Origin: Methylocaldum szegediense
GTDB taxonomy: Bacteria > Pseudomonadota > Gammaproteobacteria > Methylococcales > Methylococcaceae
Reading direction: 5' to 3'
DNA: 64,000 bases
Assembly (NCBI RefSeq): GCF_949769195.1
Contig: NZ_OX458333.1
Coordinates: forward strand, 124,001 to 188,000
Part shown: one piece after another, positions 1-64,000 of the stretch
Layout: every line of letters starts with the position of its first letter
How positions within the stretch are numbered: the stretch's first letter is position 1
Notes under the pieces: generated by a model
Database searches by the model: none
Seen by the model: only the letters and a program-made list of their open reading frames with translations
What the model was told of the DNA's origin: nothing
Translations under genes and position numbers: made by a program

Positions 1-171
1 GAAAAAATGGGAGTCCCTTCCCCGACGATGCAACTGAACAAAAAATGGGAATCCCTCCCGATTACAAACGGTGACTCCGGGAGCAGCGCTGGAGCCACCT
101 TTCCCCCAATGCAGGTGGAGAGGCGAAATGGAACGCTCTCGCTAGCCTAGCTGGGCGTTTAGGCCCGGCAT
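1..171. repeat. Left-edge non-coding segment with two copies of a short direct repeat
   Basis: No gene is visible between the window edge and the end of the condensation-domain gene. Two near-identical segments, a run of six A followed by TGGGA(G/A)TCCCT, start at positions 2 and 40, so the period is 38 bases; similarity decays after each core. A 6-bp inverted repeat (95-100 with 113-118, 12-base loop) lies closer to the gene. Neither has a clear U-tract placing it as a terminator of the siderophore operon. The repeat may continue beyond the edge. Confidence 0.35.
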
Positions 172-1461
172 TCAAGTCGCCAAGTCGACGACCGGCGCTC
201 GGGGGCGGTCCAGCGCTCGCGCGAGGAAGCCGGCGATCCGTTGCCAGTGAATTCGGAGCGTCACGTCGTCGTAGTTTTCCGGTCGGCCATCGAGGTCGAG
301 GATGATCGCATCGCCGCGGGCCATGAAGACCGCTGCCAGGTCTTCCACTGGCCCGGCGGCTAGGGTCCGGGTGTAGGCACGGCAAGGGCCGAACCGGCTC
401 GGCGGTTCGAAAGGCATGATGTTGATCTCGGTGCCGAGCAGGCCGTGGGGATAGCCGGCTCTTTCGAGGTCGAACTCCAGATGCTCGAAGCGGTAGCGCT
501 GGTATCGGCGCAGCCGCGGCATGTCCCGGCGCACGGCTTCTGCGATGGCGGCCAACGAAAGCCTTTCTGCATTCGGCACGGGCAGCGGCATCACGTTCAT
601 CACACTGCATGGCGTGCGCGCTACCGTTCCGCTGTGCCGCATCATGTTGGTCATGCCCAGTACCACGTCGCGGCCATGACCGTGCACAGCGAGAAATGCG
701 GCGAATCCGGCGATCAGGAGTTCCGGCCAGGTTAGGTTGAGTTCCTGCGCGCAAGCCTTGAGACGAGCGACGGTCGGGGCGGGTAATTCGCTGCCGATGC
801 GCCGGCCGCGGCCTATGCCGGCGGCCGGGTGCGGGCATAAGGATTTGGGCGACAGTCCCGCCAGCGTATTGAGCCAAAATTGCCGATCGGTTTCCCGATC
901 CGGCGACTCCTGGTAAGCCCGGTCGGCTTCCACCACCGGACCGAGATCGCCGAACACGGCCGGCGGCGCGGTCTCGCCCGCCACCAGCGCGCCGTAATGC
1001 GCGGCGACGCGGCGCGTAATGAGTTGAAAGCCGTAGCCGTCCAACAGCAGGTGATGGGCTCGGTGCAGCCAGACATGGCGATCCGGGGCGCGGCGGTAGA
1101 GACGGTGGTCGTAGAGGTACCCCGTTTCGGGATCGAAAGGCCGCACCAGTTGTGCCGATAGCTCGGCGGTGAAATCGCTGTCGGAGTGCCTTTCGACGAT
1201 TTGGACCGCGAGAGCGGGGAGGCGCGGTGCGATGCGCTGCTGCTCGTAGCCGCCTTCGTGCTTGACGATGCGAAGGTGCAGGGACGTCGCTTCGCGCAAG
1301 GTCGCGTGCACCGCCTGTTCGAACAGGACGGGATCGAACGGGCCTTCCAGCTCCGTGCATTCCGCGGCGTAGAAGACACTGTCGTCGCCGGCGAGTTGCT
1401 GCCCGAGAAGTACGCCGAGTTGAGCCTGGGTCAGCGGCCAGGCGCCGCCCATGGCCGTCAT
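172..1461 (-). CDS. Stand-alone NRPS condensation-domain protein, VibH type (siderophore amide synthase)
   Basis: The 429-residue protein is a single condensation domain with no adenylation or carrier domain. The catalytic motif HHLLLDG is at residues 136-142. The length matches stand-alone enzymes such as VibH, which join a carrier-bound 2,3-dihydroxybenzoyl group to a free amine, rather than a broken NRPS. The ATG at 1461 overlaps the entB-like stop by four bases (ATGA); a second in-frame ATG at 1452 is possible. It is the last gene of the operon that starts with the TonB receptor. From family and context, the likely role is condensing DHB from the EntB carrier with a polyamine or diamine in the cytoplasm. 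The amine cannot be read from sequence. The domain call is firm; the VibH-like role is inference. Confidence 0.82.
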   Translation of the reverse strand: MTAMGGAWPLTQAQLGVLLGQQLAGDDSVFYAAECTELEGPFDPVLFEQAVHATLREATSLHLRIVKHEGGYEQQRIAPRLPALAVQIVERHSDSDFTAELSAQLVRPFDPETGYLYDHRLYRRAPDRHVWLHRAHHLLLDGYGFQLITRRVAAHYGALVAGETAPPAVFGDLGPVVEADRAYQESPDRETDRQFWLNTLAGLSPKSLCPHPAAGIGRGRRIGSELPAPTVARLKACAQELNLTWPELLIAGFAAFLAVHGHGRDVVLGMTNMMRHSGTVARTPCSVMNVMPLPVPNAERLSLAAIAEAVRRDMPRLRRYQRYRFEHLEFDLERAGYPHGLLGTEINIMPFEPPSRFGPCRAYTRTLAAGPVEDLAAVFMARGDAIILDLDGRPENYDDVTLRIHWQRIAGFLARALDRPRAPVVDLAT

Positions 1462-2336
1462 GCCGCTGCCCGGGCTGTGCCCGGTGCGGAGTTGAGGAGA
1501 ATATGCCAGGCCGCCAGCGTCGGTATTGTCACCAGGTCGGAGAATTCCGCGTGCCAGCCGCGCTGCCGCCAGCGTTCCATCAGCATCATGAGATTCACCG
1601 AATCCAGTCCCATGAGCAGCAGATCGTCGTGATCGCCAAGTAGGCTGGGTTCGATTCCCATTTGCTCGGCGATCTCACCCCTGAGCGATTCCAGGGCGAG
1701 TTCCTCGCCGGTCAGTGCCTGAACGGCGTCCTCGGTCCCGCAAACCCGCGCGCAACGGCCGGCGGCATAGCGCAGCGCCTGTTGGTGATCCTCGCACGAG
1801 AAATCGGCGATAGCGTCGCCGATCAGAAAGGGCCGTATGTCGAGCATGAAGGCTTCCGCCGCCGTCATCAGGCAGCCGATGTGGGCGTACACGCCGCAAA
1901 TCAGCAACTGGTCACGGCCCATTGCGCGGAGCCGCGCCTCCAGGTCGGAGCGCTTGAACGCGCTGTAGCGCCATTTGGTCAGCACAGTATCGCCGGGCTG
2001 CGGCGCGACCGCATCCACGATGCGCGTCGATTCGGGACGGTCGGGAATGCCTTCGCCCCAGAAGTCGTTCAGTAAGGCCCGGTCTTCGGGCGCCTGTCCG
2101 CCGGGTTGCGCAGTGTAAAGCACCGGAACGCCGGCTGTTCGGGCTGCGGCGATTAGTCGGGCGCAATGCTCCAGAAGCTCCGGAATGGGTGGCTGTGCGG
2201 GATCGTAGAAATCCAGGAAGTATTGCTGGAGATCGTGCACCAAAAGAGCGGCGCGCGTCGGCTCGATCCGCCAGGCGACCTTGCCTTCGGGGAACGAGCG
2301 CGGCATCTCATACGGGGCGATGCGGGGAATGCTCAC
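1458..2336 (-). CDS. entB: Isochorismatase with C-terminal aryl carrier domain (EntB/VibB family)
   Basis: This 292-residue protein is bifunctional. The N-terminal isochorismatase domain (about 1-205) converts isochorismate to 2,3-dihydro-2,3-dihydroxybenzoate; it has the expected [10 protein letters not shown] and TKWRYSAF segments and GVYAHIGC. The C-terminal carrier domain (about 215-290) has the phosphopantetheine serine in GLDSVNLM, so it can hold activated 2,3-dihydroxybenzoate. The start is GTG at 2336 and overlaps the entE-like stop (GTGA). The N-terminus [11 protein letters not shown] aligns with E. coli EntB (AIPKLQAYALP), which supports this start. The next gene begins inside its stop codon. 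The carrier needs a phosphopantetheinyl transferase that is not in the window. Confidence 0.93.
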
Positions 2337-3967
2337 GGCGTGCTCCTCTTCGTGGCGCCGGCCATGAGTCGCAGCTGGTTCTTGGCGACCTTGCCGGGCG
2401 CGGTGAGTGGAAGATGATCGACGAATTCGAATCGGTCAGGAATCTTGTGCATGGCCAGGCCGCAACGGTCGCGCAGATGCAGCTTGAGATCCAGCGCGAG
2501 CCTTGCCGGCAGCTCCGTCGCGGTCCCGGTCAGTTCGATGAAAGCGCAGCTGCGTTCGCCGAGCCAAGGGTCTGGCACCGAAACCAGCGCGGCGTTGCGG
2601 ACCAGCGGATGGCTGAGCAGATACCGCTCGACTTCCTCAGCGGCAATCTTTTCGCCTGCCCGGTTGATCTGGTCCTTGGCCCGTCCCATCACTTGAAGAT
2701 TACCGTCGGGGCGTCGCCGCACGAGATCGCCGGTACGGTAGAAGCCGTCCTCGGTAAAGGCACGCCGGTTGTACTCGTCGGCGCGCCAGTAGCCGCGGAT
2801 CGTGTAGGGGCCTCGGGTCAGGAGATGCCCGGTCTCGCCCTCGGGCACGTCGCGATCCTGGTCGTCGACGATGCGGATTTCGTCGCCGGGCGAGATTGGC
2901 CGGCCCTGGGTTTCCACGATGACGGTTTCGGCGTCGTCCAGGCGCGTGTAGCTGACCAGGCCTTCCGCCATGCCGAACACTTGTTGCAGCGCGCAGCCGA
3001 AGGTCGGCCGTACCCGTCGCGCCACCTCGGGAGCCAGGCTGGCGCCGCCCACTTGCACCAGGCGGAGGCTTTCCAGGGCCGGGCGCTCGCCGCGCGCTGC
3101 TTCCAGCCATACCAACAGCAGCGCGGGAACCAGCGCCACGTGGGTGACCGATTCGGCGGTGATGATCGCGAAGGCGGCGGCGGGATCGGGCCGCCGCAGT
3201 AACACGATGCGGCCGCCGGCGTGCAGCGTGCCGAGGGTACCCGGCGAGCTCAGCGGAAAGTTATGGGCCACCGGCAGCGCCGCCAGAAAAACGGTATCGG
3301 CGTCGAAGCCGCAGATGTCGACGCTGGCGCGCACGCTGTAAAGATAATCGTCGTGAGTGCGGGGAATCAGCTTAGGCGTACCGGTGCTGCCGCCCGAAAG
3401 CTGCAACAGGGCGATCGCGCCGGCATCGGGGTCGGGCAGCGCTCGCGGCTCGGCGTACAAGCTGTCCAGCGGCGTGAACTCAGCGGCTTCGCCTACCACG
3501 ATGACATGGCGTAAGCTCGGCGCCAGAGCGAGGACTTGGCGCGCGAGATTTCGGTAATCGTAGCCCTCGTGACGGTCGGCAATGACGTAAGCAGACGCCT
3601 CCGCCGTTTCGCAGAACGCGCTGATTTCGGCGCGCCTGTGGCCCGGAAGGGCCATCACAGGGATCAAGCCGAGCCGGAAGCAGGCGAAGCAGACCGTGAA
3701 GAACTCCGCGATGTTTGGTAATTGCACGACCACTCGTTCGCCCGGTTCGAGACCTAGGGCGAAGAGGCCCGCAGCCAGGCGATCCGCGAGCCTATCCAGT
3801 TCCCGATACGACCAGCGTCGCTCGCCACAGACCAAGGCCGTCCGCTCGCCGTGACGCTCCCCAAGTTCGCGTAGGAAGGCGCCGAGTGTTTGACCGCGCC
3901 ACCAGCCGCGGTCGCGGTATTCGCGGGCCAGATCCTCCGGCCAGGGTGTGAAATCGGCACCGCTCAT
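2333..3967 (-). CDS. entE: 2,3-dihydroxybenzoate-AMP ligase (EntE family)
   Basis: An adenylate-forming enzyme of 544 residues that activates 2,3-dihydroxybenzoate with ATP and loads it on the EntB carrier. Visible motifs are the phosphate loop [30 protein letters not shown] and the C-terminal catalytic lysine segment [11 protein letters not shown]. The start is taken as ATG at 3967, where it overlaps the entC-like stop (ATGA) and gives [17 protein letters not shown], a normal EntE beginning. The longer open frame upstream is arginine-rich sequence lying inside entC and is not coding. The stop overlaps the GTG of entB. Substrate preference for 2,3-DHB over salicylate is inferred from the EntC/EntB partners. 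Confidence 0.93.
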
Positions 3968-5184
3968 GCGCTCCCTCCCGTCAGTGCATCGAGCAGAGTA
4001 CGGAACTTGGCTGCGGTTTCCGCGACTTCGAGCCAGGGATCGGAGTCCTGCACGATGCCGGCGCCGGCGTAGAGGCGAGCGCAGGGGCCTTCGACTTCCG
4101 CGCAGCGTATCGTTACCGCCCATTCGCCGTCGCCCTCGGCGTCGCACCAGCCGACCAGCCCGGTGAAGAAACCGCGGGAGAAGGATTCGAGCCTCTCAAT
4201 CGCCGCCCGCGCCAGGGCTCGCGGTTCGCCGCAGACCGCCGGGGTCGGATGCAACGCCCGCGCCAGTTCGATCGATGTCGCGGCGGGGTCGCGCAGTTCG
4301 CCCCGAACCCGCGTCGAGAGATGCCACAATCTGGCCGTGCTGATCAGCTCGGGCGCAGGCGGGCAGTCGATGATCCGGCAGTACGGCCGTAGGGCGTCTA
4401 TCACTGCTTCCACTACCAGCGCATGTTCGTGGCGGTCCTTGGCGGAGCGGAGCAGCGCTTCCGCGCGCGCACGGTCGACGGCCGGATCGGCACTGCGCGG
4501 CGCGGTACCGGCGATAGGATTGGCGAGTACTCTCGCGCCGGTGCGTCTGACCAGGAGTTCCGGGCTGGCGCCGATCAGGCGGCGCGGCGTGAGGTCGCGT
4601 AATGTAGGTGGCAGATTGACGGCGAAGGTATAGCCGGTCGGATTACGGTAAGCGAGGTTGTGTAACAGCCGAGCCTGGTCGATGTCGCACTCGCCGACGA
4701 CTTCGAGCGTTCTCGACAGCACCACTTTTTTCAGAGCCGTTTCCTGCATGAGTGTGAGCGCTTCCCGTACACTTGCGGCATAAACGTCCGCCGGTGGAAA
4801 TTCCTGAGCCGTACAGCCGCTCAGCGCGCGCTCTATCGTCGCTGGTGGGGCGTGCCGCCGCCGACCAGCGCGTTCCAGCCGTTCCGGGATATAGAGTATC
4901 GGCGCTGCTTCGGGATCGAACGGCAGCGCTCCTACTGCGACCGGCCGTTGCACGCCCCGTTCTTGAGCTTGCCCAAACATGCGGGTCAGAGCCTCATCCA
5001 GGGGTGTGCTGGGTTGAATCGACAGGTTCGCCAGGATTCCCCGCCCCAGCCAGGTGGAGCTGGGAGTAGCGAAAAAGAAGCTGGATTCTATGCCGTAGGC
5101 GCGCAACAGGGCGTCTGCGGATAAGGTTTCTGTTGAGCCTTGATCATCGTGTGCGGAGAGATAGGGCCGTGTCTCGTAATGCAT
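3964..5184 (-). CDS. entC: Isochorismate synthase (EntC family)
   Basis: A chorismate-binding enzyme of 406 residues that isomerises chorismate to isochorismate, the first committed step to 2,3-dihydroxybenzoate. The C-terminal half holds the family motifs: [29 protein letters not shown] and the magnesium-binding YAGAGIV..SDP..E segment. The start at 5184 is preceded by GAGGTGCCT and gives [10 protein letters not shown]; the open frame extends further upstream into the receptor gene but that part is not family-like. It begins 7 bases after the TonB receptor stop and its own stop overlaps entE, so the genes are co-transcribed. An EntA dehydrogenase, needed to finish DHB, is not seen in the window. 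Confidence 0.92.
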
Positions 5185-5191
5185 AGGCACC

Positions 5192-7156
5192 TCAGAACTC
5201 GATGCGGGTGGAAACCACGAAACTGCGTCCTGGGCTTTTGAGCGGGACGATGAAGCTGGCCGAAGAACCGGCGGTGAAACGGTCCACATAGTCGGTATCG
5301 CTCAGGTTGTTGACCTCGGCGCGCACGGTGAGCCCGCGATAGAACCTGGGCTGCCACTGTGCGAAAAAGTTGTAGGTCTGATAGCCAGGCAGATCGAGAA
5401 AGCCGGAATCTTTGGGGTACTCGTACTGCATCGCGATTTCGGAGCTCATGCCGACCTTGACGCCGATTTCCGGCCAGGCGTACGCGCCGTGCAGCTTGAT
5501 GATCTCGCCGACCGGCGAGCCCAGATAGAAGGCTGTCGTGTCGAGCGGGCTGCGGTCGAATTCCACCTCCGTCTGGGTGTAGTGCGCTCCGAACTCGGCA
5601 TTTTCGATTTGAAAACCCGCGCCGAGGTTGAAGCCCTCGGTCTTGAGCGCAGGGCCGTTGACGCGTCTGAATACGCCCGGGCCTTCCTCGTACCACGGCG
5701 TGTTCTGGATGCGGGTCGAGAACACCTCGCCTTCCACCCAGAATCCCGCGATGGTGTAGTTCAGGCCGACCTTGGCGTTGGTCGAGCGCATCGGGTCGAG
5801 GTCGTCGGAATACGAGGAGTAAGGCATAGTGTGGAAGAGGGCAGCCTCGGAAAGCGGAATGCCGCCGAAGACATAGGAGTACCCGCCTTTCAGGGTCAGT
5901 CCTGGAGCCACGGCGAGGCTTAACGAAACGTTTGGGCTGACGCCGGTGTTCTCGAAACGTTTCCGGTCGACCGATTCGAGTTCGTGGGAATCAACGCGCA
6001 GACCCGTGGACAGCGTCACCCAATCCAAGGGCTGGCTGCGCAATTGCGCGAAACCGCCCAAGTTGGTGGACGTTTCGACGAACAAGGCATCCCGGAAGTT
6101 GTCGGTGGTCGCGCGGTCGTGGTAATAGTCGATGCCCGCCGTGAGTTCACCTAGGGGCGTCCTGAACCGGTTTAGGGCGGTCATACCGAAACTCTCGATG
6201 GCGGAATTGAAATAGCCGGGACGGAAACCGCCGGTAGGGCTCGGACGGGAAAGCGAGGTGTCGTTGTAATAAAACCGGATTTCCGGGTCGTAGAACTCGT
6301 CCGGCCTACGGGTGCTGTATTTGAGATTGGCGGTGGTGCGCTTGAATATGTTCTCGGTATAGATCGCCTGTCCGCGAGCCGAGGAGAAGTTTGCCCGGAA
6401 GGGGCGGATGCCGTCGTCCACCATGTGCTGGGCCGAGGCTTCGATACGATGCCCGCCCTCGACTGTGTAGGCCACCTTACCCAGTGCGCTGATCTGGTTG
6501 GCACCGGTGCCTCGTACCCGTTCGCCGTCGCCGGCATCGTAATCCTTACCTTCGACATGCGAGGCATAGCCCAGCACCTCGAAGCCGTGGCCGCGGGCGT
6601 AGGCCGCGCCGGTCTCGGTGAAGGCGCTGAGATTGCTGGCGAAACTGCCGCCGAGAAAAGCCCCGAAATTGCGACCGGGGGGCAGAAAATCGTCGACATC
6701 CCGAGTTTCGTAGCGCAGCGAACCGCCGAGCGTTCCCGGGCCGGCATCGGCCGCCGCGACGCCAGTGTCGACGCCCACCGCCTTCAATATATTGGGATCG
6801 ATCAACAGATTGGCGTTGTGGTGCCAGATATTGTTCGCCTGCCGCGCCCCGTCGATCTGCACGTTAAGGTTGGTTTCCTCGATGCCGTTGACGTAGACCT
6901 TCTGCGAAAATGCGGTCGGCCCGCCAACGCCCACCGAGACGTTCTTCTCGAACACGTCTTTGATCGAGGTGGAGGGTGTATCCTCGACTTCTATGACGTT
7001 GTCCGGCACTGCCGTGCCCGAGACATTGACGGTGCCCAACACCACGGCATCGTCGGCCGCCGGCTTTTCGGCTTCGGCCCGTACGCTGCCGGCTGCCGCG
7101 AGCAATACCGCCAGCGGGATCGAGACAGCCGGCGCGGCGGCGATCGAATTCTTCAT
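5192..7156 (-). CDS. TonB-dependent outer-membrane receptor for a ferric siderophore
   Basis: A 654-residue outer-membrane protein. A signal peptide covers about residues 1-26 (ending SVRAEA). A TonB-box-like stretch VLGTVNVSG follows, then a plug domain with VQIDGARQ and AGPGTLGGS, and a 22-strand-type barrel ending in the terminal phenylalanine RIEF. The ATG at 7156 follows GGGGGGAT, a strong ribosome binding site. The plug segment with NIWHHNANLLIDP also resembles heme/hemoglobin-type receptors, so sequence alone does not settle the ligand; its place as the first gene of a catechol biosynthesis operon points to the cognate siderophore. A Fur-box-like palindrome lies upstream. Confidence 0.88.
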   Translation of the reverse strand: MKNSIAAAPAVSIPLAVLLAAAGSVRAEAEKPAADDAVVLGTVNVSGTAVPDNVIEVEDTPSTSIKDVFEKNVSVGVGGPTAFSQKVYVNGIEETNLNVQIDGARQANNIWHHNANLLIDPNILKAVGVDTGVAAADAGPGTLGGSLRYETRDVDDFLPPGRNFGAFLGGSFASNLSAFTETGAAYARGHGFEVLGYASHVEGKDYDAGDGERVRGTGANQISALGKVAYTVEGGHRIEASAQHMVDDGIRPFRANFSSARGQAIYTENIFKRTTANLKYSTRRPDEFYDPEIRFYYNDTSLSRPSPTGGFRPGYFNSAIESFGMTALNRFRTPLGELTAGIDYYHDRATTDNFRDALFVETSTNLGGFAQLRSQPLDWVTLSTGLRVDSHELESVDRKRFENTGVSPNVSLSLAVAPGLTLKGGYSYVFGGIPLSEAALFHTMPYSSYSDDLDPMRSTNAKVGLNYTIAGFWVEGEVFSTRIQNTPWYEEGPGVFRRVNGPALKTEGFNLGAGFQIENAEFGAHYTQTEVEFDRSPLDTTAFYLGSPVGEIIKLHGAYAWPEIGVKVGMSSEIAMQYEYPKDSGFLDLPGYQTYNFFAQWQPRFYRGLTVRAEVNNLSDTDYVDRFTAGSSASFIVPLKSPGRSFVVSTRIEF

Positions 7157-7172
7157 ATGTATCCCCCCAAAT

Positions 7173-7191
7173 GAGAATGATTTGTATTCGC
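7173..7191. promoter_or_regulatory. Probable Fur box between receptor and AraC-type regulator
   Basis: The 19 bases GAGAATGATTTGTATTCGC match the Fur consensus GATAATGATAATCATTATC well in the left half and retain the GAAT...ATTC symmetry. The site lies 17 bases upstream of the receptor ATG, within the divergent intergenic region, where bound Fur with iron would block the siderophore operon. Assignment is by pattern and by the iron-uptake context. Confidence 0.65.
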
Positions 7192-7301
7192 ATGAAGTTA
7201 GCGATATTATCCGCTCCAATGCCAATCGCCACGTTTGCGGCAGATGCAAATTTCTTTGTCAGCCGTTCGGGTTGTGATTCGATGCGATCCAAGGAGAGTC
7301 T

Positions 7302-8315
7302 TTGTGGAATCAGCCGATGAATAGAGAACTGACGATTTCACGGCGCACCGTGGAGTGCGCGGAGCTTTCGAGGCCGGGGCTGGATACGCCGGCCGGAGCG
7401 GAGGGCGTGGTTGGGCTGGGCGGCGTTCCCGTCGTCACCGGCCGAGTGCGGGAACTGCGGGTGCGTCCGGGCCTGGCGGTATACACTGCCGACGTGCGTG
7501 ACGAGCAGAATCTGGAGGTCAGGGGCACGTTGCAACCGGGGTTGCTGCTGGTGTTGCCGCTCGCCGGCCAAGCCGACGTGTCCTACGGGGGATGTTGCTT
7601 TCAATTGGGTCATCAAGGTAGCGTCGATGCACGTTCGCGCCGCGAAGGACTGGCCCTCGCGCTGACCCGGCCGGAAGGGTTTGCCCGGCGGTTGCGGCGC
7701 GGCGCATGCCGGCGTGTGGTGAGCCTCATGCTCACCAGCCAATGGCTCGCGGAGAACGAGGAAGCGCTTTCCGCCCATCCCAGTCTGATCCGGTTTCGCG
7801 CCACGCATCTGGCCGCGCGGTATTGGCGTCTGACCCCGCGCCTTTTGGCCTTGGCCACGGATCTGATCGAATTGCACTTAGGCATGGCGCCACTGATGCG
7901 TCTTTATCTGGAAAGTCGTTGCTTGGAAATCATCGCCGAAGGACTCGGTGCGCTCTCCGGCCACGAACCGATGGCGGCTTGCGCCATGCGGCCAAGGGAG
8001 CGCCGGCGCCTAGCGAAGTTCCGCGAATTCCTGGACAGTGGCGAGGGCGATGGTTTGTCGCTGCAAGCCCTGGCTGATCGCATCGGCATGAGCCCCAGTA
8101 CCTTGCAGCGTTACTTCCGTGCCTATACCGGCATGAGTGTCTTTGCTTACCAGCGGCGGCGGTTGCTGGACGCTGCGCGTATCGCGTTGGAACGCGAAGG
8201 GATCAGCGTGAACGAGGCCGCGCACCGAGCCGGTTATACCAGTGCCGCCAACTTCGCCACGGCATTCCGACGGCAGTTCGGGATCGCGCCGAGCCAACTG
8301 CGTCGGCGGAGCTGA
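7302..8315 (+). CDS. AraC family transcriptional regulator, PchR-like
   Basis: A 337-residue regulator with a variable N-terminal sensing part and a C-terminal AraC DNA-binding domain (about 238-335). Both helix-turn-helix units are visible: LSLQALADRIGMSPSTLQRYFR and SVNEAAHRAGYTSAANFATAFRR, ending FGIAPSQLRR. It is divergent from the siderophore operon across a region with a Fur-like site, the arrangement of PchR/YbtA-type activators that respond to the ferric siderophore. The start is TTG at 7302, five bases after AAGGAG; an ATG at 7317 is the alternative but sits 20 bases from that site. Ligand and targets are inferred from position. Confidence 0.87.
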   Translation: MWNQPMNRELTISRRTVECAELSRPGLDTPAGAEGVVGLGGVPVVTGRVRELRVRPGLAVYTADVRDEQNLEVRGTLQPGLLLVLPLAGQADVSYGGCCFQLGHQGSVDARSRREGLALALTRPEGFARRLRRGACRRVVSLMLTSQWLAENEEALSAHPSLIRFRATHLAARYWRLTPRLLALATDLIELHLGMAPLMRLYLESRCLEIIAEGLGALSGHEPMAACAMRPRERRRLAKFREFLDSGEGDGLSLQALADRIGMSPSTLQRYFRAYTGMSVFAYQRRRLLDAARIALEREGISVNEAAHRAGYTSAANFATAFRRQFGIAPSQLRRRS

Positions 8316-8672
8316 GACGGGTCTGGGTGTGGTTCGGGCTTGGCTCGCGCTTCCAAACGTTTACGCGGATGACGCCGCCGAGCTCCCTGTGGACTAAGTG
8401 CAGTTCGTTGCCTTACTCTGATCCGGCGTCTACTGGAAACAGTGGATGTCGGTTTGACGTTGCCAACGCTTCGACCTAAGAACCGCAGTTGGATTTCGGA
8501 AATATCCGCATTGCCCTGTCAGCCGCCGCATTCCCTCACCCCAATCCCTCTCCCAGAGGGGGAGCGGCTAAACTTCTTCTCCCTCTGGGAGACGGGCTGG
8601 GGATAAGGGTTTGGCGCTTTTCAGGGGGAATCCAGCTGCTGGATATAGGTTCAATCCATAGAGGAGTACTTC
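8316..8672. other. Intergenic region, non-coding apart from an inverted-repeat element
   Basis: These 357 bases separate the regulator from the ferritin-like gene. I see no gene. The middle carries the long inverted repeat annotated separately. A ribosome binding site for the ferritin-like gene (GAGGAG) is at the right end. Confidence 0.6.
8533..8609. repeat. Imperfect inverted-repeat element (arms about 28 bases)
   Basis: The left arm (8533-8560) begins CCCTCACCCCAATCCC and ends TCTCCCAGAGGG; the right arm (8581-8609) is its near-complement, from CCCTCTGGGAGACGGG to GGGGATAAGGG. About 20 bases separate them. The form is that of a short dispersed palindromic element of the kind scattered between genes in gammaproteobacterial genomes. 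It could also stop transcription from either side. Confidence 0.7.
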
Positions 8673-8951
8673 ATGCCATACCAGGAATCCACATCGGATC
8701 TGTCGAAAGAAACCCTCGACATGCACCGGGCCATTGAATCACTGAAGGAAGAACTGGAAGCCGTCGACTGGTACAACCAGCGGGTCGATGCCTGCAAGGA
8801 TCCCGAATTGAAAGCCCTATTGGCCCACAACCGGGACGAGGAGAAGGAGCATGCCGCCATGCTTCTCGAATGGATTCGCCGGAAAGACCCCACCTTTTCC
8901 AAAGAGCTCCGCGACTACCTGTTCACGGATAAGCCTTTGGCACACGAATAA
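8673..8951 (+). CDS. Ferritin-like protein of the encapsulated ferritin (EncFtn) family
   Basis: This 92-residue helical protein closely resembles the ferritin domain of encapsulin-cargo ferritins, which form a decameric ferroxidase. The key segments are KEELEAVDWYNQRVDA and AHNRDEEKEHAAM. The carboxylates equivalent to the ferroxidase ligands appear present (E26, E27, E29, E57, H60). Unlike shell-targeted members, the protein stops at KPLAHE and has no C-terminal extension with a cargo-loading peptide. No encapsulin gene is in the window. The ATG follows GAGGAG. It lies beside the iron-uptake locus, consistent with iron oxidation or storage, but whether it works without a shell is unknown. 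Confidence 0.83.
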   Translation: MPYQESTSDLSKETLDMHRAIESLKEELEAVDWYNQRVDACKDPELKALLAHNRDEEKEHAAMLLEWIRRKDPTFSKELRDYLFTDKPLAHE

Positions 8952-9081
8952 CGGTCGTTGCGCGAGTTCTCGACGGTACTCGGTTCGGGGGTGCGGACAT
9001 CGCTCGCTACCCTCGGCCGATCGCCAGACGAATGAGTGGTCGGATAGAGCCAGCTTCCTTGTCGGCATTTGGCGTGGACGA

Positions 9082-10296
9082 TCAAAACTTCAGGATAGTG
9101 TTTGCAAAGACCGCGTTGTATTCGTAGTCGCCAAACTTCCTGGTGGAGTTACGGTGTCCCTTCTCGTAGACGATATTCAACTCACCGTGATCGGAAAAGT
9201 TGTAGGAAGCCGATAATCGGCCGATTAAGATTGTATCTTCGTCAGTCTTTGCATCGGGGCGCAACTTCGGGTCGCCGGCGTACTGCCACTCTTCCCAGCT
9301 AAATGTCGCTTGCAAGTCGATTTTGGGCGTTACCGACCAAGTGGGAGTGATGCTGACGCCTCTGGTGATGACATAGCTGGCCGTAATGTCCGAGGTTTTG
9401 TTCAACAAGTCTCCCCAACCGGACAATGTAATTGTGGTTTTCCCCGTCGGGGTCCATTGGTAATTGAACCGCCAGGCTTCGCCCTCATAATCTCGTTGTG
9501 AAAATTGCTTGTGCTTTCGAATGCGATAGCCTACGCGCCCCTCTACCAGCGATTTTCCGGTTATCTGCCATTTGTAGAGTGCGCTCAATTCATGTTCTTG
9601 GTACTGGTTATCGATCAGCGCAGACAAAATCCGCTCCCGATTCGGCAGGCGAGCATCGGTGTGCGTGTATTGAATGCCGATCGTATTCTCGTCGGGAGAT
9701 TTGTAGTGCAGTCCGATAATACCGGTATTACTTTTTAAATCGAGAAATTGACGCTCGGCTGCACCATGCTCGCTATTCAGCCATCGGTATTGTCCGTTCA
9801 ATCTCCAGCGTGGATTGAACTTGTAATTGATATCGACCAAAGCTGAATTGTCCGTAATGAGATCCTTTCCGAAAAAGTCCGTGTTCGTAAAACGTCCCAA
9901 GTACTGCCTGTAGTCATAGCCGAGTATCCCGCCGAGAGACGTTCCCAATTGCCATTTCCACGCCCCTTTTGCCACGGCTGATACATGGTTCAGGTTATCG
10001 TGGTTGACGAACCGATTGTCGTCGACCTTACCCTCGATAAAGAATTCCTGACGGCTCACCGGAATATAGGTTTTGAGACCTGCGGAAAGCCGATTGATCA
10101 AGTCCCAGCGCTTCGAATCGTCTATCGGTGCGTTCGGATTCGTCTCGCGTGGGCGGCGGAAGAGATTGTCGTCGTAGGTCAGTGTCTCGGATATGTAAGG
10201 CTGAAAAGTGTCAGTCGGATCGGCGACGCCGAAAGAGGCTTCCGTCCAGACCAAAAACGTCAGGGAAATAATCGTTTCGGCTTTGGGCTTATACAT
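9082..10296 (-). CDS. epsL: Outer-membrane beta-barrel protein of the EpsL exopolysaccharide family
   Basis: A 404-residue predicted outer-membrane barrel: a short N-terminal signal-like segment (about 1-24), then alternating aromatic and polar strands throughout (for example TLTYDDNLFRRP, LNGQYRWLNSE, NIVYEKGHRN) and a terminal phenylalanine (ANTILKF). The TYDDNLFR start of the barrel and the operon context fit the EpsL family found in methylotroph exopolysaccharide loci, where it is thought to aid polymer transport across or retention at the outer membrane. It is the last gene of the minus-strand cluster, 56 bases after the FGE-like gene. The barrel call is good; the family name rests on recognition and context. 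Confidence 0.72.
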   Translation of the reverse strand: MYKPKAETIISLTFLVWTEASFGVADPTDTFQPYISETLTYDDNLFRRPRETNPNAPIDDSKRWDLINRLSAGLKTYIPVSRQEFFIEGKVDDNRFVNHDNLNHVSAVAKGAWKWQLGTSLGGILGYDYRQYLGRFTNTDFFGKDLITDNSALVDINYKFNPRWRLNGQYRWLNSEHGAAERQFLDLKSNTGIIGLHYKSPDENTIGIQYTHTDARLPNRERILSALIDNQYQEHELSALYKWQITGKSLVEGRVGYRIRKHKQFSQRDYEGEAWRFNYQWTPTGKTTITLSGWGDLLNKTSDITASYVITRGVSITPTWSVTPKIDLQATFSWEEWQYAGDPKLRPDAKTDEDTILIGRLSASYNFSDHGELNIVYEKGHRNSTRKFGDYEYNAVFANTILKF

Positions 10297-10352
10297 GACC
10301 CGCCAATGCTTGCGGCTTGAACACTTTCAAATGCTTGCGCAAAGCTTTTGTG

Positions 10353-12491
10353 TCAGCCAATGCGTTGGGACTTGCCGTATCGTCGAATCCCGAACACCGT
10401 TAGCCCGGTCAACAGCGAGGCACCTACTCCGACAACCATGCCATAGACGGCTGCCGCGCGCGGCGTTAGATTCCGGAAAATGCTGTCCAGCCTCGCACAG
10501 CTTGCTTCCGCCGCCGTTTCCATTTCGTCGGACGATGCTCTGGCCAATCGACCGCCATATACGAAGTACCCATGTGCGGGATCGCCGGGATCCAGGTTGA
10601 GTGCATGCAAGCCTAAATACGAGTAATTGAAGGAGCCTCCTCGTAGCCCCCGCGTCCACTCGTCACAGCGCCAACATTTCCCCCGGCCTTGGCTACGCCA
10701 GTCTTCGATCCATTCCCAAACGTTCCCCGCCATACCCTGCACCCCGAAGAAACTCGCTGCATACGGATAGTCGTTGACTCTCGCGACGTACCACGGCTCC
10801 CCAATGCCGAGTTGGGTCGTTTGGTAATTGGCAGTGTTGCGATCACCCGGCGGCGCAGAATTGTTCGGTGCGTTGTCGGTCATCAACGGGTAATCCCAAT
10901 ACTTCCTGACGCCGGGCTTTAAAGGGTCAAAATAGGCTGCCTTGTACCATTCGTCGTTGCTCGGGATCCAATACCTTGCCCCCGGATTTCTTCTGTCCGG
11001 GAGCTTTGAAAACTCGACGATGGCTCCAGGTGTGGTCGGGAACGAGCGGGTGTCGTAAGCGCCGTGCGAGTCGTTTCCTTCCGTCGTTCCGAGCTCAGAC
11101 CGTCCGGTTCTAGGATTCCCGTAGTGATACCAATTAGCCATTCGGGCCAGCATGTACCATGACAAATAAGTCACCGGGCGTTCTTCCCAGCCAGGTTTCG
11201 CGGAATAGACGAACTCGTCGCCATTCTTCCGTCTGACGATGCCGCCCACGACCCCCGACTGCATGTCTTCATGGAACAATCGAAACGGGTCGGATTTCGA
11301 AGCAACGGCGTTCAAGAAATCCGCATATTGGCGATTGGTAATTTCGTACTTACCGATCTCGAATGAATAGGGCACGCACCCGTGACCATAGAGAGGATCT
11401 TTGTCATTACCCGGGTATCCCACTTTCACGAATACCATGTCGGTTTCGTTGTGTCCGTTATCGTGGACGTCCGGAACCGCCGTGGCCGCAGGTAAGATGG
11501 CCTTTTTGGAAGGTCCAACGGGATCAGGATTCATAAGCGGACGAGGAGTCGCAGTCCCGACTGGATCGATTGCTTGGGGGGTACGGGCAACTCTGAATCC
11601 GAAGGTGGCGAGCTTTTGGTCTGGCATCTCGCTGTCGCGGTAGGTTCTGCGCAGTGCTGACTCGTACATGACCAGAGACCCGCCGAGTGCCATGCGCCCC
11701 GAGCCGTTTCGATCTTCTACCCACTCCATGGCGTTTCCGGCTTGGTCGAACGTTCCGAAAGAACTGCCCGATCCGGAATAAGAACCCACTTCGGTGAGAT
11801 GCGGAAACGGGGCTGCCCATCGTTCAGAATAGAAATTGGCACTATTGAACCGATCCGTTGGCGCTGATGCCGAAGGTTTTTTGTCGGAGCCGGTTGCGAA
11901 CTCCCAATAGTCTTGGCGAGCGTAATCGTAGAATCCAGCCTTGATCCACTCGTTGCAGTTGGGTATCCAATAGAGCGCGTTCACGTTTCGCCTAATATTC
12001 GCGCTGTTGCCCAGACGCTCGAGTTCCGAGGTGTCGTAGGCCCCGACAGTGGCATTACCCTCCGTGGTGCCCAAAACGGAGTGCCCCGAGTTCGGCCTTC
12101 CGAAGTGCAGCCAATTTGCGTATCGAATGGCATCGAACCAAGATACGAAAGTGACAGGCAAGCGCGCATACCCCGGCTTCACGCTATAGTGGATCTGGCC
12201 GTCGCGCACCTCCGCCCGTATCCCACCGAAAAAGTGTTGCTCCATCAATTCGGAGTAAAGTCCTTTTGAATCGCCGTAGCGTGCGACAGCATTCAGAAAT
12301 TCGGCATATTGCTCGTTAGTGACCTCGTATCTGGAAATTTCGAACGGATAGTCCACTTTTCCGCAGCCCGTCTTTGGGTCGGGCGGATTGCCGGGGTGAT
12401 CGACCAGGACGAACCCGGTGGAATCATCTCCGACGGGATTACAGACACCGTCGTTAGCGTTCAGCAGACCAGTCAGCGACACGACAACCAT
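10353..12491 (-). CDS. Tandem formylglycine-generating-enzyme (FGE-sulfatase) fold protein with C-terminal membrane anchor
   Basis: The protein (712 residues from ATG 12491) contains two FGE-fold domains, at about residues 26-303 and 350-665. Both open alike (PFEISRYEVTNEQYAEFLNAVA and SFEIGKYEITNRQYADFLN) and carry WIP.(C/N/D)EW, AGN.(M/V)EW.ED and GGS; the duplication is evident. The last 40 residues are a hydrophobic segment followed by RRYGKSQ, as in membrane or sorting anchors. The cysteines of a true formylglycine-generating site are not where expected, so sulfatase activation is doubtful. The N-terminus is uncertain: AGGAGG is 21 bases before this ATG, and the basic residues just upstream would suit a signal peptide. 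The genes on both sides are exopolysaccharide genes. Confidence 0.72.
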   Translation of the reverse strand: MVVVSLTGLLNANDGVCNPVGDDSTGFVLVDHPGNPPDPKTGCGKVDYPFEISRYEVTNEQYAEFLNAVARYGDSKGLYSELMEQHFFGGIRAEVRDGQIHYSVKPGYARLPVTFVSWFDAIRYANWLHFGRPNSGHSVLGTTEGNATVGAYDTSELERLGNSANIRRNVNALYWIPNCNEWIKAGFYDYARQDYWEFATGSDKKPSASAPTDRFNSANFYSERWAAPFPHLTEVGSYSGSGSSFGTFDQAGNAMEWVEDRNGSGRMALGGSLVMYESALRRTYRDSEMPDQKLATFGFRVARTPQAIDPVGTATPRPLMNPDPVGPSKKAILPAATAVPDVHDNGHNETDMVFVKVGYPGNDKDPLYGHGCVPYSFEIGKYEITNRQYADFLNAVASKSDPFRLFHEDMQSGVVGGIVRRKNGDEFVYSAKPGWEERPVTYLSWYMLARMANWYHYGNPRTGRSELGTTEGNDSHGAYDTRSFPTTPGAIVEFSKLPDRRNPGARYWIPSNDEWYKAAYFDPLKPGVRKYWDYPLMTDNAPNNSAPPGDRNTANYQTTQLGIGEPWYVARVNDYPYAASFFGVQGMAGNVWEWIEDWRSQGRGKCWRCDEWTRGLRGGSFNYSYLGLHALNLDPGDPAHGYFVYGGRLARASSDEMETAAEASCARLDSIFRNLTPRAAAVYGMVVGVGASLLTGLTVFGIRRYGKSQRIG

Positions 12492-12607
12492 GACGTAGCG
12501 CGTTTTGGTGGTCCTCCTAGAGGTGCCGTGAGCGTGGGAAGCGTTGCTCTCGCTACCATTTCGGAAAGATTTGCAAATTGCGTTACGGCTATTCACAGCT
12601 GCAGACT

Positions 12608-13813
12608 TCAGCGAAAGAGGAGCGGCAAGATGTCGTGGATCCGCTTTGCACGAAAATAAGACCGCGCTACCGCGCGGTTTTCGGATTCCGCAGTATGGCC
12701 TGTGGCCGCAGAATTCAGGCCGTCGAGGATTGCGGACGCGAATCCGCATTCGTCCTGGCTGATTCGGAAGCAACGCCTAACTTCATCGGGAAGGCCTGCC
12801 AAGCCTTGGGGCGTACAAACCAATTCGGCAGGGGAAAACAGCATTTCCACCGATTTGATGTTGACCCCGCTGCCTGCAAAGACAGGGTTGATCAGCACCT
12901 GTGCATCCCGCAATACCGTAACGGCGTCCCGCGGATTTTCGATCAGTGTGACTTCAGGCCGCGCGGCCAGTGCGGCTCTGATTCGGTCGGAAGGCTGGCT
13001 ACCTGCGATGAACAGGCGTAGGCCCGGGCACGCATCGAGTAGCAGGGGTGCCACCTTCTCCAGAAACCAAACCAAGCCCTGGACGTTATTGGGCATAAAC
13101 AGGTTTCCGAGATAGCCGACGTCGAATTGGGGCGGATCTTTTCGCGGTGCACTGAGGCGTTTCGCAAAAGATTCATCCACCAACGGCGGTAGCCAATGTC
13201 CGGATGTAAACCCGTGCTTCTCCCAGTATCTGAGGTCATCGACGGAGATATCGAAGAACGCGGAACTCTCCCTGAGAATTCCGTGTTCATAACGGCGCAG
13301 GTTGAATACGCTGAGTGTCCACTGGAACTTCTCTCGTGTCGTTCGGGCGAGTCTGGCTTGGTCCAGTGTGTACCGATGTTCGATGTTGTGAGAGCGGTAG
13401 AACAGCGGCAGCTTCAGCTCGTGGGCCAGACGGCGGGCCACCTCGCCGCCGTAGAGGGCATCCAGCCAGACTGCCTGGCTGCCGAATGTCCGCTGCGCTT
13501 CCAATAGGGAATGAAACTCGGCGGCTCTCAAGTTGCGGGAAGCGACTCGCCAAGGCAGCCGCCACAGTCGTCCGGCTCGCTTGATGCGCGAAGACCAGGT
13601 TTGTTCAAACGGAAAGACATACAAACCCTCCACGACCTCCCGCACTTTGTCCAGGTGGTCCGGTTGCGGCGCGCCAGCGGCTCCGCCGCCCCAGCAGACG
13701 AGCTGGATGCGGACACCGGCCGATTTCAAGGCGCAGAGCCGACGCCACACATCCACCAAACCGCCATGGCTGGGAGGGAAGGGCAACTCGTTGCAGATCA
13801 TCGTGATACGCAT
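12608..13813 (-). CDS. Glycosyltransferase, GT4-type (GT-B fold)
   Basis: A 401-residue protein with the N-terminal signature of nucleotide-sugar transferases (MRITMICNELPFPPSHGGLVD, with the glycine-rich acceptor loop) and a C-terminal donor-binding domain (FDVGYLGNLFMPNNVQGL, then INPVFAGSGVNIK). The start at 13813 follows AAGGACC. It starts 11 bases after the heparinase-like gene and is probably in the same transcript. It should add a sugar to the lipid-linked repeat unit at the inner membrane; donor and linkage cannot be read. Confidence 0.83.
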   Translation of the reverse strand: MRITMICNELPFPPSHGGLVDVWRRLCALKSAGVRIQLVCWGGGAAGAPQPDHLDKVREVVEGLYVFPFEQTWSSRIKRAGRLWRLPWRVASRNLRAAEFHSLLEAQRTFGSQAVWLDALYGGEVARRLAHELKLPLFYRSHNIEHRYTLDQARLARTTREKFQWTLSVFNLRRYEHGILRESSAFFDISVDDLRYWEKHGFTSGHWLPPLVDESFAKRLSAPRKDPPQFDVGYLGNLFMPNNVQGLVWFLEKVAPLLLDACPGLRLFIAGSQPSDRIRAALAARPEVTLIENPRDAVTVLRDAQVLINPVFAGSGVNIKSVEMLFSPAELVCTPQGLAGLPDEVRRCFRISQDECGFASAILDGLNSAATGHTAESENRAVARSYFRAKRIHDILPLLFR

Positions 13814-13823
13814 CGGTTGGTCC

Positions 13824-15833
13824 TTATCTTGCGCGGCCTGTTTTCCGTGCGGATGCCTGTGACGATCCGAGCGGGTGAAACACCAGCTTGAATTTGGTTC
13901 CCGTTGCCATGCCCTCAAGGTAGATGCCCCGCCGGGTGTAGGGCCGTACGGAATCGGGCACCGTGCCTACAAACGCGCGCTGCAGCTCAGCGCCGAAGAC
14001 CGTTAGGGCAAACCGGCGGCCACCGCAGTCGAGCGTGCTACTCCAAGTGCCGGACGCCACATAGGCGGTCCAGTCCTTCCAATGGCGAAAAGCTGTCGCT
14101 TTAGGCAATGATGCCCCTTCGGCTTTAGAAGGGCTGTCGGCGGTCACCGCACAGGGCGTGTTCAGGACCACGCCGATCGCCTGCGGCGTGTCCGATCCAG
14201 TGGTCACCCCGACCTCATCGATAAACTCGCCGCCTTCGACAGCGAGACGCCGCGTTGCCGTCACCCCGGGACGATAGCTCGGATGGGACACCGTCGCGGA
14301 CGAGCCGTCCGGAGCGATCTCGTCGAGCTGTCCCTCGGATGGCCATGGGGTTTGCCCATCGCCGTTGACCAGCGGCACGTTGTGCGCCGGCGCCCGGCTG
14401 AAATAGTCTTTGTGCAGCGGCGAGCCGTAGCCGACCGTGCCGGCGTCTCTGAGAATCCAGGTATCGCCGTATTGGAGTTCATAGGTGAGAGCTTCCTGCT
14501 GGGCATGAAAGCGGGCTTTCTGGCCATAGCGCAGCAGGGCGTGCCAGCCATTCTTCACGACTTGAACCGCGTCGAGGCCCGGTACAGGGCCCGATACCGC
14601 CTCGGGTAAAGGAGGCACCGAGTCGACGGCCTTGGGCGGATCGAGCAGGTTATCCCAGCTCAGTTGGTTCTCGGCCTCTTTGAGCCCGATCCAGGTCGGC
14701 AACACCCGGCGGGAGGCCGCCCACAGCCGGCGATTCGGCGCCTTGCGGTTGGGCGGCGAATCGTTGAGGGTGGGGGCGTCTTCGTCGGCAAAGCGCACCG
14801 TCATGGGGGCGATCATCAGATTTTGCGTGATCCAGAGTTCTCGGGCGAAGTCGGCCAGGCGGCCGCGCAACGAGGCGCCGACCAGCAGTTCTACCATGGC
14901 TTGGACCACGTAATCCTGATAAGACAGGGAGTGCTCGTACCAGAACCAATCGGGTGACACGCCGGTCTCGAGGAGCGAGCGAAGACCGAAAGGTGAGTGC
15001 TTGCCGAAAGCGATCAGCTCGGTTTGGTCGAACTCGAGTCCGATCAAGGTTACGGCCGCGGCATGCCAGACGGCGATGTTGTGAACCTCGCGCGAGGAGG
15101 CCATCAGGTTGGCGGCGAGGGGCAGGAACAATCCGTCGCGCCAATGGTTGACGCGAGCCGCCGGAACATGGGGTTTCAGCAGCCGGACGGTTTCGATCAA
15201 CACCAGGGCTCGGGTGGCTTCGTCCAGGCTCTGATTCATCAATTGGGCGCGGCCGTTCCAAGTTTGCAAAGGGAAGCCGTGGTAGGCATCGGCGTAGAAA
15301 TCGAGCTGCGAAGCAGCCCAATCGAAGTAGCGGTTATCGCCGGTCAGGCGGAACAGCCGGGCGGCGTCGAGCACGCGATCGATGTTGTAGATCCGGTTAT
15401 GGGCGATCCAGGCCGCGCGTAGCTTTTCAGAGCCCGGTTCGTCAGGCGGGATCGGCTGGTCGGGAGTCCAGTGAAGAAAGGCACCCGTCTTTGTATTCAC
15501 GTAATTGTGCAGCCAGCCTGCCGCCCATTCCGGGTGGTCGCGGGGTGTGCTCATCCACTTCGCAATCCGACCGGTTTGCTCCTTCAACCAAGCGTTCCAG
15601 CGCGGGTCGCGAGCCACGCGCCGGCGGGCCGCATCCCAGTCCTCGCGGGCGGCACGGGCCGGTGCATAGTCGTCGTCACCCGCCTTCAAGGCCTTAAAGG
15701 CGGCTTTGACCGTGTCGTCACTGGGCAGGTCTGGGGCTTTTGACGCTGGTTGAGTTTTGCCCGCGGCGATTGCTTCGACGAATGCTCCTGTCAGCAAAAA
15801 GGCACGCCAGCTCCATGATCGCAGCGTTCTCAT
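13824..15833 (-). CDS. Heparinase II/III-like polysaccharide lyase, exported
   Basis: A 669-residue protein beginning with a signal peptide (MRTLRSWSWRAFLLTGAFVEAIAAG). An alpha/alpha-toroid domain fills the N-terminal half (GWLHNYVN, AWIAHNRIYNIDRVLDAARLF, EVHNIAVWHAAAV with the conserved histidine, WYEHSLSYQDYV) and a beta-sandwich domain of heparinase II/III type the C-terminal half (LRYGQKARFHAQQEALTYEL, then SPLHKDYFSRAPAHNVPLVNG). Such proteins cleave uronic-acid polysaccharides in the periplasm. In an exopolysaccharide operon it may trim or turn over the polymer. The start at 15833 is chosen for the signal peptide; the open frame extends 13 codons further. Confidence 0.82.
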   Translation of the reverse strand: MRTLRSWSWRAFLLTGAFVEAIAAGKTQPASKAPDLPSDDTVKAAFKALKAGDDDYAPARAAREDWDAARRRVARDPRWNAWLKEQTGRIAKWMSTPRDHPEWAAGWLHNYVNTKTGAFLHWTPDQPIPPDEPGSEKLRAAWIAHNRIYNIDRVLDAARLFRLTGDNRYFDWAASQLDFYADAYHGFPLQTWNGRAQLMNQSLDEATRALVLIETVRLLKPHVPAARVNHWRDGLFLPLAANLMASSREVHNIAVWHAAAVTLIGLEFDQTELIAFGKHSPFGLRSLLETGVSPDWFWYEHSLSYQDYVVQAMVELLVGASLRGRLADFARELWITQNLMIAPMTVRFADEDAPTLNDSPPNRKAPNRRLWAASRRVLPTWIGLKEAENQLSWDNLLDPPKAVDSVPPLPEAVSGPVPGLDAVQVVKNGWHALLRYGQKARFHAQQEALTYELQYGDTWILRDAGTVGYGSPLHKDYFSRAPAHNVPLVNGDGQTPWPSEGQLDEIAPDGSSATVSHPSYRPGVTATRRLAVEGGEFIDEVGVTTGSDTPQAIGVVLNTPCAVTADSPSKAEGASLPKATAFRHWKDWTAYVASGTWSSTLDCGGRRFALTVFGAELQRAFVGTVPDSVRPYTRRGIYLEGMATGTKFKLVFHPLGSSQASARKTGRAR

Positions 15834-15849
15834 CGTTGTCCTCTTGTCG

Positions 15850-17232
15850 TCATGGATGGAAAAACGCGACATCGGATGAGGCGTTAGGACTTACTTCCTT
15901 CGCCAGGAAGGGCTCGATGTTGAGCAAGGCGAGTTGTTCGACCCTAGGCCAAGAATCCGAGACACGGGTAGCGAGGACCTCGCGTGAGGAAACCAGTTCG
16001 CCGAGCAGCGATGCCAGGCGAGAGGAATCGAGAATCGACTCGGGGGCCACCGCCAGATGTCCGGGAAGTTCGAAATGTCGGAAAAGTCCTTCGAATTTGC
16101 CTTGATACGTGACGGCGGCGACGGGCACACCCTGGCCGAGCGCCGCGACCGCCAAATGCATCCGTCCGGTGAAAACAGCGTCCGTCAGAGAGGCGATGGC
16201 TTTCAGTTCTTTTGCGGAGAAATGATTCTTCCAGTAGCGGATCCGTTCGCCCAATTCGTCCTGAAGTTGTTCGAAAATCGGGCCAAGCATGGCTTCATCG
16301 CCTAGCGGGCCACCGCGAAAATCGTGCGAAATGAGCAGAAAGGTCACATCATTCCGCGCCGCAACTTCACGCAATCCCCCGACCGCGGCACGGACCATCG
16401 CCGAACGCTGGGATTCATCGCCTTCCTTGATCAGCATCGGGTGGAGATTGAAACCCACCACGGTATGGCCTTTCGCCCGTTGTGACTCGGCCCATAGACG
16501 AACGGCTTCCACTCGTTCGCTGAGCCAGGGGCGTAGCAGGAAGGCGGCATCGGCGACCAGCCTCGAATTCGCTTGCGATATGCGTCCAAAGCGTTCGAGA
16601 GAAACTTCGTCCCGGACGGACACGACGAAACGCTGATCGAGCGAGCGCAGGCAGCGGCGCAACCGAGAGGACGGTCTGTCGTTGAACGAGAATCCTAAAG
16701 TCGCGCTTCGTTTTCCGAGCCGCGCAGCCATGTCGCCGACCACCCAAAGGCGCAGAGCAGTCAGCGGAGAGTAGTATCCGTCCATCACGTCGCCGCCGAC
16801 GATCACCAGTCCTTCATAGTGAGACATGGTCTGGATTAGCCGGCGCAGGGACCACTTGGGATTGGCCCAGACCGGTTCCAGGTGCACGCCAAGATTTGCC
16901 AGCGTCTCGGGAACTTTGTCACGGTAGGTCAGCAGCCCGAATCGGCAGGTGGGATTGAATTCACGGATGCGCTCGACGAACGCCGTAATCATCGCCTCGT
17001 CACCTTTAGAGCCGGCAACCGTATCCGGATCGCAGGGAGCGATCAGAATCGAGTTACAGGATTCGTTCGGATGCGGGTGGGGCGGATTGGCCAATTGCTC
17101 CTTTTCGCGCTGCCATTCCTTATACAGCATTGGCACCCGCAAGAACTCTCTCAGGAGAGCGCGAACCCCTTTTGCTTGAACGTTCTTGATCCTAATGGGC
17201 TTTTGGGGCTTATCGGAACTTAGTTCCATCAT
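15850..17232 (-). CDS. Polysaccharide pyruvyl transferase family protein
   Basis: The 460-residue protein resembles the polysaccharide pyruvyl transferase/CsaB superfamily: SNSILIAPCDPD..GSKGDEAM near the start, LVIVGGDVMDGYY, then VVGFNLHPML, LLISHDFRG, LTDAVFTGRMHLAVAALGQGVPVAAV and TYQGKFEGLFRHF. Members put ketal-linked pyruvate on sugars. The first ATG at 17232 overlaps the flippase stop (ATGA), so the long open frame reading upstream across the flippase gene is spurious. The heparinase-like gene follows 16 bases after its stop. Pyruvylation is inferred from family. Confidence 0.8.
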   Translation of the reverse strand: MMELSSDKPQKPIRIKNVQAKGVRALLREFLRVPMLYKEWQREKEQLANPPHPHPNESCNSILIAPCDPDTVAGSKGDEAMITAFVERIREFNPTCRFGLLTYRDKVPETLANLGVHLEPVWANPKWSLRRLIQTMSHYEGLVIVGGDVMDGYYSPLTALRLWVVGDMAARLGKRSATLGFSFNDRPSSRLRRCLRSLDQRFVVSVRDEVSLERFGRISQANSRLVADAAFLLRPWLSERVEAVRLWAESQRAKGHTVVGFNLHPMLIKEGDESQRSAMVRAAVGGLREVAARNDVTFLLISHDFRGGPLGDEAMLGPIFEQLQDELGERIRYWKNHFSAKELKAIASLTDAVFTGRMHLAVAALGQGVPVAAVTYQGKFEGLFRHFELPGHLAVAPESILDSSRLASLLGELVSSREVLATRVSDSWPRVEQLALLNIEPFLAKEVSPNASSDVAFFHP

Positions 17233-18692
17233 CCACGCCTCATTGATTTGACGGTTTGTATGGACTCGATTAGATAGCGGCGGCCAAGAAGAGCAATTCC
17301 TACGGCATAAACCGTGACTCCGACGGTAAGCTTCACGGCGAGATCCGCCACCTGATTCAGGCCGAGATCTGAAAGTGCGAGGCTGAACGCCTGGAGGGCG
17401 AAAAACATCATCGCCGCTGAAAAGGCAAATGGAAGGACACACCGCAGGATTCTGCGGACGGAGACGCCGAGGTACCTTCTGCCCAGAAAGAAACTCACGG
17501 GCGTCGCAACGAGTTGCGCCAGCACGTAGGCCTTTACGGTGATCTCCAAGGCTTGCCCTTTGGTTGCCACCAGGGCGGCGACGGCACCCGCCGCCTTGAC
17601 GATCGCGATCGTCAGAGCGGTACCAGACCGGCCGATGGCGTTCAGTCCCGATGCGTTGTAGTACTGGAGCGTCTGAACAGCCCCTAGAAGGGCGAGCGGT
17701 TTCAGAATGTCTGCGCTGTCGGCCCATTTGGCGCCGAATGCGGTCACGCAAAGTTCCGGGGCGACCGCGGAAACGAGGACGAAACATGGCATCGCGAAAG
17801 CAGCGGTCGCGGTCATCGCGCGGTAATACGCCTGGGCCAGCCGTTCTCGCTCCCCAGCGATCCGCGAGAAGCCCGAATGGGCCACGTCCATGACCACCGA
17901 GCTGAGGAGCTGCATCATGATGGTATAGATGCGGGAACCGACGGCATAGAAGCCGAGCGTGGTGGTGCCGAGCCACGCGCCGATGGCCAGTTCGATGGCA
18001 CGGGTATTGGCGAAATCCAGCAGGCGCATGCCGAGGATATTGCTTCCATAGCGGAGGAGTTGGCCGAACCCGACGAAACTGAATTTCAGTCCGGGCTTCC
18101 AGACGGGCTTGAGCCAGAGTAGGATCAGGCTGACCGATGAGCTGGTCAGAAATTGACCGACTAGACTCCAGACGCCGAAACCGGCAAGCGCCAGCCCAAT
18201 GCCTACCACGCCGCCAACGACGGTCGAGACTAAGATTCTGACTGCCAGCCAGCGATACTGGAAATTTCGCCGAAGCAGCGCTTGCTGGCAGAACCCGAGA
18301 GAACTCAGGAGTATTCCCAGGCAAGAGACTCGCAAGATTTCGGTCAGGCGCTCGGTGCCCATTACCGAGGCGATGATCGGAGCTGCTAGCCAGGTTGTTG
18401 TAACCAAAAGGGCGGCTACGAGAAAGTTGGCGACGAAGACCGTATTTAACTCTCGCGGCCCTATGGCTGGACGTTGCACGACCGCGTCGGCGAGCCCCTG
18501 TTCGGCAATGATCTCGATAAAAGCCAGCACCGCGATGGCGGCGGCGAATACACCGAAGTCATCCGGCGACAGAATGCGAGCAAGCAGGAAGAATACGGCG
18601 ATGGTCGCCAAGCGTCCGCCCCAATTGCGGACGGCCGACCAGATCAAACCCGATAGAACCTGATTGCCCAGCGATGTCGTAGTGCTGCTCAT
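17229..18692 (-). CDS. Oligosaccharide flippase, Wzx/MOP superfamily
   Basis: An integral membrane protein of 487 residues with about 12-14 hydrophobic helices spread across its length and the N-terminal pattern of polysaccharide flippases (GNQVLSGLIWSAVRNWGGR, LLARILSPDDFGVFAAA). It should flip lipid-linked repeat units from the cytoplasmic to the periplasmic side of the inner membrane. The start is the ATG at 18692, five bases after AGGTGG, rather than the GTG at 18701. Its stop overlaps the start of the pyruvyl-transferase-like gene. With the Wzy-like gene at 23.8 kb it points to Wzx/Wzy-dependent synthesis. Confidence 0.9.
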   Translation of the reverse strand: MSSTTTSLGNQVLSGLIWSAVRNWGGRLATIAVFFLLARILSPDDFGVFAAAIAVLAFIEIIAEQGLADAVVQRPAIGPRELNTVFVANFLVAALLVTTTWLAAPIIASVMGTERLTEILRVSCLGILLSSLGFCQQALLRRNFQYRWLAVRILVSTVVGGVVGIGLALAGFGVWSLVGQFLTSSSVSLILLWLKPVWKPGLKFSFVGFGQLLRYGSNILGMRLLDFANTRAIELAIGAWLGTTTLGFYAVGSRIYTIMMQLLSSVVMDVAHSGFSRIAGERERLAQAYYRAMTATAAFAMPCFVLVSAVAPELCVTAFGAKWADSADILKPLALLGAVQTLQYYNASGLNAIGRSGTALTIAIVKAAGAVAALVATKGQALEITVKAYVLAQLVATPVSFFLGRRYLGVSVRRILRCVLPFAFSAAMMFFALQAFSLALSDLGLNQVADLAVKLTVGVTVYAVGIALLGRRYLIESIQTVKSMRRG

Positions 18693-18701
18693 GGGTTCCA
18701 C

Positions 18702-19958
18702 CTAGCGCGCCAAGGCGGCATCCAAACGCACGAAAAACGCGTCGCTGGAAAAGCGCGCCACGTAGCGGCGGGCATTTTCGCGAAGACGTTCACGCAATTG
18801 TGAATCGCCGCCCCATTGCAGAACCGTTGCTGCGAAATCGACCGGGTCGTCGCAAACTTCGATAGGGCTATCGTCGTCTGGGGGAAACCCTGCGGCTCCA
18901 ACGCTGGTCGTGATACAGGGCAGGCCGAACGCGAAGTAATCCAGCATTTTGATCTTCAGGCCACTCCCGGCACGCACGGGATTGATGGCGAACAGCGCGT
19001 TGGCGGCTAGTTCCGAGAGGTCTTGAACACGACCATGCAGAACCACGCCCGGAATGCCGGGCGTGAAAGCGAGACACACCTCGCCCGCCACGTCCAGGAT
19101 GAGATCCTTCCGCACCTCGCGCACTCGCGGCCAAACATGCTCCAAGAACCAGCGGAGTCCGTCCACGTTGTGCGGTGCTTGGCTGCCTAGATACAGAATG
19201 CGGGACTCGGCGCCGGGTGCAGGTTTTAGCGGCTTGGCGTCGACGGGCGCCGGGAGAGCGACGATCTTCGCTATCGGCATCAGTTCTCTGAGATCGCTGG
19301 CATCCTCGTCGCTGATCGCGAGCAGCAGGTCGAAGGCTCCGAGAATGGTCTGCTCCTGTTCCGGGCTTACCGGGGGAACGGCGGTCATCCCTCGCTCCGC
19401 TAGAGACCGGCAGCGCTTATGGAACACATCGTGGGCGATCAGCAGCGTGCGGGCGCGGTTCGGTAAGCAGCTCAGGATCCGCGCCCGGAAAATGGTGTCG
19501 ACGAAGACATAATCGGGATCGAGTCGGGAGAAGATCGGTGTCAATCGGCGCAGATCTGCCTCATTCAGGTAGCGCCCGATATAGACGGTTTTGCTCTGCG
19601 AAGCGCCGCGCCAGCTCGCCAAGCGTCGCGCCCATGTGCCGCCGACGGTGTCGAGTAGCCAGCGGTACACCGATCGAACCAGCGTTCTGGGATGTGCGGC
19701 CAGGTGCCAGTCTCCCAGGCGTATCGTGCCGGGCACATGAATCTGGACTTTCGTGCAGCCCAATCGTCGCCGGGGGCGGAAAATCGGTGCCGGGAGCCGC
19801 GGTCCGCTGATCACCAGGTGTGCGTTGAAGTTCCGCGCCTCCAGGTATCTCACAAAAGCGTGGTTGTAAGTGGAATACCCGTTCAGCCCGGGAACCGGCA
19901 AATCCTCGCACAGAAGAACCGCGACTGGACGGAGTCGTTCGGGCTTCGGCGCACTCAT
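18702..19958 (-). CDS. Glycosyltransferase, GT4-type
   Basis: A 418-residue GT-B fold transferase. The N-terminus (VAVLLCEDLPVPGLNGYSTYNHAFVRYL) has the glycine loop of the family and the C-terminal half has ESRILYLGSQAPHNVDGLRWF, then INPVRAGSGLKIKMLDYFAFGLP, the donor-binding glutamate region being replaced by MLDY. It resembles the transferase at 12.6 kb. The start at 19958 overlaps the preceding stop (ATGA); an ATG at 19970 is possible. The sugar is unknown. Confidence 0.82.
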   Translation of the reverse strand: MSAPKPERLRPVAVLLCEDLPVPGLNGYSTYNHAFVRYLEARNFNAHLVISGPRLPAPIFRPRRRLGCTKVQIHVPGTIRLGDWHLAAHPRTLVRSVYRWLLDTVGGTWARRLASWRGASQSKTVYIGRYLNEADLRRLTPIFSRLDPDYVFVDTIFRARILSCLPNRARTLLIAHDVFHKRCRSLAERGMTAVPPVSPEQEQTILGAFDLLLAISDEDASDLRELMPIAKIVALPAPVDAKPLKPAPGAESRILYLGSQAPHNVDGLRWFLEHVWPRVREVRKDLILDVAGEVCLAFTPGIPGVVLHGRVQDLSELAANALFAINPVRAGSGLKIKMLDYFAFGLPCITTSVGAAGFPPDDDSPIEVCDDPVDFAATVLQWGGDSQLRERLRENARRYVARFSSDAFFVRLDAALAR

Positions 19959-21097
19959 TTCAATTCCCATTGCAGCAGCAGCTTGCGTTGGACCGGCAGG
20001 AAATTGTCGTCGGATATCGCCGTGATGACGGTGATCCCGTTTTCGTCGCGATGGGCGGCGATGCCTTCCATGTTGTCGATCTGGTGAAAGAGCCGATTGG
20101 CTTCCAGAATCACGGCGCCGTCTAGAACGGCCCCGGGATGTATGTTGGCTGCCGGGATGCGGCGGAGACGCATTTTGAAGCCGCCGAGCAGCGACAACCG
20201 GCGTTCGAGCAGGAGCAAGTCGCCTTCCGGAAGAAAAGCGGCGTCGCTGATGTCGTAACTGTCGGTCAGGCGAACTTTGAGTTCCAGTGCCGGCCCGTCC
20301 TGCAGAATCCAGGCCGGAGCCAGGTCACGCCCAGTTTTGTCCCGTTCGGCGATAGCGAGAAGTGCGCCGGCGAAATCGTGTCCAGTGGGAAACGCAGCCA
20401 AGGCTTCCAAACCTCGGCCTTTGGGTAGCTTCACGATGTCCTGGGGCACTGGCAAGAGCAGGCCGGGGCGCCGGAGCAAGTTGGATATCGGCCGGAAAAC
20501 GGCCACCCCGTTGCGATGCCCTTCGAAACCCAGGTAAGCGGCCTCGTCGGTCAGCTCGAGAGACTCGATGTCGCCTTTACCGTTTTCTCGGAGCGGTTTC
20601 CCTTCGGGCCCCAGAACCGACGCCATGACCACGTCGGCGATGCCTTTCGGACGGCCCTGGTCGTACAAGAGGCGGCCTTGTACCCAATAGCCCGCATCAG
20701 TGACCGCAGTAAACCCGTGACCTCGATCCGTCATCCGCAAGCCGGATATTCCGCCGAAGTGCGGGGCGTCGGATTCGAACACCAGGCCGCCCCGAAAGAC
20801 CAGTGGCGACGCTGCGTTTTCCGCAATCCCGAACCTTGAAAACTCGGCGATCGGGTGCGCTTCGACCGGGATAGGCGTGAGACCGGGCAAAGCTACCCTG
20901 GGCTTGAACCTTAAAAAGCCGACCCAGACGACGGCGGCGGCCAATACCGAGGCCGCTGCAGCCGCCATCCACCATCGCCGTTGTCGTGCGGCGCTTCGCC
21001 CGGTCCGGGGCGAAGCCTGCGTCGGACGGCGCACATCGCGCAACCGGTCGCCGCTCGTCACGAGGTCTGTCACTGGCGCTTCGAACCGTTTTCTCAT
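19955..21097 (-). CDS. Membrane-anchored phytase-like (esterase-like) protein
   Basis: A 380-residue protein with a basic cytoplasmic N-terminus, one transmembrane segment (after RRWWMAAAAASVLAAAVVW) and a periplasmic beta-rich domain resembling the 'esterase-like activity of phytase' family: FGGISGLRMTDRGHGFTAVTD, GDIESLELTDEAAYLGFE, GRGLEALAAF, NMEGIAAHRDENGITVITAISDDNF. Such domains form six-bladed propellers. The start is ATG 21097 after GAGGAAGG; a GTG at 21109 overlapping the previous stop is the alternative. It sits between two glycosyltransferase genes with overlaps, so a role in the polymer is likely, but substrate and activity are unknown. Confidence 0.68.
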   Translation of the reverse strand: MRKRFEAPVTDLVTSGDRLRDVRRPTQASPRTGRSAARQRRWWMAAAAASVLAAAVVWVGFLRFKPRVALPGLTPIPVEAHPIAEFSRFGIAENAASPLVFRGGLVFESDAPHFGGISGLRMTDRGHGFTAVTDAGYWVQGRLLYDQGRPKGIADVVMASVLGPEGKPLRENGKGDIESLELTDEAAYLGFEGHRNGVAVFRPISNLLRRPGLLLPVPQDIVKLPKGRGLEALAAFPTGHDFAGALLAIAERDKTGRDLAPAWILQDGPALELKVRLTDSYDISDAAFLPEGDLLLLERRLSLLGGFKMRLRRIPAANIHPGAVLDGAVILEANRLFHQIDNMEGIAAHRDENGITVITAISDDNFLPVQRKLLLQWELK

Positions 21098-21105
21098 AGC
21101 CTTCC

Positions 21106-22008
21106 TCACGAGCGCGCCGGTTGGCTGTAGCGGGCCGACTGGGCCAGTCGCAGAGCCCGTGAAAAGGCCGGCCAGGCCAGTTCACGCCGCAGTAGCAGAT
21201 AGATGCCCACCAACACTTTGCGCATCGCTTGCAGGGCGACCCCACGGCTCAAAGCTGCGCTACGCGCCAGCGCGTATAGGCTGCCGGCATAGTAATGTCC
21301 GATCAGCCAACGATGGGGGTCACGGTGCCCGACCAGAGGGGCATCGAACCAAACAGCTCTCTCCCCAGCGGAGACATAGGCGCGTAAGGCGTAATCGAGG
21401 TCTTCTCCGCCGTTGATGGGAGCTCCGACACCCAAAGACTCGTCGAAATACCCCGTTTGAGCGACCCGAGAAGCCCGCATAAACAGCGTGTTGGATGAGG
21501 CATTGGCAACGAACGCCCGGGTACTCGCCGGTCGTGGGGTGCGTAGCTCCAAAGGCAGGGAGGGAAGCACCGAAGGCGAGGATGAATACTTGCATATCGC
21601 GAGATCGAGCGAGGCGTCTTGCGCGAACAAAGCGAGCATGGTTTCCAGCGTGCCCTCCGGATACCAGGCGTCGTCATCGGGAAAAGCAACCATCAACGAG
21701 CGCTCGAACAGGCGGTCTTTGTGCGCCAAGTCGAAGAGGAGATTCCGCGCTTTAGAGAGCGAAACCCGGTCGGGAATGGTCGTTACCCGGATATAGTCCG
21801 GCAGGGCAGGCAGCGGCTGGCCCGGTGTGTGTCGCTGCAGCAACAGATATTGAACGACCCGAAGTCCGGACTTCGTTATGGCGCGCTCCACGCTACGGAC
21901 CATGCGCTCCAATTCGTCTTGGCGTCCGCCCGCGCTGTCGCTGGTGGTGAAGAGCAGGGCGTCTACCTCGGCGTAACGCCCGTGATCGGTCGCGGGAAGT
22001 GCATTCAT
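21106..22008 (-). CDS. Glycosyltransferase, GT2 family (GT-A fold)
   Basis: A 300-residue protein with the GT-A features of family 2: a run of basic and acceptor residues (DRVSLSKARNLLFD), the metal-binding DDD motif in MVAFPDDDAWYPEG, and GGEDLDYALRAY in the C-terminal half. The start at 22008 overlaps the preceding GT4 stop (ATGA). It probably extends the repeat unit at the cytoplasmic face. Donor sugar unknown. Confidence 0.84.
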   Translation of the reverse strand: MNALPATDHGRYAEVDALLFTTSDSAGGRQDELERMVRSVERAITKSGLRVVQYLLLQRHTPGQPLPALPDYIRVTTIPDRVSLSKARNLLFDLAHKDRLFERSLMVAFPDDDAWYPEGTLETMLALFAQDASLDLAICKYSSSPSVLPSLPLELRTPRPASTRAFVANASSNTLFMRASRVAQTGYFDESLGVGAPINGGEDLDYALRAYVSAGERAVWFDAPLVGHRDPHRWLIGHYYAGSLYALARSAALSRGVALQAMRKVLVGIYLLLRRELAWPAFSRALRLAQSARYSQPARS

Positions 22009-23234
22009 GAGCGCTCTTCCCGGATGGCGGCCGGTTGGCCGGAACGGTGTGTTCCCCTGGTACTGCGCAGCAGTGCGCGATCATAAGCGGCCAGAAGCGC
22101 AGTAACTTGATCCTGCCAGTGAAAATGCAGCCGGGCGCGCTCCCGGGCGCGCTCGGCGTAGATTCGGCGCAGGGATTCGTCTTTGAGCAGGTCGCTTATT
22201 GCGGATGCCAGCCCCACGGGCGTGTGGTCGGGTGCGTAGCGGGCGGCATCGCCGAGAAGACGTTTGGTCTCCCCCAGTTCGAAGGCAACGATGGGCAGCC
22301 CCAAGGTCGCGTATTCGAACACCTTACACATGCTGATCTTGTCGTTGTATGTGTCGAAAGGATCGGGAATGACGCCGATATCGAAGCTGGACAGCGCAGC
22401 CAAGAGCGTTTCCCCAGACAGGAAACCCGTGAATTGGCAGATATCGGCCACGCCCAAGGATTCAGCTAGGGCTTTCAGCGCCGCGAGTTCCGGACCGGCG
22501 CCCACGAATGTGCAGGTGAAGCGCGGCAATCCGGATTGGCTGCGCAGCATCGCGACGGCGCGAATCAGATTGTCCACTCCGTCCTGAGCACCCATGACCC
22601 CTACGTAGCCGACGTTGATCGCGTCGTCCGCTCGGGCTGTCGGAATCCGCTTGAACTTGGTTAGGTCGGGAAAGCCGTACACGGTGAAAACATCGTCCGG
22701 ATGCATGCCGCCTCGTGTTATCGCCAGTTCCCTAAACGTCTCGTTGGCCGAGATGACCACGTCCGCGAACAGGAACGTGAGTTTTTCGAACAGCCTCAGC
22801 AGGGCATGCATGGGGCCGCGCTTCTTGAATTTGGATTCGTAGAGCTCGGGACAGATATCGTGATGATCGAAGATCAGCGGTCGGCCGAGCGCTTTGTACG
22901 GCAGGGCGACCAGGAACAAAAGATCGGGCGGATTGGCGATGTGGATGATATCGAAGCCGTGGCGCCGAAACGCCTTGAAGGCCAAGCGCGTTTCGTGGAA
23001 CAGCGCGGCGCCGTATTCCAACAGGAAACCGAGTGCGCCACTGGCTTCAAGGGGCAGGGGATGACGGTAGATCCGGATCCCGTCGAACACGATCTCCCGT
23101 TCGGGATGTCTTTCGGTGGCGGGACAGATGACGGTGACGTCCCAGCCGGCGTCGCGCAGTGCGCACGCTTCTTGCCACGCTCTCCGATCTAAGGGCACCG
23201 GAAGGTTTTCGACAATCATCAGACAATTCGGCAT
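22005..23234 (-). CDS. Glycosyltransferase, GT4-type
   Basis: A 409-residue GT-B transferase. Visible features: MIVENLPVPLDRRAWQEA at the N-terminus, DIIHIANPPDLLFLVALPYK, INVGYVGVMGAQDGVDNLIRAV at the start of the donor domain, and FDIGVIPDPFDTYNDKISMCKVFEYATLGLPIV with the conserved EYATLGLP in the nucleotide-sugar site. The ATG at 23234 follows GGGGGAT. It opens a block of genes with short spacing or overlaps reaching down to 10 kb. Confidence 0.86.
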   Translation of the reverse strand: MPNCLMIVENLPVPLDRRAWQEACALRDAGWDVTVICPATERHPEREIVFDGIRIYRHPLPLEASGALGFLLEYGAALFHETRLAFKAFRRHGFDIIHIANPPDLLFLVALPYKALGRPLIFDHHDICPELYESKFKKRGPMHALLRLFEKLTFLFADVVISANETFRELAITRGGMHPDDVFTVYGFPDLTKFKRIPTARADDAINVGYVGVMGAQDGVDNLIRAVAMLRSQSGLPRFTCTFVGAGPELAALKALAESLGVADICQFTGFLSGETLLAALSSFDIGVIPDPFDTYNDKISMCKVFEYATLGLPIVAFELGETKRLLGDAARYAPDHTPVGLASAISDLLKDESLRRIYAERARERARLHFHWQDQVTALLAAYDRALLRSTRGTHRSGQPAAIREERS

Positions 23235-23294
23235 GCGTATCCCCCTGTAAATCTCGTTGCTTCACGCTCCCGCAGGCGGGGCAGTTCGTGGTTG

Positions 23295-23765
23295 TCAATC
23301 GAAACCGTATTCCGCCATGAGGCGCTCTTGTCGTTCGTCGGCCCCTTCCAGTCGCCCATAGGGGCCCGCAACCACAATGCCCGACTTGATGACGCGGGCC
23401 GGATTGCCGGCGACCACGGATCGCGGCGGCACGTCGCGTGTAACCACGGAGCCGGCTCCGACGATGCTCTCATCCCCAATCGTGACGCCGGGCAGGATGA
23501 TGCTTCTGGCGCCGATGAAACATCGACGTCCGATGCGGGTGTGGGTGTGAAAGCCGCGGGTTAGGTCGTGCGCTAGGATGGCGACGCCAAAAGCGATGTA
23601 AGACTCCTCGCCCACGTGGATGCCTTTGGGATTGGTCAGATCGAATTTGGTCGACAGCGAAAATTGGCTGGATGGATGAATATCCATGCGAAAGACCTTC
23701 ACCAGCCAAAGGCGCTTCAATTCGACTAAGCACAATCGGACCCATCTGAGTTTGCCGAGATTCAT
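23295..23765 (-). CDS. Left-handed beta-helix (hexapeptide) acyltransferase
   Basis: A 156-residue acyltransferase of the WcaF/CysE-like hexapeptide type. Repeats of the form (I/V)GxxS/C..GA are seen in [50 protein letters not shown], ending in the standard AGNPARV turn; a histidine ([10 protein letters not shown]) is placed for catalysis. The start is ATG 23765 (MNLGKLRW); the longer frame upstream is unlike the family. It should O-acetylate a sugar of the exopolysaccharide. Confidence 0.85.
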
Positions 23766-23823
23766 CTTTGATGCTTCTCCAGAATGCTTGCTTTTTGAGG
23801 TGAAACCTTGGCGATGTTTTGGG

Positions 23824-25017
23824 TCAGATCCTGTGCCGGGGTTCGAGGGCGGGTTCGACTGTTCGAAACGGCAGAGGACTGCACGATTCGCGGGATGGCG
23901 AAACCGGCTCTCGGCGGTCGCAGGAACCGACGAAGGCAACCACGAGTACCATGAAGATTTGAGGAACACTGAACGTGTTGTCGGTCGACGAATAAGCAAA
24001 GAAAGCCAGGACGGCCAGCAGAAACGCCCACCTTTTCGTCATCATGGGGTGGCATAACAGGTTCACTAACATGGCGATGAAGGCGCAGCCCATGAGCGCC
24101 GAGCCGACATAGCCGAGCTCCAAGGTAAAGCGAAGGTATTCGTTGTGCGCAGCGACGGTGTGTGTCGTCTCGGATGCTCTCGCGGACAGGATATCCATCT
24201 GGTGTCCCAAGCCTACGCCGAAATAGGGAAACCGCTGTATGTAGGTTTTCAGCTCGTTCCAAATGATGTCGCGACCGCTCATCGCCTCGGACGACAGGCG
24301 GGTCATCAGTTGGTCTCCCATGACGTAGAAAAGCGCAGCTATCGCGACGCAGCCGTAAAGGACCATCAGGATCCTGAATACCGCGGATCGGCTTTCAATG
24401 AACAGCATCGTGCCGGTCACGCCGAGCGCCAGCGCCGACGGCATGCGGGAAGCCGTGAGCATAGTGATACCTGCATTGACGAGGGCGAGCAGGAGATAAC
24501 GCGAACGCTGCTGAAGCGCGAGGTAACTGGCCGCGACGGCACCGGTAACGCCGGCTCCCCCGAGAAATGCCGGTCCCATGTTGCCGGCAAGTCGGCGGGT
24601 GCCAAGATAGTCCGTCATCCAGAGACGATTGATGCCAACCGCTTCGTAAATCGTTCCAAGCAACACCGAGACCGGCGGAGTGAAGGCGGCGATCAGCAGG
24701 ATGAGTTCCCGGTCCCGCTGTTCCGGTAAAGCCGTGAAAAAAAGCAGAAACGCGCTGAGGCTCACTAGGCTTCGCGAATATCGGTCCCAGGAAAAGGCGT
24801 CAAACTCGCTGAGAAGACCGCAAACGAAGCTGACCAGGATGATGAAGCCCATCAGCACGAGGTTGGCCGGAATGCGCTTGCGGGTGAGCGCGAAAACCAG
24901 TCCTGCAATGATGAGAAACAATTTCTCGATAGGATTGGCGTTGGCTAGACCTAGCAATCGTTCCAGGTTGAGGATCAACACCAGTTGCGCGACTAGAAAC
25001 GCGCATCTAAACGCCAT
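23824..25017 (-). CDS. O-antigen ligase/Wzy-type polymerase family membrane protein
   Basis: A 397-residue integral membrane protein with about ten hydrophobic helices, a large periplasmic loop before the last helices, and the family's conserved [24 protein letters not shown]...[16 protein letters not shown] segment (the GxGxG...HNxYL signature). It most likely polymerises flipped repeat units, or ligates glycan, in the inner membrane. The start at 25017 follows GGAGGGG. It follows epsG by 41 bases, in the position where related methylotroph loci carry an exosortase gene. Confidence 0.83.
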
Positions 25018-25058
25018 GTTCGACACCCCTCCAATCCGGCGTTCGGCGCGATCGATCT

Positions 25059-25934
25059 TCAAAATTCATTGAGAACCGCGCCCACGATTCGGCAGCCGAC
25101 GGCGGTCAGCATTTGCCGGAAAAAATCAGCATCGGAAAAACGGGTTACGTGCTTTCTCGCGATCAGCAAACAGGCACCGGCACGGGCGGCGACGGTTTGT
25201 GCATCGCTGGAAGCGACACCGGCGGGGGTATCGAGCAGTATGATGTCGTAGGCCGATACGAGATCCCTCAACAAGACATCAAATGTGCCTCGGCTTAGCA
25301 ATTCCGATGGGTTGGGCGGAAGCGTACCGGCCGGAAGCACCGAGAGATCGGCGAATTCCTCGATCCGACGAATACACTCGGCGCCGCCGCGGCCTACCAA
25401 AAGATCGGACAAGCCCAGACCCGTGCGGCCGAGTGCGAAGATTTCGTGCTGGCATGGACGGCGTAAATCCGCGTCTATCAACAGTGTTCGCTGACCCAAT
25501 TGGGAAAATACGACGGCCAGATTCGATGCCGCATAGCTGCGTCCTTCGCCGCGACCGGGGCTGGTCACCGCCAGAATCTTGTTTCCTTCGCTGTGCCAGC
25601 GCAGCATCAACTGGCTACGTATGGCGCGGAAGACCTCCATTTGAGCGCTGAACGGCTGATAAGCGGCAATCAGCTTGGCGCTGAAATTTCCCTGTCCCGG
25701 CTTCAGATAGCGGTAATCGAATTGTTCCGAGATCGCCCGGCGAATGTCTTCCTCGGAAATCAGTCCGAGCTGTAGAGCCGCCTCGCCGAAGCGCAGACCG
25801 GTTTCCCTCTGAAGGTGCAGCACGCGTTCGGCGTCGAGCGCCGAAAGTCTCCCCGATTCCCGGAGAATGTGTCCGATGCGGCGATCGGTGTTGACAAATT
25901 CAGGTTTGATCCTGATCGGTTGAGCTTGTGTCAT
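25059..25934 (-). CDS. epsG: EpsG-type chain-length/tyrosine-kinase-like ATPase
   Basis: A 291-residue cytoplasmic BY-kinase-like ATPase partnering the EpsF co-polymerase. An N-terminal region with a GspE-II-like stretch (GRLSALDAERVLHLQRETGLRFGEAALQLGLISEEDI) precedes the P-loop domain: Walker A SPGRGEGRSYAASNLA, Walker A' TLLIDADLRRP, Walker B DIILLDTPAG. Arginine replaces the usual lysine in the P-loop (GEGRS), which I associate with the EpsG family, and the protein ends at VLNEF with no tyrosine-rich tail, so autophosphorylation as in Wzc is doubtful. The start is ATG 25934. Confidence 0.85.
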   Translation of the reverse strand: MTQAQPIRIKPEFVNTDRRIGHILRESGRLSALDAERVLHLQRETGLRFGEAALQLGLISEEDIRRAISEQFDYRYLKPGQGNFSAKLIAAYQPFSAQMEVFRAIRSQLMLRWHSEGNKILAVTSPGRGEGRSYAASNLAVVFSQLGQRTLLIDADLRRPCQHEIFALGRTGLGLSDLLVGRGGAECIRRIEEFADLSVLPAGTLPPNPSELLSRGTFDVLLRDLVSAYDIILLDTPAGVASSDAQTVAARAGACLLIARKHVTRFSDADFFRQMLTAVGCRIVGAVLNEF

Positions 25935-26050
25935 GAAACATCTCGCAGGAAAGTGGAAGGTGGATGTCCCGCTCCGGGGCATTCGTGGGAAATGGCGGAA
26001 AAGTAGCGCACGATGTCGACCATCGGGATGTGAATAGTGTCATGGCCGGT

Positions 26051-27457
26051 TCAAGTCGATGACCTGGCGAAGACCGGCCACCAACGCGAACGGCGCAACT
26101 CCGCATCAGTCAATATACCCATGAAAGGGAGTCCGAGTGCGACGCTCAAGTCTTCTGGCGAACGCACGCGCCGATCGAACCACTCGAGTGCCAAAACCAA
26201 ACTGACCGCTAGTACGATGCCTAGGAAACCGGCTACAGCAACATTCAGCACAACTCTGGGCTTCGACGGACGCAGCGGAGGTTTCGCAGGATTCAAAATC
26301 GCGACATTGGTGTGGCTGGCTTCGCTTTCGAGCCGGGTTTGGTTAAAGCGCGCCAAAGCGGCTGTATAAGCCTGCCGCGCATGCTCGACCTCCCCGGTCA
26401 ACACCGACAGCTCATCCCGCTGTTTGTTGAGCTCGAGTATTTTCGCTTTTTGTTCGGCGACTGCCGTTTTGAGTTCGTTTTCGCGGCTGCGGGCGATCTC
26501 AACCGCGGTGTTCAGGCTTTGGATGATCGTTTTTACTTCAGCCGCCAGCTTGCGTTTGAGGCTGCCTGCTTCCGCTAGGGCTTGTTGGTAAAGCGGATGG
26601 TTGGTGTCGTACTTCTGCCCGATCTCGGCGAGCTTGGCTTCGGTCAATGTCAGTTTTGTCTTTAGATCTTGGACTACCGAGTTGCTCAGCACTTCAGGGA
26701 GCGTTTCCGGCAAGAAGGATCGGCCGGCCGTTTCCAATTGGCTGCGGCGGGACATCAGGTCGTAAGTATTCGCCTGGGCGACCACCAACTGTTTGGAGAG
26801 ATCTTCCAATCGGCTGTTTTCCACATCCAAATGTTGCTCAACCGAGACGATGCCTTTTTCTTGCTGATAACGGGACAGATTGGCCTGGGCATTCTCCAGC
26901 TTTTCGCGTAAGCCTCTGATTTGTTGTTCGAACCAGGCGGCGTTCTGGCGCGCCGGTTCGGTTCTGAGTTCCAGATTGGTTGCGATGTAACTCTCCGCGA
27001 ACGCGTTGGACACCGTAGCGGCGAAGTTCGGATCGCTATCCGAGAAACTGACGTTTATGACGCTGCTTTCACGCGAGGGCAGGACATCGAGTTTTTTAAG
27101 CAGCCGACCGGCTAGCCAGTCGCGTATGTCGCCCGCTCCGTCGGTTTCCTGTTCGAAGCGCTCCTTCATGTCTGGCAGGTCGGCCAATTTGAGCTTGTCC
27201 ACCACCTTCAGCGCCACGTTATGGCTGCCGATGATGTTGACCTGGGTTGCCATATATCCCGGCATCAGCTGTGCCGGAACAGCGATGCCCGTGATTGGGT
27301 CCACGCCCTTGTAATCGACGACCAGAGCGGTCGTGGCCGTATAGGCTTTTGGCAGCATCAAGCTGACGGCAAGCGCCATGAGGGCGGCAGCCAAGGGCGT
27401 GACGACGAGCACCCGCAACCGTGCCCTAAGGATTTGCAGGAACTGCTGTAAATTCAT
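26051..27457 (-). CDS. epsF: Chain length determinant protein EpsF (Wzz-type polysaccharide co-polymerase)
   Basis: A 468-residue inner-membrane protein: a helix near residues 18-38, a long periplasmic region with coiled-coil content (about 165-390, WFEQQIRGLREKLENAQANLSRYQQEKG), and a second helix near residue 405 after the proline-rich LNPAKPPLRPSKPR that marks Wzz proteins. It regulates polymer length and joins the Wzy polymerase to the outer-membrane exporter. Its kinase-like partner EpsG lies downstream and the exporter EpsE upstream. Confidence 0.9.
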   Translation of the reverse strand: MNLQQFLQILRARLRVLVVTPLAAALMALAVSLMLPKAYTATTALVVDYKGVDPITGIAVPAQLMPGYMATQVNIIGSHNVALKVVDKLKLADLPDMKERFEQETDGAGDIRDWLAGRLLKKLDVLPSRESSVINVSFSDSDPNFAATVSNAFAESYIATNLELRTEPARQNAAWFEQQIRGLREKLENAQANLSRYQQEKGIVSVEQHLDVENSRLEDLSKQLVVAQANTYDLMSRRSQLETAGRSFLPETLPEVLSNSVVQDLKTKLTLTEAKLAEIGQKYDTNHPLYQQALAEAGSLKRKLAAEVKTIIQSLNTAVEIARSRENELKTAVAEQKAKILELNKQRDELSVLTGEVEHARQAYTAALARFNQTRLESEASHTNVAILNPAKPPLRPSKPRVVLNVAVAGFLGIVLAVSLVLALEWFDRRVRSPEDLSVALGLPFMGILTDAELRRSRWWPVFARSST

Positions 27458-27528
27458 AGCGACTCACTCGTCTCCCTGAAAATGCTTCCTCGAAAAGAAA
27501 ACCGTGCCGGCGTTTGAAGGAAGAACTG

Positions 27529-28326
27529 TCAAAACCATCGCTCGCCGACATAGATCACATCGTCTTTCTGGACCAGTTCGTCCAACTCCGCGTCTATCGT
27601 GGTCAAACGGTCCTCTGGTGACCGCCGTTTGATCGTGATGCTGCGCAGACTGCCGCGAGGCGTTACACCCCCTCCCAAGGAAATCGCTTGAGCGACGGTC
27701 ATGTTCCGTTCCAGCCGATATGCCCCGGGGCGCTGCACTTCCCCGTGGATGTAAAACACTGGAGCACGCGGCACGAATATGACATCACCTGCTTCGGCCA
27801 CAATGTCCTCAGTGGCTTTCCCCTCCTCGAGCAGTTCTTTGAGGTTCAGCTCTTCGCGGTAGGTTTTTCCGTTCCGGACCCGCGTCACGATCGTGCGGTC
27901 GTCACCCTGCGGATTTACCCCTCCCGCCAAAGCGATCAACTGAGTCACTGTGGTTGCGGTATCCAGGGCGTAACGGCCGGGATTGTTCACGAAACCCAAT
28001 ACGGCTACTTCGTGGCTACGGTATTCCTGCACCGCGATATTCACCTGAGGGTCGCGTACATATCCTTGGTCAGAAAGGAGACGCTCGATCAAATTTTCGG
28101 CTTCGCCAACAGATAAGCCGCCAACTTCGATTTCCCCGAGCAGCGGAAACGAGATTTTTCCGCTGTCTGAGATGCGGGTTTCGGTGGCAAGGTCCTCGTT
28201 GCCATAAACCGTAATACGGATAAGGTCGTTAGGACCGAGTAAATAGTCGGCCCGCGAAGTCGACAGCATCAGCAAAGCGACAGCGCCGAAAAAGAACTGT
28301 GAGCAGATACCGAGAGGTGTGCGCAT
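27529..28326 (-). CDS. epsE: Polysaccharide export protein EpsE (Wza family)
   Basis: A 265-residue secreted protein with a signal peptide (about 1-26, ending STSRA; no lipobox cysteine), an N-terminal polysaccharide-export domain (DYLLGPNDLIRITVYGNEDL) and two SLBB domains (EVAVLGFVNNPGRYAL and VFYIHGEVQRPGAYRLERNMTVAQAI). It forms the periplasmic/outer-membrane conduit for the polymer. Unlike Wza it lacks an acylation cysteine, which suits the EpsE subgroup. The start ATG is at 28326. Confidence 0.9.
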   Translation of the reverse strand: MRTPLGICSQFFFGAVALLMLSTSRADYLLGPNDLIRITVYGNEDLATETRISDSGKISFPLLGEIEVGGLSVGEAENLIERLLSDQGYVRDPQVNIAVQEYRSHEVAVLGFVNNPGRYALDTATTVTQLIALAGGVNPQGDDRTIVTRVRNGKTYREELNLKELLEEGKATEDIVAEAGDVIFVPRAPVFYIHGEVQRPGAYRLERNMTVAQAISLGGGVTPRGSLRSITIKRRSPEDRLTTIDAELDELVQKDDVIYVGERWF

Positions 28327-28394
28327 GTCTTGTTAAATAAAGTTCAAATCACGGTAATGAGTTATATCGATAAATGGAATAGCCTTTGCACTTC

Positions 28395-29774
28395 TCAATA
28401 AGCGGTGTCTTGCTTTAGGAAAACACCTGCGGTTCTCAAAATGATCCAGAGATCTAGAGATAGTGACCAATTCCGCAAATAATCGAGATCTAATTCGATG
28501 CGCGATTTCATCTTCTGTAAGGTATCGGTTTCTCCACGAAAGCCGTTGACCTGCGCCCAACCGGTTATGCCAGGCTTTACCTTGTGTCGGATCATGTAAC
28601 CCTTGATCTGCGTGCGATACAGTTCATTATGAGCAACCGCGTGCGGGCGTGGCCCGACAATACTCATGCGCCCTTGCAATACGTTAATGAATTGCGGCAA
28701 TTCGTCGAGTGAAGTCCTGCGTAAAAATCGGCCGAAACGGGTGATCCGGTTATCGTCCTTGCTCGCTTGTCGAATATTGTTTCCGTCTTCACAAACCGTC
28801 ATCGTCCGAAATTTGTAGACCTTGATCTCCTCTCCATCGAGACCGTAACGGCGCTGCTTAAAAATCACTGGACCGGGCGAACTCAATTTGACGCCAATGG
28901 CGATCGCCAGCATCAAAGGAGAAATTAAAATCAGAATGAGAGACGATAAAACAATATCCACGATGCGTTTCGTGACACGGTTTATACCGTGAAAAGGAGA
29001 CTCACATACTGCGACCACCGGAATCCCGTTTATATTCCCGAACCGGGCTTGAATGAGGTCAAACACAAAAATATCGGGAACAAAGTAAATAGATGCTGTG
29101 GTATCCCTGAGCCTATCGAGAAGATCGACAATTCGCGGCTGAGCCATCATTGGAAGCGCAATGTAGATCAGATGAATCGATTGCGTTCGAACAAAATCTG
29201 CCACAGCGCTCATTTTTCCTAGTAAGTTAAGGCCGCTTATTCCGAGGCGTTGAGGACTTCTATCGTCGAAAAAACCAACAAAATCGATTCCCAGATAAGG
29301 TACCGATTCGAACTGCTTTGCGAGTTTGAGGCCGAGCTCATTCACACCGACGATGATAGCCCTGCGTTGAGCGCCTTTCTTCGATACAGCGGACCGTAAC
29401 AGATATTGGGCAAGGACTTGGACCGTGACGAGTACTAACGGCGTAGCTAAAAACCAAGTGAACAGCAGCTTTCTGGGGAATTCATGGGACATTTTGGCGG
29501 CATAGCCCAATATGGCTAAGAATCCGAACAAAAACGTCCAACGGGCAAAAATGCTGCCGAACGAACGTAGAAGACTCGATTTGAAGTCAGGCTGTAGATC
29601 TATCTCGTCAAAAATCAGAGAGGCGATCAAAAAGGTTATCACCAATAACAAGAAATACTGCTTTTCGATCTTCAACCCATAGAAATGAGTCGTCAGGATA
29701 AAGCACAGGACGATCACTATCGGATTCAAGAGACTCTTAACGAGTAGAACCGATGGCCTGTCGATCGCTTGCAA
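28395..29774 (-). CDS. epsB: Undecaprenyl-phosphate glycosyl-1-phosphate transferase (initiating enzyme, EpsB/WcaJ type)
   Basis: A 459-residue polyisoprenyl-phosphate hexose-1-phosphate transferase. Four N-terminal helices (to about residue 120), a cytoplasmic nucleotide-binding-like domain (RAIIVGVNELGLKLA), a further membrane hairpin (RIVDIVLSSLILILISPLMLAIAIGV) and the catalytic bacterial sugar-transferase domain (KQRRYGLDGEEIKVYKFRTM, RRTSLDELPQFINVLQGRMSIVGPRP, GITGWAQVNGFRGET) are visible. It puts the first sugar phosphate on undecaprenyl phosphate. The start is TTG at 29774, seven bases after GGAGG; the ATG between is out of frame. Confidence 0.92.
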   Translation of the reverse strand: MQAIDRPSVLLVKSLLNPIVIVLCFILTTHFYGLKIEKQYFLLLVITFLIASLIFDEIDLQPDFKSSLLRSFGSIFARWTFLFGFLAILGYAAKMSHEFPRKLLFTWFLATPLVLVTVQVLAQYLLRSAVSKKGAQRRAIIVGVNELGLKLAKQFESVPYLGIDFVGFFDDRSPQRLGISGLNLLGKMSAVADFVRTQSIHLIYIALPMMAQPRIVDLLDRLRDTTASIYFVPDIFVFDLIQARFGNINGIPVVAVCESPFHGINRVTKRIVDIVLSSLILILISPLMLAIAIGVKLSSPGPVIFKQRRYGLDGEEIKVYKFRTMTVCEDGNNIRQASKDDNRITRFGRFLRRTSLDELPQFINVLQGRMSIVGPRPHAVAHNELYRTQIKGYMIRHKVKPGITGWAQVNGFRGETDTLQKMKSRIELDLDYLRNWSLSLDLWIILRTAGVFLKQDTAY

Positions 29775-29925
29775 CTCTCATCCTCCGTAGATTGTTTACC
29801 GTTTTGTAAGTGAACAAGAAACTAACGTTTGGATTATCGCCTTACCACGTATGGTATAGGCCGGTCTCGCCGCGCACGGATATAGCCGTTATGGGCAGAA
29901 AGCAAAAGTTCGCGACTCGTCGATG

Positions 29926-30474
29926 TTAATGGGAAGATAAATAAATGGGCTCAGCTTTCTTGTTACTGCGAAAGATTTGCAATCCGATCAGCGTAATTCC
30001 AACCAAGATCATAAACCAGGTTTCGTCCTCCGACGCGGAAGAAGCATATTGGGCGTATGTGGGTTCCCTTAGGCGGCCTTTGAGCCCCTCAAGGGTGAAA
30101 AGGGTCGGCAGGGCATTCTGGATTTCGCGGAAACTTGCTTGCGATTCTTGAGCAAACAAGTTGTTTGAAGATCCATTGGTCGAGACGTTAAAGGCAGCCA
30201 TAAAAGCTGTCCTACCGACAGATGGGATGCCGCTACTGCTCTTAGTCAGGTCGAAGAAGGAATGCTCGGTATATTCGGTATATAGTGCTTTATCGGAATG
30301 CGGTATATAGGGAGCAGGCTTAATGAAAAAGTAGCTGCTTTCCTTGCCATGATGAGATGTGTCAAAAGGTGAGACGTTATCGTCGAAAGCCTCGGCGAGT
30401 GGCCCATGTGACCAGACAAGCAGTAGTGACAATATCGTTCCGGAGAATATATTGGCGAGATGTTGCTTTTTCAT
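29926..30474 (-). CDS. Small secreted protein with degenerate PEP-CTERM-like C-terminus
   Basis: A 182-residue protein of unknown function. A signal peptide (MKKQHLANIFSGTILSLLLVWSHGPLAEA) is followed by a polar, serine- and phenylalanine-rich body and a C-terminal hydrophobic helix with a basic tail: EDETWFMILVGITLIGLQIFRSNKK. The pattern ETWxMxxxGxxxxGxxxxR copies the tripartite PEP-CTERM sorting signal (PEPATWAMMIxG...RRR), but PEP is replaced by EDE. It lies between epsD and epsB. The ATG is seven bases after GGGAG. It may be an exosortase substrate or a relic of one. Confidence 0.62.
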   Translation of the reverse strand: MKKQHLANIFSGTILSLLLVWSHGPLAEAFDDNVSPFDTSHHGKESSYFFIKPAPYIPHSDKALYTEYTEHSFFDLTKSSSGIPSVGRTAFMAAFNVSTNGSSNNLFAQESQASFREIQNALPTLFTLEGLKGRLREPTYAQYASSASEDETWFMILVGITLIGLQIFRSNKKAEPIYLSSH

Positions 30475-30581
30475 GTTTAACTCCCATTCGGACGCATTCT
30501 TAAAAAAAGACTACGCTGTGTTTTCCTGTTCAATGCAATATCTGTCGGCCAAGTGAAAATGTGTGGCACTTAGGAAAAGCC

Positions 30582-31496
30582 TTAGTGAGTATTGGAGCCA
30601 GGCACATCGTTCGAAACGAGTTCGGCGGGCGGACGCGTTTTGAGCGAAGTATTGACGGTACTTTCTATATCATCGAAATATTCGATCGTCGCAGCGTTCC
30701 GGAGCCGTCTCAGTTCGCTGTTTATCAAAGCAATTCGGCGCTGATTGATCAGAAACGCCTCGATTCGGGGAGCGGCTTCATCTGGGTCTAGGGGTGCCTC
30801 TTTGGTATTCAATAATTGCAGCACCAGAAAATCTTTGCCCGATTTAAACCATGCAATATCACCTTTCTTCAGGCGATCGAATTCGTCCAGACGACCTAAG
30901 GGTAACTCCTCCGCGGCACGGACGACCGTTTGCGACGTATGGGGAATAGCCTGATCTTGTAGCCATCTGGAAAGAGCATCGAATTCGATGGGGTGCTTGA
31001 GACGCGTCTCGATGACGTCCTGGCTTTCCGGCGTGAAAGGGATGGCTATTTCGCGGAACTCGTAGATCTTGCGCTTCTCGAACAGCAGAGGATGCGATTT
31101 GTAAAAAGCGCTGATCTCATTGATGTCCGGTTTGGAAACCTTCTGCCCAATATGGTCTAGATAGGCTTGTGCGAGGACCTGACGTTGAGCCATGGCCGCG
31201 GTAAGCGTGACTTGAGGGTCGCGGTCCAACTGCTTTTCGATGGCTTGCTGCGAGAGAAGCTCTTGGGTGACTAGGTCGTCAAGGCTCTTTTCTAAACTTC
31301 TGGTTTGAGAATCGGCGCTAGTATCCGAATGCGCGACGAAAACGTCGAGTTGAGCGGCGGAAATGGGATCTCCGTTGACACGGGCGACAATGCGGGCCGC
31401 GCCGTCGGATGCGGTCTGTCCCTCGCACCCCATCAGCGTTGCCAGCATGGCGTACGCGCTCAGGGGCAACGATTTCAACCAAAGTTTTCTCTCCAT
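30582..31496 (-). CDS. epsD: EpsD-type peptidyl-prolyl cis-trans isomerase, lipoprotein
   Basis: A 304-residue periplasmic lipoprotein: the signal peptide ends in the lipobox ATLMGC, followed by a SurA-like N-terminal segment (ARVNGDPISAAQLDVFV, QELLSQQAIEKQLDRDPQV) and a parvulin-like region (RKIYEFREIAIP...LPLGRLDEFDRLKKGDIAWF). The arrangement fits the EpsD family of peptidyl-prolyl isomerases found in methylotroph exopolysaccharide loci. The start ATG 31496 follows GGAGAATT. It is the first gene of the cluster, with a sigma-54-like promoter about 75 bases upstream. Confidence 0.83.
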   Translation of the reverse strand: MERKLWLKSLPLSAYAMLATLMGCEGQTASDGAARIVARVNGDPISAAQLDVFVAHSDTSADSQTRSLEKSLDDLVTQELLSQQAIEKQLDRDPQVTLTAAMAQRQVLAQAYLDHIGQKVSKPDINEISAFYKSHPLLFEKRKIYEFREIAIPFTPESQDVIETRLKHPIEFDALSRWLQDQAIPHTSQTVVRAAEELPLGRLDEFDRLKKGDIAWFKSGKDFLVLQLLNTKEAPLDPDEAAPRIEAFLINQRRIALINSELRRLRNAATIEYFDDIESTVNTSLKTRPPAELVSNDVPGSNTH

Positions 31497-32757
31497 AATT
31501 CTCCGTGACGTCAAAGGTCCTGAAACAAAATCCCGCAACGTCGATATGCTTGCTTGTTGCAAATTGATATTAAGCAAAACCCAGACCATTGACAGTCACG
31601 GCGCGGTGTCCAAAACAGTGCGACTGCGTAGAACGACTCTCGATTACCGCGTACGCCGCTGATTCCGCGGCTCACGCCAGGGAGAAGGCGCGTCGTTTGG
31701 CTTTGTGAATTCACGAAGGTAGCCTGTGGCGACACGGTGGATGGCGTCGCTGTTGTCCGAAAATGCTGTGCGCCTGCGTTGGATTTGGTGCAATACGATC
31801 ACTTCTGGAACACGCGAAGTCGCTGGCAGGCGACAGGAGGCGAGTACCTGTAGCAACCGTGGAACATGCGCGAATCGGTCGGTTTATCGGACTGGAATGT
31901 TTTCGTCTCGTGTCAACCGTTGTCCGTGCGAAGCGCATGTTTCACTGGGGTTGGGACGATTCAAGCGATCCCTACATCCGTGTTGAGGATGTGCTAGCGC
32001 GGGCTTGGTCAGCGCTTTTTGGCAACGGTTATAAACGTCGTTCGGGTCCGGAGCGGGGAGAAGGCTTGATGTGTCACACTTTTGCGACAGTAGCGGGGGC
32101 GTCAGCGGAAGGTTCGCAGTGCAGGTGCGACCGCCAGTAGTTTGCAGTTCGAATACGGGCTATTTCCGTGTATTCATCTTAGCTTACCTCCGCGTCTTCA
32201 AGGCATCGCAGAAGAGAAGAGTGCCCGGGGATGCTGTGGCACCTTATGAATATTGGGAGGATTTCGGAAAGGGGGGTTGCCGAATGGCGATAGAGCGTTC
32301 AGCTCTGTGGATGTCCCATGAAAATCATAAACAGGGGCGGGTAGTGCCTTGGCCGTCCAAATGTATGGTGCGCAAATTGATCACTTGTTCGGAGGCGATC
32401 CGCGGCCTCTCGTTTCGACCGGCTTTCTTTCAGGGGCGGAACGCATCTGTCAAGCTGTGGCTTTGGGTTCGGACGCCGGCTCGTACCCGCTATGGAACGA
32501 AGGTCGTCCTGACACGAGCAATCGTGTCGCAGCGTGGTTATTGGCTCAACACATCTCGTGCGCGGCGGCTAAGACCACTCTCGAAAGTCTTTCGGCATAC
32601 GCATACTGCAGGGAAATTCTACCCAATCGGGCGAATTTTTGAGTCCCCACATGATGAAATTAGTGCCGATTGGCATTTGCTGGATAGGAGCGAACTGAAT
32701 TTACCACCGGTACACGGAACGGGCGAATGACTTCTCCCCGTCACAGGATATAGAAAT
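31497..32757. other. 1.26-kb region without a convincing gene, upstream of the exopolysaccharide cluster
   Basis: Both strands were read between the epsD start and the aspS end. Only short open frames with implausible composition occur; the longest plus-strand one (32071-32730) and a nested one (32349-32642) have no recognisable motif and no convincing ribosome binding site. The stretch may be a long 5' regulatory region, an unrecognised RNA, or a decayed gene. Confidence 0.5.
31573..31588 (-). promoter_or_regulatory. Possible sigma-54 promoter upstream of epsD
   Basis: On the minus strand the bases read TGGTCTGGGTTTTGCT. GG and GC are exactly ten bases apart and TTGC is intact, as in the sigma-54 consensus TGGCACG-N4-TTGCA, though the -24 part matches only TGG and one later G. 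It lies 77-92 bases before the epsD start codon. Sigma-54 control is known for some PEP-CTERM/exopolysaccharide genes; here it is a pattern match only. Confidence 0.3.
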
Positions 32758-34542
32758 CTAGGCTTTTTCTCCTTCCTGCGGACGTCGAAGACGTATGCCG
32801 AGTTCGCGGAGTTGGGCGTCTGCGACCATGGCCGGCGCGTCGATCATCGGACACCAGGCTGACTGCGTCTTGGGGAAGGCCATGACCTCACGGATAGATG
32901 TAGCTCCGCACATCAGCATGACTAACCGGTCCAGACCGAAGGCAATGCCGCCATGCGGTGGGGCACCATAGCGGAGGGCATTGAGCAGGAAACCGAATTT
33001 CTGCTGGGCTTCCTCTTCGCTTATTCCAAGCAGCTTGAATACGGCACTCTGCATGTCGGTACGGTGTATACGTATAGACCCGCCGCCGATTTCGGTACCG
33101 TTCAGCACCATGTCATAGGCGCGAGAAAGGGCACGGCCGGGATCGGACTGAAGCTCCTCGAGACTGCATTTCGGCGCGGTAAACGGGTGGTGCAGGGCGA
33201 CCCAGCGGGCTTCCTTCTCGTCCCATTCGAACATTGGAAAATCGACAACCCATAAAGGTTTCCAGCCTTTGTCCACGAGTCCGCGGTCCAGACCCAGTTT
33301 AAGACGCAGGGCGCCCAGCGCTTCATTGACGATCTTGGCTTTGTCGGCGCCGAAGAAAATGATGTCGCCCGTCTCGGCTTCGACCCTATCCACAATACCG
33401 TGCACGGCTTCGTTGGGGAGAAACTTGACAATGGGCGATTGCAGTCCTTCGAGTCCTGCGCTGCGGTCGACGACTTTAATGTAGGCCAAGCCTTTGGCGC
33501 CATATATCGCGACATATTGGGTCAGATCGTCAATCTCCTTGCGGGATAAAGTCGCTCCGCCAGGAAGCTTGAGCGCCACGACCCTTCCCTCGGGATCGTT
33601 GGCTGGGCCGGCGAACACCTTGAACTCCGCGTGCTTGACCAAATCCGCAATATCGACGAGCTCCAGGGGAACGCGGAGATCCGGCTTATCCGAACCATAG
33701 CGTTGCATGGCTTCCGCATAGGTTAAGCGCGGGAAGGGGTTAGGCAGCTCGACCTTCAGAACTTCAGCGAACAGCTGCCGGATCATGTCTTCCATCAGAT
33801 ACATGATCTGGTTTTCGTCCATGAACGATGTTTCGATATCGAGCTGCGTGAATTCCGGCTGGCGGTCGGCACGAAGATCTTCGTCGCGGAAGCATCGGAC
33901 TACCTGGTAATAACGATCCATACCGGAAATCATCAGCAGCTGTTTGTACAGCTGCGGGGATTGCGGCAGGGCAAAGAAATGATTCGGATGTGTCCGGCTA
34001 GGGACCAGGTAGTCCCGCGCTCCTTCCGGGGTCGCTTTGGTCAGAAAAGGTGTCTCGATTTCGTAGAAGCCGTGATGGTCGAGAAATTGCCTGAGAAAAC
34101 GCACGACATCGCGTCGCATCTTTATGCGATGCTGCATCACGGGACGCCTAAGATCGATGTAGCGGTAACGTAGTCGGGTTTCCTCGCTGACTTCGACCTC
34201 GCTTTCCAGCGGAAACGGCGGTGTTTCGGCTTTGTTGAGAATTTCGAGGTGTGTAGCCAGAACCTCGATTTTGCCCGTCGGCAGATTCGGGTTTTCCGTT
34301 CCCTGTGGGCGACGGCGCACCTTGCCGTGCACTTTGAGCACATATTCGCTGCGGACCGTTTCCGCCAGCGCGAACGCGTCCGGATGATCGGGATCGAATA
34401 CGACCTGGACCAGGCCTTCCCGATCACGAAGATCGATAAAGATCACGCCGCCGTGGTCCCGGCGGCGATGAACCCAGCCACAGAGGTCCACCTCCTGATC
34501 CAAATGGCTTTCCGTCAATTCTCCACATCTGTGGCTACGCAT
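32758..34542 (-). CDS. aspS: Aspartyl-tRNA synthetase
   Basis: A 594-residue class II synthetase of bacterial AspRS type. The N-terminal OB-fold anticodon domain ([26 protein letters not shown]), motif 2 ([26 protein letters not shown]), the bacterial GAD insertion (about 290-420) and motif 3 ([16 protein letters not shown]) are in order. It charges tRNA-Asp (or both Asp and Asn tRNA in non-discriminating types). The start is the ATG at 34542 ([11 protein letters not shown]); a longer frame adds nine unlikely residues. It lies upstream of the exopolysaccharide genes but is separated by a long gap. Confidence 0.96.
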
Positions 34543-34609
34543 TGCTAGATCTCTAAACTCAAACAACAAAAAACAACAATATTACGGTTGTAGCCGTCGA
34601 TGTACAAGT

Positions 34610-34894
34610 TTATGAGGCCGTCTCCGCAGTCGACTTTTGGGTTTCCTTCTTGGACGACGACTCTGACTTGCTTTCTGAAGAATCACCGGCGAGGTTCTTT
34701 TTCTTGTCTTTCGAAGTCTTGAAGTCGGTCTCGTACCAACCGCCGCCTTTTAGCCGGAACCCGGCGGCTGATACCAACTTATTCAACTCAGGAACGCCGC
34801 AGGCCGGGCATTCTTTCAAAGGAGCATCGGTGATCTTCTGGATAGCTTCGAACTCATGGCCGCAAGATTTGCATTGGTATTCGTAAATAGGCAT
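34610..34894 (-). CDS. FmdB-type zinc-ribbon protein
   Basis: A 94-residue protein. The N-terminal zinc ribbon MPIYEYQCKSCGHEFE...CPACG has the two CxxC pairs of the FmdB/CxxC_CxxC_SSSS family, and the C-terminal 40 residues are serine- and lysine-rich and disordered. The start ATG 34894 follows GAGGAG. The gene precedes aspS in many proteobacteria; its function is not well defined (putative regulator). Confidence 0.88.
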   Translation of the reverse strand: MPIYEYQCKSCGHEFEAIQKITDAPLKECPACGVPELNKLVSAAGFRLKGGGWYETDFKTSKDKKKNLAGDSSESKSESSSKKETQKSTAETAS

Positions 34895-35075
34895 GTAAGA
34901 CTCCTCATGGGGCTGAAACTGGCGGTTGTAATATGAGGCTGCGGGACGACTTTTCAAGGACAACGTTCTCTGGCCGCGAAAACGGTCGTCAACGACTTCG
35001 GAGCGTCAGGTAATTGGACTGAATACCGCTAATACTGGAATGAGACGCCTTTTTGGAAAATTATGCGACGGGCGG

Positions 35076-35294
35076 TTAATCCGCGTGGTCACCCGGTGGC
35101 GGTATTTCGATGTCCGGTGAGCTAGAGTCGTCCGGCTCACCGGCGATGACGTAGGAAGCTGAGGCCCATTCGCCCAGATCGATCAATTTGCATTGCTCAC
35201 TGCAGAATGGCTTGAATCGATTAGCTTCGTTCCACACTACCGGCTTTCGACAGCGGGGACATTTAACAATTTTGTATGAAAGTGCGTCCGACAA
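35076..35294 (-). CDS. yacG: DNA gyrase inhibitor YacG
   Basis: A 72-residue zinc-finger protein with the four cysteines of YacG (CPRC near residue 12 and FCSEQCK near residue 30) and LIDLGEWASASYVI after them; the acidic, proline-rich tail is typical. YacG binds GyrB and inhibits gyrase. The start appears to be TTG at 35294, with no strong ribosome binding site. It lies 9 bases after zapD, its usual neighbour in the pilD-coaE-zapD-yacG order. Confidence 0.9.
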   Translation of the reverse strand: MSDALSYKIVKCPRCRKPVVWNEANRFKPFCSEQCKLIDLGEWASASYVIAGEPDDSSSPDIEIPPPGDHAD

Positions 35295-35303
35295 ATTTGC
35301 TCG

Positions 35304-36098
35304 TCACAATAAGCAGCACGTCAACTCGAAGGTGACATCTTCCTGGCACTGGGTCGGGCGTTCGACAGTGTCAGGGATCATGAAGCGTACGGTGAATCTA
35401 TGCTTGCCTCCACTGATTTCGGCGAAATACGGTTGCGAACGCTTTACTGCAACACGAAGGAGTTGAAACGGCAAAGTGTGGTCCAAGCTTTTCTGAAAAA
35501 AGCCGCCAATCGCACGTTCCTCGGTCGGGGTGGCGCTGGTCCTTATGAAATTCAGCAAAATATCGATCGCCGAGCGGATTAGCCGGAACGGTTCCAGCCA
35601 ATTCTCCAGATCGTGCCGACGCGTGTGATCGTCAAGCTTTAGCCAGTAGTGGAAGGCTGGCAAGTCAAACGAGCAGGTTCCGCCGGGGATGGTGCTGCGC
35701 TGGGAGATGCTCTTGAATAGCTCGTTTTCCATCAACGAGAGGCCGAGCTTGCCGGGGGTCGCATAAAGCTCTTTGCTCAATTTATCGAGCTTGGTCAAAA
35801 CCTTATCCAGCTTGGCATGATCGATATCCTGGTTGTGCGCCATGCGCGTAAGTACCGCCGCGTGGCGATCCAACTCCTTTAAGGTCTCAGATTTCAGATC
35901 GTTCCGGCTGAACAGTGTCAAGATGTCTAGTAGAGTTGAGATGACCGCTCGACTGTCCCAAACTGAATCACCGGCCATGAAATGGTCGAGTTGCTGAAAA
36001 AGCTGCTCCAACCTCATGAAGACGCGTATGCGCTCATTCAGCGGGAACTCGTAGATGATGGGGTCATTCAAGGCGGGAGTTTCGGCAGTCGATTGCAT
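35304..36098 (-). CDS. zapD: Cell division protein ZapD
   Basis: A 264-residue cytoplasmic protein matching ZapD (formerly YacF): IYEFPLNERIRVFMRLEQLF, then SDIxxE-like helical core, CSFDLPAFHYWL and the C-terminal beta-domain with FAEISGGKHRFTVRFM. It crosslinks FtsZ filaments. The ATG at 36098 (MQSTAETPALNDP) is preferred to the longer frame, which would read through the hairpin upstream. Next to coaE and yacG as in E. coli. Confidence 0.92.
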   Translation of the reverse strand: MQSTAETPALNDPIIYEFPLNERIRVFMRLEQLFQQLDHFMAGDSVWDSRAVISTLLDILTLFSRNDLKSETLKELDRHAAVLTRMAHNQDIDHAKLDKVLTKLDKLSKELYATPGKLGLSLMENELFKSISQRSTIPGGTCSFDLPAFHYWLKLDDHTRRHDLENWLEPFRLIRSAIDILLNFIRTSATPTEERAIGGFFQKSLDHTLPFQLLRVAVKRSQPYFAEISGGKHRFTVRFMIPDTVERPTQCQEDVTFELTCCLL

Positions 36099-36125
36099 AA
36101 TGAATAATCCGATCCAGGATTTATA

Positions 36126-36155
36126 AAAATGGTGTCCGTTAGCGGACACCATTTT
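36126..36155 (-). terminator. Hairpin terminator between coaE and zapD
   Basis: A perfect 13-bp stem (AAAATGGTGTCCG and its complement) closes a four-base loop. On the minus strand it is followed by TTTTTATAA, as expected for a Rho-independent terminator of the pilB-pilC-pilD-coaE transcript, 60 bases after the coaE stop. ZapD would then use its own promoter. Confidence 0.75.
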
Positions 36156-36214
36156 CGTTTATCCGGCCGATTAGTCAATACTACCGTTTGCGTTTGCTCC
36201 TGTGTAAAAATTGT

Positions 36215-36814
36215 TTAGATTGGCGCACGGCTGAGAGCCAGATAGCGTCGGTGCAACTCGTCGACGCGGTCCGATAGGGAGGACTCATCGGCAACGTTTT
36301 CGATCACGTCGTCAGCAGCCGCCAAACGCTCGGCACGGCTCGACTGGGAGGCGATAATTTTTTGAATTTGCGCATCGCTCAGCCCGTCGCGAAGCTTAAC
36401 GCGCTGCCGTTGTACGTCTTCAGGACAATCAACGACCAATAACCGGTCCACAATGTGCTTTTGACCGGTCTCCAGCAGCAAGGGGACGACCACGATGCAA
36501 TAAGGTCCCGCAAGCGTGGCTATTCGGCGGCTAATTTCGGAATAAACCAGGGGATGCAACAGATCCTCGAGCCAGCGCTTTTGTTCCGGATCGGAAAAAA
36601 CGATGTCTCGCAGCTTTCCCCGGTCAAGAGTACCGTCTTTTAAAACCGTAGTCCCGAAATGCCGTTTGATGGCCTCGAATGCCGGCTGACCCGGCTCCAC
36701 CAGTTCGCGAGCAATGACGTCGGCATCCAGGATTGGAACGCCGCGCGCTGCAAACAGTTTGGCAACCGTGCTCTTACCGCAGCCGATTCCACCGGTCAAG
36801 CCGACGACGAGCAT
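36215..36814 (-). CDS. coaE: Dephospho-CoA kinase
   Basis: A 199-residue P-loop kinase for the last step of coenzyme A synthesis. The Walker A motif GLTGGIGCGKST is at residues 6-17; the CoA-binding region GVPILDADVIARELVEPG and the lid (RLLVVDCPEDVQRQRVKLRDGLS) follow. It sits six bases after pilD, a conserved order (pilD-coaE) that reflects co-transcription, not shared function. Confidence 0.95.
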   Translation of the reverse strand: MLVVGLTGGIGCGKSTVAKLFAARGVPILDADVIARELVEPGQPAFEAIKRHFGTTVLKDGTLDRGKLRDIVFSDPEQKRWLEDLLHPLVYSEISRRIATLAGPYCIVVVPLLLETGQKHIVDRLLVVDCPEDVQRQRVKLRDGLSDAQIQKIIASQSSRAERLAAADDVIENVADESSLSDRVDELHRRYLALSRAPI

Positions 36815-36819
36815 GGGAT

Positions 36820-37701
36820 TTAGCCGGAAATTCCCGCAAAATTGAGATAAGCGGCGTTGATGTCATCGCCCCACATCAAGGCAATCCAGCCTGCGATAGC
36901 CAAATAGGGACCGAACGGTATGGGAATGCTGCGGTCGCGTCTGAAAACCGCGACCATCGTCGTCCCAATCACGGCGCCGACCAGGGAGGACAGAAGCACT
37001 ACAACCGGTAGCAGGCTCCATCCCAACCAGGCACCCAGCATGGCGAGCAATTTGAAATCGCCGTATCCCATTCCTTCTTTCCCGGTTGCTAGCCGGAACA
37101 CATGATACACCAGCCAGAGGCTGAGGTAGCCGAAGATGGCCCCGAGTATACTCGAAGCGCTGTCGGTGAATATGTTGAACACATTGAGAAACAGTCCTGT
37201 CCAGAGGACGGGTAGGGTAATCGCATCGGGAAGCAGTTGGCGATCGAAATCAATGAAACTCAAGCATATCAAACTCCAGCTGAGGATCAGCGCGGATGCA
37301 GTTTGCCATGTGAAGCCGAAATGCCAGGCGACGGCTATGGAGATCAAAGCGGTCAGCGCCTCGATGGCCGGGTAGCGAAACGGAATCGGGGTTCGGCACC
37401 CCTTGCATCGTCTTTTGAGAAGCAGGTAACTTACGATGGGAATGTTTTCCCACGCCCGGATAGGCCGATCGCAACGAGGGCACCGAGACCCTGGAACGAG
37501 CAGGTTGTAAGGCTGATCAGGTTCCGGTTCGGGTTCAAGGTCGAGAAAGGCCCGACACTCTCGCCGCCAATTCCTTTCCAGCATGATCGGCAACCGGTGA
37601 ATGACCACATTCAGGAAGCTGCCGACCATCAGCCCGAGAACGCCGACGACGGTCAGGAATAAAGCCGGATTTTCGGCCAGCAACCGAACGAATGAATCCA
37701 A
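36820..37701 (-). CDS. pilD: Prepilin peptidase/N-methyltransferase PilD
   Basis: A 293-residue inner-membrane aspartyl peptidase that cleaves and N-methylates type IV prepilins. A cytoplasmic zinc region with CPRC and CKGC (about residues 72-100) follows the first helix with GSFLNVVIHRLP. The catalytic aspartates are in FIDFDRQLLPD and GYGDFKLL. About eight helices are visible. The start is TTG at 37701, after GAGGAA and close to a further GGAG. It is the third gene of the pilB-pilC-pilD-coaE set. Confidence 0.93.
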   Translation of the reverse strand: MDSFVRLLAENPALFLTVVGVLGLMVGSFLNVVIHRLPIMLERNWRRECRAFLDLEPEPEPDQPYNLLVPGSRCPRCDRPIRAWENIPIVSYLLLKRRCKGCRTPIPFRYPAIEALTALISIAVAWHFGFTWQTASALILSWSLICLSFIDFDRQLLPDAITLPVLWTGLFLNVFNIFTDSASSILGAIFGYLSLWLVYHVFRLATGKEGMGYGDFKLLAMLGAWLGWSLLPVVVLLSSLVGAVIGTTMVAVFRRDRSIPIPFGPYLAIAGWIALMWGDDINAAYLNFAGISG

Positions 37702-37717
37702 CTCCGAAATTCCTCGG

Positions 37718-38932
37718 TTAGACCACGGAGCCGAGCTTGAAAATCGGCAGGTACATGGCGATCACCAAACCGCCAACAATGACACCCAAGAACGCCATGA
37801 TCATGGGTTCGAGCAGGCTGCTGAGCGAATCGACGGCGTTGTCCACTTCCTCTTCGTAGAAATCGGCGACTTTCGCCAACATGCTATCGAGGGAGCCGGA
37901 TTCCTCGCCGATGGCAACCATCTGTATGACCATATTCGGGAACAGATTGGCCTGACGCATGCAGAGCTGAAGCTGGTGCCCGGTGGCGACTTCGTCACGC
38001 ATTTTGAGAACCGCATTGGAATAGATGATATTACCGGTTGCGCCTGCCACCGATCTTAGCGCCTCAACCAAAGGCACGCCGGCCGCCGACATGGTTGCCA
38101 GCGTTCGGGCGAAGCGGGAAATTGCTGCCTTGTGCACAATAGTGCCGATCGCGGGTATATGGAGCAACAGTCGATCCAGGGCTTGATTGAACGCCGGAGA
38201 TCGCTGTTTGAGCTTCACGAATACGATGCCGATAACGATGAGGACCCCTAATACGATATACCAAGATGACTGCAGAAAGCGTGACAGCTCGATGACCATT
38301 TGTGTGAACGCCGGAAGATCAGCGCCAAAACCTTTGAACAATTCCTCGAAGGTTGGTACGACGAAGATCAGCAGAATGGCCGTTACAATGCAGGCGACGA
38401 CGATGACGGCCGTCGGATAAGTCAAGGCTTTCTTGATCTTGGCTTTGAGTGATTCGGTCTTTTCCTTGTATTCGGCGATCTTGTGCAACAGGGTTTCGAG
38501 AACGCCGGCCTGTTCGCCGGCATGTACCAGATTACAGAACAGCTCGTCGAAATAGACGGGATGTTTACCCAAAGCCTCGGCTAGCGGGCTACCGCCTTCG
38601 ATATCGGCTTTGATGCCCAAGATCAGGTCCTGCATGCTCGGATTCTCGTGGCCACGTCCGACGATGTCGAAAGCTTGAACCAGCGGTACGCCGGCGCTCA
38701 TCATCGTTGCCAACTGGCGGCTGAATACAGCGATGTCCTTGGTTGTAATTTTTTTCTTTCGCCCACTGAAGAGTGGTTTGGGCTTTTTCTTGATCTTGAC
38801 GACTTTGATGCCCTGGCGTCGGAGTTCTGCCTTGGCGGTGATTTCGGTACGCGCGGCGAGTTCGCCTTTGAGCCGTCCGCCGGTGCGGTCGACGCCTTCC
38901 CAAACGAACAAAACAACGTCTTCTTTAGCCAT
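37718..38932 (-). CDS. pilC: Type IV pilus inner-membrane platform protein PilC
   Basis: A 404-residue GspF-family protein with two duplicated T2SSF domains (FSRQLATMMSAGVPLVQAFDIVG and FARTLATMSAAGVPLVEALRSVAG) and three transmembrane helices. The N-terminal VLFVWEGVDRTGGRLKGE is typical. It couples pilus assembly to the PilB ATPase. Six bases separate it from pilB. Confidence 0.95.
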   Translation of the reverse strand: MAKEDVVLFVWEGVDRTGGRLKGELAARTEITAKAELRRQGIKVVKIKKKPKPLFSGRKKKITTKDIAVFSRQLATMMSAGVPLVQAFDIVGRGHENPSMQDLILGIKADIEGGSPLAEALGKHPVYFDELFCNLVHAGEQAGVLETLLHKIAEYKEKTESLKAKIKKALTYPTAVIVVACIVTAILLIFVVPTFEELFKGFGADLPAFTQMVIELSRFLQSSWYIVLGVLIVIGIVFVKLKQRSPAFNQALDRLLLHIPAIGTIVHKAAISRFARTLATMSAAGVPLVEALRSVAGATGNIIYSNAVLKMRDEVATGHQLQLCMRQANLFPNMVIQMVAIGEESGSLDSMLAKVADFYEEEVDNAVDSLSSLLEPMIMAFLGVIVGGLVIAMYLPIFKLGSVV

Positions 38933-38937
38933 AAGAC

Positions 38938-40653
38938 TTAGTCTCGAGTGACGCGGTCGATTTCTTCCAAGCTGGTGATGCCGGCCTTGACTTTCCGAAG
39001 GCCGGATTCCCTGAGGTCCGCTACCCCTTCTCGCTTCGCTTGCTCGCTAAGCTGAAGGACATTACCGCCTTCGAGAATGATGCGGTTGATGGACTCGGAA
39101 ATGGGCATAACCTGATAAATGCCAACCCGACCCTTGTACCCCTTCACACATTTGTCGCAGCCGACCGGTCCGAAGACCGTGAACCTGCCTAGTTCTTCTT
39201 CTCGGAAACCGGCCTGCAACAGAACTTCCGGAGGGAGGTTTTCTTCTTTTTTGCAGTGTTCGCAAAGCCTTCGGGCGAGTCTCTGCGCCATAATCAAGAG
39301 CACGGAAGACGCGATGTTGAACGCGGGGATGCCCATTTGCATCAAGCGGTTCAGGGTTTGCGGCGCATCGTTGGTATGCAGGGTGGAAAGCACGAGATGG
39401 CCGGTCTGCGCGGCTTTGACCGCGATTTCGGCGGTTTCCAGATCGCGAATTTCGCCCACCATGATGACGTCCGGGTCCTGGCGCAGAAATGCCCTTAGTG
39501 CCTCGGCAAAGGTCAAGCCTGTCTTGACGTTGACATTGACCTGATTGATCCCGGGCACCGTGATTTCAACCGGATCTTCCGCCGTCGAGATGTTGCGGTC
39601 AGCTGTATTCAGGATATTGAGTGCGGTGTAGAGACTTACCGTTTTACCGCTGCCTGTAGGTCCCGTGACCAGGATCATTCCATAGGGTTTATTGATGGCG
39701 TGCAGGAAGTTCTGTTGTTGCTCCGGTTCGAAGCCGAGTTTTTCGATGCCGATCTGGGCGGCGGTCGGATCCAGGATACGGAGTACGATTTTTTCGCCGA
39801 ATAGCGTAGGGCAAGTATTGACGCGGAAATCGACGGCGCGAGTCCTGGACAACGCCATCTTGATGCGACCGTCCTGGGGTATGCGCCGTTCGGCGATGTC
39901 CATGCGCGACATCACCTTAAGTCGCGCCGCAACCCGCCCGGCGAGGTTAACCGGCAGGCTCGTGACCTCGTGGAGTATGCCGTCGTGACGAAAACGGACG
40001 CGGAAGGTTTTCTCGTAGGGCTCGAAGTGAATATCGGAAGCGCCTTTCTTGATGGCGTCTAGGAGAAACTTGTTGACGAGTCGGACGATCGGGGCATCGT
40101 CGATGTCGGGGGTTTCACTTTCGGACTGTTGATCGATTTCGTCGCCGCCAGTAATACGGAGATTGTCCAGGTCGGCGTCCACCAAGTCTTTGAACGAGGC
40201 TTCGGCCGCTTCCAGCGCCTGGTCGATCATCCGTGTCAGTTTGTCTTCCTCGACGATGACACATTCGGTGCTGGACCGGGTGTGAAATTTGATTTCGTCC
40301 AGAGCCTGAAGATTGGTGGGATCGGCGACACCCAGATACAGCCGGTTTCCGCGCTTGAAGAGCGGTAGGACGTGGTGTTGGCGAATCAGCTTCTCGCTGA
40401 CGGCCTTGATCGGCATCATGTCGGGCGACATCGCGTCCAGATCGAAGAGAGGTATTCCGTACTCTTTGGACGCGACATTGGCGATGGACAGGCTGTCGAG
40501 AATGTTATTACTGACCAGGTAACTTATGAAATGCGTTTTTTTTTGGAGAGCGTCCTCCAGATGAAGCTGCGCGTCGGACTCTGTCAACAATCCTTCTTTG
40601 ACCAGGCTTTTGGCCAGTCCGCTAAGTTGCAATTTCGTCGCCGTGATCGCCAT
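38938..40653 (-). CDS. pilB: Type IV pilus assembly ATPase PilB
   Basis: A 571-residue hexameric extension ATPase. The N-terminal MshEN/GspE-N domain (about 1-150) precedes the AAA-like motor: Walker A TGPTGSGKTVSLYTAL, Asp box, Walker B (PDVIMVGEIRDLETAEI), His box (GHLVLSTLHTND) and the tetracysteine zinc site (CEHCKKEE...CDKCVKGYKG). PilB powers pilin polymerisation with PilC and the PilD-processed pilins. Confidence 0.96.
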   Translation of the reverse strand: MAITATKLQLSGLAKSLVKEGLLTESDAQLHLEDALQKKTHFISYLVSNNILDSLSIANVASKEYGIPLFDLDAMSPDMMPIKAVSEKLIRQHHVLPLFKRGNRLYLGVADPTNLQALDEIKFHTRSSTECVIVEEDKLTRMIDQALEAAEASFKDLVDADLDNLRITGGDEIDQQSESETPDIDDAPIVRLVNKFLLDAIKKGASDIHFEPYEKTFRVRFRHDGILHEVTSLPVNLAGRVAARLKVMSRMDIAERRIPQDGRIKMALSRTRAVDFRVNTCPTLFGEKIVLRILDPTAAQIGIEKLGFEPEQQQNFLHAINKPYGMILVTGPTGSGKTVSLYTALNILNTADRNISTAEDPVEITVPGINQVNVNVKTGLTFAEALRAFLRQDPDVIMVGEIRDLETAEIAVKAAQTGHLVLSTLHTNDAPQTLNRLMQMGIPAFNIASSVLLIMAQRLARRLCEHCKKEENLPPEVLLQAGFREEELGRFTVFGPVGCDKCVKGYKGRVGIYQVMPISESINRIILEGGNVLQLSEQAKREGVADLRESGLRKVKAGITSLEEIDRVTRD

Positions 40654-41172
40654 GAGTTTTAACGCTGTCGATAGCTGAGCGTCGTATGTGGGAAAGCCTG
40701 GATAATATTAGTCCATGTATGGGCTTTATCCAGTTTGCCCAGGCGAGCGGTGTAAGGTGCGGGATTCAGGTTCGACGTGCTTGACTTTGTGCTGTATTCG
40801 TTCGGACAGGACCCTTCCGACGAGCAATCAAGATAAGGCCAACTCGCGTATCACCATCAAGTTATGACAGTATGGCGGCGCCTGTAGCCGTTGTCGGGCG
40901 CGTACTGCTCGGGCGGTAACGACAACGGCTCACAAATGCCAGCAGTTTGGGGTACGCCTTTGGATCTTCGAACATGATTTTCGAGTATTCGGACGCACCG
41001 GAGTGCCGGTCGTTTGGTGAGTGATCAAGGAGTTGGACGGTGCCGGAAGAATCGACCGTCGCTCGGTCCCATCGCCCATCCGGGCCGTATTCGGAGGGCA
41101 AGTCTTCGGCGGCGCGTCTTTGCGAGACCTTCTGGACTGCCGGCCGAAGTCCTTGCTCACCGCCGGTCGTAT
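40654..41172. other. Intergenic region between valS and pilB
   Basis: These 519 bases hold no recognised gene. An 8-bp perfect inverted repeat (40698-40705 with 40726-40733) lies 45-80 bases before pilB and may be an operator or attenuator. A minus-strand reading frame continuing past the valS stop (to about 40862) has fair composition (GRWDRATVDSSGTVQLLDHSP) but no clear start; it could be a small gene or relic. Confidence 0.4.
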
Positions 41173-44016
41173 TTACAAGGCGCGGATCCTTTCTATCTGT
41201 TCCTGCAATTCCGCGAGACTGAGCCGGATTTCTTGAAGACGGGCTTGTTCCTTGGCGACAACCTGGGGCGGGGCTTTCGCGAGGAAGGCGGAGTCGTTCA
41301 ACTTGCCCTCGATCCGCGGCAAATCTTTGGACAAGCGCTGGATTTCCTTGTTGAGGCGCGACAGCTCGGCATCCTTGTCGATCAAGCCTTTCATGGGAAT
41401 GAGCACTTTCATTTCGCCGACCAGCGCCATGGCTGACTCGGGTGCGGCATCGGTTTCCGACAGCCAGGTTATGGATTCTGCACGGGCCAGTTTTACTATG
41501 AAGTCCTGGTTGCGGTTCAACCACTGTCGGTCTCGCTCGGAGCCGTTCTGGATCAAGATTGGAAGCGGCTTGCTGGGTGCGATATTCATCTCGCCGCGGA
41601 TACGCCGCACGCCCAAAATAACGTTCATCACCCATTTCATCTCGGCTGTCGATTCCGGATCGATCCAGCTTTCGTCGACCTCGGGGTAGGCTTGCAGCAT
41701 GATGCTCGCGCCTTGTTTGCCGGCTAGGGGGGCGACGCGCTGCCAGATTTCTTCGGTGATGAAAGGCATCAATGGGTGGGTCAGGCGAAGAACGGTCTCG
41801 AGTACCTGGACTAAGGTCTGGCGTGTTCCTAAGACATACTCCGATCCTTGGTTGTCAGCGGATTCTGCGCCGTAGAGCGTAGGCTTCGACAGTTCCAAGT
41901 ACCAGTCGCAGTACTCGTTCCATACGAATTCGTAAATCGCTTGGGCGGCAAGATCGAAGCGATAATTCTCGATGGCGTCGGTCGTCTCCCGTATCGTCAG
42001 CTGCAAGCGGCTTCGAATCCAACGGTCCGATAAAGTGTATTTGAGATTGGTGTTACCCACTCCGCAGTCCTTGCCTTCAGTGTTCATCAGCACGTAGCGT
42101 GCTGCGTTCCACAGCTTGTTGCAGAAATTGCGGTAGCCTTCGACCCGGCCCATGTCGAACTTGATGTCGCGTCCAGTGGAGGCGAGGGAGGCGAAGGTGA
42201 AGCGCAGAGCGTCGCAGCCGTACGCGGCGATACCATGCGGGAATTCCTTTCGGGTTCGCGCCTCGATTTTTTGTGCCATTTGCGGTTGCATCAGGCCACT
42301 GGTGCGCTTTCGCACCAAATCCTCCAGGCCGATTCCGTCGATAATGTCCAAGGGGTCCAACACGTTGCCCTTAGACTTCGACATCTTCTGGCCTTCCGCG
42401 TCGCGTACGAGACCATGCACGTAAACCGTCCGGAACGGCACTTGTGGGCTGCCGTCCGGGTTTTTTATGAAATGCATGGTCATCATGATCATCCGAGCCA
42501 CCCAGAAAAAGATGATGTCGAAGCCTGTCACCAGGACATCGGTGGGATGGAAGGTTTTCAATTCTGGCGTTTCATCCGGCCAGCCCAAGGTCGAGAACGT
42601 CCACAGGGCGGAGGAGAACCAGGTGTCCAGTACGTCTTCGTCCTGGCGCAGTTTCAGGCCCGTATCCAGGCTGTACTTGGTGCGTACCTCGGTCTCGTTG
42701 CGACCCACGTAGACATTGCCGTGGTCGTCGTACCACGCCGGGATGCGGTGGCCCCACCACAATTGCCGGGAGATGCACCAGTCCTGAATATCCCGCATCC
42801 AGGAAAAATAAAGATTTTCGTATTGTTGCGGAACGAAGCGGATGCGGCCGTCCTCCACCGCTTCGATGGCCGGTTTGGCTAACGTCTTGGTGCTGACGTA
42901 CCACTGGTCGGTCAACCAGGGTTCCACGACGACGCCGGAGCGGTCTCCTCGGGGTACTTTCAACGTGTGCGGCTCGATCTTTTCCAACAGGCCGAGGCGT
43001 TCAAATTCGGCAACGATTCGCGTGCGTGCTTCGAATCGGTCCAGCCCCGCGTACTGTTCGGGCGCTTTTTCACCGTGCATCCCCGCATAGCCTTCGAAGG
43101 TGAGCACGGTGAATTCGTGCAGAATCCGCGCATCCTTGTCCAGAACGTTGATCAGCGGCAGGTTGTGGCGTTTGCCTACCTCGTAGTCGTTGAAGTCGTG
43201 GGCCGGCGTGATTTTCACACAACCGGTACCGAACGCCGGGTCGACGTAGTCGTCGGCGATGATTGGGATCTCACGGTTGGTGATCGGCAACCTGATAGTT
43301 TTGCCCACAAGATGTTTATAACGTTCGTCCTCCGGGTGTACCGCCACGGCGGTATCCCCGAGCATGGTTTCTGGGCGAGTAGTGGCGACGACCAGCCAGC
43401 CGGAGCCGTCCGCCAACGGGTAGCGGAAATGCCATAAGCTGCCTTTTTCTTCCTCGCTCTGGACTTCGAGGTCGGAAATGGCGGTATGCAGCTTGGGGTC
43501 CCAGTTCACCAGGCGTTTTCCGCGATAAATCAAGCCTTCGTCGTAGAGACGCACGAAAGCCTCCTGCACAGCCCGGGAGAGCCCTTCGTCCATGGTGAAG
43601 CGTTCCCGGCTCCAGTCCACGGACGAACCCAGCCGACGCAACTGGCGGGTGATGGTTCCGCCGGATTCGGCCTTCCACTCCCAAACTTTTTCCAGGAATT
43701 TCTCGCGGCCCAGGTCGTGGCGGGTGAGGTTTTGGGCGGCTAGTTGCCTCTCCACCACCATTTGTGTGGCAATACCGGCGTGGTCGGTGCCGACCTGCCA
43801 CAAGGTGTTGTAGCCTCGCATCCGATGGTAGCGGATTAGGGCATCCATGATAGTGTTGTTGAAGCCATGCCCCATATGCAGACTGCCCGTCACGTTCGGT
43901 GGCGGGATCATGATGCAATAGGGTTTTCCGCGACCGCTGGGCGCGAAAAATCCGCTTTCCTCCCAAAATTTGTACCATCGCGATTCTATGGAATGAGGCT
44001 CGTAGGTTTTGTCCAT
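41173..44016 (-). CDS. valS: Valyl-tRNA synthetase
   Basis: A 947-residue class Ia synthetase. The HIGH motif is [14 protein letters not shown] (residues 38-51), the KMSKS motif [12 protein letters not shown] is near 555, the editing CP1 insertion lies between ([13 protein letters not shown]), and the C-terminal coiled coil of ValRS covers about the last 70 residues ([24 protein letters not shown]). It charges tRNA-Val. The full length shows no break. It lies downstream of holC, as often in proteobacteria. Confidence 0.97.
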
Positions 44017-44105
44017 GGCGTGTTCTGTTGTTTAGGAATGGCCGAACTTCGGTCGGTGCCGGATGATTGGTCTCGAATTATATGAAAACTCGGAGGACCT
44101 AGGCT

Positions 44106-44546
44106 TTACTCGGGCTTGTCCAAGCGGTGGGTATGAACGGTAAGGCCTTGATCCATATAGAAGCGATAGCGGCGACGGCCCGCCTGTCTTATCGCTTCGT
44201 CCTGATCGACGATTTCGATCAAGCGCTCGAACCGGTCGAGATCCGGCGGCGTTGCGGGACTCAAATTGATCAGGATGTCCTTAGGTAGCTGCGGCGCCGC
44301 CCGATGCCCGATAAGCACCGGTGCTTCGGTTTGGGCTCCCAAGGCATCGAGCCGTTCGTGCGCGACGAAGCTGCCCTGCCGGAACGTCCAAAGCAAATCA
44401 TCGAGCACCTGTTCTTCCTCTTCCGAAGCGGCATAAAGGAAAACCGTAAGGCGCTGCTTGATCGCCTTTTCAGTAAGACGGCAGGCCAGCACGCGGCGGC
44501 TATGTGCGTCTCCAGTGGGCAGGACGTAGAAATCGACTCGGGTCAT
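44106..44546 (-). CDS. holC: DNA polymerase III chi subunit
   Basis: A 146-residue HolC protein: [13 protein letters not shown] at the N-terminus, [24 protein letters not shown], and [24 protein letters not shown]. Chi bridges the clamp loader (with psi) and single-strand binding protein. The ATG overlaps the pepA stop by four bases, a common pepA-holC order. Confidence 0.93.
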
Positions 44547-46030
44547 TGCGCCTGGTCGATTAGATACTGCACCAGCAGCGGCACCGGGCGGCCGGTTGCA
44601 CCTTTGTCGTTACCGGTTTTCCAAGCGGTTCCCGCGATGTCTATGTGCGCCCACGGAAAGTCTTTGGCGAATCGGGACAAAAAACAGCCGGCTGTGATTG
44701 TGCCGCCGTCGGGACCACCGATATTTGCGAGGTCGGCGAACTTTGACTTGAGCTGTTCTTGATATTCGTCCCAGAGCGGTAGGCGCCACACCCGGTCCCA
44801 GGCTTTTTCGCCGGCGGTGAGCAGGGCTTGAGCAAGTTCGTCGTTATTGCTCATCAGTCCCGAGGGATGCCGACCTAGAGCGACGATACACGCTCCGGTC
44901 AGAGTGGCGACGTCGATGACCGCAGCGGGCTCGTATTTCTTGGCATAGGTCAGCGTATCGCACAGCAGCAGGCGACCTTCGGCGTCGGTATTGAGGATTT
45001 CGATGGTGAGGCCGGACATGCTCGTGACGATGTCGCCCGGCTTATTGGCTCTGCCGTCCGGGAGATTCTCCGAAGCTGGGATCAAGCCCACCACGTTGAG
45101 CGGTAACTTGAGTTCGGCAACTGCTGCGAGGGTGCCGATCACACTCGCGCCGCCGCACATGTCGTATTTCATTTCATCCATGTTGGCGGCCGGTTTGAGC
45201 GAGATGCCGCCGGCGTCGAAGGTGAGTCCCTTGCCGATCAGAACGTAAGGTTTGGTTTCCGGCGAAGCGCCGAAATATTCCATTACGATGAGCTTGGCCG
45301 GCTGCTCGCTGCCTTTGGACACGGACAGGAAGGCACCCATGCCCAATTCTTGTAAGTCGGATTCCTCGAAGATCTGAACCTTGATGTTCCGGCTGTTGCC
45401 GACCTGCTCGGCTTGTTCGGCGAGATAGGTCGGGGTGCAGAGGTTGCCAGGCAGATTGGCCAACTCTTTCGCGATGTTCATGCCACCCGCGATCGCAAGC
45501 CCCTGTCTTATGCCTTTATTCGCTTCCTCTACTTGGTCTTCGCTGTAGAGCGGGAAGCGGAGTTTGGCGAGGCGTTGCGGCTTATCTTCCGGCTCTTTTT
45601 TTAAGCGCGTGAATTTGTATAGACTTGCTTCCAGAACTTCCACCGCTTGCCGGATTTTCCAAGCCAAGTCGTATTGTTCGACTTCCGCCTCGTGGAGACA
45701 GCTCACGGCAAGCTTCGCGCCCGAGTCCTTCAGCGATTTCGCCGCTGCCGCCAGGGCTTTGCGATAGGCTGCAGGACCCAGTTCCCCCTTCTTGCCGAGA
45801 CCGACCACTAAGATCCGTTCGATCTCGCCTTCCGGGACGTGATTGATCAAGAGAAGATCGCCGACTTTTCCTTCGATGTCGTCTCGCTTGAGGAGCCTTG
45901 AGATCAAGCCGCCCAGCCGTTGGTCGAGCGCGCTGCCGGCTTCCGTCAGTTCCCGTTTTTGGTACATGCCCAGAACGGCACAGTCAGCGCTGAGCTCGAT
46001 GAGCGATTCACATTTTGCCGAATAGTCCAT
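44543..46030 (-). CDS. pepA: Leucyl aminopeptidase (cytosol aminopeptidase)
   Basis: A 495-residue M17 metallopeptidase. The metal and catalytic residues lie in [31 protein letters not shown], and [14 protein letters not shown]; the N-terminal macro-like domain precedes them. It removes N-terminal residues from peptides and may also bind DNA as in E. coli PepA. Start ATG at 46030, divergent from lptF. Confidence 0.95.
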
Positions 46031-46117
46031 GGTAATATTTGCCGATTCTGATTTAGGGATGGATTGTCATATCGAGTGCAATCTTCAAGGGAGGGCCCCG
46101 AACCGTTAAAGCTTATT

Positions 46118-47260
46118 ATGAAACCCCACCCTTTTAAACCGCTTCATTGGAGCCGCCCTCCGCTTATCTCGGTGCTCGACCGGATGGTGGCGGAGGAACT
46201 CGCCAAGACCTTGGGGGCCGTTCTCGGCGTTTTGGTTGCGATCATCGTCAGTCGCAAGTTTCTGAGCATTCTCGCCAAAGCCATCGAAGGCGAGCTGTCA
46301 GGGGAGACCATATTTCAGCTGCTCGGACTCAAGGTCCTGTCGACAACCGCCCAGTTGCTTCCGGCCTCGTTGTTTATGGCGACCTTGACCGTGTTGGGGC
46401 GCATGTATCGGGATCAAGAGATGTCGGTATTGGCGTCGAGCGGAGTGGGGTTGGCCCGCATCTATCGTGCGATGAGCTGGATGGTGGTGCCGCTGACTCT
46501 TATTGCCGCGGTATTGGCGTTACAGGTCATGCCTTGGTCCGAGCGACAGGCTCAGGCGCTCATGAAGAAGGACGAGAAAAGCGCCGACATACGCGGCATC
46601 AAGCCGGGGCGTTTTAACGAGTTCAGCCTGGGTGACGTCGTGTTGTATGCGGAGGACCTAAACGAAGACAATTCCATGCGCAAGATCTTTGTGCAAAGTC
46701 GGCAGGGGGCCAAAACCGGTGTAGTGATCGCAGAGAGCGGCCGTTTGAAACGAAACGAGCTAAGCGAGTATTTCGTGGTGTTGGAGCATGGGCACCGTTA
46801 TCAAGGCGTGCCCGGACGGGCGGATTTCACAATCAGTGAGTTCGACGAATATGCCGTGCGGATCGACGGTCCGGAGGGTGAGACGGCGTCGCTCAAGCGT
46901 GAGGCGTCGGATAGCCTTGTGCTGTGGTATTCACACACGCCTCGGGAGCTGGCCGAGCTGCAGAAGCGCCTGGCGGTGCCTCTCGGCGTGCTATTCCTGA
47001 GTCTCCTGGCTGTTCCCCTTTCCAAGATTGCGCCGCGCAGCGGTGTTTATGGCAACGTGTTTACTGCCTTTCTAATTTATGTCATTTACGAGAATGCTCA
47101 AAAGATCAGTCAGGGGCTTCTGATGACCGAGAAGATTCCGCTTTGGCTGAGCTACACTGGCGTATATGTCTTTTTGCTCATCCTCACTTTGGCCTTGTTC
47201 GTTCGAAATCTCGGTCTTAATTGGATCATTCGGACGGCCAAGGAGAAGCTCAGGCTATGA
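46118..47260 (+). CDS. lptF: LPS export ABC transporter permease LptF
   Basis: A 380-residue inner-membrane permease of the YjgP/YjgQ family. Three N-terminal helices, a periplasmic beta-jellyroll domain (RFNEFSLGDVVLYAEDL...SEYFVVLEHGHRYQGVPG) and three C-terminal helices (PLGVLFLSLLAVPLSKIAPRSGVYGN) are clear. With LptG and the LptB ATPase it pulls LPS from the membrane. I chose the ATG at 46118; a TTG at 46064 extends the frame, and an ATG at 46184 would shorten it. Its stop overlaps lptG. Confidence 0.93.
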   Translation: MKPHPFKPLHWSRPPLISVLDRMVAEELAKTLGAVLGVLVAIIVSRKFLSILAKAIEGELSGETIFQLLGLKVLSTTAQLLPASLFMATLTVLGRMYRDQEMSVLASSGVGLARIYRAMSWMVVPLTLIAAVLALQVMPWSERQAQALMKKDEKSADIRGIKPGRFNEFSLGDVVLYAEDLNEDNSMRKIFVQSRQGAKTGVVIAESGRLKRNELSEYFVVLEHGHRYQGVPGRADFTISEFDEYAVRIDGPEGETASLKREASDSLVLWYSHTPRELAELQKRLAVPLGVLFLSLLAVPLSKIAPRSGVYGNVFTAFLIYVIYENAQKISQGLLMTEKIPLWLSYTGVYVFLLILTLALFVRNLGLNWIIRTAKEKLRL

Positions 47261-48327
47261 GAACGCTGGGCCGGTATATTGCGGGCGAGGTGATCAAAGG
47301 CTCGTTGATCGCCGTGCTCATCCTTTTGGCGCTGCTCAATTTTTTTACTTTTGCAGATGAATTGGGTGATCTGGGGAGGGGAAATTACAGCTTGGCGAGC
47401 ATCGTACAGTATTTGATGCTGACTTCGCCGCGCAATTTTTACGAGTTGATGCCTTCTGCGGCATTGATCGGAAGCCTGGTTACTCTAGGTGCCTTGGCCA
47501 ACAATCGGGAATTGGTGGCTATGCAAGCCGCTGGACTCTCACGACTTCGTATTATCATGTCGGTGCTCGCGGGCGGCATGATTTTGGTTTTCATTTCCTT
47601 GGGTGTCGGCGAATACATAGCGCCCGTAGCGGAGCGCGCGGCGCAGACCCTAAAGGCCACGGCGTTGCAAAAGCAGATCGCATCGAGGACCAAGTACGGA
47701 TTTTGGGTTCGGGACGGTGACGTATTTATCAATATCCGGCAGATCGAGCGGCCGGAAAGTCTCGGTGACATCAATATCTTTAAGCTGTCCGGGATGCAGA
47801 AACTGCATTCGGTTACGCACGCCGAAAAAGCGGTCTACGACGGGGAGCGTTGGCGTCTGGACGACATTCTTGAGAGCCGATTCCAGGCGAATGGGGTCGT
47901 TACTGAGCAAAAAGCGTATGCCGACTGGTCTTCGGTGCTCGCGCCGAATTTGCTGAATGCGTTCGTGATCAGCCCGGAAAACTTGTCGGCTTATGAACTC
48001 GCGCGATACATCGCCTATCTGAAAGAAAACGGCCAGCAGTCGGCTTACGTCGAACTGGCATTTTGGGGAAGAATTGTGAATCCGGCTGTGACCCTGGTCA
48101 TGCTGTTGGTTGCCGCGCCGTTCGTGCTTCCAGTTCGGCGAGAGGTCGGCATGGGGCAGCGTATCGTTGTGGGCGTCATCATCGGTTTAGGTTTTTATTT
48201 ATTCGACCGTACGTTTGGCCATCTAGGGCTGATTTACGAAATGAATCCGATTTTTGCTGCGTCCTTTCCCACACTCCTGGCACTCACCGGCGCTTTGGTC
48301 GCAATTTTCCGGCTTCGTCTAGCTTAG
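47257..48327 (+). CDS. lptG: LPS export ABC transporter permease LptG
   Basis: A 356-residue permease paralogous to LptF: RTLGRYIAGEVIKGSLIAVLILLALLNFFTFADELGDLG at the start, the LPxAALIGSLVTLGALANNRELVAMQAAG segment, a periplasmic domain, and C-terminal helices with PFVLPVRREVGMGQRIVVGVIIGLGFYLFDRTFGHLGLIY. The ATG 47257 overlaps the lptF stop (ATGA). Its final 44 bases overlap the end of the convergent Nudix gene. Confidence 0.94.
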   Translation: MRTLGRYIAGEVIKGSLIAVLILLALLNFFTFADELGDLGRGNYSLASIVQYLMLTSPRNFYELMPSAALIGSLVTLGALANNRELVAMQAAGLSRLRIIMSVLAGGMILVFISLGVGEYIAPVAERAAQTLKATALQKQIASRTKYGFWVRDGDVFINIRQIERPESLGDINIFKLSGMQKLHSVTHAEKAVYDGERWRLDDILESRFQANGVVTEQKAYADWSSVLAPNLLNAFVISPENLSAYELARYIAYLKENGQQSAYVELAFWGRIVNPAVTLVMLLVAAPFVLPVRREVGMGQRIVVGVIIGLGFYLFDRTFGHLGLIYEMNPIFAASFPTLLALTGALVAIFRLRLA

Positions 48328-48820
48328 GTTGGGAATAAAGGCCGGGCAAAAAATCGCGGCCGTTTCGGTCGACATCGATCAAGCCCACAGATTTACCGGT
48401 CTGTAAGCTCTCGCGGGCAATTCGAATGACCCGTTCCAGACCTTCGACGAGCGGGTAGTGCTTCAAATCGGCAAGTGCTACCCAGCGAGCGTCGGAAACA
48501 TCGGTAGCCGGTTTTGGATTGGCGTTCCCCTGATCTTTCAAGGTTGCGGCAAAATCGACGATGACATAATGAAAGTCGCCATTCATCCGCTCGGCCAGGG
48601 CAACGATCGGGCCCGGTTCGATTTCAATTCCCGTTTCTTCAAATGTCTCTCGCCGACAGCATTGAACGAGCGTTTCGCCGGGATCCTGTTTGCCTCCCGG
48701 AATCGACCACAATCCGAAGGCCGGTTTTTTGGCCCGGCGGATCAGGAGAACCCGCTCGAATGCATCGAAAACGGCCGCACCTACGGCGACAGTCGACCGA
48801 GGTGGTTTATCCATCGTCAT
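48284..48820 (-). CDS. Nudix hydrolase
   Basis: A 178-residue Nudix protein. The Nudix box is GGKQDPGETLVQCCRRETFEETGIEI (residues about 42-67), with the glutamates for metal binding. The substrate is not apparent; it is similar to sugar-nucleotide or NADH-type Nudix enzymes. It is transcribed toward lptG and the two 3' ends overlap by 44 bases. Confidence 0.87.
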   Translation of the reverse strand: MTMDKPPRSTVAVGAAVFDAFERVLLIRRAKKPAFGLWSIPGGKQDPGETLVQCCRRETFEETGIEIEPGPIVALAERMNGDFHYVIVDFAATLKDQGNANPKPATDVSDARWVALADLKHYPLVEGLERVIRIARESLQTGKSVGLIDVDRNGRDFLPGLYSQPKLDEAGKLRPKRR

Positions 48821-48949
48821 ACGGCTGTTGGGCCCTCGGGGTGTTTCGAGGAGCGGAAATCGCGATCGCAGGTGCTGGCCGCTCGCCGGCGAGACGTTGG
48901 GCGGATCGAGTAGGCAGGATCATCCGGTTATTCGGCAGAGGAGAACTTC

Positions 48950-49696
48950 GTGGGCAATCTCGCCATTGAGGTTTGTCGCCTTAGTAAGCGTTTCAATTCC
49001 GTAGTTGCGGTGGACGGCATTTCGTTCTCGGTACCGCAAGGCAGTACGTGCGCCTTACTCGGCGGGAACGGAGCCGGGAAGACGACCACGTTGGCCATGC
49101 TACTAGGGCTCTTGCTGCCAACTTCGGGAAGCATTCGAATCCTGGGCGTGGATATGGTCAGAAATCGTTACCCCGCGCTGTCGCGAATGAATTTTACCTC
49201 CCCTTATGTTGATTTGCCCCACCGACTTACAGTCAAACAGAACCTTGACGTGTATGCTCGCCTCTACGGTGTTCGGCATAGAAGCGCACGCTTACGCACG
49301 CTTGCGGAGAGTTTCGATCTCGAAACACTGATGGATCGTGCTTACGGGTCTCTCTCAGCAGGGCAACGGACCCGCGTCGCATTGGCTAAAGCCCTATTGA
49401 ACGAGCCCGAGGTGCTCCTGATGGACGAGCCAACCGCTTCCCTGGATCCGGCTTCGGCCGACACGATCCGGACCTTGCTAAAAACCTATCAGGAGCAATC
49501 CGGCGCCACGGTGTTGCTCGCTTCGCACAATATGCAAGAGGTGGAGCGCTTATGCGACCGGGTCCTAATGCTCAAGCAAGGCCGTATCGTCGATCAGGAC
49601 ACGCCCGCGATGCTGGTGCAGAAGTATGGGAGAGAAAGCCTGGAGCAGGTTTTCATCGATATCGCGCGCGACCAAGACAGACGATCGGCTTATTAA
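48950..49696 (+). CDS. ABC transporter ATP-binding protein
   Basis: A 248-residue ABC ATPase: Walker A GGNGAGKTTTLAMLLG, signature LSAGQRTRVALAKALL, Walker B LLMDEPTASLD and the switch histidine in ASHNMQEVERL. The start is GTG at 48950 after GAGGAGAA. The proximity (88 bases) to an ABC-2 permease indicates an exporter of the drug/polysaccharide class. Substrate unknown. Confidence 0.93.
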   Translation: MGNLAIEVCRLSKRFNSVVAVDGISFSVPQGSTCALLGGNGAGKTTTLAMLLGLLLPTSGSIRILGVDMVRNRYPALSRMNFTSPYVDLPHRLTVKQNLDVYARLYGVRHRSARLRTLAESFDLETLMDRAYGSLSAGQRTRVALAKALLNEPEVLLMDEPTASLDPASADTIRTLLKTYQEQSGATVLLASHNMQEVERLCDRVLMLKQGRIVDQDTPAMLVQKYGRESLEQVFIDIARDQDRRSAY

Positions 49697-49783
49697 TCTG
49701 AAACCAGGATGTCGTGAAGGCAGCTTGAGGTGCCAGGAAGGAATTTGCGGACCTGATTAGGACCTGACTACTCGAACAATGGG

Positions 49784-50581
49784 ATGGTTATGAGCTTGCA
49801 GCGTATTTTTGCACTGGTCATGCGCTATCTGTATTTGATGCGCAGTTCCTGGCCACGCCTTATCGAACTGATCTATTGGCCCACCATGCAGATGATCCTT
49901 TGGGGTTTTATCAATCAATTCTTCGTCGGTCATAGCGAGTGGGTCGCTCAGGCTGCAGGGTTATTGATCGGTGCGGTACTGCTTTGGGACGTGCTGTTTC
50001 GTGCCCAACTGGGCGTTTCCGTGGTTTTTTTTGAGGAGATGTACTCGAGAAACCTAGGCCATTTGTTCGTCAGTCCCTTGCGTCCCTATGAACTAGTCCT
50101 GGCGTTGCTGACAGTCAGCTTTCTCAGGACTTCGATCGGTGTGGGGGCGGCTGCGGGTTTGGCGGTCCTTCTTTACCGTTATTCGATTTTCGACATGGGG
50201 CTGCCATTGGTGGCCTTCTTTGCAAACCTGCTTGTGATGGGATGGGCCATCGGGTTGATGGTGGTCGCCCTGGTTCTGCGGTACGGGCTAGGAGCCGAAA
50301 GTTTGGCATGGGCGGTGATTTTTGCGGTTGCACCGGTGAGCGGTATTTATTATCCGATTTCGGTGCTTCCCGATTGGCTGCAGAAGATTGCTTTGCTGCT
50401 GCCCTCGAGCCATGTGTTTGAAGGGATGCGCGCCGTCGTGCGCGAGCATGTGTTCTCGTTCGATTCGTTCTGGATGGCTGTTCTGTTGAATGGGGTTTAC
50501 CTTTCTATTGGCATTGCCCTTTATCTTTTCGCTTTTCATATCGCTCGCAAGCGCGGCCTGTTGCTGCAAATGGGAGAGTGA
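49784..50581 (+). CDS. ABC-2 type transporter permease
   Basis: A 265-residue inner-membrane protein with about six hydrophobic helices, matching ABC-2 permeases of the CcmB/NodJ-like group (MYSRNLGHLFVSPLRPYELVLALLTVSFLR; APVSGIYYPISVLPDWLQKIALLLPSSHVFEGMRAVV). It pairs with the preceding ATPase. ATG codons at 49784 and 49790 are both possible starts. The cargo cannot be inferred. Confidence 0.88.
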   Translation: MVMSLQRIFALVMRYLYLMRSSWPRLIELIYWPTMQMILWGFINQFFVGHSEWVAQAAGLLIGAVLLWDVLFRAQLGVSVVFFEEMYSRNLGHLFVSPLRPYELVLALLTVSFLRTSIGVGAAAGLAVLLYRYSIFDMGLPLVAFFANLLVMGWAIGLMVVALVLRYGLGAESLAWAVIFAVAPVSGIYYPISVLPDWLQKIALLLPSSHVFEGMRAVVREHVFSFDSFWMAVLLNGVYLSIGIALYLFAFHIARKRGLLLQMGE

Positions 50582-50651
50582 GACAGCCGTGTCTACAGTC
50601 CGACTGTGTTAGGCTTCTCATGCTCTACTGCTTCGGGATCATCGTGAACGA

Positions 50652-51140
50652 ATGAACCAGGTCAGCGTCCTGTTTTGCTGCATGGCCAATATATGCCGGT
50701 CTCCAATGGCTGAAGGCGCTTTGAGAGAACTGGTGACGAAGGCTGGCTACACGAACCAGATATACATAGACTCGGCTGGAACGCATGCCTATGCTCTAGG
50801 GCGTCCGCCTGATCCGCGCGCTCAGCGCGTGATGTTGGAGCGGGGCATCGACATCGGCGGGTTGCGTTCGAGGAGGATTGCCCGGTCGGATTTTCAGAGG
50901 TTCGATTACATCTTGGCGATGGATTCCGAAAATTACGACACGCTGCGTTTCGTTTGTCCGAGAGAGCATGTGCACAAGATTCGGTACCTGCTGGATTTTG
51001 CGCCTGAGCTCAAGACGCGCGATGTTCCAGACCCGTATCACGGCGAAGAAGCCGTATTTCGCGAAACACGGGAAATGATCGTGCAGGCTGTGGAGGGAGT
51101 GTTCGCCCATCTACAACAAGCCTTGATCAAAGTGAGATGA
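50652..51140 (+). CDS. Low-molecular-weight protein tyrosine phosphatase family protein
   Basis: A 162-residue LMW-PTP/arsenate-reductase fold protein. The nucleophile loop is CMANICRS (cysteine 10, arginine 16; CX5R kept) with alanine where the usual GN reads AN, and the general acid is in DVPDPYHG. It follows the ABC permease by 70 bases. LMW-PTPs commonly control exopolysaccharide kinases; the EPS genes here are far away and its target is unknown. Confidence 0.9.
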   Translation: MNQVSVLFCCMANICRSPMAEGALRELVTKAGYTNQIYIDSAGTHAYALGRPPDPRAQRVMLERGIDIGGLRSRRIARSDFQRFDYILAMDSENYDTLRFVCPREHVHKIRYLLDFAPELKTRDVPDPYHGEEAVFRETREMIVQAVEGVFAHLQQALIKVR

Positions 51141-51363
51141 GGCAAGCCGTAACTCTAACGACAGCCTTCGCCGGGCCACTCAAAGTCAAGGTTGCAATCT
51201 TGAACATCATTATTAACGCTCATAGAATAGTGTCCCGTTGCGTGGAAAGTGGCTATAGCGCAGGTTTCCACCAGCGGGCGTAACTTGGTTACGTCCTCAC
51301 GGGCGCCCTTCATGTCAAGGAGCGTTGTGTCACAAACCAAAGAGATTTGTTGAGGTAATAACG

Positions 51364-51528
51364 ATGGAACAACAAAAAGATAACTTTTGGCTTTATATTG
51401 GCGGTATCATCGTGGCGACGATTGTTGGTGTATTTCTCCTGAAAAATAGAGAAATGGAGAGCGTACCCTACAAGGCTTATGAAGAAACCAAAGCCGAAGT
51501 AGAAAAGCAGATTAACCAGGCGAAATAA
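51364..51528 (+). CDS. Small single-pass membrane protein, unknown function
   Basis: A 54-residue frame (MEQQKDNFWLYIGG...) with one transmembrane segment (YIGGIIVATIVGVFLL) and an amphipathic, charged C-terminus (EETKAEVEKQINQAK). A GAGG site lies about seven bases before the ATG. The frame also extends upstream from 51325, but that part is not protein-like. I do not recognise it. Confidence 0.45.
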   Translation: MEQQKDNFWLYIGGIIVATIVGVFLLKNREMESVPYKAYEETKAEVEKQINQAK

Positions 51529-51836
51529 AGATCTTGCCGAAGCAGGAGCCAATATCTGTAAGGCAAGTGTTGAACCGGAGGAGAAAATAATGGCTCGGAG
51601 GAGCATCTGATCACTACTAGGCTTTGTTGCATAAAGAGGCTGAGCGAGTGAGCGGTCATGGCGAATTCCCACCGGATTTATGCAACAAAGCGCCTTTAGT
51701 GCAATTTCAAGTCCGTTTTGCTAAATCACCCTGCCTCATGCCAAGGATGAGTGTTGAACGATTAGAAGACGCAGTTGGGAAGCTGGCGGTTGCGTAGGGC
51801 GCGTCTGACGTTTCCATAAAGAAGGGAACGTGCTCA
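51529..51836. other. Intergenic region with a mini transposable-element remnant
   Basis: These 308 bases carry no gene beyond a 6-codon frame at 51591 after a strong GGAGGAG site. The main structure is the inverted-repeat element annotated separately. The remaining sequence shows nothing I recognise. Confidence 0.5.
51619..51694. mobile_element. MITE-like element or IS remnant with inverted ends
   Basis: The sequence CTTTGTTGCATAAA (51622-51635) is exactly inverted at 51677-51690. The motif GGCTTTGTTGCATAAA resembles the ends of IS5-type insertion sequences. The whole element is about 76 bases with no transposase, so it looks like an internally deleted copy. Family is not certain. Confidence 0.65.
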
Positions 51837-53357
51837 TTAGATATTTTCGACGCGGCGCCCGTGATCGCGAACCCCTGCCGCTAGTTTTTGGGCTTTACCT
51901 TCGTTGAGCTGTTCCCAGGAAAAGCGCCACCGCCAATTGCCGGAGAGTGTGCCGGGTGTATTCATCCGATGCCCGCGACCCAATTCGAGCACGTCCTGCA
52001 GCGGAATGATCGCCAATTTTGCCACGGAGGCCAAAGCGCATCGGACAAGGCTCTCGGGCATCCGAATCGTCTCGTATCCGCAATGATGGCGAAGGTAATC
52101 GCAAACGCGATCACGCTGAGGTTCGGTCAGATTCTCGTACCAGGATAAGGTCGTGTCGTTGTCGTGGGTTCCGGTATAGACCACATTGTTTTCGGTGTGG
52201 TTGTGAGGCAGATAGGGATTGTCGTCGCCTCCGTCAAAGGCGAACTGCAAGATCAGCATGCCGGGAATGTTAAACCGGTTTCGCAAGGCTTCCACCTCGG
52301 GTGTGATGATACCGAGATTTTCTGCGACCAAGGGTAGCCCGGAGCCGTTTAGCGTGGCGAACACCGTTTCCAGCAGGGCTTCACCCGGGGCTTTGACCCA
52401 GCGGCCGTGTTCGGCTGTTTCAGACTCGGCGGGTATTTCCCAATAGGCTTCGAGTCCCCTGAAGTGGTCTATACGTACCCAGTCATAAAGCGCCAATTGG
52501 CTTCGGAATCGGTTTAGCCACCAGCGGAAACCGGTCTCTTTCAGGTACTCCCAATTGTAGTGCGGATTCCCCCAGCGCTGGCCGGTAGCCGAAAAATAGT
52601 CGGGCGGTACTCCGGCGACGACTCGCGCGTAACCGGTATCGGTCAAATCGAAACATTCTCGAGATGCCCAAACGTCGGCGCTGTCGCTGGCGACGAATAT
52701 CGGCATGTCGCCGAATAGCTTGACGCCCTTCTGACTGGCATAGCGCCTTAGCTCCATCCATTGTTCGAAAAACACGAACTGCTCGAACTTTACCTGTGCG
52801 ATACGATCCGCTAGGCGTAACTTGGCGGTTTGCAGTGCGGCAGGTTGCCGATCCCGGAGAGGGACGGGCCATTCCTGCCATGCCTTACCGCCGAATTCTT
52901 CTCGCAACGCGATAAACAGAGCGTAGTCCGACAGCCACCAGTCTTGGCGTATGACGAATTCGTCATAGCGGTTGCGGTATTCGCTCCTCGAGTCCTTTTG
53001 AAAAGCATCGAAGGCTTGAGCGATGCAACGGATCCGAAAATGGTCCACCGTGGTTTCGTCGAGGGTATCCGGTAATGCGGAGAGCCAGCCGTGCTCGGAT
53101 AGCCATTCGAGGTTAATCAGCAATGGATTGCCGGCGTGAGCCGATAGGCACTGATAGGGTGAGCCGTCGGCATGCGTGGGGTTGATCGGTAGTGTTTGCC
53201 AGACGCTGACGCCACACTCGGCTAGAAAATCGACGAACCGATAGGCATCTTGTCCCAAATCTCCGTTTCCGAGCCCACCGGGTAGAGATGTGATGTGCAA
53301 AAGAATGCCGGCGCGACGCCGGTCCAATATGCTATGTGTGTGAGTCAATTCCCCCAC
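51837..53357 (-). CDS. malQ: 4-alpha-glucanotransferase
   Basis: A 506-residue GH77 enzyme: LLHITSLPGGLGNGDLGQDAYRF, YQCLSAHAGNPLLI, the nucleophile region VRIDHFRGLEAYWEIP, the acid/base region VAENLGIITPEVEALR and TGTHDNDTTL. It disproportionates maltooligosaccharides and works with glycogen. The start is GTG at 53357 (TTG at 53348 follows a better ribosome binding site, GGTGGGGG). It lies downstream of glgC on the same strand. Confidence 0.95.
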   Translation of the reverse strand: MGELTHTHSILDRRRAGILLHITSLPGGLGNGDLGQDAYRFVDFLAECGVSVWQTLPINPTHADGSPYQCLSAHAGNPLLINLEWLSEHGWLSALPDTLDETTVDHFRIRCIAQAFDAFQKDSRSEYRNRYDEFVIRQDWWLSDYALFIALREEFGGKAWQEWPVPLRDRQPAALQTAKLRLADRIAQVKFEQFVFFEQWMELRRYASQKGVKLFGDMPIFVASDSADVWASRECFDLTDTGYARVVAGVPPDYFSATGQRWGNPHYNWEYLKETGFRWWLNRFRSQLALYDWVRIDHFRGLEAYWEIPAESETAEHGRWVKAPGEALLETVFATLNGSGLPLVAENLGIITPEVEALRNRFNIPGMLILQFAFDGGDDNPYLPHNHTENNVVYTGTHDNDTTLSWYENLTEPQRDRVCDYLRHHCGYETIRMPESLVRCALASVAKLAIIPLQDVLELGRGHRMNTPGTLSGNWRWRFSWEQLNEGKAQKLAAGVRDHGRRVENI

Positions 53358-53741
53358 CTTAACGTAAACGAGTTGGGATTTTCCGGGGCGTGCTATCGCT
53401 AAGGATCAACGGATTGGAAGCGGTCTTGTCCGCGATATTCCCGGACAGCTCCGGTTTGATGTCAAGAGACAAGCGTATAGGAAAAAGGCTTGCCAAGTTG
53501 ATTTGTTCCTTTTCGGAATTCGGCAGTCATATTTTCGGGGACGCGTGCATCATCCGCCCGCCGGCTAGAAACGATCTTAGGTTTCTTGAGGGCGTCGTAC
53601 ACAACCATTCGATCGCATTACGTTGCTACCGTGCTACTGGGACGAAAAGGTTGTGTACATGTTGGCCAACGTGGCGAGAGTTCTATCCTATAAAATCGTT
53701 TTCGCCGGCGTTTTGGGCCTATGCAAAAGCCTCAGCTGAGC
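53358..53741. other. Intergenic region between malQ and glgC
   Basis: 384 bases without a gene I can support. A 10-bp inverted repeat (GTACACAACC at 53597-53606 and its complement at 53649-53658) encloses 42 bases; there is no U-tract after either arm. It may be a regulatory structure in the malQ leader. Confidence 0.4.
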
Positions 53742-55013
53742 TCAACGTGCGAAATGCAGTCGCTGCCCGAGCGCATCGGGTGTTACCAGCACCACGCCGC
53801 CGGGACTGACATAAAACCGTTTTCGATCTTCTTCCGGGTTCTCGCCGATGACAGTATTGGGTGGTATATGGCAGCCCTTATCGATGACCGCTTTGGTAAT
53901 GCGGCAGTGCCGGCCGATATTGACATCGGGTAAGATCACCGAATCTCGTACCTTGGAGTACGAGTTTACGCGTACATTGCTGAACAGCAATGAATGCCGG
54001 ATCTCGGCACCGGAAATCACGCAGCCGCCCGACACCATGGAATCCACTGCCATGCCGCGGCGATCGTCATCATCGAATACGAACTTCGCGGGCGGCGTCT
54101 GTGCCTGATAAGTCCAAATCGGCCAATCCTTGTCGTACAGATTGAGTTCGGGGTCGATGCCGATGAGTTCCATATTGGCAGCCCAATAGGAGTCCACCGT
54201 GCCCACGTCTCGCCAATATGCTTGTACGCCGCTTTGTATGTCCCGGAACGGATAGGCGAATACACGGTACTTCTTGATGACCGCTGGGATGATATCCTTG
54301 CCGAAATCATGGCTCGAGCCCGGCGTATCGGCGTCTTTGATCAGCTGTTCGAACAGGAACCCGGTATTGAACACGTAAATTCCCATAGACACCAAGGCGT
54401 GATCAGGACGATTGGGCATGGGGGGCGGATTTTCCGGTTTTTCGACGAAGTTGGAAACCCGTTTGTCTTCGCCGACATGCATGACGCCAAACGCTTTTGC
54501 TTCCTCTAGTGGAACCTCCATGCAGCCGATGGTCAAATCAGCCTGCATTTCCACGTGGTAGGCCATCATCAGACCATAATCCATTTTATACACGTGATCG
54601 CCGGCGAGAATCAGGATGTATTCGGGATCTCGTTGCCGAAGAATATCCAGGTTCTGATATACCGCGTCGGCGGTTCCGGCATACCAGGTTTCTTGGAGGC
54701 GCTGCTGGGCGGGGAGGATATCGACGAACTCGCCAAGCTCGGCACGCAAGAATCCCCAACCCTGCTGGATATGCCGGATCAGCGAATCCGCTTTATATTG
54801 CGTCAGCACCCCGATTTGTCGAATGCCGGAATTTATGCAGTTGGAAAGGGGGAAATCGATGATTCGAAATTTGCCCCCAAAAGGTACGGCCGGCTTAGCT
54901 CGCCATTCGGTCAGCTTATGTAAGCGTGTTCCACGACCACCGGCCAGAATGAGTGCCAAAGTATGCCGGGTCAGGCGGCTGACGAAACGGGACGCGTGCA
55001 TCGACTCTGGCAT
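53742..55013 (-). CDS. glgC: Glucose-1-phosphate adenylyltransferase
   Basis: A 423-residue enzyme making ADP-glucose for glycogen. The nucleotide-binding [30 protein letters not shown] motif, [16 protein letters not shown] and the C-terminal beta-helix ([21 protein letters not shown]) are present. ATG at 55013 follows GGAG. It is divergent from glgB-glgA, 73 bases away. Confidence 0.97.
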
Positions 55014-55086
55014 GGATAGCTCCTTTAGACCGCGCCGCCCACTGAGGGCGCAAATTTGATACCATTACCCGGGGTGTTTCGGGCAG

Positions 55087-57366
55087 GTGGCAACGGCAAC
55101 ATTTTACTATCAGAGGCCCATCAAAGTGAAATCGACCGACACACAATCCGCCATCGAAACCGGTGCTGTTTCGGCTCAGTTAGATTCCGAATTGCAGCGG
55201 ATCATTCTGGCGCGTCACCATGACCCATTTGCGGTGCTGGGTCGACATCGGACTCCGAGTGGCGATGTGGTTCGGGCGATTATTCCGCAGGCCGAAACAG
55301 TTCGAATCGGGGAAAGCGGTCCGGAAATGCAGCGTATCCCTGGCACCGATTTGTTCGAATGCCGTTTAGAGCAGGATTCCATTCCCCAGCATTACCGCTT
55401 GGTTTGGACGGATAAAACCGGGCAGTTGCAAAGTCATATCGATCCCTACACGTTTCCGCCTCAGCTCGCCGATTTCGATCTTTACCTTTTCGGTGAAGGC
55501 AGACATTGGCACATTTACCGCTTTCTTGGCGCTCATCCCCGCACCGTGGACGGCATCGACGGCATTCTGTTTGCCACATGGGCACCGAACGCGGAGCGGA
55601 TCAGCGTGGTGGGTGATTTCAACGCTTGGGATGGTCGGCGCCATCCGATGCGGGTCCGGGGCAGCAGCGGCGTGTGGGAGCTATTCATTCCCGAGTTGAA
55701 GCCCGGCACGCTTTACAAGTTCGAAATTCGTAACCGCCAACAAGGCACTGTCTTTCTGAAGACGGATCCTTACGGGCGCCAGTTTGAACTGCGCCCGAAT
55801 ACGGCTTCCATTGTTCCTTCCGACCAGGCTTACGATTGGCATGACGACGACTGGATGGAACACCGCGCGAACCGGGATTGGCTTCACGAGCCGATGTCGG
55901 TTTACGAAGTCCACTTGGGTTCGTGGCGGCGCGATGCCAGCGGCCATTTCTTGAATTACCGGGAATTGGCCGAGCAGCTCGTGGCCTATGTCAAAAAGCA
56001 AGGCTTCAGCCACATCGAACTGCTTCCGATTACCGAACATCCCTTCGACGGATCATGGGGTTACCAGACCACCGGTTATTTTGCCCCGACCAGCCGTTTC
56101 GGTACGCCGGACGACTTTCGCTATTTCGTCGACTATTGCCATCAGAACGGAATCGGCGTTTTCCTGGACTGGGTGCCCGCTCACTTTCCGAAGGACGCAC
56201 ACGGGCTGGCCCATTTCGACGGCACGGCGCTTTACGAACATGAAGATCCACGGCTGGGCGAACATCGCGACTGGGGCACGCTAATCTACAACTATGGCCG
56301 GAACGAAGTGCGCAATTTTCTGCTCGGCAGCGCGCTGTATTGGCTAGAGGAATTTCATATCGACGGACTTCGTGTCGATGCCGTCGCCTCGATGCTCTAC
56401 TTGGACTACTCGCGTCAGCCGGGAGACTGGATACCCAACAAATACGGCGGCAACGAGAATTTGGAGGCGATCGCCTTTCTGCGCGAGCTGAATACCGTCA
56501 CCCACCAGCAATTCCCGGGAACGCTGATCATGGCCGAGGAGTCGACCGCTTGGCCGCAGGTCACCCGCCCGACGTGGACCGGTGGCTTGGGTTTTTCGAT
56601 GAAATGGAATATGGGCTGGATGCACGATACCTTGGCCTACATGAGCAAGGATCCCATTTACCGGCATTATCACCACGATCAGCTCACTTTCGGTCTGCTG
56701 TACGCATTTACGGAAAATTTCATCTTGCCCTTTTCCCATGACGAAGTCGTGCACGGCAAGGGGTCGATGCTTCAGAAAATGCCGGGAGACGAGTGGCAAC
56801 GCTTTGCCAATCTGCGCCTGCTATACACCTTCATGTTCACCTATCCGGGCAAGAAACTGCTGTTCATGGGCTGCGAGTTCGGCCAGAGCACGGAATGGAA
56901 TTACGACAAGGCGTTGGAGTGGCACCTACTTGAATACCCGTTCCACAACGGACTCCAGCGGCTGGTTGGCGATCTCAACCAGCTTTATCGGGAAACTCCT
57001 GCCTTGCACAGATACGATTTCGAGCAGAAGGGCTTCGAATGGATCGATTGCCACGATGCTCCGCAGTCGGTTCTAAGTTATTTACGGCGTTCTTCCGATG
57101 AGTTCGCGGTCATGGTGTTCAACTTTACCCCGGTGCCGCGACAAAACTATCGGATCGGCGTGCCCGAGCCCGGCGTTTACACAGAGGTCCTGAATTCCGA
57201 CTCACGTCATTACGGCGGGAGCAACGTTGGCAACAGCGCTGTGACAGCCGAAGCGAAAGAGTGGATGGGAAGGCCTTACTCCATCAGTCTGACTTTGCCC
57301 CCTTTAGCTGGGATTGTATTGACTCGCGAGGTTCTTAAGGAGGAAGAGCCGGAATCGCCCGAATGA
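55087..57366 (+). CDS. glgB: 1,4-alpha-glucan branching enzyme
   Basis: A 759-residue GH13 enzyme: N-terminal CBM48 ([22 protein letters not shown]), the catalytic barrel with [18 protein letters not shown], the acid/base [10 protein letters not shown] and [12 protein letters not shown], and a C-terminal sandwich domain. It creates alpha-1,6 branches in glycogen. The start given is GTG at 55087; a GTG at 55126 (VKSTDTQS) is equally possible since neither has a strong ribosome binding site. Its stop overlaps glgA (ATGA). Confidence 0.96.
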
Positions 57367-58844
57367 AGAAAATTCTCTTCGTTACTAGCGAGGCGTATCC
57401 GCTCATCAAAACCGGCGGGCTGGCCGATGTTTCGGGAAGCTTGCCGATCGCGCTGAAAGCTTTGGGCCATGACGTTCGCATCCTGCTTCCGGGGTATGCG
57501 TCGGCGGTTGCTGCGGGTCGCTTCGAGCAGGTACGCTCACTGAGTAGCGACGGCGAAATTGCCATTTTGGAAGGCCTGCTGCCGGGTTCTGATGTGCCGG
57601 TTTGGCTCTTGGCGCATTCGGATTACTTCGGGCGACCCGGCAATCCGTATTTAGGGCCGGACGGAAAACCTTGGGCTGACAACCCAGAGCGATATTCCCT
57701 GTTGTGCCACGTGGCCGTGGAGATCGCGATGAATCGGTTGGGGCTCCAATGGAAGCCCGACATCGTGCACTGCAACGATTGGCAGACCGGTTTGGTTCCG
57801 GCATTGCTCAGCGACGAGCCTGGGCGGCCGGCCACCGTGTTCACGATCCACAATCTTGCCTATCAGGGCGTGTTTCCTTACGAAACCTTCGTCAAGCTGC
57901 GTTTGCCGAGGCGATTCTGGTCCAGTCACGCCTTGGAGTTTTATAACCAGCTGTCCTTTATCAAGGGAGGGCTGGTTTTTGCCGATCGGATCAATACCGT
58001 AAGTCCTCACTACGCCGAGGAGATCCAGACACCGGAATTCGGTGCCGGGTTAGAAGGATTGCTGAGGTTTCGCCGGGATCGGCTCAGCGGCATACTCAAC
58101 GGCATCGATGTCGAAGCCTGGAATCCCGCCACCGATCCGTTCATCCACACCAATTACGATATCGATTCGCTGGAGAAAAGGCCTGCCAACAAGGCGGCTC
58201 TGCAACGGGCCTTCGGTCTCGCGGAAGATAGCGGAGTCGTCATGCTGGCTTTGGTGGGCCGGTTGGTCCAGCAAAAAGGCATCGACCTCGTGATTGAGAT
58301 TCTACCCAAGGTCATGCAGATGCCCGTTCAGCTGGTCATCGTGGGCAGTGGCGAGGCGCGGTATGAGCAGATTCTTTTGCGCTGGGCTCGATTGTATCCG
58401 GATCGCCTCGCGGTCAAGCTGGGTTACGACGAAGCAGCTGCACATCTGATCGAAGCCGGCACCGATCTCTTCCTGATGCCGTCCCGTTTCGAACCCTGCG
58501 GCCTCAATCAGATGTACAGCCAGCGCTACGGCGCCATTCCAGTGGTGCGCCATGTCGGCGGCCTGGCGGATACCGTGGCCGATGCCAATGCCACGAACTT
58601 GACCCTGGGTCGCGCAACCGGCATCGTCTTCCACGAAGCCGTGGCCGATGCTTTGTTCGAAGCCGTGAATCGAGGCATCGTGCTTTGCCAGAACGGGACG
58701 CTTAGGGAGAAAGTCCAAAAGTCAGGCATGAGCGAGGATTTCTCCTGGCGCCAAAGTGCCCAGCGATATCTGGAATTATACGATTTGGCGCTGGCGGACC
58801 GCCTGACTGCTGACAGTTTGCTGCAGATCAAGATGGATACCTAA
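57363..58844 (+). CDS. glgA: Glycogen synthase (ADP-glucose)
   Basis: A 493-residue GT5 enzyme. [16 protein letters not shown] near the N-terminus (ADP-glucose site), [32 protein letters not shown], and the C-terminal [19 protein letters not shown] are as in GlgA. It polymerises ADP-glucose to glucan. Starts inside the glgB stop, so translationally coupled. Confidence 0.97.
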
Positions 58845-58856
58845 TTTCGCGCTGCC

Positions 58857-59669
58857 ATGTGGCTACGTCTTGCATTCATCGCCATCGCCGCCGGTAGTGC
58901 TACGGCCACCGCCAAGGATTTGTCGACAATCGAGCTGCACCACCGTCCACCCGAGGAAATGGTGCCTCTGATCCAGCCTCTTTTGGGTCCCAGTGAGGTT
59001 GTGATTCCCGCTCGCGATAGCCTGATCCTGAAAGCCGCTCCCGAAAAGGTCGAAGAAGTGCGGGATCTCGTCAGGCAGCTCGACAAAAGCCCACACAGGC
59101 TCTTGATTACGGTCACCCAGGGCAGCGATTTGTCGGCGGAAGCTCTGAATGCGCAGGGGCATCTGCGCGGTCGGATGGATCTGAATCATCCGGTCGAGCC
59201 GAGCGTCCATTTCCGTGGGCATATCTATCAATCGGAGGGTCGCGATTCCGCCGGCTATACGCAACGGTTGCAGACCCTGGAAGGGCAATCGGCTCAAATC
59301 GCGATCGGGGCTCAGATTCCGGTTCCTACGCAATCCTTTTACGGCTACGGGTACGGATACAGCGAGAGCATCGAATACCGTCCGGCGACCACCGGATTTG
59401 TAGTCACGCCTAGATTGTCGGGCGGCGAGGTCATCCTGGAACTATCGCCGTGGTCCGACCGGCTCAGCCGCGAGCGGTTCGGTGTCATCGATACGCAAAG
59501 TGCCCATACGGTGATACGGGCTGCACTCGGCGAATGGGTCGAGATCGGTGGGCTAGACGAAACCTCCATGTACGAAGAAAGCGGGCTCGTAAGTCGCCAT
59601 TATTCTACCCGCAGCCAGCAAAACAGGATTTTTCTCAAAGTCGAAGACTTGGATGCGGGCAAGCCGTGA
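58857..59669 (+). CDS. Secretin N1-domain/short secretin-like protein, exported
   Basis: A 270-residue protein with a signal peptide (MWLRLAFIAIAAGSATATA), a NolW/N1-type domain (about 22-80: IELHHRPPEEMVPLIQPLLG, LILKAAPEKVEEVRDLVRQLD) as in secretins, a linker rich in glycine and tyrosine (YGYGYGYSESI), and a C-terminal short secretin-like stretch (GFVVTPRLSGGEVILELSPWSD... EWVEIGG). It lacks the full pore-forming barrel. It starts 12 bases after glgA but its role is unrelated in known families; it could belong to a pilus or secretion system. It is convergent with the FtsX-type gene. Confidence 0.72.
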   Translation: MWLRLAFIAIAAGSATATAKDLSTIELHHRPPEEMVPLIQPLLGPSEVVIPARDSLILKAAPEKVEEVRDLVRQLDKSPHRLLITVTQGSDLSAEALNAQGHLRGRMDLNHPVEPSVHFRGHIYQSEGRDSAGYTQRLQTLEGQSAQIAIGAQIPVPTQSFYGYGYGYSESIEYRPATTGFVVTPRLSGGEVILELSPWSDRLSRERFGVIDTQSAHTVIRAALGEWVEIGGLDETSMYEESGLVSRHYSTRSQQNRIFLKVEDLDAGKP

Positions 59670-59675
59670 CCGCCG

Positions 59676-62183
59676 TCACTCTTCCCTCAACGCCAGGGCA
59701 GGCGTCAATCTGCTCGCTCGCCAAGCGGGGTACAGCCCGGCGATCAGGGCCGCCGTAATCGCAAGAAGAGGTGCTTGCCACAAGTCCGCGCCCGAGACCG
59801 CCAATTCCATACTCCACCCGAAGGAGCGGAAATTGATGACTTTGACGAGGGCAATGGCCAACACCAATCCTAAAGGCAGCGCGAAAATCCCGGCACAAAA
59901 CCCCAGGAAACCGGTTTGAGTGAGCACGAGGCTCGTCAGTTGCCGGGGCGTCATCCCCAGCGAACGAAGAACGGCGAATTCCCGCGTTCTCTCGAGCTGT
60001 ATCGCCAAGAGCGCGCTCAAGATGCCGATCAGCGCAACGCCGATGGCTAGCAGGCGCAACACGTGGGTGACGGCGAAGGTACGTTCGAAAAATGCCATGG
60101 AGGCATCGCGGATCTCTCTGTTCGAACGGATCAGTACGGCGCCGGCTGTGCCGGCGAGTTTGCGGATACTGGATTTTGCCTCTTCTGCCGTTACGCCGCT
60201 TGCGAGATAAAGGCCTAGCGAGGTGACGCCGGCATCGTTCCAAAGTTCGGTGTACAGGTCCCGCCGCAGGATCACGAGCCCTTGATCAGAGCGGTAATCG
60301 AAAAGGACGCCGGCGATGACCAACGATTTCATACCTCGTGACGTGCTCAGCGTCAGTGAATCGCCTGCTCGTAGCCCGTGCCGCGCGGCAAAAGGTTCGG
60401 AAACGATGACGACCGGTTCGGTCATGAAGCGTTTCCAAATATTCTGGTCGTCGCCCGATTTGAAGTGGAACGCGGACCGTTCCGGGAAGGCCGGCTGATA
60501 AGCCATGAGTTCGACACGGCCTAAGGAAGATTCGGCAAAGGTTCGGCGTGCGAGGCTGAAACCTGCGATATCGGGCAAACGAATGGCTTTCTCGATCAGA
60601 GTAGACGGCAGGGGATCACTCGCGATCCCGGGAGCGGCCGGGCGGGCAACATAAAGATCGGCCTGAAGCAGTTGTTCCAACCAATCGGCGATGGTGACGC
60701 GAAAACTCTCGACCATTGTGCCGACACCGATAGCGACCGCTACCGAAACGCTCAAAGCCGCCGTTGCCAGGCCAGTGCGGCTGAGCGCGGCGGAGGTGCC
60801 GCGGATGGCCAGGCGAACGATTGGACTCGCGGTACGCGGACAAAAATGCGTAAGCCCCAGCATGGCAGTCGGAATGAAGAGCGCGTAAGCACCGGCTACC
60901 AGGAAGATGCCGGCTATGGCTGGAATCAGACCAGCGTTCCGCCAATTCAAGAGGAAAACTCCCAGAAGTCCGCAAATCAGCCCCGACAATGCCAGTTTCG
61001 GCAGCCATCGGCGCACGCTTTGTTCCAGGCTGGAACGGTGCTGGGTGCGGACGGGGCGGGTCGAGGCCGCATCCAGGGCGGCAGGCAAAGCGGCCAATAC
61101 CGAGGCCGAGATGCCGATCGCGAGGCTACGCAGTAGGGCGGTAGGAGAGACCGAAAATTGCGTGACCGTAACGACGAAATACATATCGTTGATGGTGCGG
61201 GCTATTTGATCCAGTAGCGCGCGAGCCGCAGCCAGTCCGAACATCAGGCCAAGCAGGCTGCCGGCTAGGCCGAGCAAACCGGATTCGCGCAGGATTTCGC
61301 CCATGACTTGGGCACGGGTAACGCCGAGAATGCGAAGATTGGCAAGTAGCGGCCGGCGTTGCAGCACCGCGAAACTCATGGTGTTGTAGATCAGGAAAAG
61401 CCCTACCAGCAGGGCCATCAGGCTCATCGCTTTCAAATTGGTTTCGAAGGCACGGGTCATGCGAGTCGTGGCGGTGTTTCTTCCAGCGGCATCCACCAGC
61501 GTCACATTTTCCGGCAGCAGACCCTGGAGTTTTTGGAGTTCGCCAGGATCGTCCGACAAGACGAGGTCGATACGGTCGAGCCGACCGATTTTGCCTAGTA
61601 TCTCTTGGGCGGTGGCGATGTCGGCGAGGAGCAAGCCTTCCAGGGCGGGATCAGGTTTTTCTTCGGGATCGATATAGCCCACCACCCGTATTGTCTGAGG
61701 CGAACCCGCGACGTCCACGGTCAACTGGGCACCCGGACCGACACCGAGACGTTCGGCAGTGATGCGGGATATCAGCACCGTGCCGGGTTCCGTGAGGAGA
61801 TCGACCAGCGCGGCCAGTGCCGATTGCGCGATCCCCTGGCGTATCGGGCTTTCGGCAAAAGGATCGAAACCGGCAAGGCGCAGGGTTTCTCCACCCGCTT
61901 CGACGTAGCCTTCGACGACTGGCGCCATCGTCAGATCGCCCAGATCGCGTCGGAGTTGCGGGTAAAGTTTTTCATCGAGCGTTCCAGATCCAGCCAGGAT
62001 GTGATGGGTGGTTTTTCCGGTCAGTGCCGTCATCGAAAGCTGAAAGGCCCGGCGCGAGCTTTCTACCGCGAGATCGACCGAAACCAGCATCGCCACCCCG
62101 AGCGCGATGCCGCAAACCGCAAGTACGAGCTGTAGCGGATGGCGGTAGAAATGTCGCCGATTGGCTGTATTCAGCAGCGTCAT
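59676..62183 (-). CDS. FtsX-like ABC transporter permease (two-permease-domain type)
   Basis: An 835-residue membrane protein with an N-terminal helix, a MacB-type periplasmic domain (about 40-230), a first FtsX domain (helices around 265-400), a second periplasmic domain and a C-terminal FtsX domain (last 130 residues, FAVLRSLGMTPRQLTSLVLTQTGFLG). Such proteins pair with LolD/YbbA-type ATPases in export of lipoproteins or other lipid-linked substrates. The ATG at 62183 overlaps the ATPase stop (TGATG). Substrate unknown. Confidence 0.88.
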   Translation of the reverse strand: MTLLNTANRRHFYRHPLQLVLAVCGIALGVAMLVSVDLAVESSRRAFQLSMTALTGKTTHHILAGSGTLDEKLYPQLRRDLGDLTMAPVVEGYVEAGGETLRLAGFDPFAESPIRQGIAQSALAALVDLLTEPGTVLISRITAERLGVGPGAQLTVDVAGSPQTIRVVGYIDPEEKPDPALEGLLLADIATAQEILGKIGRLDRIDLVLSDDPGELQKLQGLLPENVTLVDAAGRNTATTRMTRAFETNLKAMSLMALLVGLFLIYNTMSFAVLQRRPLLANLRILGVTRAQVMGEILRESGLLGLAGSLLGLMFGLAAARALLDQIARTINDMYFVVTVTQFSVSPTALLRSLAIGISASVLAALPAALDAASTRPVRTQHRSSLEQSVRRWLPKLALSGLICGLLGVFLLNWRNAGLIPAIAGIFLVAGAYALFIPTAMLGLTHFCPRTASPIVRLAIRGTSAALSRTGLATAALSVSVAVAIGVGTMVESFRVTIADWLEQLLQADLYVARPAAPGIASDPLPSTLIEKAIRLPDIAGFSLARRTFAESSLGRVELMAYQPAFPERSAFHFKSGDDQNIWKRFMTEPVVIVSEPFAARHGLRAGDSLTLSTSRGMKSLVIAGVLFDYRSDQGLVILRRDLYTELWNDAGVTSLGLYLASGVTAEEAKSSIRKLAGTAGAVLIRSNREIRDASMAFFERTFAVTHVLRLLAIGVALIGILSALLAIQLERTREFAVLRSLGMTPRQLTSLVLTQTGFLGFCAGIFALPLGLVLAIALVKVINFRSFGWSMELAVSGADLWQAPLLAITAALIAGLYPAWRASRLTPALALREE

Positions 62184-62890
62184 CACGGCCTCAGCTTGCC
62201 GTCGCGGATTTCCCACACGGCGTCGGCGCGTTCCGCCACTTCCCGGCTGTGGGTAGCGACCAGCAGGGTCTTTCCGCTCTTTCTGACGAGATGATCGAGG
62301 AGATCCAGGATATGTTGGCCGGTCGTACTGTCCAGATTGCCGGTCGGTTCATCGGCGAGTATCAGAGCGGGGTCGTGCACTAGCGCCCGTGCCAGGGCGA
62401 CCCGTTGTTGTTCTCCTCCGGAAAGCGAATCCGGATAACTGCCATGCCGGTCGGCCAGACCGACCTCGTCGAGCAGCGCAAGCGCCCGTTCTTGGGCTTC
62501 CGCGGCGGAAAACCCGTTCAGCTCGGCGGGTAGAGCGACGTTTTCCAGCACCGTCAAGGTCGGCAATAGATTGAAAAACTGATAGACGAAGCCGATATGT
62601 CGACGTCGAAACAACGTGCGATCCGGTTCGCGCAGGCCGTTTAGTTCGAGTCCTCGGACGATGATCGAACCGGAATCGGCTGTGTCTAGCCCCGCGATCA
62701 GATTCAACAGGGTCGATTTTCCCGATCCGCTCTGGCCCAGCAGGGCCACGAAAGAGCGTTCGCCAATCTCGGCGTCGATGCCCAGAAGCACCAGACGGCG
62801 TCGGTCGCCTTCGCGGTAGCTGTGCGTCACGCCGCGCAGAATCAGCAACGGCTGCTCGGGGTTGATGACAGTCGGAGTTTGAGTGTGCAA
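62183..62890 (-). CDS. ABC transporter ATP-binding protein, LolD/YbbA type
   Basis: A 235-residue ATPase with Walker [19 protein letters not shown], signature [15 protein letters not shown], Walker [14 protein letters not shown] and H-loop [10 protein letters not shown]. The FtsX-type permease starts within its stop codon, so they form one exporter. ATG at 62890. Confidence 0.93.
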
Positions 62891-62918
62891 AACGCGCTTG
62901 ACGAATGATCGGTGTCGC

Positions 62919-63890
62919 TTAGGACGGCACGTCGAAGTAATGGATGCTGAACAAGTTTCGGTCGTCCAGCCAACATCCCTGCACCTGGAATCCCGCTGTT
63001 CGGGCCAACGTTTGAAACTCGTGTACGGTGTATTTGTAGGAATTTTCCGTGTGCACCGATTCGCCCTCGGCGAAACTCAGAATTTCTCCAGCCAAGCGAA
63101 CATTTTGGGCGCAGCGACTGATGAGGTGCATCTCGATCCGGCTCTCCCCGGCGTTGTAGAAAGCGTAATGATAGAACCGGTTCGGATCGAAGTCGGCATC
63201 CAACTCCGCATTGAGGCGGTGTAACACGTTCAGGTTGAATTCCCGGGTCAGACCTTGTGCGTCGTTGTAGGCCCGGTGCAGCACCGCTGGATCTTTCTTG
63301 AGATCGACACCGATCAGCAGGCCGCCGTCCCGCCCGACGAGCCGTGCGACCATTCGAAGAAAAGCCAGCGCATCACGCGGTTCGAAGTTGCCAATAGTCG
63401 ATCCCGGAAAAAACACGACTTTTTTCGATCCGATCGATACCGGCGCTGCCTCGAAAGACTCGAAACCCGCGGTATAGTCCATGCACACGGCATGCACGTG
63501 CAACCATTGGTATGCGGTTCCTAGCGCCTCTACCGAGCGTTTGAGATGATCCTTGGAAATGTCGATCGGCATGTAGACAGCGGGACGCAGAGTTTCCAGC
63601 AGGATCTGGACTTTTTGGCTGTTGCCGCTGCCCGGTTCGATGAGAACGCAGTTCTGGCCGATGGTTTCCGCGATCGCCGCGGCGGAATCGTGGAGAATGC
63701 CGGTTTCCGTGCGGGTCGGGTAGTACTCCGGCGTTTCGCAGATCGCTTCGAACAGCTCGCTGCCGCGCTTATCGTAGAACAGTTTCGGCGGTAGTCGCTT
63801 TTTCGGGCTGCGAAGTCCTTTCAGCACCTCGTCGAGGATGTCCGTCGGCGCCGGCTCTCGGTCGGTGAATCGGATGCGTCCAGCGGTCAC
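62919..63890 (-). CDS. egtD: L-histidine N-alpha-methyltransferase EgtD
   Basis: A 323-residue SAM-dependent enzyme that trimethylates histidine to hercynine, the first step of ergothioneine synthesis. The SAM region [47 protein letters not shown] and [22 protein letters not shown] match EgtD. The start is GTG at 63890, seven bases after GGAGG and overlapping the upstream egtB stop (GTGA); an ATG far upstream would overlap egtB and is rejected. Confidence 0.93.
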
Positions 63891-64000
63891 GAGGCGTCCT
63901 CCGCCAGGCGAATGCCGGTAAATTGCCAGCGGTCCGGCGGATAGAAGAAGTTCCGATAGGTGGCGCGGATGTGCGACTTCGGTGTCGCGCACGATCCGCC
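63887..64000 (-). CDS. egtB: Ergothioneine biosynthesis protein EgtB, C-terminal fragment (truncated by window edge)
   Basis: The 114 bases at the right edge translate on the minus strand to [20 protein letters not shown]...[13 protein letters not shown] and a TGA stop, the conserved C-terminus of EgtB (GGSxATPRSHIRxxYRNFFxPxxRWQFxGIRLA). EgtB is the non-heme iron sulfoxide synthase that joins hercynine with a thiol donor. The stop overlaps the egtD GTG. Only about 37 residues are visible. Confidence 0.88.

Follow-up and report, generated by a model that had tools for sequence, protein, structure and literature searches.

A constrained sorting-type tag in an eps locus of Methylocaldum szegediense in which no exosortase gene was found

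The eps locus of Methylocaldum szegediense described here, in which we found no exosortase gene, carries a short gene whose predicted product ends in a C-terminal tag related to the PEPxxWA-CTERM sorting signals. As comparisons of the coding sequences within the genus show, the Pro-Glu-Pro motif of this predicted tag has been replaced, and its transmembrane segment and cytoplasmic end are strongly constrained at the protein level. To account for this pattern, we propose, at a probability of about 0.5, that a Wzx/Wzy-dependent polysaccharide locus descended from an XrtB-type ancestor, that XrtB was lost, and that one tag was kept as an uncleaved membrane anchor.

XrtB is the usual exosortase partner of eps loci of this kind, and exosortase tags are usually seen as parts to be removed. 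The XrtB/PEP-CTERM eps locus is of the methanolan type of Methylobacillus. The window, by which we mean the whole stretch of 64,000 nucleotides that was analysed, spans positions 124001-188000 of a contig (C1) of 4.87 Mb.

Results

The eps locus and its polymer machinery

The genes of the locus lie on the minus strand (Table 1). EpsD, EpsE, EpsF, EpsG and EpsL all scored above their NCBIfam curated cut-offs, and the Wzx/Wzy set is complete as judged by families, with a starter transferase, Wzx, Wzy, a chain-length protein with its kinase, and an export protein. A lipobox-like LMGC was seen by eye near the N-terminus in the EpsD translation. The gene between epsD and wcaJ, which encodes the tag-bearing protein (P0001), had been overlooked in the original prediction. 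A scan for promoters and terminators gave a result no better than that obtained with shuffled sequences. The protein with FGE-sulfatase-like stretches ends in a hydrophobic segment followed by RRYGKSQRIG, without PEP, and is perhaps a second tail-anchored protein of the locus.

Table 1. Genes of the eps locus, in window positions, with the evidence for each assignment
Feature	Position	Strand	Evidence
EpsD, peptidyl-prolyl isomerase family	30582..31496	-	TIGR02925, 161.8 bits (cut-off 108.9)
Orphan protein P0001, 182 aa, with C-terminal tag	29926..30474	-	translation, homologs, tag alignment, conservation, structure model
WcaJ, undecaprenyl-phosphate glucose phosphotransferase	28395..29774	-	TIGR03023, 549.1 bits
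EpsE, polysaccharide export protein	27529..28326	-	TIGR03028, 299.3 bits
EpsF, chain length determinant	26051..27457	-	TIGR03017, 567.9 bits
EpsG, chain-length tyrosine kinase	25059..25934	-	TIGR03029, 355.8 bits; longest ORF to 25982
Wzy-type polymerase, directly after epsG	23824..25017	-	PF04932 Wzy_C, 44.6 bits (cut-off 31.7); longest ORF to 25062
Hexapeptide-repeat acyltransferase	23295..23765	-	best NCBIfam matches mostly acetyltransferases, all 25 shown below cut-off
GT4 glycosyltransferase	22005..23219	-	PF13579, PF13692, PF00534
GT2-like glycosyltransferase	21106..22008	-	PF00535, 20.7 bits (below cut-off 23.3)
Phytase-like esterase domain protein	19955..20968	-	PF13449, 130.8 bits; longest ORF to 21109
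Glycosyltransferase (Glyco_trans_1_4)	18702..19970	-	PF13692, 66.4 bits
Wzx-type flippase	17229..18692	-	PF13440, 247.2 bits
Polysaccharide pyruvyl transferase	15850..17232	-	PF04230, 75.4 bits
Heparinase II/III-like lyase	13824..15833	-	PF07940, 31.4 bits
Glycosyltransferase (Glyco_trans_1_4)	12608..13813	-	PF13692, 41.3 bits
Protein with FGE-sulfatase-like stretches	10353..12491	-	PF03781, 137.8 bits, 2 stretches
EpsL, outer-membrane protein	9082..10296	-	TIGR03014, 303 bits (cut-off 275)

Directly after epsG, the window locus has the Wzy-type polymerase where 4 of 6 XrtB loci have XrtB; the original prediction had noted a polymerase at this place. We rejected Wzy as a stand-in for XrtB, because an XrtB locus from another genus (G027) carries both, with XrtB followed by a Wzy_C protein. 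Among ten chosen proteins, mostly encoded by multi-TM genes after epsG, seven had no Pfam family at 0.001, so that polymerase identity in the other loci is read from helix counts only. In the G027 locus, XrtB and EpsI form one fused protein of 554 aa (L036:6758-8422; XrtB 344.5 bits, EpsI type B 228.6 bits).

Exosortases of the locus and of the genome

The prediction that the locus contains no exosortase gene was borne out: no exosortase model matched any of the window proteins scanned, and a search for a divergent one inside the locus or next to it found none. A tblastn search whose queries were XrtB from relatives and the genes following XrtB (taken as EpsI) gave no match in the window locus at E <= 1; hence the EpsI gene that stands beside the exosortase in XrtB-type eps loci was not found here by tblastn. 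In the congeners, the sole match of the same search lay in G001 (26.9 bits, E 0.077). Remnant matches elsewhere were weak (G018, E 0.11; G004, E 0.79; the second G103 locus, E 0.53), and the second G103 locus gave in addition 29 aa at E 8e-6 and a further piece at 0.13, with a query of 81 aa that may not be EpsI.

Across the whole genome, TIGR02602 detected three exosortases (C1:4592855, 1314811 and 1240255). PF09721 at E <= 1 returned the same three and added none, which led us to discard the idea that the genome hides a divergent exosortase. One of the three is XrtA (356.5 bits) and two are XrtD (561 and 598 bits); against the XrtB model TIGR03113 they reach 72-102 bits, with a cut-off of 275, and no match to that model was found in the genome at E <= 1e-50. 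XrtB, the mark of an XrtB-type eps locus, was found neither in the locus nor in the genome. The XrtD genes lie about 1.1 Mb from the window; for XrtA the contig coordinates give a distance of 4.4 Mb, which would shrink to about 0.4 Mb on a circular contig. The original suggestion that the exosortase might be encoded elsewhere thus holds to the extent that exosortases exist elsewhere in the genome, but these are of types A and D and far from the locus. Its companion, that the lineage lost the sorting enzyme and kept the polymer machine, fits a genome in which XrtB was not found and a locus that keeps EpsD and one relative of the XrtB-type tags.

The same genome has a second eps-type locus at C1:3816-3825 kb (L011:16517 to L012:5260; G000:C1:3816516-3825259), with WcaJ, EpsE, EpsF, EpsG, an acyltransferase, a multi-TM protein and EpsL. 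It is without exosortase, EpsD or tag, and offers an internal contrast to the window locus. A repeated pair of genes, whose products begin MIYDKFSQITDD and M[PQ]IRLHKNARTT, occurs near this second locus and near the XrtA locus (L011:286-2730, L012:9412-10879, L006:3407-4372), in places represented by the second gene only, and is probably an insertion element.

The orphan protein and its tag

P0001 consists of a signal-like N-terminus, a variable body, and a C-terminal tag, SASEDETWFMILVGITLIGLQIFRSNKKAEPIYLSSH, related to PEPxxWA-CTERM, from which PEP is absent. The N-terminus is hydrophobic and forms a helix (3-23) in a low-confidence model; the structure model is poor except for the two end helices, with a low-confidence body and a mean pLDDT of 49.8. 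As in exosortase tags, a hydrophobic C-terminal helix (149-172 in the model) is followed by basic residues, with R169, K172 and K173 invariant. Neither a PEP nor a VPLPA-like motif is present in P0001, and the tag has no GlyGly or Cys. The protein matched no Pfam family, and no NCBIfam family above cut-off. None of the NCBIfam tag models matched it at E <= 1, the single match being CAL67264_fam (13.9 bits, cut-off 50), and the tag models gave no match at 0.01 on two congener proteins.

The relationship of the tag emerges from alignment. The C-terminus of P0001 aligns with the tags of proteins encoded upstream of WcaJ in XrtB loci, for example PEPEEWAMMLVGAGLVSYQVRRKQK in G036, and this XrtB-linked G036 tag is of the PEPxxWA-CTERM kind (NF035944, 32.4 bits, with a cut-off of 35). 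Across the 11 locus tags aligned, W, M, V, G, L, Q and R are invariant. The P0001 tag resembles PEPxxWA-CTERM in its C-terminal place, its W-x-M-x-x-V-G helix and its basic residues; the Methylocaldum tags differ in reading SED, PDT or SDT for PEP, and in having W followed by L or F rather than by A.

All four of the Methylocaldum genomes searched contain homologs of P0001, and a further 57 genomes gave none. A search for related loci with P0001 alone found none; with an alignment (A2) as query it found two, one of them in Methylocaldum sp. 14B. A contig titled as a metagenome-assembled genome of Methyloversatilis universalis (L111, DYIL01000007.1) carries a Methylocaldum-type locus, and its title may be a misassignment. 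The gene order EpsD, orphan, WcaJ, EpsE is shared by all four genomes of the genus. The gene caller missed the orphan gene in G002 and cut it short in two genomes.

Loss of the motif and conservation of the tag

Within the genus, the tag and the rest of the protein evolve differently. The tag shows 68-86% identity and a pN/pS of 0.18-0.29, whereas the body shows 19-58% identity and a pN/pS of 0.44-0.95; invariant columns number 21 of 37 in the tag and 7 of 119 in the body. Synonymous change, which is near saturation in several pairs, is alike in tag and body, indicating that the constraint acts on the protein. This comparison led us to reject the tag as a product of mere hydrophobic drift. The invariant columns are concentrated in T152-V168 (13 of 17) and in the cytoplasmic end, residues 169-182 (8 of 14), against none of the six residues before T152. 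A milder contrast is seen between G010 and G019, which share 33 of 37 residues in the tag and 96 of 130 in the body.

At the PEP position, the seven tags from XrtB-less genomes that have EpsD read PEP (G010), SEP (G019), PET (G014), PDT (G001), SDT (G003) and SED (both G002 and the window), and all seven retain an acidic residue where PEP has its Glu. Among the tags of this kind that were read, those from XrtB genomes keep PEP in 23 of 25 cases and those from XrtB-less genomes in 1 of 7. Split by place, the XrtB genomes have PEP in 4 of 5 tags at the loci and in 19 of 20 elsewhere, these 20 being drawn from the 41 non-locus matches in G022, G027, G036 and G103, mostly top-scoring, a choice that favours PEP. 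The locus tag of G052, which has PEA and belongs to a different PEP-CTERM kind, was left out of the 25-tag comparison. In 6 of the 20 non-locus tags W is replaced by Y, so that W is not fixed in all tags of this kind.

Distribution of exosortase, EpsD and tag in the order

The original prediction had taken the Eps families as normal companions of an exosortase. This expectation fails for EpsE, EpsF and EpsG in the order, which we surveyed in 151 genomes: EpsF exceeded its cut-off in 36 genomes, at 41 loci, and XrtB was present beside EpsF in 6 of these loci and absent in 35. An exosortase gap in EpsF loci is common in the order. XrtB exceeded its cut-off in 9 genomes, 8 of which also have EpsF; in G004 and G018 the two lie on separate contigs. 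Forty of the loci were fetched, the 41st being that of the window, with flanks of about 6 kb on the upstream and 12 kb on the downstream side of EpsF, contig ends permitting. EpsD was found in 15 of the 41 loci and not in the other 26, in a search with the window's own proteins as queries, which would miss a strongly diverged EpsD or one encoded beyond the stretch. Eight of the 15 EpsD-bearing genomes have XrtB and seven do not, and XrtB was found in none of the 26 stretches without EpsD. In a survey of 370 genomes of the class (completeness >= 90 requested), the EpsD model exceeded its cut-off in 12; XrtB did so in 10 of the 11 EpsD genomes outside the order, and in the eleventh (G169) EpsD lies 248 bases from a contig end. 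By these counts of co-occurrence in order and class, EpsE, EpsF and EpsG say little about the presence of an exosortase, and EpsD is a better marker.

Among the seven genomes with EpsD and without XrtB, G000 (the genome of the window), G003, G010 and G019 have 1 to 8 contigs, and the drafts G001, G002 and G014 consist of 80, 110 and 340. PF09721 at E <= 1 gave 17 matches in these seven genomes, all of which could be typed (XrtA, XrtD, XrtE-type, XrtQ-like and XrtM), none as XrtB.

A tag was found in 11 of the 41 loci, comprising 11 of 15 loci with EpsD and 0 of 26 without it (Fisher 4e-7, the rows not being independent); an independent-pairs test of EpsD against tag had only five usable pairs on supported branches (median p 0.125), so that kinship may contribute to this association. 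In all 11 tag loci the tag lies upstream of WcaJ. Three genomes with EpsD (G004, G018 and G094) had no tag within the stretch fetched. In the other genera the gene order is tag, WcaJ, EpsD, EpsE. The XrtB eps loci of one genus, g12 (e.g. L025, L036), resemble the window in having EpsD, EpsE, EpsF, EpsG, the WcaJ starter and a tag-bearing protein upstream of WcaJ. The window differs from them in that no XrtB and no EpsI were found, the tag is without PEP, the genome has one tag, and EpsD precedes tag and WcaJ instead of following them.

A profile (A1) built from the 11 locus tags and run on 16 genomes at E <= 1e-3 gave 17 matches in G022, 18 in G027, 9 in G036 and 5 in G094, 2 each in the further XrtB genomes G103, G004, G018 and G120, and 0 in G052; three of the matches listed from XrtB genomes contain internal stops. 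Many tags together with XrtB thus characterise three of the four genomes of genus g12, the fourth, G103, and other XrtB genomes having few by this profile. Each of the seven XrtB-less genomes with EpsD had exactly one match, at its eps locus, a count that is partly built in, since these seven locus tags are inside A1; the absence of further tags is not. On a tree of EpsE, EpsF and EpsG, the XrtB-less tag loci require three changes (the window genus, G010 with G019, and G014), although the tree carried long-branch and odd-composition warnings and the three changes may amount to one gain and two losses.

Discussion

We propose that the ancestor of the window locus was an XrtB-type eps locus from which XrtB and EpsI have gone, and that EpsD was retained in the lineage together with a single protein ending in an XrtB-type tag. 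P0001 would be exported by Sec, its tail would no longer be cut, and the former sorting tag would serve as a permanent anchor in the inner membrane, with the anchor helix and the conserved cytoplasmic end (KKxEPIYxS) probably touching the polymer-assembly machinery; EpsD may act as a periplasmic folding helper for P0001. The polymer itself would need no exosortase. By family, WcaJ, the glycosyltransferases, Wzx and Wzy are predicted to carry out its synthesis, EpsF and EpsG to set its length, and EpsE and EpsL to provide its exit. The loss of XrtB we infer; a horizontal gain of the tag-bearing locus is possible.

A passage in PMC1569441 reports that methanolan production in Methylobacillus 12S was unaffected by disruption of EpsH, and on this report an exosortase need not belong to the polymer machine. 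Conversely, part of PMC11072679 describes an epsH mutant of Methylomonas LW13 with reduced EPS, which counts against our explanation. So does, for the anchor reading, the full PEP of G010 in a genome without XrtB.

The main rival explanation, which we consider unlikely although it is the most serious one, holds that XrtA or XrtD has taken over the tag, which, despite its altered motif, would still function in sorting. All seven orphan-tag genomes carry XrtA and/or XrtD (both in the four genomes of the genus, XrtA in G010 and G019, XrtD in G014), and at E <= 1e-15 an exosortase of any type occurs in 7 of 7 orphan-tag genomes versus 8 of 21 genomes with EpsF and without EpsD (Fisher 0.007, uncorrected for kinship). 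The acidic residue that persists at the Glu position and the selection on the tag also speak for this reading. However, no enzyme type is common to all seven, given that G010 and G019 have XrtA and an XrtE-type enzyme without XrtD (G019 also an XrtQ-like one) and G014 has XrtD only. The proteins of this genome that match the PEP_CTERM model have PEP in 7 of 9 cases, and AEP and PVP in the other two, and the motif of P0001 differs from these; moreover, cleavage would discard the conserved cytoplasmic end.

Cleavage of the tail by an intramembrane protease of another class seems to us improbable. Tag and protease pairs of similar layout do exist, rhombosortase and myxosortase being examples, but the tag has no GlyGly or Cys, and no candidate protease exceeded its cut-off among the locus proteins scanned, the Peptidase_M50B match of Wzy (20.1 bits, cut-off 26) falling below it. 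That the tag is a relic, in a gene persisting by chance with a decaying tail, agrees with the loss of PEP and is nonetheless improbable, because P0001 is best conserved in its tag and drifts in its body, and because a single tag gene is retained in three separate places of the tree.

Returning to the membrane anchor, we tentatively extend the proposal to a domestication of the tag, in which the loss of XrtB freed the cleavage motif, and the helix and cytoplasmic end may have become a fixed, selected contact surface of the assembly complex. We add, as pure speculation, that EpsG, a tyrosine kinase, might act on the invariant tyrosine within the EPIY end.

A tag without its sorting enzyme has a precedent: a passage in PMC1569441 describes genomes, such as that of Chlorobium tepidum, that encode a PEP-CTERM protein or two but lack EpsH, and sets the case aside there as a possible remnant or false positive. 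The window genome resembles C. tepidum, as so described, in having a tag without its enzyme, and differs in that the tag lies inside an eps locus, is under measurable constraint, and coexists with other exosortase types. Our search of the open-access literature, subscription papers being outside it, found no paper on such an orphan tag.

For annotation, the survey carries a warning: in this order, the presence of an XrtB exosortase should not be deduced from EpsE, EpsF, EpsG and EpsL. The most telling part of these results is the orphan tag under selection and not the exosortase gap. The genomes of this set lack the usual cutter and retain just one such tagged protein each, so that they display which residues of the tag still matter, which are W, M, V, G, L, Q and R together with the cytoplasmic end, and not PEP. 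The split of the cleavage motif from the membrane segment thereby becomes directly testable.
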